This document shows, piece after piece, positions 1 to 64,000 of a stretch of DNA of 64,000 nucleotides. The DNA lies in the NCBI GenBank assembly GCA_947179485.1, contig OX359250.1:2997661-3061660 (forward strand), in the 5' to 3' direction. The position numbers were made by a program, and so were the translations under genes. Each line of letters begins with the position of its first letter. Position 1 is the first letter of the stretch. The notes beneath the pieces are model-generated. The model was given only the letters and a program-made list of their open reading frames with translations. It did not search any database and was not told the origin of the DNA. This stretch comes from Allacma fusca. Its lineage: Eukaryota; Arthropoda; Collembola; Symphypleona; Sminthuridae.

Positions 1-386
1 AACCGCAGAAGTTTCATTCATTCTTTTATTTCTTCTCATATCTGCTCCTTGTGCGATAGCTTCCCTTGGTACGAATCGTGATCGAAATCTGGTATTCTAT
101 TTGTGTGTAGGAATAGGCACTGGTTGTACAGGAATATTTAACGGCTGCTGCTGAATAATTTTTGGTGGTTATACCTGTGTCGGCCTTTGAATTATTTCTG
201 GATTTATAGAAATTCTTTCTGGGGTTGTGAATAAGCTCGAACTTCCAATTTCAGACCTCGAAAAAATACTCAGGTTGATCACTTCTGACAGTTCTTCTTT
301 CTTGAACTTTTTCTTAAGGTTTTGGTTATGAATTGGGTATCACCTTTTCACTCTGCTGATAAATATCCAAATGTCCATAACCACGT
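1..386. other. unassigned sequence upstream of gypsy pol relic
   Basis: No convincing coding signal was seen. By position it could be the decayed gag or 5' pol part of the Ty3/gypsy element that follows, but no zinc knuckle or protease motif is visible, so this is only inference. Confidence 0.3.
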
Positions 387-2671
387 ATGCCATCGTTTAA
401 CGTTATAGATATAAGCTCTCCTGACTATCTATATCACTGGGATTGGTGTCCTCCAACTTTAGCTACATTTGTCCAGCTAATTCGATGGTTTATAGGATTA
501 ATCTGCGACAGTGCTGATGTTTTTGATAACTATGTACTCCCCAACCTAGTAGGAAGGATCAATTCTTCCCTGATTCTGGAGATGGGAGTAATTGAGAAGG
601 TTAATGAGCCTACTGAATGGTGTGCACCTTGTGTATGTTTAACGAAAACCAATGGGGACATTAGAGTTTGCAGTGACTTTATAGAACAATAAATCTGTGC
701 AGAGAGAAAACTATCCTATGCCTAATGTAGAACACTCCTGAGCAAAAATGGCTGGAGCAGTAATGTTTTCTAAACTTGACCAGAATAATGGGTTTTGGCA
801 AGCTAAATTAAATGCAAATTCGAAATTACTGACAACTTTCATTACACCATTCGGAAAATACTGCTATCTACGCGTTCCTTTTGGTATATCATCGGCTCCT
901 GAATATTTCAACAAGCAAGTATCTGAAATTTTACTTGAATTGCCTGGCGTGTGCAATCACACCAACGATACTTGCTTTTGGGAGAAGTCTGTCGATGAAC
1001 ATGACGACAACTAGAGACAATTCTAAAAGTAAATCAATTCTTGCTCCGCTGAATAATTTACTAAACAAAGAATTTCATTGGGGAGAGGCAGAACAAAATT
1101 CATTTGAAGCGGTAATAAAATTCCTGACTTCGAGATCCACACTTGCTATCTGATTTAAATAAACACACTATAGTGTCAGTTGGTTCATCGTCCTATGGGC
1201 TTGGTGCCATACTTCGTCAAGTACAAAATGACCAAACTGTCCGAGTTGTAGCTTGCTCTTCCCGTACTTTGACCAAAACGGATAGAGGTTATGCACAAAT
1301 TGAAAAGGGAGCATTGGCTTGTGCTTGGGGCTGTGAGCGATTTAGTGACTTTATCACAGGCATCCAATTTACACTGGAGACTGACCATAAACCGTTGTTA
1401 TCCATCATGAAAATCAAATTGTGGGATGAACTTAGACCAAGGTTACTGGGGTTTAGAATGCGCTTGATGCGGTATACGTACAATATTGTATACGTTCCGG
1501 GTAAAGAGTTAATCCCAGCTGACGTGCTATCTAGAAAACCCTTGGATAATCTTGACAAAAGTGACTTGGAAGAGGAGATGGAAGCGCAGGGTAGTATGTT
1601 AATGTCAAACATTCCTTCTTCTGAGAAAAAGATTCAAGAAATTTTTCAAGCCCAACAACTTGATCCGATATGCAATAAATTGCATAAATATATATGCGAA
1701 GGTTGGCCAAAGGTAAAAATGTTAGACAATTATGAAACAATTTTTCGTGGGGCGTGATGATTTAAACATACAACAAGGTACTATCATGCGAAATTGTAGA
1801 ATTCTGATTCCACATAAACTACATGACATTCTCCAGGGAATACATGCTGGCCACTTAGGAATAACTAAGTGTAGAGCCAGGGCAAAGGAATCAGTGTGGT
1901 GGCCTGGTATTTCTGGGCAAATTAAAAATATCTGTGAACAATGTACTATATGCGTACAACATAAAGTGAACAGATGTGAGCCTCTCATTCCTTCTGCATT
2001 CCCTTCACGTCCCTGGGAAATTATTGCAATGGACTTATTTTATGAAAACGGGAAATGGTATATGCTGCTCTGTGACTATTATTCGAGGTATCCAGAAGTA
2101 GCCCTGCTCACATCCTTGAAAACGTCAGCAATTATTGCATTTTGTAAGAATGCATTTGCAAGACACGGCATTCCTGACATATTAAGGAGTGATAATGGAC
2201 CACAGTTTAAAGTCATCCATACCCATGATTTTCAAAAGTTTGCACAAGAGTATGAATTCCAACATGTTACGTACGTCTAGTCCCATGTACGCTCAAAGTA
2301 ATGGGTTTATTGAGGCTATGGTCAAGACCATCAAGAATGAAATTAAGAAAGAGACAGATATGCAAAGATTGCTGCTTGAATATCGATCAAGTCCCCTGTC
2401 TAAAGGCTTTAGTCCGGCTGAGCTATTGTTTGGCAGGAAAATTCGGACAAAGTTACCACGGGCACCTATGACACTAAAGCCAGATACTGTACCGTATGAT
2501 GTGCTCTTGGAGAAAGAAAATCATCGAATTGAAAATCAAAAGAGAAATTTCAACGCTCATCACGGAGCAAAAGAACTTCTTCCACTTCAACAGGGAGAGA
2601 AAGTCTGGATTCAAGACAAGAAGAAATGGGGGAAGTGGTACAGAAATTGGATTTGCCAAGGTCATATGTAA
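387..2671 (+). pseudogene. Ty3/gypsy retrotransposon pol relic (RT, RNase H, integrase)
   Basis: Several overlapping frames carry pol domains in the usual order. The reverse transcriptase start (387-692) includes GVIEKVNEPTEWCAP and GDIRVCSDF. The palm (748-1014) includes FSKLDQNNGFWQ and RVPFGISSAPEYF. The active-site aspartate pair is not intact in its frame (HTND where the family has an aspartate pair), and the segment between the palm and the connection domain is shortened. RNase H (1143-1757) shows SSSYGLGAIL, QIEKGALA, TDHKPL and PADVLSR. The integrase HHCC zinc finger lies at about 1836-1960 (HAGH, CEQCTIC). The DDE core follows, with AMDLF, SDNGPQF and, in another frame after a break near 2280, NGFIEAM. 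Multiple frameshifts and stops mean it is not functional. The domain order RT-RNase H-integrase is that of Ty3/gypsy. Confidence 0.9.
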
Positions 2672-2896
2672 TTGACACTCCTGATGGTCAATATAGGAGG
2701 AATCGCAAAACTCTTTCTACAGTTCATAGTGGCCATATTGTCAAGGTACTTGAAAGCCCAACAACTATGAAGGAAGAGCACTCCCAGCCTCCCTGTTAAT
2801 ATAGGGAGATATGTTACCCGTACAGGCCGTATTGTCAAAAAGCCCGATTTCTTGACTTATGATAAACGTTGAAATTGTAATGCAGTGCTTACTTAT

Positions 2897-3140
2897 AAAA
2901 GGGGAGATTTGTTGGTATTTAAGTAATCATGATAGTCATGTTAAATATTTGGGATATTGGCATACACATTCCACGCGTTCTATGTGACAGAGGAAACATA
3001 AATGTAAGCCAAAGAGGCAGTCAAACTTCATCTCTCAAGATATCTTAATAAAGGTACTCGTTCTAGTAGACTGGATTGCGAACATTATTGATTTCAGGCA
3101 CAATACACCCACAAATCCATTCTGAGGGTTAAGGCCAAGG
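2897..3140 (+). mobile_element. polypurine tract and probable 3' LTR of the gypsy relic
   Basis: A purine run (AAAAGGGGAGA, about 2897-2907) is followed by TGTTGG at 2910, which is the expected arrangement of a polypurine tract and the start of a 3' LTR. A poly(A)-signal-like AATAAA lies near 3046. The 3' border is uncertain because no 5' LTR is in the window for comparison. Confidence 0.45.
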
Positions 3141-3294
3141 TAAAAATTATTTTATTAATCCACCCCTAGACATTAATTTCCATCCTAAAGTAAAATAACA
3201 AGTACGTCCGAATCGACAGGATGCCAGCTATTTTTGTCGGTAATAATTTACTATGAATACCAAGCATTTTATTTGTCATCTCTTGGTGCTGCTA

Positions 3295-3964
3295 TAGTGT
3301 TTCTTTCGGTGCAAGTATTGGGAATAACCGCACTTGCAATTACAATTGATAATGCAAGTACCAGTAATGCCGTTACTGGTACTTAATTCCTAAAATTCGG
3401 CAATTAAATCATGCAAATAACCGAGTTGAGCTTTCGTGAAGTTTTCTGATATACAGCATAAATCGTCGACGAAGAGGCAAAATGATCAGTGCATCTAGAT
3501 GCTATGCATAACGAAACAGAGATGCACAAATGACTTCTTTCTTTAAGACTTCCAAGGCTAAAAAATTGTAAAATTTCATCCTTCACCATATCTTTACAAT
3601 TTTTAAAATAAAATTTTGCCTATTTTTCTATAATTTTGTGCAAATCGCATAATTTTGCGCTCAAATTCGAAATGGTTGCAACGTTGCAAGTTGGAATTAA
3701 CTTGATAAATATTTTTTAAATTGCAACTTTTTGCAGTGCAAGCACTTGTAATGTTGTAATAATTGCAATTGCATTTCTTTCAATTTCAGTTGTTCTTAAC
3801 CGGTAAATGCAAGTATTTAATGCTTTTGTAATTGCAATTTAAGTACACAGAAATTGCACTTGCACCGACAATTGCAATTCCCTGGTGTAAAATAACCGCG
3901 ATTGAACCGAACATGCAAGTTCAATTAGTAATTGCGGTTAACTTGCAATTGACAAGAAACACTA
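3295..3964. mobile_element. non-autonomous TIR element A (CTTGCAATTG word array)
   Basis: The ends are TAGTGTTTCTT and its reverse complement. Flanks repeat TGCTGC, and the matching site in the right arm of the duplication (near 47435) lacks the insertion, so this is a 670-bp insertion. The interior is built from variants of CTTGCAATTGCAA. It also contains a short antisense stretch resembling a LINE reverse-transcriptase active site (a phenylalanine-valine-aspartate-aspartate motif near 3462-3480). The target duplication is imperfect, so the superfamily is less certain than for its relatives in this window. Confidence 0.65.
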
Positions 3965-4293
3965 GACTGCTGCATGCATTTAGTTAACAGCTCATTTTAA
4001 ACTTTAAAATATTGTACAGCAAAAATTGAAAAGTTTCGTTAAATTTTAGCTGGGTATTCAGAAATATGTATGTCCCGACAAATACTTCCACAATCTGCAC
4101 TCTTGAGTAGAAAACAAGACACACAAGTACTTTTTTTAAGTTATGAAATCTTTATACTGCCAAATGTTTAATGTTGTCTCACAAAGCTTTTGGTCCTCAA
4201 ATTGCAATGTCTAACTTGGTGTAATAAAAAACAAATGAATCTTCATGAAATTCGGTTCAAATTCGGTGTTTTCAAGTATTTTTATCATATGTG

Positions 4294-5227
4294 CAGAGCT
4301 ATGCAAAATACTTGGTCTAAGATTACAAAATACCAAATAAAATACCTGAAGTGAAATATAGAAAATACAAAATACAAAGTAAAATACCTCAGGGTACATT
4401 ACTAAAATACAAATAAAAATACAATACATGGTCGGTAGTTAAAAATACTCAAATACAAAATACTGTATTTTAAATACAATACTTTTCTTAAAATACCCAA
4501 ATAATGCTCACTATTTTCAGTTTCTGGGACTCAAACAGCTTTCAAATTCATCATTTAAAAAATTAGTTAGATACCTAATCACTTCAAGGACTGCATATAA
4601 GACTGGTGTAGTAACAAATGATTCAACGTTTGTTGAATTGGTCAGTCCGTTAATTATAATTACATTGACTAACGATAATCAGTTATTTTGATTGTTTATT
4701 CAGTGATGTAGATTATTATGATATTTTTTGTATCTGAGTTAGTATCTGAAAATTAAATTGAGTGCCTTGGACAGATCTTAAATATTGTTGTTAAACAGGC
4801 AAGGTGGACTATGTGATCGTGATGTACAAAAGCATGCGCGCGTAGAATATTTTGCCCTTTCAGTGACGTTATGTAATACTGAAAATGGAGAACCTGAAAA
4901 TGTTTGATGTATCCAGTAAAAAGGATTCATTCCGTCACATGTTATTGCATTGCTAAAATGGAATTCGCACAGATATTGAACATCATGTAAACTACAAACA
5001 ATGTCAAAGTTGTAATCATGCTGGTGAAAAGTATTTTGAGCCAAATATTTATTTGAAATACATTTTCCAGGCCCTTGAAAGTAAGCAAATACAAAATACT
5101 TTTGTACTTACAGGCTCTTAAAATACTAAGTACAAAATACTTGCCCACTGCTTGCTAACTTGAAAATACCAAATACAAAATACTTTGTGGCCTGAAAATA
5201 CGTATTTTAAAATACTGCATAGCTCTG
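4294..5227. mobile_element. hAT-like non-autonomous element J (AATACAAAATAC word array)
   Basis: A 934-bp element with terminal inverted repeats CAGAGCTATGCA at both ends and an exact 8-bp target duplication CATATGTG (4286-4293 and 5228-5235). Both terminal thirds are full of AAATAC/AAAATAC words. No transposase is visible. It sits in a stretch missing from the right arm of the inverted duplication. ORFs inside are by-products of the repeats. Confidence 0.88.
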
Positions 5228-7440
5228 CATATGTGTTAAAACAGCAACGTTAGAAATCGTTTTCCACAATTTTATCACCCGAGCTCTTGAGGCTACCCAA
5301 ATCCTGCACTCCAGTTTTACTGGCCATGCCCACAGCAGCCAAAGCTGGCTACAGTACAGCCCTTTGACCACACGAACAGAAACTCACCGTAGCCCATAAC
5401 CATCCCTCAGGGAGCTGCCTCCCTTGCAAGGCTAAAATTCATCATCCAAGATGACACTTGTACCTATGGGTCCTGAAAACCAAAATGGTCGATATAATTT
5501 AATGATACTCTATTACTTATTACTAGCCCATGCTGTAACATCACATAGTGGTGCTTGCCCCTTACAAATTATTAGCACCTTATGCTGATCAGGAATGATT
5601 TTTACCAAATCCACCCCTGTAAAAAAATTGGTTTGCTTTCTTCGGGAGGTACCGTCGGGAAAGACAGCACGACAACCGTATACGTCGTATATGGACTTTC
5701 AGTTTTGAATCGTCCCTAAAAATAACTTGCGCTTTGAAATGAATTTGCATATACTTGTCTACATAAACAATTATACATTTTCTATTGTAGAGCTTTCGAA
5801 TAGTGCATGCATCCTCCCTATGATTATACACGTAAAACTTACAATGGAGCTGTCCCAAATTCCCGACCCCGTTTATCATGTATGATATATTATTAAAAAT
5901 CTCCATTGTTAGTTAATAACTAAAATAGTACCAAAAGTGCAAAAAATGGTATGTACATATGTAAGTACATAAACATGTTTAGGGACACAAGTTTTAGTCT
6001 TGTTGGTGCATGTACTTCGTCCATTAACGACAGCACGTAGTGTTGAACACGGATGGTTTTTAACCTTACTTATACAACATTATTGTTTACGTTCACACGT
6101 TGTATTGACCTTCTTTGCGATTTCTGAGGATTTAATTTTGCTCCTAGTGTTGTTTAAGGATATGCAATTTTACTTCTTACCTGACATTGAAAAATTTATG
6201 CAAATAGGGTAGGATGACAGGATGACTGTATATTTTACTTAAAAATAAAATACTTTATGACAACCGTAAATGCAGTTAGAGCTTACACACTTTATGTAAA
6301 CAACAACTGCAGTAAACAAAACAATCTTACACTTGATTTTGTGAAACATTTTTCATGGCTCTATAGAGTGGAAATTCTAGTAATTTTGAAAATAAGAAAC
6401 CAAGTGGTAATGGTAAATGACTTACTAGTTCATTGATGAAGATTATTGATTCAGCTAAACGCTTGAAAAAATTAAAATAATTGGCTGATGACAAAAATGT
6501 GGAAAATTCAACGTTGTAATTTGCTAAGGGAAGTTAGTTTCCGATATTCTGTTTTTTGAATGTTTAAGTCCAATGTATTTCTATATGATTCAGGCTTTGG
6601 GATACAGCACAGTTTCTAGAAATTAGGGTTGCGTAACTTTCTGAACGTTGTAGGTTGTAGTACCTTTTGATTTTTTATTTCGGGAGTGTATTTACACAAA
6701 TCATTTTTGCAGTATCGAAACTCTTACAATAAAGCTAAAAATATTGGATCTATGCATTTTCATATAAAACAAGGAATATTTTCATGAAATATTTCAACCG
6801 ACAATTAAATCTGGCACATTTCAAAATCCGTCACCAACTACATAAGTACAAATTGTTGTTGCACCAAGAAGGGCAACAAACGAAGAATCTCTTAACAGTT
6901 TATATTTAAAATGATCACCTCTTCGCAAACTTTGTTCAATGTGAGACAATCCGTTCAGTTTTTAGCGGAGTTTATTGTATTTTTTATCGAAATTAAATTA
7001 ATTAATTTATCGATTAATACTACAAAATAAAGTTCGTCTCCCATAACAAAGCTCTTGTCCTGTAACAACTTTACTGCATTCCCAATTTTCGAAGTAAAAT
7101 GGGCTAAAATAAAGGACGTATGGTCACTATAAAATATGGGAGGTTTTTCACAAACTCTTCTCCAAAGTCTTTCAATCTATCACCCTTTGGCTGTTTGATA
7201 GTTTTACGGTAATATTGCTATACCTTATACAAGATTCTTTATATTCAATGAAAAAGACACCTAGAAAAATAATTATTAATAATATGTATAAATGTTCAAC
7301 TCGTACAGTTCGTTAAATTCCGAAAGAACTTTTTCGTTTCTAGAAAACTGGCCGAGACGATCGAATTCTTTCGTAGTACTTACTATTAGATTAATAATTA
7401 TCATTAGTACAGAATAATAGTATTTCGAATTTATACACAT

Positions 7441-9048
7441 CTACTCTGACAAATCTTTCCCGTCATCTGAGTCACCGTTTACAGGATTCGATTCTTCCGT
7501 CGGCTCCGCATCAACAGCATCGTCTTCATCTTCCTCCTCTAAGGAACACGCAGAGCAGCTGGAAATAAGATTAATTTTCATATGATCAAGTCAAAAGCCT
7601 TTGCTTACGTGGTAATTTTATATAACTATTTACAAATTCCATTTTTTAATTCGATATTTTATATCGTTATTTCATGCCCCTGCGACCAGCTTGAAACCCG
7701 CTAATATTACAGTTACTCAACTGCAACTGTTTCCGCGAGAACAATAATTCCAAAGCATTAATCCCGCCGACTGCCGACATGATCCCGCTTGAATACTAGT
7801 AAAAGTTCCTTTTAAATAATATGTATTTAGCCAATTGGCAAACATGTAACGAAAGTTCCTGAAGGCTGAAAGCATGTTTAGCAATATTGACTCTGAAATA
7901 AACTTGATACGACATTTTTGAATGGGGATTCCCTCGGACGAGATTGACGTGTCCGTGGTGGAGTTATCGCTCGCGGAGTAATATCACTAAAATATGTTTC
8001 TGAGGCATGGTTATCTCCAAACTCCACTGGATGTCTTTACATTGTCAGATTAGATTTTTACTCACCGACTTTCATTGATCCCATAGTTGATGCAAGTTTT
8101 CCCAACGCACTCACAGCAGCCATCATGAAACCAACGGAAATAAGAAGCTCCCATGGAGTGGCAGGAATTTTTACATTTATTCATTGGCATACATTGCGAC
8201 ATGAATGCAACTGTACAATTCACTGTCACAATCTCCTTACGGGGATCTACAATGATCTTGCCATCTGCCACAGCTGTACAAAAATCGGCAAAAATAGAAT
8301 CATCCTTTTATTTCAAATGACAGTATAAAGAATTAAGTATGCAATTTAAAATTGTATCCTGTATAGATTTATCGGGATGATCCGGTAGTTCATGACATCT
8401 AATTATTTTTCCTTGTTTCGCTCGGACAGAAACAAGAGGACAGTAAGATGAGATCGACAGTACTGAAGAACAACACTTACTGTAAACACTCGTAGACAGA
8501 CTCTCTGCTTTAGGCGGTTGGAACCATGATTGATCAATATCGATGGGGTATGTAAACGTTGACCATCTGCCTTGCAAATCTTTTTCTTCTGTCAAGATGT
8601 TGAACAGGTCCGGCATCTCTTCTTTGAGGTCTCCCACTTGACTATGCATCATCAACTGGTATGTGGCATTTGGCTTTGGACACAATTCTAGAAAAAACAA
8701 AAGGGTTGTAACTCAGTCTAAAAACGACCAGGTCTGGATCTCGAAGTGTTGTTCAAAATACAAATTAAACATGATGGATCATAAAGTTTTGCGCATTATA
8801 AAGAGGAAAGACTGACCGACACAAGAGCAGCATTCACTGTAGAGATAGCTGAGGCAGTCGAAGCATTCCTTACAACATGAACAATTTCTAAGTTCACATT
8901 TACAGGACTGTGTAAGGGTACATTTTGACACAATGCTGGCACACACGGCTTCGTTGCAGGAGCTGACTAAGTCAATGGTGTTGAAAAATATGACAACTGC
9001 AGTCAGAGCACTGCAGATCACCCCAACTTTCAGCGCCGTACCCCTCAT
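7441..9048 (-). CDS. tsg: twisted gastrulation-type BMP modulator, copy 1 (4 exons)
   Basis: This is a secreted extracellular BMP-binding modulator of the Tsg/TWSG1 family, which works with chordin/Sog to regulate BMP signalling (family knowledge). Exons on the minus strand are 9048-8817, 8687-8481, 8273-8066 and 7558-7441. All junctions are GT-AG and all phases fit, giving 254 residues against about 220-250 in the family. Residues 1-30 look like a signal peptide. A cysteine-rich N-terminal domain starts at CNEAVC (31) and contains NCSCCKECFDCLSYL. The conserved C-terminal domain contains FMSQCMPMNKCKNSC, SMGASYFRWFHDGCCECVG and CINYGI. The tail is acidic and ends in DLSE. An N-glycosylation-type NAT lies in exon 2. 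The protein is identical to copy 2 at 43770-45377, and the two genes diverge head to head. The ATG was chosen because it directly precedes the signal peptide; an upstream acceptor suggests a further 5' non-coding exon. Confidence 0.9.
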
Positions 9049-9582
9049 GTTGTAAACTCGGATGATGGGGAAACCTGAAGAACAAAACGTATTCAAAAAG
9101 TATCAATTATTGTCACTGACAGTGAGTCATTTGAATTATGGAAATTACATGATTACAGCCAGTAAGTGCGTGTTAAGAAATTAAATGTTCTGGCATCTTA
9201 GTGTCTAGAAAGCTCGCTGTAGTAGGTGAAGTTGACTAGCTATTCTTAGTTTCATGGAAATTGGTTTACTGGGTAAATTGCGTCTGCAGATCACGAATCT
9301 CGAGGAATTGTCTGATGCAAACGTATACTTTCGGAGATGTGAGGGGTCAAAGGTGACTTCCGCAATGTATTGTATTGCATGGATACCTGTGCACAGTATA
9401 AATACACTCAGCACGAAAGGTGTACTCTGTATAATACGCGCTTAGCATTAGCAGGTAAAAACAGGATATGGTTGCTCACAACCAAACGAGGGGCCGTTCA
9501 AGCATTCCGTCACTTCACTATTTACCTTCACTAATTACCCGCAGCTTCACCCTCACAGCCCTCAAAGCCCTCACTCTTGTCC

Positions 9583-10040
9583 CGTGACGCATTCTTTCGC
9601 CTACTCACATGTTACCGAATGAAGTTCAACTTGTCAATGTGACCTATTTCAAATATACCTGGCGCTAATTTGCACTACTCACAAATACAACGAAATTCTT
9701 TCACCGAATGAAATTGACCGAAAGTTTTTGTTCTACTAAATTGTAACCAACGCTATTGAAAGGGTGAATGTGACCTACCCATTACACCTTTTCAAATTTG
9801 ACCTAATCTTGACCGAATCATTTTGCCCTACCTCTTGAAGACTACATCATTAGAGCTACTCAGTAACACCGAACCATTTACCCCTATGAGTAAAAGCTCT
9901 AATGTTTTTTCAGGTATGTCCTGCAAACACAGGTGTGGAAAATATAATTTCATTAAAACTCAGTTGAAAAAGTAAAACATTTTATTGTATCGACTTATTC
10001 TGTTGTTAGTAGTGTAAGTGATTTCATGCTGAACTGTAGT
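9583..10040. other. unassigned spacer between the tsg arm and the Tnp2 transposon
   Basis: No gene was seen. It contains scattered tTGACC/GACCGAAT words and a short imperfect hairpin whose 9-base arms ATTAGAGCT (9849-9857) and AGCTCTAAT (9895-9903) bracket a 37-base loop. It may be a small repeat, but this is not established. Confidence 0.4.
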
Positions 10041-11333
10041 ACTTTACCCGAGCGCAAAAAAAGAGTTGGGATCTTATGGGGGCTGAGAAGATGGGATAAT
10101 TGTTTTGAGTCACCCATGTGATCATGTATGAAACTATGGGATACGGGCACCATAAGATTTCTATAGATGGGCCCATAGAATAAAATGACGCTAAATCCCA
10201 AAAACATAATTATTTTTATTTCGTCTATTTGAAGTGAATCATTGCAAATGAGTAACAGTATTATGGCCACTAGGCTAACAGATACCACATCATCATTCGT
10301 GTTCCAAAATATTTGGAAGGCACATATAGTATGTAATATTTTCTAATTCCAGAGTACAAAATTTGATTGCTTTAATTTCACTTGTTTTCTTCAGCACTTT
10401 TTCTGGGCTGGAATTTCTGCGTTTCCTGAACATATATTTGCATCCATTTACCGAAGTTATTTTAAAGATATTTAGTAGTACAAAGTACAATTCGCACTCA
10501 CATTCATTACAAGCACATTTGCATTTTGCAGTCAAAAAATACAGAATATGGCCAATCATCTTGTTACGTAGATAAACCAGACTATTATTGCGCTTCGCAG
10601 TAACCACGTTTGAATAAAAATGGTGACCTATTATTCCACTTGGGCTTGTGGTAACTTCTACAATTTTCGAATTATTCTCCATTATAGAGTGGATAAATCC
10701 TTCATCACTTTCTGGTGCCTTTGAAAATGGACCTTTTGTTCCAATTATCGGAAGCCTGGGCCCGGAAAGCTTGATACAATCCCTCAAATAGTACTTCATC
10801 GACGCATTTTTAGTAGTTTCGCACACATTTGTAGCACAAAGCTTTCCAACGAATTTTTGAGCAACTTGATCAATTATACCGTTCGAACTATGAACATACG
10901 ATTTAAGGAGCCCATTAATATCTTCAAATAAAAAACATGAGGTCTTCCACAGTGGTCCCCATTTTTCCACGCAGTCGACAATATGAGATAGTTGGTGAAC
11001 ATTAAAACTGCAAAATTCTTTCCCGTAAAGTTCCTCAACCTGACAGACAAATGTTTTTAAATTTGATCTGCATACTGATAAATCGTCAGGGCACACCTCC
11101 AGAGTAAGTAACTTGTGTATAGAGTTGCAGAGAATAGTAAAATGTTGTAAGTAGCGGCTATCTAATATTTCATCCAAAACTACTGGAATTGCGAACATCC
11201 AAATTTTTAGTTCTGAGGCTTTCCAGTACTTTATTTCTTTAACACTTCTGGGTAAGCGTGCTAATTCTGCAGAAACTTTTATGATAGGAAATCGTTTATC
11301 GATTTCATCTTTCCGATTGCCAATGTAGTATAC

Positions 11334-13100
11334 CAGAGCTGCTTGCAGGTATCAGGTAGTACCTGAAAAATACCCGTCGGGTCGGGTTCGGGTCAAGTTC
11401 GGGTCAGCTATAAAAAAAAGTACCTGAGATTCGGGTCAAGTGAGGGTACATCCAGGATCCGCACCTGATATTACAGGTCGGGTTACGATCAAGTTCGGGT
11501 TTAAAAAATATACCTGAGCTCAATGTCAGGTACAAGTTCGGTACGACGAATTTAAAATACCTGAACCCGAACTTGCAATTTCAGGTATTGAGCAAGTATT
11601 TTTTTACCGCAATAATTTAACTTTAAGTTCACGTGAATGAAACTCAAAAGCAGAAATGAACGTTAATGTAGCTTCACATGGCTGAAGAACACGTGGTAGT
11701 TAGTGATGCATGAGAGCTGCCATACCAATTAAATTAACAAGCAGCCAAACTTAGTGCATCGCATGGGTTCAAAACAGTCGAACCTGTACCTGGACCCAAA
11801 CTTTGGGTACCTCAAAAGTGTGAACCTGTCCCTGAAAATGTACCGATTTTACAGGTTCAAATTTTTCGATCCTGAACCTGACCCAATTGCGTTTTTGTAG
11901 TACCCGCACCTGATTAGTACCTGAACCCGAAAAAGTACCCAAAAGACGACCTGAACCTGGGTATTTTTGGACCGGACCTGAGCATGTTTTGGGTACTTGA
12001 GAATCAGAACTTTTTTACTATTTTATCTTGTGTTAAAAGTACAATTGGGTGTTTGCAGTGCAGAATATATTTAAAATGAAAAAGAATGCCTGTTCACTGG
12101 TTCCTGGGACACCCTGCCATTGCTTTTTCGATGGAAATCATCTTGCAAGCTTGAAATTCTCCGGCTTTTAACTTTCAATCAGTAAATCCAAACATTTCAG
12201 GTCTTTTGCGATCAGGTTCAGGTCTTTCATTTGTTACACCTGGTCCTGACAGGTAAAAGCAAAACGGGTTTTTCTGTGTACCTGAACCTGAACCAGAAGC
12301 TTTACCCAATTTCACTGGTATAAAATACTGCACCCAGAAAGGACCCAAAATTATTGGGTCCAAAATACATGCACCCATACTGAACCTGAACCTGGACCTG
12401 AACCCAAATACCTGGGTGCGACCTGAACCCAAATACCTGGGTGCGACCTGAACCCATGCGATGCACTAAGCCAAACTTTGCTAATTGATTTCATGATATA
12501 GCCTTGTAGCACATTGCCTTTAGCAACATTGTAGTACACATCAACAAATTGGAATCAATTTGGTGTATACTTGTGCCTTCAGGCTTGGTTACTATTTTTA
12601 AAATTAATTAATTTAAGGCTTGGTTACAATTAAAAAAGCTAGATGATCTCCGATCTCGTGCTGAAGCTATTGCTCAGAAAATGCTTTGGGTAGGTTAAAT
12701 TGGCTGTTTTCAGTCTTTTTGTGATGCTTGTCACTTAACATTATTACAGATTTACGTATTTGGGATTTAGCGTCAGTGAGTAAGTGGTATTTACTTTGAT
12801 AAAGTAATAAGATAGAACTTGTGATTATCAGTTTGCTCTGACAAAATACTTGAAAGTCGGGTTCGGGTTCAGGTTCGGGTTCAAGTTCGGGTCGGGTTTG
12901 TTGTGAGATCCGCACCTCAGGTATTTTTTCAGGTGCGGGTAACCATGAAGTACCTGATCCAAAAATACCTGACAGGTGCGGATGTTAACTCGGATCCGGA
13001 GGGCCAAGTTCGGGTCGACGAAAAAAATTAACCTGATATTTCAGGTGCGGGTCGGGTTCAGGTGCGGATCTTGATTTTTTGCTACCTGAAAGCAGCTCTG
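11334..13100. mobile_element. hAT-like non-autonomous element B (ACCTGA/CGGGTTC word array), nested
   Basis: Terminal inverted repeats CAGAGCTGCTTKCAGGTA and an exact 8-bp target duplication TAGTATAC (11326-11333 and 13101-13108) define a 1767-bp element inserted in the transposase exon. The subterminal parts are dense with TACCTGAA, CGGGTTCGGGT and ACCTGAACC words. The middle (11752-12468) is itself another insertion (element C). No coding capacity is visible; short glycine/proline-rich ORFs here follow from the repeats. Confidence 0.93.
11752..12468. mobile_element. TIR element C nested inside element B (9-bp target duplication)
   Basis: Perfect inverted ends TAGTGCATCGCATGGGTT and a flanking direct repeat AGCCAAACT (11743-11751 and 12469-12477) define a 717-bp element. 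The flanking repeat is best read as 9 bp rather than the 8 bp of its neighbours, although the shared string AGCCAAACTT makes 9-10 bp possible. Its ends carry ACCTGAACC-type words like those of its host element B. A 5'-truncated relative lies at 21160-21536. Confidence 0.85.
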
Positions 13101-15548
13101 TAGTATACCATTGATGTAGATGTTAGCCATAGAACCGTAAATGTACGTACTATTCCTAGTAATACGCAGTGCATATAGTCCACACAAAAGCCATCGACAA
13201 TGTCAAATCCTTTCAACAACAAAATTGGCGATGCTGTAAGTATCCCTTTGGAGAATTTCGACTGTTGAACTTGAAGTTTATAATTTTCGTGATTCCGCTT
13301 CATAGGTGATTTATGCAAGTATACCCTTGTGTGACCATTCCCCTTCCGAACTACAGTGCCCTCGTCCTCACACCAAGTACATCCGAATCTTCCATTATAC
13401 TGGGTGTGCCCCTGAAGAACGCATCTTGCTACGGCATCCACAGAAATGCACGAAACAAATACTTTTGAATAAATGTACTCATTTGCTAAATTTTTCCATT
13501 TCACAGGTATTTCCTGCAAGGAGTTGAGTTGCTTGATGACTGGCGGAAATACAAGAAAAGGGTCTATTTTCTTTTTACCACTCCAAATAGCTGCGCAAAT
13601 AAAATATCGCTTCTTCAGGTACAAAGGTAATTCATTACAAGTCATCAAAATAGGCCACAGAGATTTACCGGAAGAACGAAATAGAGGTACTCCATCAGTA
13701 TTCATTGTAAACGTTAAATCCATGTTATTATTGTGCGAGCTGGACGAGGTTGTAGTGGTGCTCCTTGAATAAAATTTGTCCAACGCGTCCATTATATCTT
13801 TAGACTGAAGAGCAATTTCAAGTTGTTTTCGGATATCAAGAACAGCAAACATTTGGTTGTTTCGCATGTCAAAATTTGACGGTAGAGATAATTTGCAGTT
13901 ATTGCAAATTGTGTTTTCTACATGACTGTTGCATGTTCCGCAAAAGTAGTGTTTATTAACAAACACAGTGGTACGAGCTAGGTGTCGATTGAACCTATAT
14001 TCAGTAGTTGGATAATATGCTGAGCCCGGAATGTGAAGTTTGAGTAGTTGTAGAAGACCTTCCAGTGCATTTTTCTTTAAATTGAATTTTGAGACAAAAG
14101 CGGACACCAAGCTTAGGCTCTCAGTTAGCGTCAGAGAACAGCCCTCATACAACTGGAAAATATATTTAATTATTAAATTTAATTATTGGGAATATATGCA
14201 TCGTCAACATATGACATAGCCCCTATCTAGAAAATGCAAGTGAGTAACTCCCACAATAAACATTCAAGGCTCGTAATTTGTGGCAAATTTAATTCTAAAA
14301 AACATTTCTTTCTCTTGGGTCAATGAATAATCCAGGTCACGTGAATAAAAGTGGAATTCGTCCCGGGGATCTTGCTATGTAATTTTCCATGATTACGTAA
14401 ACTTTGTTTAAATCAAATTTCTTCGTAAACAGCTTTTGTTAGATTTTTTTTTTGGAAATTCATAATAAATTTTTTTAACTTCTACATTGTTTAAATAGAA
14501 CCACATTCTTCGAGTGTATTACAAAACAAAATCAGGAATATGTGAAATTCTAATAGTCATCTCCTCAAAATTCAAAACGTCACTGCATACTCGAGATTTC
14601 CGACTTGGATTAGTCTGACACATGTTAAGTCACAATATAGCCAATCTGCTAATATAGTCACTCTATAGCCTTCAAAGAAATATCTTAAAAACTGCTTTCG
14701 AGAAACAAGTTGGATCACTCGAAGATTGCCCGAAGAAACCTTGCTTCAGGTTTTCGGCTCTTGTTTCCAGAAATCCTAATGACCTTATACTAAGCTCAGG
14801 AAAATAACATTATCAAAAATCCAACATCAAAATTGTTTTCAGAAATAAATTTGATTGTTAAAAATATCATCACAAAAAAACGAAAAATGCTTCACGTTGA
14901 TGACCCCCGTGGCCTTAAAAATTTAATCATTTGACAAAATTGTTTTTTTAAATTCTAGATGTGTCTGCTACAAAATATTTTAATAGAATATTTCATGAGT
15001 TACTCCCTTAAATTCCTAGTTAAGGTTGATCTTATATTTTTACCCCGTATATGTCTTGCCAAATGTTCAGATTATGGAAAATATTTACCTTTGATTCCAA
15101 ATTACTATTATCTAAAATGGGGTCTGATGACGGCTGATCAAATTGGAGTTCACGACTTTCATCCATAATTTCGCTTGAGTCAGACAAATTTTCGTGATTA
15201 TCCTCATCACTAATACTTGAAACGTCCCAGGACTCGTCTGAATTATCATTCATTATTTCATTAAGAATTTAATAAGGCAATAGTTAATTTGCAACGGGTA
15301 AATATTAGTTATATAATTACCTGGGGTTAGAACAGCTCCATCTCCGCCGAACAAGTTGTTGACATTGCCGAATAATAATGCTGGAGTCTGTTTTGAACTA
15401 TTCTGAAACCGAATCAGGTATAAATTCTGGGCTGTAATTGTTGTTGCTAAAATTTTCATACTACATTATATATTTTGTACGTTCTATTTACCCTATTTTT
15501 CCGACTCCACAATGTCTGTCTAGGAAGTTTTCTGCATTCTTTTGGCAT

Positions 15549-15866
15549 TTTGTTTACAAATCTCAAACATTTACAAAACAAAACTAGTCTAGAAATTTCA
15601 ATCATCCGTTCAAAATTACAAACAAATATTATAATTATTCAATTTGAAAGTGATCTAGTTAAAATTTGAACTGTCCCCAAAAACCAAGGATACAAATCAT
15701 TTATCGAGATTCCCAACTAGCGCTCTATTGAATGTTGAATTCGCGCCTATTTGTAACAAAGCATTTTAACGTACTACATAATTTTCAGGTTAATGGCTGA
15801 CATGAGTTGATACTATAACGAGCTTGTGAATTTTGGCTCTCCAATTTGTGCATTGAACTCAAAATT
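15549..15866. promoter_or_regulatory. shared divergent promoter region of the Tnp2 transposon
   Basis: The start codons of the transposase (15548, minus) and the BEN gene (15867, plus) are 318 bp apart and point away from each other, so the promoters of both genes must lie in or near this stretch. A possible splice acceptor (TTTTCAG, about 15783-15789) suggests a non-coding 5' exon for the BEN gene. No specific core element could be assigned. Confidence 0.35.
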
Positions 15867-17462
15867 ATGGAAGCAAAAGTGAAATCTGGGTACAGTTGTA
15901 TATTTTTTACAGCCGATCAGACTTACTCCTATGTGAAAACAAGTAAAGTTGAATTTGGAAGGTACAATTATCCTACTCCTGAGTTAGCTATAAATAAGAT
16001 ACTTCCTGTTGTTTGGGATGACACTGGAGAGGAGCTTATGGCAAAGCTTCTGGCAACTGGTGAGTGTAAATGGGTTGTATTTATAAATTTGCGTGTTATC
16101 CTTTAGTACGAGTTTCAAATTCTGTTTTGTTTGATCTCACAGGGTCAAAATCTAAAATGTCAAAAATGGCTGCAAATTTAGCAGAGGAAGCCAGAGATCA
16201 ATCGTTTAGTGAGAAGGACCTGGGAAAACACAAACGTGGGAGAGTTCCTAAAACAATTTCGAATGATTTTGAAGTAATTTAATTGCTTGAGTTGATATAT
16301 CCTCTTCATTTTCTTATTTTTATTTAACTGATCGTAAAAGATTACAATGTTTTTATCAGTGTTTTGAATGTGAAACAGACAACGAGCCCCAGCAAGCGGA
16401 AAATGCAACCCAGGGAAGGTCCATCAACTAAAAAGAAGGTATTTGGATTCATTTACTATGAATTATGTATTTAATTAATAATTAAATTAAGTTTTGACAA
16501 ATTGCATCTCCAAGATCAGCAAATAAAAATTGTATATCTTCCCATTTTAGTTAAGGAGGGAAGCCCACGAAGTTATTCTTGCTTTGGAGCCCTCGCCAGT
16601 TTTAATAGATGAAGCTAACCATAGCAGCAGCGAAGTGACTACAAACGAGCTGCAAGATGAGGTTTCGTTTGATTTAAGTACCAGTTGAATTATAATATGA
16701 ATGATAAATGCTGTATTATCTTTTGTTTACATTTTTTAAAGGTAATCCAATTGCCTCAATATTCCACTGAGGAAATTTCTAGCCTGTTGGCTGATAAGGA
16801 CAAGGAGATCAATAAATTGCGCCAGGAGCTTCAAATTCAGAAGTCGCGCATGTATAAGTTAAAAAGTAAGTGAGGCTTATAACAATCGTTAAATGCACTA
16901 GATAAATAATATTTGTGTCAATAATTGTAACCATAAATTTATACTAAATATATAAATGCTCGACAGAATCAACCTCCGTTAGCAGCAATATTCGAGCTGA
17001 GATGGTTGAACTAGGAGATGGATTAACCGCCTCTAAAGATGTTGTGGATAACATACGAGATCGCTTTCACAATAGTCCCAACCAGTTTATACGAGCAATC
17101 ATGGAACAGACCGGAATTTTTCCGCTTGAGGATATAGCTCGTTGTTCCGTTTATGGTCATAAGACTTCCACCAGCACCACTCAAGCTCGACCTGCTCTGG
17201 GACCGAAGTTCTTTGCACTCAAAAGTAATATGCATTTTTTGCACAAAATTTCAGCAGACATTCAGAATAAATTGCTGCGACCTTTATTTGTAATACGTGT
17301 GTATATAATTTCGGAAATTATTTTTCATGTTTTTCAGAATTCGTGATTTCAGAATGTTCACTAACCATTGGATCTCTTGGGTTTCATAAATTCGAAGCGA
17401 GCTGCCGTAGCATTTGTACAGACGCCCGTAAACGTCTCAAGAACAAAAATACTGAACAATGA
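15867..17462 (+). CDS. BEN-domain protein encoded by the Tnp2-type transposon (7 exons)
   Basis: Seven exons join in phase with GT-AG introns: 15867-16059, 16143-16273, 16379-16438, 16551-16661, 16742-16865, 16967-17224 and 17338-17462. The product is 333 residues. The N-terminal part (FFTADQTYSYVKTS...) is unassigned. A basic, NLS-like stretch follows (SPSKRK, STKKK). Exon 5 encodes a likely coiled coil (LLADKDKEINKLRQELQIQ). The last two exons match a BEN domain in order: a helix around NSPNQFIRAIMEQTGIF, then EDIARCSV, RPALGPK and a final helix around KFEASCRSICTDARKRL. BEN domains are DNA- and chromatin-binding modules, so a role in binding or silencing control of the element is plausible but inferred. 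It diverges from the transposase gene. AATAAA follows at 17514. All exons are open, so the gene may be intact. Confidence 0.8.
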
Positions 17463-18888
17463 AACGGTTAAAATTTTGTCATAATTGTTTGAATGCAAGC
17501 GTAAATATTTTACAATAAATTATTGTGAAATAATGGAACAATTTTTCGTACTTTATTTTGTATTTATTGGAAATACTAAATTTTGCATTTTATTTTTGGT
17601 TGGGAATTAAATTTGTGTGGAACATATAAGAAGTTATGGGATCTTAAAAGAAAATGGCTAAAAAATAATTAGGTTTCATCATATGGGTGTCTATGGGAAC
17701 ATGTGGGAAAAAAGTATATGAAAACGTCTGCATATCTTATACAGTTTTCTTATACGTTACTACTTATGGGATCTTATGTGGGAGTGACGGTCGGGTAGCT
17801 TACTATATACAGTGCTTGGTCACTTTGCATTACAATCCTGTACAAATGGTCTCCGGTAGATAACTAAAATAGTACTTGTACTAATGGGCTGCAATTTTCT
17901 GAACTTTCAAATAAAGATGTTGAGAAGAGACAGGTAGGGGAAAAGTTGGGATTTTGTTGGTCAAACGAGCATTAAAAAAATTAAAAACAAAAAAGTATGA
18001 ATTCGGTGTGACAAAAATTTGCATTATGCGTTCTGCATTCCAGTTCTGCCCGCACATTTTTCAAAAAATGAGCTCTGGATTGGATCTCATTGTTTTTATT
18101 TGCAGTATAGAGTGTCCGTGTAAGTAAATTAGTTAAGTAATTATGATCCGTTAAAAATATTGAAGCCAGGATTGGACGGTTTTAATTTTTCGGTGGTATA
18201 CAGACGATTATTTTATTGCAAGACTCCGAATTCATAACAAATTCTATGTAGCAGTTTAAACAGTGATTTTCAGGTGAAAGAGGTTTGAAACAATTAAAAA
18301 CTATCTCACACTGGCCGACCAGTAATTACCTCAATGAATTTGCCCATCAAATAATGAAGATAGCCATAAAACATAGGAAATGCACACTGAACCTGAACGC
18401 TAGCAGCGTAAGAAGTGACGACAGTGTCAGTATGATGGAGCAAACTGTGAGGCGAAGACTCAAGAGTATATTGAATCTAGGGATGTGCCAAACGATATAA
18501 CGAAACGATATAATGGTCCATATCGTGCATTTTGGATCAAAAATATCGTACGATATTTCTCGTAATTTTTAAACGCTATAACGTATGGTTAAGAACATCA
18601 TTTTTGCAGTTTTTATTCCAGAAATGTCATACTGCAGACCTCTAACGCTTTTTGTTGAAAATAATTGGCTGCAAATGATGAAAATTTTGTCCACAAACGA
18701 AAAGTCGGCAAAACTAAGCGTCATGCGTGTGTTCAATTTCAATTTGCGAGCAAGCCAACATTTAAAACTGGTGTTTCCGAATTGCATATAGTATCTTATA
18801 TAATATGGAGTGAGTATGTTCATTTGAATTTTCGCTCCAAATCTACGAGCCAATAAGAAAGCTGCGTCTAATTTAAAAATTAGTACAA

Positions 18889-19070
18889 AAAATAAGAGCA
18901 TATTGTTAAAAAAGAGCAAAAAATATAAAAACATATGCTTAAATAAGTACAAAAAGTAAAAAAGCATGTTGTTAAAAAAGAGCAAAAAATATAAAAACAT
19001 CTGCGTGAATAAGTACAAAAAATAAAAAAGCATATTGTAAAAAAGCACAAAAAATAAAAAAGCATCCTCT
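18889..19070. repeat. tandem repeat, unit about 70 bp, inside element K
   Basis: Two full units and a partial one of an A-rich sequence, each containing AAAAAAGAGCAAAAAATATAA and AAGTACAAAAA blocks. The short hydrophobic ORFs on the minus strand are translations of this repeat. Confidence 0.7.
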
Positions 19071-19189
19071 CTACAAAATTCAAAGAGTGGACAGTCTTCG
19101 TCTTTGTCTTGGTGTAATGCGGATTTGAAATTTTACGCGCGCTAAATGAATTATTAAAATTATTTTTTAAAAAAATTGAATAAATTATT

Positions 19190-19470
19190 AAAGAATTATA
19201 CAGTAGCAATGGCGGCGACATTGGCACGGACAGCCATTTACCACCAAGACGGCACACTCCTTCAAATTAAAGGAAAGAATTTTTTTTAATTAAAAGATGA
19301 ATTATTAAAGCCGGATACAGTAGCAACGGCGGCGAAATTGTCACGGGTAGCCATTCAGTACCAAGACGGCCCACTCATTCAAATTAGTATTTCTAAACAA
19401 ATTTAAAAAATAAACTATTGAAGCATTATACAGTAGCAAGGGCAGTGACATTGTCACGGTCAGCCATCCC
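19190..19470. repeat. tandem repeat, unit about 115 bp, three copies
   Basis: Three units start near 19194, 19313 and 19425, each with ACAGTAGCAA, GGCGGCGA-type and GCCATT/GCCATC blocks followed by CAAGACGGC and TTCAAATTA (the last unit is partial). A related array lies at about 48120-48550, so this is a dispersed family. Confidence 0.65.
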
Positions 19471-20889
19471 GGGGTCTTGCGACGTGAGACCTTTGGGCTT
19501 TCTTAATAATTACTATAATTTAACGTAAGCTTTGTTGTGAGGATGAAAAATTATCAAGGAAAAGTTTGGAAACAGTTGATATTTATGTATCGAAGCCAAT
19601 GTTTTTACATGGTCAATTGTATGTTGCATTTTCGAAAAATCAAAAATTAAGATTAAGATAATTGTAAATGACACTGCAGAAAGGTGAAGGAACCTACACA
19701 AGTAATTGTGTATTTAAAGAAGTTGTGTAATAGATTATAGTCATACGAAATTGTATTTCAGAACCAAACATGATTATTTAAAATATATTCGATAAAAAAA
19801 TCACTTCAACAATACAATTTTAATACTAGCGGATCAAGTAGTTATACTGTTGGCGTTGTTATTGGGAAATGGAGGTTATCTACCGACGTAGGTGGTGGCT
19901 TGATCCGCTCAAAGAGAATCTTATATTCGCTAGGGTTTTAACAGGAAGGGCGGAAGGGGACACCATGTTTCTTTCCCAAGTTACACTAATTTCAAATGAG
20001 GGTGATACCCGTTTGTTTTATTATGAACGTAGGCATTTGGTTATCAAAACCGTTTACTCATGGTCAGCTCTATGTAGAATTTTTTAGATCGACCTCTCAA
20101 TACAGTGTAAAAACTATATGTCGACAAAAATGAGGATCAGGGGGAACTACTGGGTGAATGGACTGGTATTTATAGAGTTAATTGTTTGGAGCCAGAAATA
20201 TTATAAACTTTGCAGAGCTACATATAGAAGGAAAGCTAAAGTAAAAATTTTCGACACTAAACATCAAAGCAAAATACTTGATGACAGAAATGAAACGTTT
20301 ACAATAAATAATGTTTTAAGGAAGTTTTTAATCGTTAAATTTACTGATTTGTAAAAATGTATGCGGGACCAACTCCCAGCCGCGGTCTAGGGATCTAACA
20401 CGGGATATGCACAGGGGCCTTAGTGTGAAGTTCCACAGTGCACTCAACCATGATTTTTTCAAGTGTTTATCGATTTTTAGCATTTTAATTGACTTTTATT
20501 CTGCTATCTATCTAGACTATTATCACGTAAGCTTTAATATGTTACAACAAACCAAGACGGCAAGCAAATCTCCCTGCGGAGCAGGGCTTTTACTAGTCGT
20601 TATATCTTTTTCGTGCATATCGTTATAGTGTATTTTAAAGTCAAATATCGGTATCGCTCAAAAATGAACGATACGCACATCCCTAATTGAAACGGAAATA
20701 TTGTCAGAAAAAAATCTTCCCTCACGAAAAACATGTTGACAAAAAAGGCAATGGAGCAATCAATTTTTAAAAATGTAGAGGTAACTACTGGATTAAATTT
20801 CACTGGTCTCCGGATTCTAAGATATGTAGTTTTGGTACCAAAAGACAGCCAAGAGTGTGGAGAAAACCAGAAGAATGACTACAGCCAGG

Positions 20890-21159
20890 GTTCAACAAGT
20901 TAACCGTGAAACACGGAGAGGATAAACTTAGTACAACCTTAAATATACCCTCCTATAAGCATTACTTTACCCCATGCTCAAATTTAGGGTTGTTGATTGT
21001 ATGGGACCGTTTTTCTGCCAGTGTCATAGGGAATCTTGTTAACATTCAAACCACCATGATCAGAGATCTATCAGTCCATCCTTTAAAAGAATTTAAAGGA
21101 ATCTTGCAAGAAATTAATAAATTTTGGGAATTAATTTTTCAGCTGCATGACGAAATGAA
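20890..21159 (+). other. unassigned open frame remnant
   Basis: An open stretch of about 90 codons (GEDKLSTTLNIPSYKHYF, IRDLSVHPLKEFKGIL) lies between element K and the truncated C relative. It has an amino-acid composition like real protein but matches no family I recognise. It may be the continuation of the interrupted ORF at 18274-20770. Confidence 0.3.
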
Positions 21160-21536
21160 CTTGAGAATCAGAACTTTTTTTAATTATTTTATCCTGTGTT
21201 AAAAGTACAATTGGGTATTTTCAGTACAAAATATATTTAAAATGAATAAGAATGCCTGTTCACTGGTTCCTGGGACTCCCTGCCATTGCTTTTACGATGG
21301 AAATCATCTTGGAAGATTGAAATTCTCCGGCCTTTAACTTTCAATCAATGAAGCTAAACATTTCAGGTTCATTTGTTACACCTGGTCCTGACAGGTAACA
21401 ACAAAAGGGGTTTTTCTCTGTACCTGAACCTTTACATAATTTCACGGGTATAAAATACTGTACCCAGAAAGGACCCAAAATTATTAGGTCGAAATTATAT
21501 GCACCCATACTGAACCTGAACCCATGCGATGCTCTA
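21160..21536. mobile_element. truncated copy of element C
   Basis: Closely similar to 11995-12468, beginning at TTGAGAATCAGAAC and ending at the inverted-repeat end CCCATGCGATGCTCTA. The left end is missing. The two copies differ by substitutions and small indels, so they separated before the most recent insertions in this window. Confidence 0.8.
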
Positions 21537-21791
21537 GTAGGCCCCATGATGGCTCCCATCTTGCTAAGAATAATCCTGTTGCTAAGCAACTCACACTGAA
21601 GACTGGTACAGTATTCCACCCCAAAAGACGCTAAAACTAGTGTAGTCAGTCCCCGAAATAATTCAGGAACTTATTAAGGCCCGTGGTGGTGCCACCCGCT
21701 ATTAAACCAAAGGGTGGTGGTAATAATGCAAATTTTGGTCACCCCGAATTCCCACTTTGTTTGTTTTTCAGTTGTTTATATTTGTTTGACC

Positions 21792-22187
21792 TAGTGATGC
21801 CAATGGTCTGGTCCGGACCATTTATAATGGTCCGTTATTGGTTTGGTCCGGTCTGGTCCAACACTTGGACCAGACCAGATGCAATTGGTCCAGTATCAGG
21901 ACCAGACCAGACCAGACCAAAGGACCATGGTCCCAATCTTTCGGAAAATGACAAATTTATAGATTCACAAAATCCCATGTAATGTTTAAAATTGTCAACA
22001 AAACAAAATTTCACTTAATAAAACTTGATTATTTAATTACTATTAATGGTATTCTGGACCATGGTCCGGACCATGGTCTTTGGTCTGGTCTGGTCCGAAA
22101 AACTGGACCAGACCAATAGTCTGGTCTTACCTTTGGACCAGACCAGTTTCATAAATCATGGATCAGACCAGACCATTGGCATCACTA
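21792..22187. mobile_element. hAT-like non-autonomous element D (GGTCTGGTCC word array)
   Basis: A 396-bp element with perfect inverted ends TAGTGATGCCAATGGTCTGG and an exact 8-bp target duplication GTTTGACC (21784-21791 and 22188-22195). Almost the whole element is made of GGTCTGGTCC, GGTCCGGACC and GGACCAGACC words in both orientations. It is inserted in the right copy of repeat pair Q. Confidence 0.95.
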
Positions 22188-22343
22188 GTTTGACCAACAA
22201 AATCCCTACTTTTTCCCTTCCCATCTCTTCTCAACAACTTTATTTGTAAGTTCTAAAAGTTGCAGCTCATTAGTACAAGTACTATTTTCGTTATCTACCG
22301 GAGGCCATTTGTACATGCTTGTAATGCAAATTTGTGAACACTG

Positions 22344-22754
22344 GCCACCGAGCGTATCTATAACAGTTTATTGGATTTGAATTTATTTTACTAATGAGAA
22401 CTTATTATTCTACTTTTTAAGCTACTGTTATTTATGCTAGACGTGTATGATTTTATTTGTCAATCAATCGTTTGTAGTTTAGTCTTCAAAAAAGGTACAT
22501 GCTTTGATATTTCGTAAATAAATCACTTAAACTGTTCACGCTGCTTCAGAAGTACTTATTTTTACGCAAAAGAACGTATTGTTTATGAAAATGTACAAGT
22601 TTTAACTCATTCAATTCCCAGGTGTTCTCATTGTTTTATCCCATCTGATGGTAATTCCGGGACCTTGGTGCCATGACTTTTGTGCTGATAACATGAGTAT
22701 TTTTAGGTCAATTCATTCTAAATAGCTTATTCATTAGGTAGTCACAGAGTTGCA
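22344..22754. other. unassigned sequence
   Basis: No gene, inverted ends or recognisable repeat was seen between repeat pair Q and the 39-bp tandem array. Confidence 0.4.
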
Positions 22755-23055
22755 GTTGCTACTGCACCTTCCCTATGAAAGTGCCATTTACTAGTGCACC
22801 TCGTATGGAACCGATCATTTACTAGTGCACCTCGTATGAAACCGACCATTTACTATTGCACCTTGTGGATGACTGCTATTTACTACTGCACCTTGTATTG
22901 GAAGTTGCCATTTACTACTGCACTTTCCCTAGTTAAAGTGTCATTTACTACTGCACCTTTCCTATGAAAGTGCCATCTACTACTGCACCTTACCTGTAAG
23001 AGTGCCAATTGCTACAGCACCTCGCCTATGACTTTTCCATTTACTACAGCACCCT
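22755..23055. repeat. minisatellite, unit about 38-40 bp, about 8 copies
   Basis: Diverged tandem units, each with TTTACTACTGCACCTT and CCTATGAAAGTGCCA blocks. The copies differ by point changes. There is no coding meaning. Confidence 0.85.
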
Positions 23056-23148
23056 GCTTATGTTATTGTCAATGTAATACATTTCTTTTTTCTCAGTTCT
23101 TAAATCAATTGGTGCATTCAAGTAAACATGACCTAAGGTCATGACCGA

Positions 23149-23397
23149 CAAATGTATGTATGTATGTATGTGTCTATGTATGTATGTATGTGTCTATGTA
23201 TGTATGTATGTGTCTATGTATGTATGTATGCGTCTATGTATGTATGTATGTGTCTATGTATGTATGTGTCTATGTATGTATGTGTCTATGTATGTATGTG
23301 TCTATGTATGTATGTATGTGTCTATGTATGTATGTATGTGTCTATGTATGTATGTATGTGTCTATGTATGTATGTGTCTATGTATGTATGTATATGT
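23149..23397. repeat. TGTA/TGTC microsatellite array
   Basis: About 250 bp of TGTATGTATG with TGTCTA interruptions at regular spacing. All three frames are open and give methionine-tyrosine-valine-cysteine repeats, which are not genes. Confidence 0.97.
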
Positions 23398-24889
23398 GTT
23401 TAGATGATGATGCTATATGAATGTATACGAAAACTCAAAAGAAGGACAGGTTTAATGGCCTCATGGAGGTACCTTTTTCCTGTCCCAATAATGCAAAAGA
23501 ACTTATATTTAGTTGTAACTTATTCTAATTTTAGCAGGACGCTACAAAACACAAACCAATAAAAGGAAAATGACTACTATACTAGGAGAGCTTTTTCTCC
23601 TCCACTTTTCAGGTAGTTACTCTGCCCAACTCACCTCTTAAATAAAGTCTACGTCCTTGTTTTGTTTTAAAGTAGAAAACTAGTCAAGTGCAGGCATTTT
23701 TATTTCCTCTACATTTCATCGTTTTATTCACTCAGTCCAGGAGTCATTGATTTTATACTAACTTATCTTCACCTCACTCACGACCACGACACATCCTTCC
23801 ACGTTCATAAACCAAAAATCTTTTTTTGAACTTTTACTGATTGCGCAGAAAATGGCTCAAGAGTACATGTATTAATCTTCCATAGTTAATTCGAAGAGAA
23901 GATTATTCGTATTTAAAATGGCTGGGAATTCGGCAAAATTACAGTGAGCACAGTATATTTATTCTACCCTGTGTGGCTCAATCTTTAACCTTGAATAACT
24001 TTAAACCTATGAGCCAGGAAACATCGAAAATTACCTTAAATAGGTTATTAATGTTACCATTTTATTTTTATATTATAATTTATTATAATATGGTCCCCGC
24101 CAAATTTAAATCTACCAAAGCGTCGCATCATATGTAAACGACGTCAAAATAGTTTATCCGTCCCTGGTGACCTGGGAAATTATTTTTGAAGCTTCTTGCA
24201 AGCATACAGCTTCCAGAAGCTAAGTGAAGTAAAAAATTTGATTTGGGATATTTTAAAAATATCAGTGTGACCCAGGCCCATTAACAGGTAAAATTTTGAA
24301 ATTTTGGAATTAATTATGCTTAAAAATTATTTAAACAATTTTGGTATTCTACAAAAGGTTATTTTTAATTATTCGGCCTAAAAACGGTCGAAAAAAATAC
24401 ATTCATGCTTACCTTAATTAGGGGACACCGTCCGAGTTGTTCAACATTGGAGGTAGAACCCGCCGACCCCCGCCTAGTTGACTCCGCCGACCAATGTGCC
24501 TCAAAATTGATCAGCCTGAGGTACAAATAATTGTAGTCTAAACGATTTTGAACAAAATTCCAAGAATTTCATTCGTGATCAAACCCAAAACCTTCATAGT
24601 GCAAAGTGAAAACAACATTTTGCTTAAGCAAGCAAAGTCAGCAGAACGGCCTAGGTCACAGTTCATGTCAGCTGAGTCATAGGTTTATATATATATTATA
24701 TTGGTCATCATTTACCATTTGTGGATCAAATAAATCATATTGAACCTGCATATGACCCCACTCATACGCCTATTCTGTTGAGAATTAGGAGCAAATTCTC
24801 ATCCTTAAAATTGCAGAAACGCGAGCCATATTGACATGAGATGCGATAGTTAATGTCAGAGTGATACAAACTGGACCACAGATGTTCCT
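23398..24889. other. unassigned sequence
   Basis: No convincing gene or transposon ends were seen. The right part (after about 24420) may be degraded flanking sequence of the BEL/Pao relic that follows. Confidence 0.35.
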
Positions 24890-25240
24890 TCCAAAATCTT
24901 TACTTCTGCAAATGACTATTACCGTCTCCGTCGATCCTGATTCCAATTGCTCCAAGCAAAATATCTACGGCGCTAGGACGTTAATATTCGGTGTCGACTA
25001 ATTCAAGCCAGGGTATGAATCCAGCCACGAACATTGATTTTGTTAATTGACAATTCTTGGGTGACCTTAGAAAGGATTAGTGCATCCACTGTTGCTACAA
25101 AATCATCGCATATTTTTGGCTTTATACCTGACATCGTGACTGATACTTGCTGTTGAAGCCCAATATCGACTTCAGTTATGGGTAATTCAACCATCTTTGG
25201 AGGCAGAAATAAGATTTGCTTACAACCCATTGCCTAATAG
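24890..25240 (-). pseudogene. BEL/Pao retrotransposon relic, aspartic-protease region
   Basis: The minus strand encodes LPPKMVELPITEVD, GIKPKICDDFVATVDALILSK and WIHTLA. In a shifted frame it continues with LVDTEY, then AVDILLGAIGIRIDGDG. The order and spacing resemble the protease region of BEL/Pao polyproteins, in which a phrase of the type 'leaDPxYxxpxxIDLLLGAD' follows. Frame changes and stops show it is dead. Confidence 0.55.
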
Positions 25241-25488
25241 TTCACGACAATCATACAAATGTACAATTTTGTTCATAACTCTGATCACGGCTGTTGCTAG
25301 TAACACCTCGCTTCAATGATAAGTCTTGGTAACTAAAACAGAAATTGGTTCTCGCTTGAGATCGTTTTTGGAATCTTCCCGTTGGAGTGTATGATGTTTG
25401 CTATTACATTTTTTGCAGTAAGAGCTGCTGGATTAGTAGACCCCTTAGATAGATATTTAAAACAGTACTCTCTCAATTTCTTAAACGT

Positions 25489-25700
25489 TCACTTCATAAT
25501 AATATTATAAGGTACGGTTCTATCATTGCTTTTATGGAAAACCGTAAGTTTAGTTTTGTCAAAATTGACAGCAAGACCATTAGCAGAACACCAGCTATCA
25601 ATTTCTTCTAAGGTTCTTTCTAATTTTTGGTCGCAGCAAGATGTCACTATCATTAGTATATATCGTCGGCGAAGAGGCAAAATGGCCTAAGAACAATTTC
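25489..25700 (-). pseudogene. non-LTR retrotransposon (LINE) reverse-transcriptase fragment
   Basis: The minus strand shows an FADD active-site motif near 25655-25666 in one frame. It continues in another frame with LERTLEEIDSWCSANGLAV and NFDKTKLTVFHKSN, the typical sequence following the catalytic motif in Jockey/CR1-like LINEs. The fragment is short and frameshifted. Confidence 0.75.
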
Positions 25701-26565
25701 GATTCAAATCAAAATTATCTACATGCAGTTTTACTAAATGCAAAAAGGAATATACGCATCAATTTTTGAAAGCAAAATGATGTACATACAATTTCACCTA
25801 AAAGCAAAAGGTCTACATACAGAAACGAATGAGTGTAATTAAAATACAAATTTTAACTGCGTATCCTTAAACGATGAGTGGGGTCTGAATTTGTACAGCT
25901 AAAAAATGTTAACCAAATATTTAGGCGTACAAACGCATGAATTAATTACGTGAAAATTTTATATCTGAAGAAAGTTATTTATCAATAATTTTGTTTACCT
26001 ACACCACAGTTATTTATCCATTTATTTATTTACTCAATATTCCAATTTACCATGAATTTTTACGCCTGATAAAACTTAATTGTACTAATTGCGATGAAAA
26101 GAGGGTTGTAAGGGTCAAGGTCATATCTACCCTTAATAAATTTATCTGTCTATCTATTTATCAATAATTTATGAGCTGTATTAATTCAGCTTAAAAATAC
26201 GTCATGATTACATATTAAAAGTAACCCTCGCAACATGCCCTGTCGAGATCGAAATGAAATTTTGTGAAAGCTTAGAACCCAGCGAGAACAAAAATTTGAA
26301 AAGTTGCCATCTGGTCCTGGTTTTCGCGGGAAATGGCACCGAAGTAATAAATTCTCGTCGATAAATGGTCCATTTCAATTTTCCAATGTTAAATCCCATA
26401 AGAAATTATTTGTTAGATGTCGAAAGCTTGCATATGATTTAGCTTTTTTAATAAAATTAACCACGTAAACCAAAGAAATGGATTCTATTACCCATAAGAA
26501 ATGTTTATTTTTAAAAGTCATGGTTGAAACGTCATTGAAGTCACCATTTATGGTATGAATTCATC
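25701..26565. other. unassigned sequence
   Basis: AT-rich, with no gene or clear repeat structure seen. Confidence 0.4.
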
Positions 26566-27210
26566 ACAAGTGTTTCTAAGGCTCAAATACTGACCACTAT
26601 TGGTCACCAATGGTTTCTTGGCCTCAGAGTTATTAATGTTTGTTACAGCTACCTTCTTGACCTTATATTGACCAAAATTGGTCACAATTGGTTTTTCGGC
26701 CTGAAATTGACCAATATTTAACACGATTGTTTTCTTGACCTCGAATCAACCAATATTGATCACAATCGGTTTCTTGAATTATTTCAAAAAATGTTTGCTA
26801 ATCCTAAAATTATTTCGGACATTTGCAGCAACATTGCTTTGCGAAATACTTAGTTTGTTGATCAAATAAATAAATGTTGAATTCAAGAGCCACCAAGTAT
26901 TCTAACTTTGCTTGATATGCGTGACACCCACGACTGCAAATATTTTATACCGATTTGGCAACAAATTGGGGTAATCAAATAATTAAATAATATCGACCAA
27001 TATGCGGCCAAGAAACCGATTGTGACCAATATTGGTCAATCTAAGGTCACAAAGGTAGCTGTGCCAAATATTGATCAATATGTGGACAAGAAATCGACAA
27101 TATTGGTTAATCTCAGGTCAAAAAACTAATCATGACCAATATTGACCAACCTGAGGCCGAGAAACCAATTGTGCCTAATATTGGTCAATCTGATCCCAAT
27201 GTGTCACTTG
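26566..27210. mobile_element. TIR element N (TTGACCAATATTGGTCAC word array)
   Basis: The two ends are inverted copies of each other over about 55 bp: CAAGTG, then a TGACCA-TATTGG-CAC block, then GGTTTCTTGGCC. The interior repeats TTGACCAATATTGGTCACAA and AACCAATTGTG-type words in both orientations. No target duplication could be read, so the borders are approximate. The design matches the word-array elements elsewhere in the window. Confidence 0.65.
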
Positions 27211-27650
27211 ACTAATATAAATGAAGTTGAAGTGTATCTGAACTCGACGCCGCTCTCCAGCAAGTTAGTCAAGGACATTTTTGATTGGAGCTCCCTTAAA
27301 AGCAAGTCCAGTACACAACTTGACTGAGATCAAGACTAGCCATTATCTTGGTGGCAGTTTGTGCAACAACTAAACCAGCACATCTGCAACTACTGATTAT
27401 AAGAATATTTGCAGTATTCACACCGCTAGTGCAAATGGAATGATGAACGTCCAAACTTAAAAGTGGATGACTTGGTGGTCATTCAGGATTAACGATTCCA
27501 AAGCCGTGGAAGATGGCTAGAGTACAGCAAGTTCGTCCCGGAAATGAGGTCCTATCTACAGTGAGGACGGTTGAGAGTTGGTTCGCCCATTCGTTAAGCT
27601 GTGCTGCTTGTCAGTTGAACCAGCTTGAGGCAGTAGTAAAACTGCTGAAG
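27211..27650 (+). pseudogene. BEL/Pao integrase tail and DUF5641 relic
   Basis: Interleaved frames resemble the end of a BEL/Pao polyprotein: VYLNSTPLSSK, then a stretch equivalent to 'xWNDERPNLKVDDLVVIQ', then IPKPWKMARVQQVRPGNE and VRTVESW. In the family this is the DUF5641 tail with the pattern 'PxxWxxaRVxxxhPGxDgxvRvVxVrT'. Several frameshifts and stops are present. Confidence 0.75.
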
Positions 27651-27990
27651 TTGTTGTTTTAGGAACGTATTTAGGAAATAAGAATATTGACTAATTGTAA
27701 GAATGAATGATTGATCATGCGTCATGTATGAAGTATTCAGATGTGTAACATTTAAGCCAAAGAGGAACTAAATGGGCTGCCTGAAAAGAACACATCCATA
27801 AGGACTATAAGATTTCTGTGACACGTTGACTGATAAAACTTATTTATTTTGACAATAATTGGTATCCTGTTTAAGACTTTAATTGTAAACTTGAACTAGA
27901 TTATTCTGTATAGATTGGATGACTTACATGAATAAAAGCAATGATTAAGATTAAAACCACAGACCAATTCGACTTTTATTTAAAACAAAG
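27651..27990 (+). mobile_element. probable LTR of the BEL/Pao relic
   Basis: The DUF5641 relic is followed by TGTTGTTTTAGG and then non-coding sequence with an AATAAA-like signal (ATGAATAAAAGC near 27929). This is where a 3' LTR is expected. No partner LTR is in the window, so the borders are guesses. Confidence 0.4.
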
Positions 27991-28994
27991 TGTAGCGAAT
28001 ATAGCATATTCATTACTTACTTAAACTGTACTACTACTACTACTTACTGTTTTTACTTAAAGGATATCAGAAGGGGAAAATAGATGTAACATAATCCCCG
28101 AATACCAAGCCGGATTCCGCAAAACACGCTCGTGCGTCGATCAAATATTTTCATTAGCAGGAATTATTCACAACCACCTACGAATCGCTAGCCGTAGAGT
28201 TTACGCATTATTTGTAGACTATCAAAGCGCTTTTGACTCGGTCTCGCAGTTTGTTGTGGCAAAAGTTGCATATTTTAAGGCTTAACTGTAAAATGCCAAG
28301 GTTTTTGCAGAGTTTATATAACAAGGTCAAGCTTCGCGTCAGAAAATTTGAAGGCTTAACGGATTAAGGATAAAAGAGGGGGTCCTTCAAGGAGAGATTC
28401 TTTCTTCAATGTCATTTTCCTTGTTTCACTTATTATGTAGTTTTTTCACACAGACGGGAACAAGCGGATTGAGTATTATGGAGATGGTGGCCATTCAGAT
28501 ATTAATTTACTCGGATGACACTGAAGCCGCGTTACTGTTTTATACGTAACTGTTCTTTCATGCCGCCCTGGTGAACTGCGAAAAAATCTCTAGAGGAATA
28601 CCGTCCAATAAACTGTCTGCAGGTGAACACAAGTAAAACGTAGCTAACGCTATTCTCAAACAGCAACCAGTAAAACCTTCGGTGTTCTGTTATAAATATT
28701 AGCCAGTATAAATTGTTAGGGTATGTGTATATCTGGGAGCCCCTTTTTACTCGAATGGATCTTATAGCCTCACAGCTGGTTTTTTAAAACGAAAAGCGTA
28801 CCAAGCCATACACTAAGTACTTTAAATCATACAACTGGCAAATTGTGGTTCGTAGAGTTATATATCTAGTCTATTTGAATCAATGTGCTTGTTGAATTAA
28901 TTATACTCCGCATCAGTATGGGAATTGGGCAGGAAGATGAGATCAAAGCTGTACAGATCATATTTTTGAGAAAACTGTTGCGGCTGCCGTTTAA

Positions 28995-30810
28995 AGCTGG
29001 GTTTATAGTTTCACTTTCCCTTCATTTTCCTTTACTTTTCATGCAATTTTCCTTTTTCGTGCATTTATACTTTGCGTTTGCTCCGAGTGATCCCTCACAA
29101 ATAATTTGATGCTCACGTGTTTTTCCTTTCATGCGCGAAGCAATTTATACTTTCAGTTCGGGCGCGAAAGTTTCCTTTTTTTCTTCCTTTTCTTACAAGT
29201 TGAACCAGTTCAACTTTATGGCAAAGGAAAAAATAAGGAACTAGTGAATACACAGTTATAAGTACTTATGTATAAAACAAATTAAATACTGTAGTTCAGT
29301 GCTAAATATACCTGTTTGTATCCTGTAGCCAGGGTTGCACAGTTGAAAATGCCATGGCATTTTCGGCATTATAGGGCATTTTGGGCATCTATGGCACTTT
29401 GGGCATTTTGGGCATATTCAGCCTAGGGCAGGCATTTGCGGCATATTCACTCCAATTTTTTAAATATATGACTTCAGCTACCTGCTAATTTTGCAAAATA
29501 ACACAAAACAGTATGTTGCAATTAATTTTAATATTCAACTAGATTACATGATAAAATTGTAGAAACATACTGTTTCCTAGTAAACACTGGTTTACTACGG
29601 CTGATTAAATGCAGTTTTCAAAGTCGACACAAAATTTGCTTCGGAAGCTCCAAGTTTTAACATATATTATAACATAATATATGTATAAAATAAGTCGCAT
29701 TGTATGTATCTATTGAAAGTGTAAAATTTTCTATACTGTACAAGCCATTATCAAAATACGGAATTTATGCTGGCGCACTGTGCAAATTGCTCCAAAAATT
29801 GTGCAAACTCCAAAAGATTTTTTATTGTACAGCGTTGAAGGTTTGCAACTCCGTTGGGGCTTATTGAAATAGCCACTAGGGAATTGAACGAATTAGATTC
29901 TTTGTTTTAAAATCAAGTGTAACATTTTCTAAAACTCGATGGGGTTGATTATACTATGAAAAACTCCCTTATATTCGCTAAAGGAGCAATACTGGTCATA
30001 GTGTATAAGTTTCTGTAAAAATGTCCAATATGCCCGCCGGAAATGCCCAAAATGCCGGGCATTTTCAGAGTAAGACATTTTCAGGACATTTTCGGCGTTT
30101 TGGGCATTTTCAGGGCATTTTCAGGAGGGCAGGCATAAAACCGAGGGCATTTTCATTTGTGCAACACTGCCTGTAGCTAAATACATATAAAAATATAAAT
30201 TTTTAGGCATAATTGCTGTGTCTAATTATTATATACATCAAATTAATTATCCCGGAATTTTTCATACCTTAATGTAATGACCAAACGGTCAGGAGGAGTT
30301 ATTAATCGAGTATGAGTAATTTAATGGAATAATTTGTTCTCACTCTTTTTTAAGATGTAATTATTAGTCAAAGTGTTACTTGTTAATTCTGCAATATACT
30401 TTAATTATTTTTACATGTATTTTTACATCATACTGTGTACTTGCCTAAATATTTATGATGATACTCGGAATTCTCAAGACCTCAATCGTTTGTTAAAATC
30501 GATTCATCAATATTTTGTATGAGAAATATTAGCGCATAAACCGTAATCCACTATTTATTAATTTATAAAAGTAATGTGCGAGAACCTTTTAAAAAAACCG
30601 TGATCAAAATTTATGTTGACTAGAATACAACAGATAATCAGTTTATACTTTCATTCATTTATTAACGCGGGAACGAAAAGGCAAACGAAAAGCAAAAATT
30701 ACTTCTTGATCAGATGGAAGTATAAATACATCGAAGGAATCTAATTTCCCCCCCCCCCCCGCAGCAGAAGTAAGGGAAAGGCACGCAAAAGTGAAACTAT
30801 AAACCCGGCT
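28995..30810. mobile_element. TIR element O (TAA target duplication), inserted in the LINE
   Basis: Inverted ends AGCYGGGTTTATAGTTTCAC are flanked by TAA on both sides (28992-28994 and 30811-30813). Ignoring the insertion, the LINE frame is open across the site (LPF followed by NTPNH), which confirms the borders. A 3-bp TWA duplication is typical of PIF/Harbinger, but no transposase is present, so the superfamily is inferred. The interior has TTTTCCTTT/ACTTTC words near both ends and a run of about 13 cytosines near 30750. Element E is nested within it. Confidence 0.82.
29330..30169. mobile_element. hAT-like non-autonomous element E (GGCATTTT word array), nested in O
   Basis: An 840-bp element with ends CAGGGTTGCACA / CAGTGTTGCACA (inverted) leading into TGAAAATGCC, and an exact 8-bp target duplication CCTGTAGC (29322-29329 and 30170-30177). 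Both termini are filled with GGCATTTTGGGCATTTTCGG words. There is no coding capacity. Confidence 0.95.
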
Positions 30811-31571
30811 TAACACCCCAAATCACACAGTTTGGGTTGATGCAGGCAGATTGAAAATCATATGTACAGTATTAGAGATGTCATTGCTTTACCTTTACAA
30901 AATATTAAATATGGACAGGGGGCAATACCCATCTATAGTATTACATAGGTTAATTAAAATAGAGAGGTGGTATGTGTAAACCGTCATGGAATTGGAGTAC
31001 TAAAAGAAAAGATGAATTGCGTGATTTAGGGTATGAGATGCCATTGGAAGACTTATCAAAGGAATGTGTGAAAACTAACTTCAGTGGAATAATAGAAGCA
31101 GCTACAGCTAAATCGGAAATGGCAGATGGAGAAAGCATAGTTGAGTCAAATAGTACACAATACTACAAATACCTACTGAGGGATACTAATTACCCGAAAA
31201 ACGTAATAACGATATACATATTAGAAATTACCAAATATAAAAACCAAATAAGCTGCCAATATATAAGAACAACCTAAAAACTAATCTAAAGCTAGCCAAG
31301 ACAGAAAAATCAGGAATACGGTGCAGGAAGTATATAAGTGTAATGGCAAGTATAAATCAGTGCTCTCTAGGTGGGGAAGGGACGGAATCGTGGATGCACG
31401 GTTATGTAGAATGTAACAAGTTATCACAACTTAGAATAATAATATTAAGTAGATTTAAGCATGACACAAATAATGTCTTGGTTTTTCAGGAACTACTATG
31501 CTCAGGAGAGGCAGCAGTGGTAAATGCTGTACAAGAATTTTTCATGAATTGTCAAACTTGGCCAATCTGAT

Positions 31572-31882
31572 CTGTAGTTGACTGATGAGTTCTAGTAACT
31601 TAGTAATGAAATACTTTAATTTAGTCATAATCTATAAATTGTGAATAGTTGATGGAAAATTTAATCTGTCTAATTTGCAAGTTGTATAATTTACCTCATC
31701 ATCATCATCATTTAGCCAATGGAGGGCTAAGATTTATTTCACTTGGGGCTTACCCATCATGAATTTGATTACAGAATTGTTTTATGATAAACATAAGAAA
31801 GAAACAATATTGTTTAAAGTTGTTACGTCTGACATAATCAAATTTCGCACTTGGGGGATATTGTAAATTTGATGGCCTCTTC
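31572..31882. other. unassigned sequence with short CAT microsatellite
   Basis: AT-rich 3' flank of the LINE relic. CATCATCATCATCAT lies near 31697. No gene was seen. Confidence 0.4.
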
Positions 31883-32834
31883 TAAGCATGAGATCGGTTC
31901 GGTTTAACGCGGTTATCCGACCATCGGTTAACCGAAACCGAAGGTTCGGATCGAAGATTCGTAACCGAATTGAAATAACCGAACGGTTCGGATACGTCAA
32001 TGCCTAACCGGATATCGGTTTCGGATCGGTTCGGTTTTAGGTATGAATTTATCCGTTCGGTTCGGATGAAGTGAATGTGTCCGCTCGGTTAAACCGACGG
32101 ATAACTGATTTTGAATTTTTTTCTAAAATGTTTACCAAATCGTAATCGAGAATGACTGTAGCATGAATTTCTCGAGACAGACGATTGTTTCATTATGTAT
32201 CTGCAATATATTTAGAAAGCACATTGCATGGAGCACGGCCAGTCATACATTTGTTCATTACATCGCAATTATTTCTCACACCACTATTTAATTTTTAGCT
32301 TAAATTAAATAAGTGCCTTAATTACTACCACTAATATGTCATCAATGGAAACCTCCGACTCCATAATAAAAGCAGAAACAACAGGGGAAAATGAGCCTTC
32401 AAAAAACGATGAGAAGCGAGTTTTAGGAACATTTTGGTCTTACTGGAGGTTTAGTCCTTAGATTTTTAGTTGTCATTTGAAATCAAATAATAGGTAGAAT
32501 TTGATAAAAATTAGTGTAATACATAATTGCTTTAAGTTTAAACAACATTTTTATTAAAACAAAGATTTTTAAAAAAATTATTAAATATATCTGTTTCGAA
32601 TGAAGTTTTTATTGGTAAAATGTGCAACATTGTGTTTCGGTTATTCGGATAAGCGACAAACGGTTCGGTCCTAAAAATCATCCGAACCGATGTTTGGCGG
32701 TTCGGTTTCGGATACGAGTATTTTTTTATCCGAACAAAACGGTTCGGTTCGGATTTGAATAAAAAATTAACCGAAAACTTCGGTTCGGTTCGGTTACTGT
32801 TCGATTTGTTTTATCCGAACTGATCTCATGCTTA
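31883..32834. mobile_element. hAT-like non-autonomous element G (CGGTTCGGAT word array)
   Basis: A 952-bp element with inverted ends TAAGCATGAGATCRGTTCGG and an exact 8-bp target duplication GCCTCTTC (31875-31882 and 32835-32842). Both subterminal regions are dense in GGTTCGGTT, CCGAACCG and CGGATA words. The central 550 bp is ordinary AT-rich sequence. Arginine- and proline-rich ORFs are by-products of the repeats. Confidence 0.95.
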
Positions 32835-32842
32835 GCCTCTTC

Positions 32843-33339
32843 TAGAGACCCCACCGTTAAGAAGGAAGTGTTCAAGAGACAGTAACACTGGATTTTCACA
32901 AAAGGGGCAGTGTACGTCATCAAAAACGGTCCCAATTTTTTTAAAACAACCGGTTGACGTTGACTATAAGTTGCGCAATTAGGCTCTTAAATACGTTATT
33001 TATGTTGAGGTTGAGGTAAGTCTTACAACTGGTTCCTTCCATAGATAAGTTTATAGATGGCATTATTTCTAGAAGTTAACATCCTATTTACATCCATTTT
33101 TATATGCACATCTTTCTGGATATGATTGCCACGAAATTTTGTGAAAGAATTGTCGGGCAAGACAGACAAAACTACAATTATTTTATTATTACAGCCGTTT
33201 AGCAGTTTTTCCAGCTTTGCTAACCACTTGTGCTTAAAGTGAAGCTATTTGCTTTATGCAATTCATATAACCTAAGGTATCATTTTTTAACTAACCTACT
33301 GTGGTAAAGCATAAGTAATCGGAAAAAAACCATAAGAAT
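32843..33339. other. unassigned sequence
   Basis: No gene was seen. It is probably the downstream part of the LINE relic that follows on the minus strand, but too decayed to support. Confidence 0.35.
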
Positions 33340-33905
33340 ATCCAAGATAATTTGTAAAGAGTGGTTGCTTTTAGCCGATTCTAGCCTTACTATATAATTT
33401 GCGTCACGTGGAGGAAGTCTTAGCGATCTTCGTATAAACTGACATTAAATAGTTTCTATAATATCATTACCTAAATAATTTGAGGCCCAAGTGCGAGAGG
33501 CATAAAATAGAGTGGACGAGCAGATAGAGTCAAAAAACTTAAATCTGTTGCTCGAATAGTACATATTAGCCTTCTTTACTATTTCACATACACTTGCTAA
33601 TGCAATTTTAGCCTTCTTTACTCTATCGGACATTGCGTCTAAAAATGAACCACTAGAGGAGAAACCAATGCCCTGATATGTATAGGATTTCACGATGTCA
33701 ATAGGTTGACCGTCCAATAGACACTACGACCTGTTAAGCGTCCCAGCTTTTCTGAAAACCATTATTTTTGTCTTTGATTTATTTTTAGATCGTTATTTTT
33801 TCAGATCGTAGAATTTTACAGAATTCGCTAATTACATTAATATATATTTGCAAATGGCCTTTGCCCTCCGTTAGCATACAGAATCGTCGGCAAAGTACAA
33901 ATGTT
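33340..33905 (-). pseudogene. LINE reverse-transcriptase C-terminal relic
   Basis: Reading the minus strand from 33905 down: LYFADDSVC (active site, near 33880-33903), KTKIMVFRKAGT in a second frame, then GQPIDIVKSYTYQGIGFSSS, KKAKIALASVCEIVKKA and FDSICSSTLFYASRTWASNYL, then FIRRSLRLPPRDANYIVRLES in yet another frame. This is the standard order after the catalytic motif in Jockey/CR1-like LINEs. Frameshifts make it a fossil. Confidence 0.85.
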
Positions 33906-33954
33906 TTAGACTGTTAGAACCGCCTAATCCGACCGGGGGACAACCTCTCACTAC

Positions 33955-35615
33955 TCGTGATGGGTAACGTTATTTAATAACGTTAATGAATAACGTTATT
34001 ATCGATAAAATCCTAGTAACGGTTAATGAGAAATAACGTTCAACATATTCCACTTGATTAACAAAAACTTAACGTAAACCGAAACCTCTTGACAGCAAAT
34101 AACATAAACCGAATCACAATAACGTTATTATCCGTTATTGAAAATCCTAGTCAATTTTATTTTTAATTTTTGTAAATTATAAATAAATTATTATTGTCGA
34201 CGTCCCATGTCAACATAATAATGCACATTCATGAATCTAACTGCAGTTTTTATCAAGTTGCTTGCATTGTGCAGGCAGTACATTTCATGTATTTTCTCGA
34301 AAGGTATAAGTTAAGGATAATGTTATCGGTTATTCTAATTAGGCCTTCAACCTTAGCTCAGTTGTAACTTGATGTGGTTTTTACAGCTAAGGTTACATAT
34401 AATATTGTAAATACTTATATTCGTGACGCAAATGTAAATTATCGTTTTTAGAAGTTCCAGAATTAAGGTCAACCTTTTATTTTACGCGGTTCTCTTTGTG
34501 TCCTGATATTTTTCTCTTTGTATGAAGGAAACCTTAAAAACAGTCTCTCACAGAACCTTGAATTGAACGCATCTAGTAAATAAATTAAGATTTTTAATTT
34601 CCTTTTGACCTAACGACAGTGTAAGCACAAACTAATTGTTTTTCTCATAGTCATTTTATTACTCATCCAGTCCTCTAATTCTCCGAGCCATCAATTATTA
34701 TTATTTTAATTTGCTGCCATCTCTTACGATTAGATGTAAGTTTCACAAATACAAAAATCGTTTCATTAAATCGTATAATATTTATACTGATTTGTTTTAG
34801 AAATTTGCGTTTATTTCGTCATGTGCATAGTAGCCAAACGTGCTAAAAAATACAATATTTAGCTAATTATACGCATCAAAATATATTTCGGTGACCTGAG
34901 TTTTTTGTAAAGTTGCTGCACTACGTGCATGTACACTGCCGACGGATGCGAAGCACCTTTTAGGATATCGCAACTGTTCAATGGAAGTCATTATAACATT
35001 AGCGAAAAAGATAAATTATCTAAGTGTATTTTTGTTATGACACACGAACATCCAATTGCAAAAAATAGAAACTGTTCCATATTTCGAAGTTAGATTTCAT
35101 TTTACTTTTTTAAAATTAATTAGCGATTAATCTGACATGAAATCTCCAGTTACAAATTGCAAACCACAATTACTTCATTTTGATTTTGGAACAAGTTGCC
35201 ATTTTACGTTTTATCGGAAATGGGTGCAGACGCAGACTATTTTTGCTGGTTACCTACAATTTATTTTTTCTGAAGCTATATGCATGAAGTCAAATTATTG
35301 TTTGCTGGAAGCAAACGTTACAAAGACTTCGGGAATAAAAGCAATACTAGTGCTAATAATTATATCTATTAATCATGATTAATGAAGCTTTAGATTACAG
35401 TGAAAAAATTCAAAATAATTATTTTCATGAACCGTAATCATTATTGTTAATATTAACAGTTATTAACCGATTAACGCTATTGAATCCAGCTTCTAACCGT
35501 TTATAACCATAACTGAATTCCAAAAAAAACCTATAACAAAAACGAAAACCGAATTCAAACCATCATTAACTTTTGAGCAGTTAACGTAAACCCAAATTTT
35601 CGGTTACCCATCACT
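33955..35615. mobile_element. damaged TIR element H (AATAACGTTA word array)
   Basis: The left end reads CGTGATGGGTAACG; the right end, inverted, reads CAGTGATGGGTAACC. The left end carries ATAACGTTATTAACG words, and the right end carries TTAACCG/AACCGTTAT words. No matching target duplication was found, so one end may be rearranged. The interior (34150-35380) shows no gene. Confidence 0.7.
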
Positions 35616-35930
35616 GAGTTTCTAGTATACTATATATAGTCATAATTAAGCTCTGAAGATGAACTGTTTGAGTTCGAAAACTTGGCGAATAAATTGATTC
35701 TAAGTAATATCCACGTATTCCAATTATTTCAACATAATTGATATTATGTGTATATCAATGCTCTAGCATGTTATGTTTTTTCACTATTCTAAATTAACTA
35801 GTCGTAGTTAATTTGGCAGGCGAAATGTTGAGTTTAGGAAGAATAATTATGTTTATCTGTAGCATATACAATATGAGGTTGTGTAATTATGTGATCTTGC
35901 GAGTGCTCAGCTCATCTCGTATGTATGCAG
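35616..35930. other. unassigned sequence
   Basis: No gene or repeat structure was recognised between elements H and I. Confidence 0.4.
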
Positions 35931-36856
35931 AGATGTGGAAAATAAATGAAATTTACTATTGAAATACAAAATACAAGTACATTTTTAGAAAAGTTAAAAT
36001 ACAAATACAAAATCCAAATACCAGGTGTAACTTAGTTAAGATACAAAATAAAATACAAATATCCGGAGTCATTTGGGCAAGATACAAAATAAAATACTTT
36101 GCTTCCAACGAAAAGAGAAAATATGAAATTAAAATACCGTATTTGAAAAACAAAATACATATTGAAAATACTCCCAAATTTATCTCAAAGTATATGTCTG
36201 AGATGTATCTAAAGTTTATTTTCTCAAAGTATTTTGTATAATTCAGCCAAATAATACGATGTTTATAAATGAATCAGCTAACGTAAGGTAACTGCATGTT
36301 ATTAAACTTGTGTTGAGTTGTGCATTTGTGTGTAGTGTGTATCAAAGTAAATTAACATGGACCTATACGTACACAATATTTTTCCTTTAAACAAATAATC
36401 TTATAACTCCTGGGTAATGTATTTATATTCGCGTCACTAATTTAGCTAACTTTACAGTTCTCAGATCCATTGAATGTTATGTATTTATCCAGTAAGTAAG
36501 TTCTTCAAATCCGTCAAATAAGTTTCAAAAACTGGTTTCAAAATGTTTTAAATTAGTGATTTTACCTTTAAAGTATTTATTTGGACATGTTTTAGAGACG
36601 ACCTTAACAACTGCCAGAGTCATGTATTTTAAAACTACATTTTGTATTTAAAATACGGGGTGGGTAAATTTTACAAAATAAATAAATACAAAATACTATC
36701 ACGTTCGTAATCTTCAAAATACGAAATACAAAATATGGTAGACATGTTGGTGCTGACAAAATACGAAATACAAAATACCTTAAACATTTTACGGTTAGAA
36801 AAATATCAAATACAAAATACTAAATGTATTTCAAATACATATTCAAAATATTTTCG
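35931..36856. mobile_element. damaged element I (AAATACAAAATAC word array)
   Basis: Starts near CAGAGATGTGGAAAAT, with dense AAATACAAAATAC words at both ends and a word-free centre. This is the same layout and the same word as element J (4294-5227), although the terminal heads differ. The right terminus could not be identified and may have been lost. Element M inserted just beyond it. Confidence 0.65.
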
Positions 36857-36864
36857 TTCCGACC

Positions 36865-38003
36865 CAAAGATGGGCAAAGTATTCGCATACCTTAAAGCCT
36901 ACATATTTTTAGGTTCTTACGTGCAACCTACATTTTAGCCTACATAAATCCCACCCGAGAGTTGACCCTACCTACAACCTACATTCATCCCTCCCGAGAG
37001 TTGACCCTACCTACAACCTACATACATTACTCCCGAGAATTGTCCCTACCTACAACCAACATACCTCTTTGTTGTAATTGATTCATACCTGCATAACTAA
37101 TATGAAATTATGCAATCTTTCATTGTAATTGTTGAAAACGAATTGAAATCGTTTTTACTCCAGCACGTAAACAAAAGTAACATAACATATGTATGTATAT
37201 ATGTGAACCAAAGTGTAGATGGGGCTTTTATTCAGCGCTTTGGAATACGAAAGGTTCAAACGAACAAACATACATTTTGAAGCTTAAGTACCTACCTTTT
37301 CATGAGCGAAGCGATATACGGGGCTGGTTCGATCCGTTGGTGTCGCGTGTTTTCCACTCGAGCCCATCGCCCAAGGACAACGCAGAGACATGGTAAATAC
37401 AGGTTTGGAAAGCCCATGGCGTAAATAAGCGCAGACAAATACCAGTTTTTCAAATTTTGAAATTTTGAAAAAAAAGTCAAAATTTTGAAAATAATGAAAA
37501 CACTCTATATGTACTAATGGGGTCACAATGGTTCAGGAATCTCCTGTCGCACTGTTTTCGAAATTTCCAAATTTGGTAAAAATTTCCACCAAAGTGTCAC
37601 TGGGTTAGGTCTATCCTTTGGAGTCGCGTGATTCCAACGCGAGCCCCCCGGCTAGGGACAACGCAGAGACATGGTAAATATAGGTTTGGAGAGCCCAAGA
37701 AGTAAATAAGCGCAGACAAATACCAGTTTTTCAAATTTCGAAATTTTGAAAATAATGCGAAAATTCTATATGCACTCTTGTTTATACTCGCTTCGCTCTC
37801 CATGTGACCGCCCCGCGGTTACAAAATTCAGATTTTTTTATGTAGGTACGTACTGATTATTCCCAGCATACATAAATTGCATATATTTTTCCCTCGAAAT
37901 ATACAGCCTACATACAAATGCCTAGAAAATATGTGAAAATTTGAGCATAGCGTAAAATTTTGCCTACTTGTAGGCATACATGTAGGGTATGCGCCCACCT
38001 TTG
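36865..38003. mobile_element. hAT-like non-autonomous element M (CCTACATAC word array)
   Basis: A 1139-bp element with inverted ends CAAAGATGGGC / CAAAGGTGGGC leading to GCATACC, and an exact 8-bp target duplication TTCCGACC (36857-36864 and 38004-38011). The termini carry CTACATAC/CTACAACC and TGTAGGCATAC words. The core contains a diverged direct duplication of about 190 bp (near 37315-37510 and 37610-37775), including CGCAGAGACATGGTAAATA. Confidence 0.92.
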
Positions 38004-38114
38004 TTCCGACCACTAACACATGCTAGTGCTTCGCTACTGCAACAAAGTTCTAAATCATTGTAACCCTTGGCGTTTTCGCGACAGAATCCCTTTTATATGC
38101 CGTTGTATTGACAG

Positions 38115-39842
38115 CAGTGCTCGGACTGGGTACAGAAACCGTGTACCCGTACCCATACCCGTACCCGAATATCGGGTACTACAAAATGCTGTACCTATAC
38201 CCGTACCCATACCCGAGTACCCGGGTAAATTATTTCAGTACCCGTACCCGTACCTGAAAATACAATGTAGTACCTGTACCCACAATTTACCCGTACCCGT
38301 AATGTACCCAAAACCTGTACCAGTACCCGAGTATCTATTGTGTGTACCCGGGTATTACTCGGGTACTGGAAGTTAAGCCGATTTAAAATCCCCGACGACA
38401 TTAGCCTGCCCAGCTAAAAAGTTTTAATTTGTCAATTTTTTGACCTCCATTAAAAGTGTCAGGGATTTTGGGAATTTTCCCTAGGTGTTAAAGACATCCT
38501 ATTTGAATTTTTTGAAAAAATTATTTAAGGCATTCTGATTTTTTTAATAAACACTGACGAAATTCAAATCCTACTGCCCCAAAATAATAACCTGCTGAAT
38601 GAAATGAAACGTTCTCGCTAATTGGAATTGGGACGGATTCTTTAATACTAAGCTCTCCATAACTTGCTTTTCAACTTGGAGAACAAGAAACAATTTTTTT
38701 TCGGCTAATTGTTTACGGCTAATTGAACACTGTGTATAGAAAATGTTATACGGAAAAATTGAGTTGATCATAAGTTTTCCATGTCAAATATTGCGGTTTT
38801 AGGAAATAAATGTGGTAGGCAATATTGAATATTCATTTTATATTACAGCTTTATAAAACAAACATTCGTAAACTGTCTCTCACATTTATGAGGCCCGAGA
38901 CGGAGATTTTCGAAAAATGCAAGCAAAATAGGACTAAAATGCAACCCCATGGAAGTTTTGAACGCCAAGTTCAGATGACTCAAGTTCTTTTAACATCAAA
39001 ATTATCAAGATTAATCAAAAGGACAGAAATATAAATATTGCGTGCAAGGAATAATATTTTTCATTCTAAAATGTTATAAATATTCACCTCCATAAATACT
39101 CAAAGTGTCATAAATACCCAGAATTGAAAATGCTCAAATTGCCTGCATAAAATGCCTTGGCATTTTCAAATGGGCAACCCTGGGTACTTGTAACGTTAAG
39201 AAATGGATCTGCTAATAAATGTATATTTATTGCGATCTTATCTCGTAATACGTCTTTAAATAATTGTAATGTTACGCTCCCAATGAAGCTAATTAAATTG
39301 AATCCCAAGAACCTCCCCCTTGAAATTCTTCGTTGATGAGCTTCACTACTTAAGTCGTTAAATAGATGATTTCACTGACTCTACGCTCTATTTCTTTATT
39401 AGATTCCTTGGATGAATTATTAGAAGCGTTAGATTGCAACTACCACGTAATCATAGATGAGACGAAGCCACTTGGCTCTGTCACTAACACAAGTATCTGT
39501 ATACTACGAAATAAGCAACTCCACGGTTGGTAGGTCTTATTGTTAACCATAGTAATCCATCTCATCAGGAATCCTTGAAGTACCCAAAAATACTCGGGTA
39601 CAGCACCCACGGGTACAGGTATTTTACATAGTGATACCCGTACCCATTGGGTACTACCCGATTGCCACTGAGGGAGTACCCATACCCGTACCCGTACCTG
39701 TACCCACTTTATTGCCTAAAATCAAGAGTACCCGGGTAGTACCCGCGTACTTGCGAGTACGCAATTTCTGTACCCGGGTAGTACCCATACCTGTACCCGT
39801 ACCCATTTACCCGAGTATTACCCGTACCCAGTCCGAGCACTG
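38115..39842. mobile_element. hAT-like non-autonomous element F (GTACCC word array)
   Basis: A 1728-bp element with perfect inverted ends CAGTGCTCGGACTGGGTAC and an exact 8-bp target duplication ATTGACAG (38107-38114 and 39843-39850). About 280 bp at each end is GTACCCGTACCC-type sequence. The 1.1-kb interior is unrelated AT-rich DNA. Valine-proline ORFs are by-products of the repeats. An E-related fragment lies inside (39120-39182). Confidence 0.95.
39120..39182. mobile_element. fragment related to element E
   Basis: Read on the minus strand it starts CAGGGTTGCCCATTTGAAAA followed by GGCATTTT words, close to the terminal repeat of element E. No second end was found, so it is a solo terminus or decayed copy inside element F. 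Confidence 0.6.
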
Positions 39843-40117
39843 ATTGACAGCTGCCAATACGGACTTACAATTAGCCGATTTTGCAATTAAGCCATGCGGT
39901 CACCTGCCCGATATTTCACCATGACGAAAGTTTCCACAAAAATCTGTAGCTATATCGCCAATTTTAGCAAAATTACTTGCAAGTACCAATAATGTGGAAG
40001 AAGAACAAACAACATCGTAAAAGTACATACACAGTTGATACCAAATATTGTTATGTATTCACAAGTGAAAACCAATGTGAATGAATGTGATGTTTGTATT
40101 GACCAACTAATTAAAAC

Positions 40118-40677
40118 CAGAGATGCGCAAAAGAAATAGCCTTCCTTCAAGCCTTCGAAGGCGAAAATTCAGTAAAAATTTCCCCTTCAACATATCTTAG
40201 AATAAAGCCCTCTAAAAAATCTGCCTTCCTTCACCCTTCCTTCCAAAATATTTATACTCGTTTTTGCCTTCAGCCTTCTTTTTAAAAATAGCCTTCCTTC
40301 AATTTTAAACTACAACCCGCTTAAAAACCTTTTGCACCAGCAGGATTCAGTGCAGGGAAGAGAGCAGGCACACATTGTCAGTTGTGAGTTCACGAATTGA
40401 CTGCATTGTTGCGCGAGCAGCAAAACGTCGTTTCATATGCTATGCTTACACGTTATAGATATGTCGTGTACCTGGAAGCCTTCACGGCCTTAGAGGGCTA
40501 ATATTTAGGAAGCCTTCCTTCACAATCCTTCATTGCTAGTTTTTGTGAAGGCTTCCTTCAGCCTTCAGAAAAATGTATCCCCATCCTTCCATTCCTTCTG
40601 CAACGTTAAGAAAGTTACCTTTCCGCCTTCAAGTAAGCCTTCTTGGAAGGCTAGCCTTCGAAGGCTGCGCATCTCTG
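40118..40677. mobile_element. hAT-like non-autonomous element L (GCCTTCCTTC word array)
   Basis: A 560-bp element with inverted ends CAGAGATGCGCA and an exact 8-bp target duplication ATTAAAAC (40110-40117 and 40678-40685). Both ends are made of GCCTTCCTTCAAGCCTTC-type words; the centre is unique sequence. Confidence 0.95.
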
Positions 40678-40685
40678 ATTAAAAC

Positions 40686-41973
40686 ATCAATGTGCATGGT
40701 TCCATTTCCTTATTTTTCCATTAAAAATGCCATAAGGTAATCTATAAATACTTCTACACAAAAGGCATTTGTAAAACGGATAAAAGAGATTGTTGGGGCT
40801 CCAGGGTATGTCGACCCAAATATGGTATTATTATTATTATATTTAAGTTCGTCTTATACACCCCGAGAGCATTCCTTGTAATGGTGCTTACTGGAAGGAC
40901 CACTTTGTTAATATTAGGTGTATTATAAGACTACAAAGGCTGATTGTGAGTGCACAAAGGAAAATTTAGTCGTCTTATTGTGAGACCTGGTATTAGTAGT
41001 TAAGTTCTGATTTCTGTCAATACAAATTACGGTACGAGTATTGAAAGGCAAATTGGACTGAGCTACGTTCTTGTACATAGATGTAATTATTTAAACCCTC
41101 GTAGTGATAACTAATATGGTAATAAAGATCATTGAAGGTCGCATGAGCAAGTGTTAGTGTATACATAAGCATAATTGCATGTACATACGAAGTAAGTACA
41201 CAAGATAAGACGATGAGAGTAAAAGTATTGCAGCTCCTGGGTTCATTATTTTAGTTAGTACAGTCTAAGGTATTTAGAGTCAGTTCATTATAAGGCAAAC
41301 CGAAGGGTAAGCTGTCCTTGAATTAGTACTTAAGTCCACAGCCAAGTGAGTGCACACAAGGTAAAGGTAACACAAGAATGCAATGGGTGAGAGGGGAACC
41401 CATAGGTAAGGAAAGTCCATGGAGTTTCAGTTATGCGAGATGGGATTGTGATACCATAAAGTCATATTGTTGGAGAGGAGAGCAAGTGATGAAGTTCCTC
41501 AAGGACCGTTCAAGCAATTCATCAATCAAGGGTGGGCTTCGTCCATTAGTGTTACTCTTCGTTTTGGGGAACGTAAGACCCCTTAATACACAATTGAATT
41601 TCTAAAGGGTTACATTACTTTTTCCGAAAAAAAACCATTAATATTAATATATTTGTAATTTTGGACCACCCCGTCAGCAGGTCTACAGACCAATGAATAA
41701 AAATAATTTAGATTTGTACACCACCCTCCTCCACCCCCTTATTAATTGCATTTGAATGTAAAATTCAAGTTTTGGTTTCAGCATTGATACAAATAATCAT
41801 AATTTGTCATTTCAATGAATCCCACACCTCACTTTTAAATATCATCGTCGTCATTTTTTTACGCACACCCACTTCTTGACATCATAAAGAATAATCCCCA
41901 GCTGAAATTGGTTCCTTGATGTTTTGTAGTGGGCATAATAAACTATTACTAACTAATAAATAATAACTAATAA
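40686..41973. other. unassigned sequence, possibly an LTR
   Basis: No gene was recognised. A stretch starting TGTTGGGGCTCCAGG near 40794 could be the start of an LTR, but no partner or coding domain was found. An open frame at 41378-41605 shows no family motif. Confidence 0.3.
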
Positions 41974-42398
41974 GGGACTGTGTACTAATGACGTCACTCC
42001 AAATTGCCCACTTTTGAACACCCCCTCCCCCAAAATCACATCAAATCATATTCTGTCAACCCCACCCCCACCATCTGACGTCATGTGTAATACTCATGTA
42101 TTCATTAATACAATAAGGGTTGCATCCTTGATTAAAGCGGGATTTAGTAAAATATTAATAATTTGTGCATATTGTGTGGCTGGATTCCGATGTATGTGAA
42201 AGCCATCAAAAAGATTTGTAACTGAATTCTAAAATATCGAAGATTACTGCTTTTACGTAGTACAGATACAATAAACCCTCATTATTTTTGTATGATGTCA
42301 GACAACACTTGCCCCTCCCCTCCTCCTGTCACCCGAAGTCACTCATTCTGCTACTCCCCCTCCCCCCTAAATGTATGACGTCATTAGTACACAGTCCC
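41974..42398. mobile_element. Harbinger-like MITE P (TAA target duplication)
   Basis: Perfect inverted ends GGGACTGTGTACTAATGA, continuing to a CGTCA block, are flanked by TAA on both sides (41971-41973 and 42399-42401). It is 425 bp and non-coding, with several C-rich stretches and repeated TGACGTCA words. TAA duplication and GG-initial ends are typical of PIF/Harbinger MITEs; this assignment is inferred from structure only. Confidence 0.82.
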
Positions 42399-42401
42399 TA
42401 A

Positions 42402-43235
42402 GTATTGAAGCCCCGTTTAACCCCATGCCTAAGAAAGTTCTGCATCATGGAACTGCGCACAATGGGGTAGAGCTGGAGCCACAATATTTTGCAAGAACTT
42501 ATGTTCCTCCTGAAATGAGTTCAATCAAAATTATTTCAAATATTTATTTTTCTCTAAAAAAGGAGCAATTTTTGGCTCTGGTGACAAGAGTGCATTTTGG
42601 GATTTTACCCACTCAGGTCTGTGAAGTGCGAAGATAACGATAGTCCCAGAAAGCCAGCGTTCTCAATGTTAAGGACTTAAAGGACTTAAAGGTTAAGGCC
42701 ATCAGGCAGACAACTCTGTAAGACCGAATGGTATGAATCGGAGTATGAATCCACCTATGTAAATATTGGAGCTAGTCAAAACGTGAAGGAGACGTTGCGT
42801 GAGCAAAATTAATTTTTCCGCACAATATTTCATACAACATTCTTGCTCGTTTTGTCCTCCCGTGTTCAGATTGTTCGGTGCAATGATCTGCTTGGATTTT
42901 GAAGGCATACAATTTGCTACAACATAGTGTTAATTTATGATTTCATGAAACGAAAAATCGAAATGATCATTTTCCGACGAAAGGTCCAACTTTGTTTAGT
43001 CATTTGACCGCCCTGACCTTATTTGACAACCAAGATCTAGGTTTTATTTTTTAAACCCCAGAAAAAAATTCCTTCGAAATGGAAGAATGGAAAATTTTAA
43101 ACCAGAACTGCTTACATTCATACACAAGTTGAAGGGAACAGAGTATTGCGGATTAGGGAGTATTCCGTTGTTTTGTGTTCCTCCTAAGGCGTTATTTGGG
43201 ATGGGTGGTAGTTGGAGTTTGTGGAGCGTTGTGCA
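42402..43235. other. unassigned sequence up to the right tsg arm
   Basis: No gene or clear transposon was seen. Confidence 0.4.
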
Positions 43236-46200
43236 GGACAAGAGTGAGGGCTTTGAGGGCTGTGAGGGTGAAGCTGCGGGTAATTAGTGAAGGTAAATAG
43301 TGAAGTGACGGAATGCTTGAACGGCCCCTCGTTTGGTTGTGAGCAACCATATCCTGTTTTTACCTGCTAATGCTAAGCGCGTATTATACAGAGTACACCT
43401 TTCGTGCTGAGTGTATTTATACTGTGCACAGGTATCCATGCAATACAATACATTGCGGAAGTCACCTTTGACCCCTCACATCTCCGAAAGTATACGTTTG
43501 CATCAGACAATTCCTCGAGATTCGTGATCTGCAGACGCAATTTACCCAGTAAACCAATTTCCATGAAACTAAGAATAGCTAGTCAACTTCACCTACTACA
43601 GCGAGCTTTCTAGACACTAAGATGCCAGAACATTTAATTTCTTAACACGCACTTACTGGCTGTAATCATGTAATTTCCATAATTCAAATGACTCACTGTC
43701 AGTGACAATAATTGATACTTTTTGAATACGTTTTGTTCTTCAGGTTTCCCCATCATCCGAGTTTACAACATGAGGGGTACGGCGCTGAAAGTTGGGGTGA
43801 TCTGCAGTGCTCTGACTGCAGTTGTCATATTTTTCAACACCATTGACTTAGTCAGCTCCTGCAACGAAGCCGTGTGTGCCAGCATTGTGTCAAAATGTAC
43901 CCTTACACAGTCCTGTAAATGTGAACTTAGAAATTGTTCATGTTGTAAGGAATGCTTCGACTGCCTCAGCTATCTCTACAGTGAATGCTGCTCTTGTGTC
44001 GGTCAGTCTTTCCTCTTTATAATGCGCAAAACTTTATGATCCATCATGTTTAATTTGTATTTTGAACAACACTTCGAGATCCAGACCTGGTCGTTTTTAG
44101 ACTGAGTTACAACCCTTTTGTTTTTTCTAGAATTGTGTCCAAAGCCAAATGCCACATACCAGTTGATGATGCATAGTCAAGTGGGAGACCTCAAAGAAGA
44201 GATGCCGGACCTGTTCAACATCTTGACAGAAGAAAAAGATTTGCAAGGCAGATGGTCAACGTTTACATACCCCATCGATATTGATCAATCATGGTTCCAA
44301 CCGCCTAAAGCAGAGAGTCTGTCTACGAGTGTTTACAGTAAGTGTTGTTCTTCAGTACTGTCGATCTCATCTTACTGTCCTCTTGTTTCTGTCCGAGCGA
44401 AACAAGGAAAAATAATTAGATGTCATGAACTACCGGATCATCCCGATAAATCTATACAGGATACAATTTTAAATTGCATACTTAATTCTTTATACTGTCA
44501 TTTGAAATAAAAGGATGATTCTATTTTTGCCGATTTTTGTACAGCTGTGGCAGATGGCAAGATCATTGTAGATCCCCGTAAGGAGATTGTGACAGTGAAT
44601 TGTACAGTTGCATTCATGTCGCAATGTATGCCAATGAATAAATGTAAAAATTCCTGCCACTCCATGGGAGCTTCTTATTTCCGTTGGTTTCATGATGGCT
44701 GCTGTGAGTGCGTTGGGAAAACTTGCATCAACTATGGGATCAATGAAAGTCGGTGAGTAAAAATCTAATCTGACAATGTAAAGACATCCAGTGGAGTTTG
44801 GAGATAACCATGCCTCAGAAACATATTTTAGTGATATTACTCCGCGAGCGATAACTCCACCACGGACACGTCAATCTCGTCCGAGGGAATCCCCATTCAA
44901 AAATGTCGTATCAAGTTTATTTCAGAGTCAATATTGCTAAACATGCTTTCAGCCTTCAGGAACTTTCGTTACATGTTTGCCAATTGGCTAAATACATATT
45001 ATTTAAAAGGAACTTTTACTAGTATTCAAGCGGGATCATGTCGGCAGTCGGCGGGATTAATGCTTTGGAATTATTGTTCTCGCGGAAACAGTTGCAGTTG
45101 AGTAACTGTAATATTAGCGGGTTTCAAGCTGGTCGCAGGGGCATGAAATAACGATATAAAATATCGAATTAAAAAATGGAATTTGTAAATAGTTATATAA
45201 AATTACCACGTAAGCAAAGGCTTTTGACTTGATCATATGAAAATTAATCTTATTTCCAGCTGCTCTGCGTGTTCCTTAGAGGAGGAAGATGAAGACGATG
45301 CTGTTGATGCGGAGCCGACGGAAGAATCGAATCCTGTAAACGGTGACTCAGATGACGGGAAAGATTTGTCAGAGTAGATGTGTATAAATTCGAAATACTA
45401 TTATTCTGTACTAATGATAATTATTAATCTAATAGTAAGTACTACGAAAGAATTCGATCGTCTCGGCCAGTTTTCTAGAAACGAAAAAGTTCTTTCGGAA
45501 TTTAACGAACTGTACGAGTTGAACATTTATACATATTATTAATAATTATTTTTCTAGGTGTCTTTTTCATTGAATATAAAGAATCTTGTATAAGGTATAG
45601 CAATATTACCGTAAAACTATCAAACAGCCAAAGGGTGATAGATTGAAAGACTTTGGAGAAGAGTTTGTGAAAAACCTCCCATATTTTATAGTGACCATAC
45701 GTCCTTTATTTTAGCCCATTTTACTTCGAAAATTGGGAATGCAGTAAAGTTGTTACAGGACAAGAGCTTTGTTATGGGAGACGAACTTTATTTTGTAGTA
45801 TTAATCGATAAATTAATTAATTTAATTTCGATAAAAAATACAATAAACTCCGCTAAAAACTGAACGGATTGTCTCACATTGAACAAAGTTTGCGAAGAGG
45901 TGATCATTTTAAATATAAACTGTTAAGAGATTCTTCGTTTGTTGCCCTTCTTGGTGCAACAACAATTTGTACTTATGTAGTTGGTGACGGATTTTGAAAT
46001 GTGCCAGATTTAATTGTCGGTTGAAATATTTCATGAAAATATTCCTTGTTTTATATGAAAATGCATAGATCCAATATTTTTAGCTTTATTGTAAGAGTTT
46101 CGATACTGCAAAAATGATTTGTGTAAATACACTCCGAAATAAAAAATCAAAAGGTACTACAACGTTCAGAAAGTTACGCAACCCTAATTTCTAGAAACTT

Positions 46201-47530
46201 TGCTGTATCCCAAAGTCTGAATCATATAGAAATACATTGGACTTAAACATTCAAAACACAGAATATCGGAAACTAACTTCCCTTAGCAAATTACAACGTT
46301 GAATTTTCCACATTTTCGTCATCAGCCAATTATTTTAATTTTTCAAGCGTTTAATTTTATCGAAGTCTTTTATTTTTAAAGAAAATATAGTCATCCTGTC
46401 ATCCTACCCTGTTTACATTGTCAGGTAAGAAGTAAAATTGCATACCCTTAAGCAATGTAAGGAGCAAAATTAAATCCTCGGAAATCGCAACGAAGGTCAA
46501 TGTTGTATAAGCGGTTAAAAACCATCCGTGATCAGCACTACGCGCTGTCGCTAAGGGACAAAGTACATGCCTCATACCAGCAAGACTAAAAACGTGTGTG
46601 CCTAAACTTGTCTATGTATATCATATTTTGCACTTTTGATACTTACTATATTAATGATTAACTAACAATGGAGTTTTTTAATGATTTATCGTACATGATA
46701 AACGGAGTTCGTTAGCTCCATTGTAAGTTTCACGCGTATAATCATAGGGAGCATGCATGCACTATTGGAAAACCCTACAGTAGAAATGTATATTTGTTTA
46801 TGCAGATAAGTATATACCCAAATTCATTTCAATACGCAATAGTTATTTTTAGGGACGATTCGAACCTGAAAGTCCGGGTATGGTTGTCGTGTGTCTTTCC
46901 GGACGATATCTACCGAACCAAAGTAATCCAAATTTTTTACACGGATAGATTTGGTAAAAATCATTCCTGATCAGCATAACGTGCTAATAGTTAGTAAGGG
47001 GCGAAGCACCACTATGTGATGTTACAGCATGAGCTAGTAATGGAGTATCCTCAAATGATATCAACCATTTTGGTTTTCAGGACCCATTGGTACATGTGTC
47101 ATCTTGGGTGATGAATTTCAGCCTTGCAAGAGTGCTCCATGAGGGGTATTTTATTACACCAAGTTAGACATTGCAACTTGAGGACCAAAATTGTGAGACA
47201 AGATTAAACATTTAGCAGTTTAAATATTTCATAACCTAAAAACAGTACTTTTGTGTCTTGTTTTCTACTCAAGAGTGCAGGTTGTAGAAGTATTTGTCGA
47301 GGCATAAGTAAATATTTTTGAATACCCAGCTAAAATTTAACTAAAATTTTCAATTTTTGCTGTACATTTAATTTAATGCTATTTAATTTAAATTTGTTTA
47401 AAATGAGCTATTAACTAAATACATGTAGTACCAAGAGATGACAAATAAAAAACTTGACATTCATAGAATATTATTACTGTTAATAGCTGGCATCCTGTCG
47501 ATTCGGACGTACTGGTTAATTTACTTCAGG
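43236..47530. repeat. right arm of the large inverted duplication (contains tsg copy 2)
   Basis: Reverse complement of 3181-9582. The core 43236-46134 pairs with 6684-9582 with no net indel. Beyond 46134 the arms diverge: for example a 7-bp GTTGTAG duplication and an extra G are present only on the left, and large insertions are also only on the left. Part of the outer arm (46975-47100) contains a GGGGCGAAGC block that recurs at about 49675-49770, so the outer arm includes dispersed repeat DNA. Confidence 0.9.
43770..45377 (+). CDS. tsg: twisted gastrulation-type BMP modulator, copy 2 (4 exons)
   Basis: Exons 43770-44001, 44131-44337, 44545-44752 and 45260-45377 join in phase (GT-AG) to 254 residues, identical to copy 1. 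The first three introns in order are about 129, 207 and 507 bp. Exon 1 encodes the signal peptide and the cysteine-rich BMP-binding region. Exon 2 encodes ELCPKPNATYQ and the linker with GRWSTFTYPIDIDQSWFQPP. Exon 3 encodes the cysteine-rich C-terminal domain. Exon 4 encodes CSACSLEEEDEDD and an acidic tail. About 530 bp upstream of the ATG is also shared with copy 1 and includes a TATTTATA stretch at 43414 and an acceptor just before the start exon, so both copies should have the same proximal promoter. Nothing in the sequence disables either copy. Confidence 0.92.
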
Positions 47531-48119
47531 CTGGAAAAGAGTGTCAATGTTATATACTCAAAGATGGCCACACAGTGACGGCACTCCTCCGCTGTCCTAA
47601 ACTTCTGTCACTGTCACGTCCTGCGAGCTCTCAAATATAAGTGCTGTTGGCGGAAAAACAGGTACTTTTCATTATCCCGTCAAATGTTCAGTATGATTTC
47701 GAAAATTCGATTCAGATGACTATTTAACGTCCCAGCAAGAGGGCAAGGTCTCAGATGATTCCTTCTTGGAGAAGCAGATTTTGAAATTACCCCACCAAAA
47801 TTTCGATTACAACTTCGAAATTTTGTTTGAAGTGGAATCTAGATTGTGGAACAATTAAACATCTTTTCAGTCAACTAATATCGACCGAGATGTAGCATGC
47901 GAGACCAAAGTTATTACAGTATTTTGAACTTGCAAAATCGGTTTGTTCGAAATTTTGAGTCCTAGTCGATATTAATTATGTCTCAGCATTTATTTTGGTG
48001 AAACTGGGCCATCCTTGAAAGTATGCATTGAAGATAAAAAATAAAGATAAATTAGTTATAGCAAGACACGTGACTAATTACAAACACTCGATTGGCAAAA
48101 CGTTTCAGTTATTGAAAAA
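47531..48119. other. unassigned sequence
   Basis: No gene was seen right of the inverted duplication. Confidence 0.4.
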
Positions 48120-48550
48120 GAAAACCATCCTCTCTTCTAAGTTGAAAGAGTGGATAGTCTCCGTGTCCGTGATGGTAAGATTCAAATATTTGCGCGCTTT
48201 TTTATTGGCTGAGCCAGCAATAACTGGCTAAATAAATTATTTAAATTATTTTTTTTTTAAATTAAAAAAAAATATTAAAGCATTATACTGTTTTGCGCTT
48301 TTTCTTTTTCCACTTTGAATAAAAATGTTGCTCAAATGAAAAAAGGATGTTAAAAAGTCTTAATAACTCGAAATTATTTAAAAAACTTTTTTGCATTTTT
48401 TTTTGCGGATTTGAGATTCAAAAAGCGAGCTTTTTTTATTTGCTGAGCCAGCAATAGCTGACGGCGACATTGCACGGGCAGCCGTCCACAAACAAGACGG
48501 CCCACCCACTCACTCTTTCAAATTAGAAGAGAGAATCATTTTAAAAAATT
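48120..48550. repeat. dispersed repeat related to the array in element K
   Basis: Shares with 19068-19470 the blocks CATCCTCTCT, AAAGAGTGGA, TAGTCT/CAGTCTTCGT, GGCGACATTG and CAAGACGGCCCA. It occurs here in the same orientation with extra TGGCTGAGCCAGCAATA words. It is diverged and old. Confidence 0.55.
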
Positions 48551-51124
48551 TAAAGCAAAATTAAATGAAAAAATCGTTTTGCCGTACAATAGTCTACGCA
48601 TTATTTACTAGGTAGGGTTGTGCAGCTAGCAATACAACTTTTATTTACTGTCTACCCTTTTTACATTTTCCTCGCTAAGCCAGCAATTTGCTGGCTGTGC
48701 AGTGCTCGTTACCTTCTAAGAAAAACCAAAGAGTGAATTATTAGAATTCAGTATTCAAATCATAAATTGATGAACGTCAACAAGGGTTTTGTACTTATTG
48801 TTAGTGTCATGTGGATTGAGCATTGGATTATTTATCGTCTTATTTGGTGTTATTATGACTTTGTTTCCCGTTTCTAAAAAATTGAAATTCTTTTTACAGT
48901 ACAGTACAACTTTAATGCAACATCGAATTTACAGTTTATGTTGAAATTAAAAGCACATAAAATTTCACTCAAACGTTAAGAGATGTGTTAAAGAACCGTA
49001 ATATACAAAATTAAGTTCAACTCATTAAAAAAATTAAGCGCGTGTGGTGTAGCATGGGATCGGAAGTGACCCTCAGTCGCATTAAAGTCAAAAGTCGTAC
49101 GGCTTTTCACTTCAGAAACAAGTAGTTATTTACCAAAGGGAGTGAATAGTTTTTACATTTTATGCTTTTTACAATTTCGTACTTGCGTCGGTAAGACGGC
49201 TGAGATGAGACACGCTTCAATTATGATGACCCATGGATTTGCCATTGTAACAATTGGAACAATTTTCTGCAATCCTGCCAATTTTTATTACTACCCCAAC
49301 GTAAATTAAACGTATTATCGACAGGGGCTTTGGTGTGATTACTTTTTTTGGGATGTGTGCATACGAATCAGGATGGCTCATAAATCTTAAAGCTTAGGTA
49401 AAAGGATGGAATATTCCAAGAAGTTTGGTATCGAAGGCTTGAAGAGATTTTATTTCAATTGAAACACTCTGGATCTCATCATCCTTTAAGAAATATTGCA
49501 AAATCTAGTACCTAGATAGCTTTAGTGCCCTTTCTAAAATAGCTAATTAACCTGATTTATATCAACCAATATTATAGATATTATATTATAGATATCACAA
49601 TGGGCGGAGTATTCAAAGGGAGCCGTGTTTGTGTTATGTTGGTATGTATTTTAAAAAACTCATTTAATGTGATCAGCAGTATCAGCACTACTTGCTAAGT
49701 CACTGAGGGGCGAAGCGTCAGTGTATAACAGTGCGAGTTAGTAACTGTAATACCCTAAAACATGTACATATATTCATGCATACAAGTGGGCGTTATCTAA
49801 CAGGCAAAGATTTATGCGTATACCTCAAAAACCAAAAGTGAACTCATCTACGGACATATACATAATTATATCTTCTTTTACACTAATGGTATTCTATTGA
49901 AATTAGTCTAACGAGAAATTAAATTCACACATTGGAGCATTCAGTATGTATTCACTTTTGAGAAACGTTTTACAATCGAATTTAAAACAACATGTGTGAG
50001 TTTATGCGACATCTACCGGTTTATGGAAACGACAAATCGGACTATAGATTGCGCAAGCTTAACATCTCACTATCTGCAGTAATATGTAATATTCAGTATG
50101 TATACACATACACCTTTTGGGAAAACATTTTTCAATCGAATTTAAATCAAGCATGTGTGAGTTCATGCAGCATCTACTGGTTCATGGAAAGTGCAACATA
50201 TTGTAAACAGCAAATCCATCTATAGATGGCGCGAGCTGTACTTTCCAATTTCTTAATATACGTATTTTAATGGGGCCAATATACGTGACCTCATTTAATT
50301 TTTTAAGGTCAAACGGATGACCCGATGTCTTCATAAACAATATGCGTCTTACCTTTATCTAGTCTAACCCTACAAAATATTTTAGTTTGCTGGTGAAATT
50401 GGTCGGAAAATATAGTGCCGACAAAAAAACAGACACCACAAAATTCCCAATATTGACTTTCGCTTCGCCCTTCGAAAGCGCATGTCGATAAATCGACGGT
50501 ATTGATTGGTTGATAGTCACAATCAGGCATGGGTAACCTCGTGTAGGACTCCCATAAGTGACGAGACAAAAGTGTCCCCTCAGGCTATTTCAGAAATACT
50601 GTGTTAAAGCAAAACCGATGACGCAAATGTGTTCAACACCATACCAGGACCTTAAATAAATTTGTTGGGTCCTTTGGGGTAACAGGATACCCGGTAGGTT
50701 AGCATTGATTACATCACGATTACTGCCGTTTGTGTTGGCCAACTAGTACCAAACAAAATGTAAATCCACTTATGGCTTATAGTCTGTCGCTTTACTACTA
50801 GTGGTAATTTTTCTCTTTGCCTGGATTTTGCAATTTACCCATTTTACCCGTACCGAGTGTTATAAAACCCGGGTGCAATACCCGGATGTCATTAGCACGA
50901 AAACAGTCTGACGCCCAACAACCATTAATGCATATTGCTGTAGCTAAAGTCACGAAGTTTTGAATACTAATGAATATCGATTATTATATTACCCGGTTCC
51001 AGTTCCCGCCGGATATTTCTGTTAGCTGCATGTGTATATATATGTTATATATTACGAAGTAATTACTTTGGCCGCAATTACAACGGTGAACTTGGCCATG
51101 GTAAGTACTAGCTTGAGGACAGAG
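48551..51124. other. unassigned intergenic sequence
   Basis: No supported gene. A block at 49675-49770 (CACTGAGGGGCGAAGCGTCAG, followed by GTGCGAGTTAGTAACTGTAA) resembles 46975-47070 in the right tsg arm and is therefore a dispersed repeat. A near-duplicate pair of about 140 bp (49915-50030 and 50080-50200; ATTCAGTATGTAT, CATCTACYGGTT) suggests a local direct duplication. Confidence 0.4.
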
Positions 51125-51240
51125 GTGTCCCGGCGCCTCGGTGGTGTTGCGTGTCTGTTCGGTTGCAGAGGAGTCGGCTTCGACTCCAGCTCATCCCTCA
51201 TAACTTCCTGGGTATTTTCTCTCTCTATATATATACACTT
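51125..51240 (+). mobile_element. possible tRNA-derived SINE head
   Basis: CGCCTCGGTGGTGTTGCG resembles a polymerase III A box, and GGCTTCGACTCC, about 45 bp downstream, resembles a B box. A TA-rich tail (51224-51236) follows. It does not fold into a complete tRNA by eye, so it is at best a tRNA-like SINE fragment. Confidence 0.3.
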
Positions 51241-52850
51241 GGCTGTGTGAAAGGCACACGTACCTGCTATATGCAGGGGATGGACATATGGTCCCACTAA
51301 TCGCACACAGTCACAGGGCTGATGTAAACCGATGAGGTCCGGTATAAGACTCACTTGTAACGGAATTGGGAACATTGCGTGAATAATGGAAAAATTGGGA
51401 CGTCATTTCGATGTACTATGGAATATGTGCTAAGTGCTCAATACATACATACAAACTCGTTTTCGGACAGAAGTATGTACCTCTTAAAACTATTAAATGA
51501 TTTTGTCATTGAGCATGCGTGGGGCCGGTAAAATGGTACTGTATTGGAAGTGTCAACAAAACGTGTGTATTTTAGTATATCGTCGCTAAAGAGGCATGCA
51601 TAGCACAGGGTACCTCTTGGAAATAAATATCTGTAGGTCATTCGGACCAACCCATGGGGATCAAAGTACTTGAGTTTCACGAGTGCAGGAGGAAACTAGT
51701 GTAGTCGTGGCAATTTCACGACACTGGGTGGAATAATGAAAAAGTTATTGGCTGGACAAACATTTCATGTCTGCCGTTAACCGCGGTCTCTGTGTGTAGG
51801 TCATAGGGGTCAACAGATGGCGACCAAAATAGTGCTTTACAGTACAACGAGTCGATGGCTGTCGTGTAAATGTCAAGAAACGAGGTTCAACAGGTCAAAA
51901 GTTATTGGCAGGACAAACTTTACACATGGACTATAAACTGTTGAAAAATATCGTTTCGCACTTCATTATGTGATAAAGACCTGACTTCCAATCCAGCGGT
52001 AGTTAGTAACGGTCCCTTTGGAGCAGGACTTTTTTGTGAGGGTTTGGGAAAGTAGTTGAGTTTGAGCAAGAAGTGGGAATGGATAACTCCGCCCACGCGG
52101 CAAATCAAAACATTTGAGTTTAGTATGTGTGTGTGTGTAAGTGTAGGAGCAGAAGGTAATTCTATTTACAGGTAAACTTTAATAATTATTGTAACATTAA
52201 TAATCTCATTATAATCATTTTTTATTATTACTATATTTGTAACATATGATATTGTATTGAGAAAAATCTTCCGTCAGCGTTTAAAAGTACTCATGTGGAC
52301 ATGAAGGTGATATGACTAGAGCATGACATGGGTTAGTTAGGCTCTAATTGGGACTGGGACAACTCAGGAGCTATGTAAAAGTTGTTTCAAAAATTAATGA
52401 GTTGCAAAGATACTTACACTAGTAGTCCACGTTAGTATTATTAAGTACATTATGTGCACATATTAAATTAAGGAGGAATATTCATGTATTGGTCTTTTGA
52501 ATGTAAATGTAAGTAACCAATGCAAATTATTTCTTTGTTATTGGCGCGTCTGACCTGAATATGGATTATTTATTTATTTCTGTTTTTCTTGAAACAAATG
52601 TCTCGTAAATGCAGTTTTGATTGGAATTTTATATCTTAGAACATGTTTATGTTCTTCCGTTCCATTGCATAATAATTGATGGTGAATTGTGGCCAATTAT
52701 TATTTAAGATGTTTTATGTTGTTTGAATTGCAGATTCTTTCGAATCCTGCAGAAGTTAGACAGGGCCTGATTTGCTCCACACATCTGGATTTATTATTAC
52801 CGAATTACAATTCCCGACTTTCTGACAGCACACTTGCTTTGGATATAATA
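51241..52850. other. unassigned sequence upstream of the FBXO22-like gene
   Basis: Presumably contains the promoter of the FBXO22-like gene. A short TG microsatellite lies near 52124. No other gene is supported. Confidence 0.4.
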
Positions 52851-54903
52851 ATGGCTGATGTGGCTCCCAAAAAGAAGCGAGAAGGGTCATTGGAAGATTT
52901 AAGTATGGAATTCAAGAATGGATTCTTAGGGAGTGACCATGATGTGTCGCCAAACAGTTGCGATGAGTGTTTTCAGTCAATCGGAGAGGAAGAACTCATA
53001 TCATCTGAAGCTTTTCAACTAAAGGAGAATGAATCGTCAGAGATACCTGAAGAACGTCTGGTTGTATATCAATACTCAATTATTAAAACGCTATTTGAAA
53101 AGCTACCCATCCGAGATCTTCTTGCTTGTGCTCAGGTGTGCAAAATGTGGTCGGAAGTAGCAAGGGTCGTAAGGAAGCAACGTCGCAATCAAGCATTCCT
53201 AATGTTGTATCATCCTTATCATCCGCATACGAAACCTATCGTCGAGTGGTTCAATGGGCTCTTGGGTCATAATATTTCTGATAAGGCGAAAGATTTTGTT
53301 GAAAATCATCTTTTGGCTCCTCTCAAAGATAGCTCCGGTTGTATTTTTACTTCTTACCCTCAAGTTTCTGAACAAATTAGGCCTGCTATTTTGGATAGTT
53401 TCAAAAAATGTTACTACGAGCCTCAATTGATAATTTTTTTCGGCACTATTTCGTTAAATTCGTATCTAGCTAAAAGATGTAAGTTTATTAACACTTTATT
53501 ACTAACTTTTTTCGAACTAATTGCATTTTAATCTAGTCAGTCTTTATTCGATGTAATAACTTTTTTCGCAGTCACTCCAAGGCAATTATACACTCGTCAT
53601 GAAAATTTGTTCGAGGGTATTCAAGCTATCGGACCTTGTATGGCAGCATTCGGAACAGGACTCGTAACTACAGTAACTGAAGCAAATGAATCATACACGG
53701 TTGAAATGGAAAATACAACGTACCCTATGCTAACTGGTCTGGCCATTCCCAAAGGTTACTACTTAGAATTATTATTATTAAAGTTGATGTTTTTAACAAT
53801 TTTACCCTTTAATTGTGACGTGTTGTACATATTCTGATTTATGTTTTCAGTTCCTGGTTTCTGTGTGAAAGAATTTAATGTTGACTTTATGACTGCTTCA
53901 AAGTACAAAGGAAAGGTAGGATAGAATGCAATTAAAGTAGTATATGTACTTAAATTTAACTTCGTGAAATGACAGCATGATCATCAATTCGTACTTAATT
54001 GGAATGTATTTTGTTATTAGGTGGATGGGGTTAACTGCAAAGAAATTCTCAACATTTCACCTGATGATAATGTAAAAGGAATCATACTCTTTCACGCAGA
54101 CAGGCGTAGAAGTTCCGCATTATCGGATGCTGTCTATCAATATTTGCTGTATGAGAAAATATTACCACGTTGTTCAGTTTGCAATAATTCGTTTAAGATA
54201 GTTCATTTTCAATATCTTAACAGGTCCTGTAGTTTTATAAAACTTTGAAAGTAGCCTGAAAATTAAATTGCGTCTGTTTCTTAATTCTTTAGACAAAATC
54301 CTAACGTGGCGCTAGGTGGAGGAGCTATGTTTGAAATCATTACTGATAAATCCGATGATAAATCTTCGAAGGGATGTGGCTTGATAATTTGTGGAGACGA
54401 GAATGTCAAAGTTTTCTCTGTAGGAATGTTTCAGAAGAAAATAACATCTAATAATGAAATGGCGCTTGCTAGGGTAAGTTGAATAATTCAGAGCTTTCAT
54501 CGTTATTCAATATTAAAATTATTCAAATATGTTGTAAAATTTATTCAGCGTATTTGAACACTTGTAAGTCTTTTTATCTTGATGAGTTTATTTTTTTGAG
54601 CAGGTAAAGAATTGTAATTTTGAAGAAGAGGGTAGTTTTGCATTTATGTTTGCTTGCAATGGACGAGGCGCAGGCATGCATAACCATGTATGTAACGTGG
54701 AATCGAATCTGTTTCGGAAATATTTTCCAAAAACATCTCTCATTGGAGCGTTTACAGCAGGTGAATTCATCCATGAGTACATTCCAGGTGAAAATAGTCA
54801 ACCACCCCGTGGAAAGAAAAGTATCGAGCACTCATTTTCTACAGTGTTTGTGATTGTATCCATCGCTCGACCACCGACTTCACCGCCACCGCATGCCAGT
54901 TAA
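52851..54903 (+). CDS. FBXO22: F-box only protein 22-like (F-box plus FIST_C), 6 exons
   Basis: Exons 52851-53478, 53572-53754, 53851-53915, 54021-54223, 54293-54473 and 54604-54903 join in phase with GT-AG introns to 519 residues (human FBXO22 is about 400). An F-box lies at about residues 70-110 (IIKTLFEKLPIRDLLACAQV, MWSEVARVV). Conserved FIST/FBXO22 blocks follow: GIQAIGPCMAAFGTG, GVNCKEILNISPDDNVKGIILF, GGGAMFEI, and the FIST_C signature FMFACNGRGAGMH, NLFRKYFPKTSLIGAFTAGE. In the family this is the substrate receptor of an SCF (SKP1-CUL1) ubiquitin ligase. The N-terminus carries PKKKRE, a possible nuclear signal, and an acidic serine-rich extension. The frame is open upstream, so an earlier start in an upstream exon (acceptor TTGCAG ending 52732) is possible. 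A poly(A) signal AATAAA lies at 55437. Confidence 0.9.
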
Positions 54904-57900
54904 TCAATTTTTGTATACAACAAGCGTTATTTTATATCAAAGTTATTTCCTAAATGCTCTTTTAATGCAAGTTCATATGCTCCTCTAGCGTTAATCGAAA
55001 TATTAATTTTTAATTATTCAAGCAGTATGTGAATTATATGCACTTTGAACTGAATAATCTGTATATTTAGAAGTACAGCTCTTTAGCTACAATTTTAACA
55101 TGCCTGCTATTTACTTAACCACTGTAAAAGAGAGATCACCAGCTAACCTGGATAAATAAGATTCAGCTGAATTTTGTTTTACGTATAAGGGGATAGATGA
55201 GTGATTTGTTTTGTCTTCTTGTGTTGACCCGGTCAAACAGTCTTAAGCACCAGGAGAGAAAATCTAAAGTTCTATTCATGACTCACACATACGAATTGTT
55301 TAACAGAATGTTTATATTACTTTGTAATATTGTAGACTTTAAATGCTTGCAGGTTAATTTTTGTGGCCATTTTTCTTTTTGGTTTCATTTACAAAATTGT
55401 GATTTTAAATGTTAGATAGCTTTTGGAGTAGAACATAATAAACTTTTTGCCCATAGACAACATGCCTCTTTTCTTAATGGTATACATTTTAAGAATAGTC
55501 CACTTTATTATGTGAATTTCAAATTTCTACGTTTAACATTGTATAAAAATTGAAAGGGGTTATTGTTATTTGGATTTTGAATGTTTACAAAAACGAAGAA
55601 AGTCACAACATTTTAACAGTATATACAAATAAAAATCGGGTGGACGGCAGTAAAACTAAAAAAAATATCCGTGCTTGAAAAGTAAAATTAAATAAAAATG
55701 AAGATAATGACAAATAACCGAAATCACGATTCGAGCGTTAATAATGTTCAAAGGGTTTTTTATGGCGACAGTTTCACTTAATTTGCAGATATGGGAGAAG
55801 TTAATGATCCGAAAAAAATTATATTTCTTAGCACTTACCCCACACATCAAAACCAGAAATTATAAGATACCTTCTGAATGACGGAATGAGCCAACAATGC
55901 ACGTCATCAAAGGTTTGAAATCTATTTGAGACGAAACTACGTTTTTACATGATTTGTTTCAACCCGGTACCCCCAAAATATCGGTTATCAATAATTGTGA
56001 ATCACGTTTTGGTAATATAAATTTTGCATACCTACCGTTTAAAATACAGTGAAAATTATATGTTCATATTCCCATCCAATGACATTTAAATTTGCAGGAA
56101 GTTTCTAGGGACCATTCTGCAGGACTAAAATATTCTTGTACGCCACCTCAAAGTTTAACTAATTGGTGCTGTTCAAAATGAAACATTGGGATTTTGAGGT
56201 TATAATATAATGCTAAAAAATTGCAATATGGAAAATTATCATCTATTTAAAAAATATTACAAAAGTATTCTGAAAGAACTTAAAAAACAAATGAAAATGG
56301 TTTTACAAATCGAACTCAAAAGTTCCAAACAAGGTACGATTATTTTAAGCATCACTGCTTGGATTGTGCTGAATGAAGGTGGCAATTGACAAGACTAACA
56401 AGATACAAAAAGTTAACTTGGAATGTAACGTTATCTTGCACATCGACAACTTACAATTAGTAGTATTGTAGTTTATATTGGGCAAGACATAACACACCCT
56501 GGTAACAATTTCAGCTACTCCTCAGTAGCATAATAAATTGATTCACAAACAAATGTGGCGCCGGGAAGATACCTATGGAATTTCCATTTTAATAAACATT
56601 ATCTTGTTAAATATCAAAGATTTTAATTTTACCCAATTCTGTTTTAGTACAGAAGATGCAATAAAATTAGTTTTACCATTCTGATTATTAATTTTTAAAT
56701 CTCATTATCATAAGAGTTTTCATTCCAAATTAATTTATTGTATCGTGTCCCTGTACTTTCTTATGCATGAACCAAATAATGATGCATATCGTAACTTTTT
56801 TTTGTACCTTTGAGTGCCATTTTTAAAACCGCATTTATTTTGTTTTTTTTAAACTGTCTTCATTTAAACAATTAACAGCAAAATGCATTATCAGTTTTTT
56901 CAAAGGACAAAGTACACAACACATGCGATTTTTATTGATTTTTTAAATAGTCATTTAACAGTGGTTAGTATTAGTGTGATTACAAGTAATAGCTGTTGAC
57001 TTTCAAACTAAAGTGTAGGACATGGTCAGCATTTCATGTAATATCCGTGCTAATCATTTCCCTCAGATCCTGGATGATAATACTCTTTCATATGCAGTCA
57101 AGATAGTTAATTGTGTCATTTATATTTTATACTTTTACTTTACTTGATTATGAGTATTTCATAACTTTTATTATCTAATAATCTAATAATCTTCCAACGA
57201 ATTGTTTTAAGTTCTACCGCATTCTCATTTCTTACGGTCATTTTAGCATAAGAGTAATTAAATTCAGGCTACTAACATTTCATTTATTGATTTTATGGGC
57301 TCCCAAAAGATACTCATTATATTTGATGGATGAAAATTCTAGGAGTTAAGGAAACAGCATTGTTGAGATTCTGACCTGGGTTGAATGCATTTTAATATTT
57401 CTTCGACTGTATCCTGTGATTTGTTTCTCTTGCCCTGGAGCTTACACATTGACTTGATCTCCTTACAGTAATATATTTAATTTAGTACATACAATGCTAT
57501 CAAATTGGTATACAACGGTAAACAGAACGGTTTTATATGAAGGTAGTATACATGGATGTGTATTATACATAAGCAGTGTTTGTTGTCGAACGTCATAACT
57601 CTTCTGATTTTTAGTCCTATATTCTATTTCCATAATAGTAAACTATTAGTGCGCTCTTATATGCATGTAATATAGTCGTCAGTTGGGATTGATAATGTAC
57701 AGTAAAGGTACTAACCTAGCGAAGATGAGGTTAGTGCACCAAGTATCCAACAAAGCAACTCTTTCAACGGATCTTAATGAGAGATCCGTACATCATGGCG
57801 TCACATCTCTTTTTTACATACAGATTTTTTCCCCCAACCTCTATTTTACTCTAAAATGCTTCCCCTTTTTCGAACTCATTTAGTCATGAAGGGTCATTTT

Positions 57901-59128
57901 TGTGAAAGCAACGATGACAAGAGGATACTACCCGGTGGGTAATAATTACCCGCATGACTCCCTCTAAATTAGAACTAGATCGAACATCAGCATTTCTGTA
58001 GTTAACGACTTTGAGAAAAAAAACTGTAGTTACACCGCTGCGATCGGCACTCCGCTAATTACTCATCGACACCTTTGATTCCTCCATCGTAAACTGAAAC
58101 ACTCACTGACTTTCACAGGACATTGCAATGTGTATCTCTAATATTTATTAAACAACTAATCATAGTAGCTCATGCAGTTAGTAAAATTGACCGAACTTGA
58201 TCTTGGAAACATTCAAATAACCTAGAGCTAAAAATGGAGAGGAACGGTAATGAGAGTAATAATATTAAGTTTCACTTTCCGTCACAATTACCGCACTGTG
58301 TAGGTATAGTTTTACGTGAATAATTGTTATAACGAGAGATAAGAAAATCGTGTTTCATTGTTTAATTTAATTTTCTTACACCATGAAAACCTAATAGGGT
58401 AATATGCTCTAGCGGGATAATCACCCCAGCTTCTATGTGTAGGACGATATAGGGATGCTATATCTGTAGAATAGCATCCACTGTCATCATTTAACATATA
58501 CCTTACATCTAGAATGTGGTGAATAAATAATAATTTAAATGGATTTTTATTAAGAATGGCAAATTCCGTTGTGCATTCTTTCATCTCCGAACATTAATTA
58601 GCATAGGCATAGGTATGAAAAATTAAAATCTACTTTTACGTCATTGCTTACATAGTGACCCTTGAAAAAGAGCTGAACAATTGTATGTTTTGTTGAGGTA
58701 AACTTTTCTCTCAGTGTACACTTTATTAAAAATTCCATACGGTTCTAATGGATAACGCCTCTGGTACCCCAAAAATTATATTATTTTTGGGGCCGGTATT
58801 AAATCCAACATCTTCTTCTTAATACCGTTTTTTTAAACTTACAATTAGCAATACATACACAATATGGCTTAACAACTTTTTTTTTCTGTGAAGATGGGCA
58901 TATGGGATGGTTCATACATAATAATACTCTAGAAACTTTCCTAACATTATTAGTCTCCTTTGATCAACCCTTCACTACGGTTGCGCAGTTTTGACATACA
59001 TACTTGACGAATCCTAAATACGAGTGTGTTGTCGACAGTGCATTAAAATTGTAGATTTAATTATTTAGTTTGCTACTTGGACTTGAGTATACAAAGCGTA
59101 ATATCTTATACATAATTACGTAATGATG
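54904..59128. other. 3' UTRs and intergenic sequence between FBXO22 and spalt
   Basis: The first 550 bp is probably the 3' UTR of FBXO22. The rest is AT-rich without any frame showing zinc fingers or other domains on either strand. It separates two genes that converge tail to tail. Confidence 0.5.
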
Positions 59129-62100
59129 TTATTTGACAAAAACATAGTTAACTTTTAAAAATTGTAAATTATTATGAGGAATGATTGTTGACGTGATGAA
59201 TGGTTGTTGTTGTTGTGGTTGCTGTGCGGCTGGAGATGGAAGAGAGTTGAGAGGTAGAGGTGAGTCCTGCTTATTCGAAGGAAATTCCTTCTCAGGTGAG
59301 GTACTGGAAGAGTTGTCACGAGGCGATCCCTTCGACATTGAAGCTTTCAAAATTCCTGCCGGAGTGTCCCCAATTGAATTGACAGTCTTCTCCTGACTCT
59401 CCAGTGCTGATAGGCTGGACTGGAAACTCTGCGGTAGATCCTGATCACTCTGGTCAACATTTTTGAAAGAGTTGGGACTCGATGAGATTTCGTCAGGAGA
59501 ACGAACGGGTGGTATATTTGGTGGAACTGGATGCTTCATCATAGCAGAGTGAGAATGACTTAGGAAAAGTGACGGAGATCCATGAGGAGGAAAAGAAGGG
59601 AAATGGTTGGATGGGAGGAAAGTGAAATCTTTTACTTCTGCAGCTCGAATTTGTTCTGGTGTCAAATCCGTCGGCTCACCCGTGTGAAGACGAATGTGCT
59701 GCTGCAGAACCAATGAATTCGTGAACCTGAAACACAAACTTCACTTTCACATTTTTCATCTTAGATTTCTCTATCATTATTAATGTGGGTCTCAAGTTAA
59801 AATTGTTTTTCTTTCTTAGGATTTAGAGGAACCGTCATTCTAACACATTACTGTAACATATTGTACAAATTTCATATATTTGTAACTTGTTAACAGTTGT
59901 ATAGCTTAACATGCGTTGTAACCTTTAAATGGCTTCCAATTTTCATGAGAAGTATGGAATGTGCGGAAAGAAGAAACGTAAAAATAGATTCAATATTTTA
60001 AATAATAAACGTTGTAACGACTTTCCACAATTGGCTTGTGCTTCTTGGAAGGAGATTGAAACTACCAGCGAAGATGCATACAGCGAAGATGTTACATTTT
60101 GATTATTAGAAATTGTCCTGAAATTCAGGTGTGGATTTGAGCGAGTTCAATAAATAATAGTAGATAAGATTGCCTTGATTGATATATAAAACGTGTAATT
60201 ATATCTAAATTGACTGAAGTTTGACTGTGGCTGTGAAAGTTTGATAAGAGAGTTGTGAAAGAGATGATAATAATAATAATAATGAAAAATAATGAATTGA
60301 GACAGTACCTCTTGTGGCACACTGGACACTGGAGCAGGGCTCTGAGAGGTGGCTTAGCTCTGTGAACTCCCATGTGCGTTTTGAGATTGCCCTTCGTGGT
60401 GAAAGTACGGCCGCAGATCTTGCATTTGAACGGTCTTTCCCCCGTATGCGTTCGGTAGTGCATTTGGAGAGCACTCTTACAGGAAAGAACTCGTTGACAA
60501 ATGATACACTGGTTTGGATCGGTGACCTTGTGGTCAATGTTGTCTACTAATTGCTGAAGCTTTGCCGTCTCAGACGTCTTGGTTACTTCAATGAGAGATT
60601 CCCATGCATTGTCATTGGAACCGGGACGTGGGAGGAGGTTGGTGTAGATAGCAGGGTCTTTGGCAGGATCGATATCCACAGGAATCCCTTGCGGTACTGA
60701 TGGCGGTTTAGTAGGTGTTGACCCCGGCGGGAATTGAGGGGAGGATGAGATGTGTGCGAATGTCATCGTTGATGAAGAAGAGGGTCTACCTGGGCGGACC
60801 TGAGGAGGAGCAAGTGAAAAAAAGGGCCGTCATTAGAGCTTTTTTGAGTCATGATGTAGTAAAGTGATTGCGAATGCAAACCATGAGGGGAAGTGGGTAC
60901 ATCAGGGGAAGGCTTTTGCTTGATAAGTTTTCTGGCTGATCCTGACTGAACTCCTCCATCATACTGTCATCCGTGTGATCATTTTCCTGGGTCATGGAGT
61001 CCATGCTGCAGTCATTCATTTCCTTCTTGGGGTCATCCTCCTCCCGCAAATCCAGACAATTTGATTTCTTAAACTCTTTGTCCTCGTCCTTCCCTCCCTG
61101 TAAAATCTCATCCTCGTCACCGTCCTCATATTCCAGATCTTTTATCTCCTCTTTTATCCCCACAGTTCCCTTTAGGTCAGCCTCAGTATGTTTACCCTTT
61201 GGTTTGGTCAGGTCCTCAGGACCCGTGATTATGTTTTCTTTCAGGACTGGGACAGCTAAAGGAATCAATTTCATGGGTTGAGAAAAGTGAAATAAAGGAT
61301 TGAAAGGATGGAAAGCTTGAGGAGGGGGTGGAGTTCTGAATGCATTTGACCCTGTAGGTGAGTGATTAGGAGTAGAATGTCCACTATTGGGTCGAATTGG
61401 CGGGTGAAGATGGTCCAAATGCTCCGGGACTGGATGAGGATTCATTCTGACGTGCGGGAATCTTGCGGTATGCCGTTGAAAGTGTACTTTGAGGTTTCCT
61501 TTGGTTGTAAAGCGACTGCCGCAAACATTGCATTTAAAAGGACGCTCGCCAGTATGGGATCGGATGTGGATTTGCAAGGCAGAGTCGCTACTGAACACCT
61601 ATAAGTATAATACCAGCTCACTTTACAATTCTATTATGAGACTCCACTAGGTATAGAATAGTACTAGTACAGGATTATTAATCATATACTTTTCATATAT
61701 CTATACTTTCACGTTTAAAAACATCAATTCACTACTCCAACACGTGTTTTTCACATCTTGCTTTTAATCCTTTTAGGATTGTCCACAAGGTCAAAATTGC
61801 TTTTTGGCTATTTACCTTGCCACAGTAGCGGCAGCGATGCTTGAAAAACGGTTCTCGACCTTTCTCTATGCCCAGTTCTTTCTTCCTATAATTTGGGTCG
61901 TCGACTAGAGACGACGCCAGCAATCCCTGAGAGGCTGAGTCTAAAACCTGTTATACAAAATTCACAATTAACTCAGTAACTTTTTTTTTTAGTTACTCAA
62001 GTTTTTAAATTTAGTATCATTTCCACGCATAGAATTCCAGACCACCTAAGGATACGGCTTCATGATTAGCTCCCTTATAAATATTTGAGTAGATACGCAA

Positions 62101-63960
62101 AACATGACTTTTTTCAATATACACATATTTGACTGTTGTAAATAGAATTTCCCATAGTTTTTGGGGCCATGTGAGGCACTCACCTCTTGAGTTCTTTTCT
62201 GTAACACTTCAAGGGTATTAGGTTCTCGAATGATATTTAGATCTCCGTTAGGAGAGAGTATACTAGTCGACGAGGCGCCTGGTGGGAGCCCGGGTGACAA
62301 TGGCTGGTTAGGGTCTTGATTTGCACAATTAAGTAGGGAAGCAAAATGTGGATTGAGACCTTCGGAGCCATTGGTGGCATTGACTGTTCCCATGGAGGAA
62401 CTCGTCGTACTGTTATTACTATTCGTGTTTGGTTTTGTCGTCTGCTTGAGAGGTGAGAGGCTGTTGGGTTTACTACTACTGCTACTGATATCAGGAGGTT
62501 GAGGTGTCGTACTCGTTGAAGGAACTGGACTTGGTGAGTTGGGCGGAGACGAGTCATCATGCTGAACAGAGTTCTGATCACTCTTCGAGACCAACTGCTG
62601 CTGAAGATGTTGGAGCAACTGAAGCTGGAGAAGCTGTTGTTGCTGCAGTGTGAACAGGGTTGTTTGAAGTGCGGCTAGTTCTTGAAATGATCCGTTGTTG
62701 TTATTTTTTGTGTTCTTCGTCGCATGGTTATTCAGAGCATTCGCAGCAAACTGAGCCATAGCCACCTAACACACGGACACAAGTCAAGCATCATTATTAG
62801 TCACTGTAAACAACACTCTTGTCTCTTTCAAAACTTGTCTTCCAAACAAGAGCAATGCTCAATAACAACAATAAGCTCCAAATTATGTTCCTCAACATTA
62901 TCCGAAATATTATCCGAAATGCTACACTATAACTAATATTATTTAAAAATTCTTGCCCCACTAAAACAGGACAACTACAGTACAAACCAAACACCAATTG
63001 TTTACCTACAACTGGATTATGTGAATTTGAATCCGCATAAAATCAGCGTTGACTTTTCATACAATCATTAGCTTTAATTTATAGGAACACCTGGGAATGT
63101 TCAAATCGACATGTAAACCTACTTTGGTATTCTGGATTGCCTCGAGAGTAACGTTGGGGCCCACGAGTCCTGCCGGCCATGGAAAATTACCACCTATTAG
63201 ATTATGTAGAGCGGTCGCAATGGAGTCTTTCTGTAACTCCTTGGTTTCCACATCCTGTGCAGAATAACCGACAAAAATTTAATATTTACTCCTTGTCATT
63301 TCCTCACACTCGATCCCCTTCATCTCATTTGTTGTCAATTTCTACGCCCTGGCAAATGACTACTACATTCCTATATCTATATATGTGTGTCGATGATGAG
63401 AACCACCAACTTACTCCCTTTCATCAATTTTTTTTTATTTCAACACATACATACATACATACATACATATGTACATACATCACCAGGTTTGTTCACTGGG
63501 GTATTTGCAAAAGGCTAGCTAATCACCGTCTACCAACACTCCCTACCCCTGCCAATCACCAAAACTTTCCATCTCCTTACCTTTTCCCGAGATTTCACTG
63601 ACTTTTCGAGATTGCATAACTCTTGCGTACAGACAGAAGCCTTCTGAGGAACAAACGGCTTGCCCATCCAACGTAGTAATTATTACAGCTTATACTCAGT
63701 ATTTTGAAGCTAAGTTTGGAAGTTTGCACTATCTCTTTTTCTATCTCTGTTTTTTTTTCGCCGCCATAAATGTCTCATACATTTGGTTCAAGTTGTGAGA
63801 GTTTTTTGAGAAAAGTAATGATCTAAGGAATCATTTATCCTTGTAATTTTCATTCGGCTGAGACTGTATAATTTTAAGGAAAGATTTACCTTTTCGTCGG
63901 AAACATCTCTGGTCTTGGATTCATTATTGTTTGCATCCTCAGTGTGCATGTCATCGTCCT
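59129..63960 (-). CDS. sal: spalt/SALL-family zinc-finger transcription factor (3' seven exons, 5' end beyond window)
   Basis: Minus-strand exons 63960-63890, 63254-63123, 62765-62184, 61947-61816, 61598-60882, 60799-60309 and 59726-59129 all join in phase with GT-AG introns, giving about 907 residues here. The order is as in SALL proteins: [13 protein letters not shown], then the glutamine-rich oligomerisation segment ([15 protein letters not shown]), then [13 protein letters not shown] joined to [20 protein letters not shown] and [19 protein letters not shown] (first C2H2 pair), then an acidic linker with [16 protein letters not shown]. Next come [57 protein letters not shown], and a third finger split by an intron (CPVCHKR joined to [14 protein letters not shown]). 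SALL proteins are nuclear DNA-binding developmental repressors. The last exon ends at a stop at 59129 after a proline/glutamine-rich tail, with no C-terminal finger pair visible. Confidence 0.93.
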
Positions 63961-64000
63961 CTAAAGTAGAAACAAAGAAGAGAAGTGATAATGAATGAGG

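Follow-up and report, generated by a model that had tools for sequence, protein, structure and literature searches.

Do the short, repeat-bearing elements of this locus form a class of transposon without a name, or do they belong to the hAT superfamily as already described? In the window (the whole stretch analyzed, 64,000 nucleotides of Allacma fusca DNA), about ten hAT end designs are adjacent within 37 kb; their layout is constant and their letters are different. We consider it very probable that the elements are small DNA transposons of the hAT superfamily, likely non-autonomous and falling into about ten families, in which the repeated words would serve as BED-bound repeats.

Elements, empty sites, and fragments

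The end-pair scans that delimited the elements used end geometry alone. They recovered nine elements, e1 to e9, each bounded by inverted ends and flanked by a target duplication of 8 bp, which was exact in eight of the nine; in e3, the two copies (ATTGAATC and ATTGAAAC) are equal in 7 of 8 bases. The first-pass annotation had counted at least nine elements with the same division, and this count was borne out. The strict scan, defined by a 10-base inverted end with at most one mismatch plus an exact 8-bp repeat, yielded 7 pairs, whereas 30 random Markov windows averaged 0.13. Elements e3 and e5 were picked up only by a looser scan, which also added 5 pairs whose duplication has one mismatch and whose ends match at 9/14 bases, close to the 5.3 obtained in its random windows.

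4294-5227, strand., e1: ends CAGAGCTATGCA; word AAATAC; duplication CATATGTG
11334-13100, strand., e2: ends CAGAGCTGCTT; words ACCCGA/ACCTGA; duplication TAGTATAC
11752-12468, strand., element nested within e2: ends TAGTGCATCGCATGGGTTCA; words GGTTCA/ACCTGA; 9-bp flanking repeat AGCCAAACT
18478-20685, strand., e3: ends TAGGGATGTGC; word CGATAT (weak); duplication 7/8
21792-22187, strand., e4: ends TAGTGATGCCAATGGTCTGGTC; words GGTCTGG/GGTCCGG; duplication GTTTGACC
29330-30169, strand., e5: ends CAGKGTTGCACA; word AAATGCC/GGCATTT; duplication CCTGTAGC
31883-32834, strand., e6: ends TAAGCATGAGATC; word GGTTCGG; duplication GCCTCTTC
36865-38003, strand., e7: ends CAAAGRTGGGC; word CCTACA, inside a 39-bp tandem unit; duplication TTCCGACC
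38115-39842, strand., e8: ends CAGTGCTCGGACTGGGTAC; word GGGTAC/CGGGTA; duplication ATTGACAG
40118-40677, strand., e9: ends CAGAGATGCGCA; word GCCTTC; duplication ATTAAAAC

The nested element is the tenth of the set and was missing from the word list of the first-pass annotation; its word count was made on an older cut (11756-12474).

Empty sites with a single target copy confirm the clean insertion of e2 and e4, and e2 interrupts a tnp2/DUF4218-like frame. For the other elements, no empty site is known within the window; the site of e1 is unreadable, as more than the element is missing from the duplicate there. The empty site of e4, together with fragments and further candidates, is as follows.

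17824-18027, minus strand, empty site of e4: related repeat without e4, single GTTTGACC; 179/202 aligned bases identical
21159-21536, plus strand, incomplete further copy from the family of the nested element: 83.5% identity over 400 columns; word arrays shorter
35929-36850, plus strand, one-ended element: head CAGAGATGTGGAAAATA; AAATAC words; word arrays 72-79% similar to e1
39094-39182, minus strand, e5-like end within e8
3517-3594, plus strand, e9-like end within the insertion at 3295
3295-3964, strand., insertion, a further candidate: TAGTGTTTCTT ends; missing in the inverted duplicate of the locus
33958-35613, strand., candidate element: TGATGGGTAAC inverted ends; TAACGTTA-like words

A clean 8-bp duplication was not found for the insertion at 3295-3964, and the end scans gave no 8-bp duplication for the candidate at 33958-35613.

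Words in common between elements

The words had been described as private to each family and replaced wholesale between families. They do differ in part, but four pairs of elements share repeated 6-mers (seven for e2 and the nested element, six for the nested element and e8, and three each for e2 with e8 and e2 with e6; null means in shuffles were at most 0.06), and AAATAC is found again behind a different head at 35929. The remaining pairs of elements have either no words in common or A-rich ones only. Judged by its letters, ACCTGA looks like a CpG-decayed ACCCGA. Privacy and wholesale replacement are not supported, and a different word per family was retained in part.

CpG transitions make up 17/21 of the single-base word variants in e2, 23/27 in the nested element, 14/17 in e4, and 8/10 in e8. 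The background for these fractions, 22.5%, was taken from 60 random CpG 6-mers outside the elements; an even expectation was too low. The corresponding values are 0/10 in e6, 0/12 in e3, and 0/9 in the candidate at 33958-35613, and 3/14 for the longer e2 word GGTTCGGGT. The CpG pattern is seen in four elements and is not general.

These observations bear on an explanation suggested in the first-pass annotation, in which the DNA-binding domain and the arrays co-evolve rapidly within one hAT lineage, and the word is replaced in place until sister families carry unrelated words. Ten elements with one head pattern, yet with different words, speak for this explanation. We nevertheless find it unlikely: several elements have overlapping words, part of the differences appears to be CpG decay, and many old, unrelated, or separately or horizontally acquired hAT lineages would give the same picture.

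In seven of the ten elements, the words at the two ends lie mostly in a common direction with respect to the element (ratio of at least 1.3 in 200-bp ends), and none of the ten has a ratio of 0.77 or less. The controls gave 33% and 32% (binomial P 0.019), with the threshold of 1.3 set after the counts were seen and with e6 (1.31) and e2 (1.33) barely passing. Polarity beyond strand composition is not supported because dinucleotide-shuffled ends retain most of the skew. In maize Ac/Ds, one daughter copy has been reported to jump more readily after replication. A single control could conceivably link the same-strand polarity to the CpG excess of e2, the nested element, e4, and e8: the arrays would be methylated in the germline, the transposase would read each strand, and one post-replication daughter would jump more, as in maize. 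We regard this link as a very long shot.

Strength and position of the word arrays

For each element, the most frequent 6-mer within the terminal 250 bp of both ends (198 bp in e4) was compared with 200 dinucleotide shuffles. Its count exceeds the maximum of the shuffles in eight of the nine elements: e1 (26 vs. 15), e2 (16 vs. 6), e4 (16 vs. 6), e5 (13 vs. 12), e6 (21 vs. 13), e7 (12 vs. 7), e8 (29 vs. 13), and e9 (16 vs. 13). The count in e3 does not exceed its shuffles (7 vs. 8), and the description of a word multiplied inward at both ends holds for the other eight. The terminal repeat had been said to run straight into the word in every element; this is slightly overstated, as the first word begins at base 34 in the left end of e7 and at base 22 in the left end of e9.

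The words might instead be passive tandem repeats that grew near the ends by slippage and have no function. Tandem units of 25, 39, 9, and 11 bp are present, and the two copies of the nested family (11752-12468 and 21159-21536) have arrays of unequal length, a variation in word copy number within one family that the first-pass annotation had proposed to look for. However, the top word of e1, e3, and e5 to e9 occurs at both ends yet is missing from the interior, word copies are present in both orientations, and repeats at such positions are binding sites in the hAT elements treated in the papers cited below. A passive origin is, in our estimation, quite improbable.

Heads and transposase search

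The hAT end consensus is YARNG. It is present at both ends in eight of the nine elements, and also in the nested element; e6 starts with TAAGC. Across the ten elements, position 2 is A in 10/10, position 5 is G in 9/10, and position 7 is T in 9/10, in agreement with the loose YARNG-TG pattern noted previously. The YARNG heads, the 8-bp duplications, the arrays at both ends, and the two empty sites together uphold the description of these elements as hAT-like, with a single architecture and differing words. A palindrome near the tip was detected in 4/20 ends at P <= 0.05 versus 5/200 controls, which is only suggestive of a general rule.

Duplications of 8 bp are not unique to hAT, being made also by P, Merlin, and Kyakuja-Dileera-Zisupton types, and no transposase was detected in the elements scanned to decide, but an origin from one of these superfamilies is highly improbable given the YARNG heads and given that the sole other cut-and-paste transposase seen, which is tnp2-like, sits in the separate element interrupted by e2.

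No hAT domain was detected in the six frames each of e3, e8, and e7, nor in four of the six frames of 33958-35613. An Emr1 match in e8 fell below the cutoff and was judged to be due to chance. The lack of a hAT domain in these frames, the weak word of e3, the head of e6, and the uneven CpG pattern count as evidence against the favored reading. The GTACCC-type pattern matched at least 120 stretches in viral contigs; three other element patterns had 0 matches there.

Comparison with known hAT systems

The property for which the first-pass annotation gave no named class, a repeated subterminal motif, is already described for Herves, Hermes, Ac/Ds, and Kat1. The combination of 8-bp duplications with a family-specific subterminal word is a published hAT design (PMC3143072, PMC10368747, PMC8097297), and the elements look like ordinary members of the hAT group that were not previously listed. 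hAT transposases bind regions that differ in sequence between elements, which ensures specificity (Herves paper, 2011, PMC3143072). Herves, from Anopheles gambiae, shares an element-specific subterminal motif that recurs at both ends and varies by single bases; it differs in the motif itself (CG/AATTCAT), in the three 100-bp tandem repeats at its left end, and in that binding was demonstrated (PMC3143072). Hermes, from Musca domestica, shares the 8-bp duplication, the short inverted ends, and a repeated motif near both tips, which in Hermes is bound by the BED domains (PMC10368747). Its left-end repeats 2 to 7 are antisense and its right-end repeats 1 to 5 are sense, which places them on one strand, as in 7/10 elements here. 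Hermes is autonomous, its motif is AAG(T/C), and binding was demonstrated (PMC10368747); for the words reported here, binding is predicted.

Ac/Ds of maize shares short inverted ends, an 8-bp duplication, and multiple subterminal hexamers, and Ds has many non-autonomous forms; Ac binds AAACGG repeats (PMC3260210), a hexamer missing from the six top words of each element here. Kat1, a domesticated hAT of Kluyveromyces lactis, shares a repeated subterminal hexamer, with polarity unlike between the two ends; it differs in its motif (TGAATT/AATTCA) and in its domestication for mating-type switching (PMC4763223).

By analogy, each word would be the subterminal repeat to which the transposase of an unseen partner attaches through its BED zinc finger, and the head would be the cleavage site. 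Many word copies may be present because a multimeric transposase docks cooperatively on them. We propose that each hAT lineage has a DNA-binding domain of its own and hence a different word, so that the letters would change while the layout stays. The arrays may lengthen and shorten through duplication and loss of word-holding units, and words with CpG would drift afterwards by CpG transition.

The window alone contributes families and no class. Added here are the difference in array length between two copies, the word polarity, and the CpG-transition variants; both the polarity and the CpG bias could be checked cheaply in any genome rich in hAT families. With autonomous partners, these designs would make the code between BED zinc finger and DNA word readable from sequence. 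For four hAT proteins, the binding motifs match their own subterminal regions (PMC8097297). Proteins of the CGGBP/hAT-19 type, with BED plus Hermes DNA-binding domains, have mostly distinct motifs, usually CGG or CGC and sometimes AT-rich (PMC8097297). At the level of the words, similar motifs are found in e2, e4, and e6, whose words contain CGG or its CpG-transition form, in e8 (CGGG), and in e1, whose word is AT-rich.

Nine elements recovered by end geometry

Mobile DNA makes up much of the window between 3 and 41 kb. Scans based on end geometry alone (inverted ends with 8-bp flanking repeats) recovered nine small hAT-like elements. This confirms what the first-pass annotation observed: inverted ends and 8-bp target duplications in nine elements, the duplication being exact in eight of them.

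Elements recovered in the end-geometry scans, and the frame that one of them interrupts
4294-5227, e1
11334-13100, e2
18478-20685, e3
21792-22187, e4
29330-30169, e5
31883-32834, e6
36865-38003, e7
38115-39842, e8
40118-40677, e9
10293-14182, minus strand, tnp2/DUF4218-like transposase frame, split by e2

The strict scan returned 7 pairs of ends in the window; in 30 second-order Markov windows the mean was 0.13. Six of the 7 pairs have YARNG heads (the head being the start of the terminal inverted repeat), and no YARNG pair occurred in the 30 Markov windows. A looser scan returned five further pairs, about the number expected by chance from its random windows. Position 8 of the left target duplications of e1-e9 is C in seven and G in two, in an AT-rich window; this was noticed post hoc.

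Empty sites demonstrate insertion for two elements, e4 and e2. A related repeat at 17824-18027 spans the e4 junction with one GTTTGACC and the element absent; the e4 flanks are identical to this repeat at 179 of 202 aligned bases. e2 splits an open frame of an older element, which resembles tnp2-type transposases; with e2 removed, its flanks form one continuous reading frame of 704 codons with a single TAGTATAC at the junction. Pfam placed DUF4218 below the cut-off in one half of this frame and found no family in the other. Its relatives are 34 proteins, several of them from ticks and sea cucumbers, with relatives in a soft coral as well; PF02992 was present in 3 of the 34. The site of e1 is unreadable in the inverted duplicate, since a longer stretch is missing from it. 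A further candidate insertion, at 3295-3964, is absent from the inverted duplicate of the locus and has no clean target duplication.

Words at the ends

The commonest 6-mer across the two end stretches (250 bp each; 198 bp for e4, a width that leaves no interior) was compared with 200 dinucleotide shuffles. It exceeded the maximum of the shuffles in eight of the nine elements and did not in e3. The interior is without the top word in e1, e3, e5, e6, e7, e8, and e9; the interior occurrences in e2 come with a tenth element nested inside it (11752-12468). Tandem arrays have units of 25 bp in the nested element, 39 bp in e7, and 9 and 11 bp in e5. Inverted arrays of GGTCAATATTGACC-like words, with no clear duplication, also lie at 26591-27217 and may be a further eroded element of this design. 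At 22756-23397 there is a pair of neighbouring tandem arrays, one of ~32-bp CTACTGCACC units and one of TATG/TGTC units.

The words had been described as private to each family; this privacy is not complete. When a 6-mer counts as shared if it occurs at least 4 times in each member of a pair, sharing is found in 19 of the 45 pairs, often of one or two A-rich words. Sharing is clear in five pairs: nested/e2 (7 common 6-mers), nested/e8 (6), e2/e8 (3), e2/e6 (3, CCGAAC and two A-rich), and e1/e2 (3, AAATAC among them), each with a null mean of at most 0.06. By eye, the words of e2 (GGTTCGGGT), the nested element (GGTTCAGGT), e6 (GGTTCGG), e8 (GGTACGGGT), and e4 (GGTCCGG, GGTCTGG) look like variants of GGTNCGG. 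Behind a different head, CAGAGATGTGGAAAATA at 35929, AAATAC was again read directly; the arrays there are 72-79% similar to those of e1, a similarity that the words alone could yield.

Changes in words and arrays

CpG transitions account for most single-base word variants in e2 (17/21, TCGGGT), the nested element (23/27, TCGGGT), e4 (14/17, GGTCCGG), and e8 (8/10, TACCCGTAC), and for 5/6 in the nested family's other copy, at 21 kb. The background share outside elements is 22.5% for 60 random CpG 6-mers; for five of the words it is 13-24%. ACCTGA, previously listed as a separate word, thus looks like CpG-decayed ACCCGA. CpG transitions were absent among the variants in e6 (0/10, GGTTCGG), e3 (0/12, ACGATA), and the candidate element at 33958-35613 (0/9), and made up only 3/14 in the longer word of e2, GGTTCGGGT. 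CpG is scarce in the interiors of e2 and the nested element (observed/expected 0.56 and 0.44, versus 0.80 outside elements), not in that of e8 (0.88). Because e8 is a single copy, its founder variants are inseparable from later decay.

Word arrays were found to vary in length between two copies of one family. The nested element has two inner insertions, adjoining or containing words, that its partial copy at 21.2-21.5 kb lacks, and by eye its right end has more word units. An e5-like end inside e8 and an e9-like end inside the 3295 insertion have kept their heads, their words being eroded.

Orientation of the words

The heads are inverted, yet the words tend toward one direction along the element at both ends. 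We measured this in the 200-bp ends, skipping the heads, by dividing the number of same-strand 6-mer matches by that of opposite-strand ones. With a threshold picked post hoc, the ratio was at least 1.3 in 7 of 10 elements (e1, e2, e5, e6, e8, e9, and nested) and at most 0.77 in none, compared with 33% and 32% of 3000 control stretches (binomial P 0.019). The same seven pass with 250-bp ends; with 150-bp ends seven pass, e7 replacing e6, and e3 falls to 0.70. The orientation does not demonstrably exceed what strand composition gives, most of the skew surviving in dinucleotide-shuffled ends. Hand-picked words have opposite majorities at the two ends in 7/10, the exceptions being e3, e4, and e7.

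Comparison with known hAT systems

Heads, duplications, and subterminal words together constitute the hAT design, and this part of the first-pass interpretation stands; the elements are additional members of a design already in print. In Hermes, repeats 2 to 7 of the left end are reported to be antisense and those numbered 1 to 5 at the right end sense, which we take as read from each tip, and the first two left repeats form a quasi-palindrome (PMC10368747). The polarity in Kat1 is described as unlike between the two ends (PMC4763223), and the Herves study states that hAT transposases differ in the sequence of the regions they bind, ensuring specificity (PMC3143072). For proteins with hAT-type BED plus Hermes domains, Yellan and colleagues give motifs that are mostly unique, that usually contain CGG or CGC and that are at times AT-rich, those of four hAT proteins matching within their own subterminal regions (PMC8097297); the mixture of words in the window fits this range. 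No hAT transposase was present in the six frames of e3, e7, or e8 or in four of six of 33958-35613, and we therefore infer the word-reading proteins.

What remains of most interest is that polarity and CpG transitions occur together. This pattern recalls Ac/Ds, whose transposition is described in a review as methylation-dependent, with one hemimethylated daughter preferred (PMC3878927). A link between the pattern and methylation-dependent transposition of that type is improbable.

Neighbouring sequences

The window is animal DNA. It contains a twisted-gastrulation gene (Tsg_N domain), an F-box gene that has a FIST_C match below the cut-off, and a third gene, encoding C2H2 fingers, that resembles spalt.

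Other features
1128-2671, fragmented retrotransposon with RNase H, zinc-binding, and integrase domains
16948-17346, plus strand, open frame
6456-9582 and 43236-46353, inverted duplication with the twisted-gastrulation gene

The open frame has no Pfam family; its sequence resembles a BEN domain. The inverted duplication is 99.6% identical across 3.1 kb, with 100% identity over 18 successive 150-column blocks (6737-9436). A gene-conversion tract, or an effect of the assembly, is a possible explanation. The adjoining stretch at 5404-6287 is 84-92% identical.
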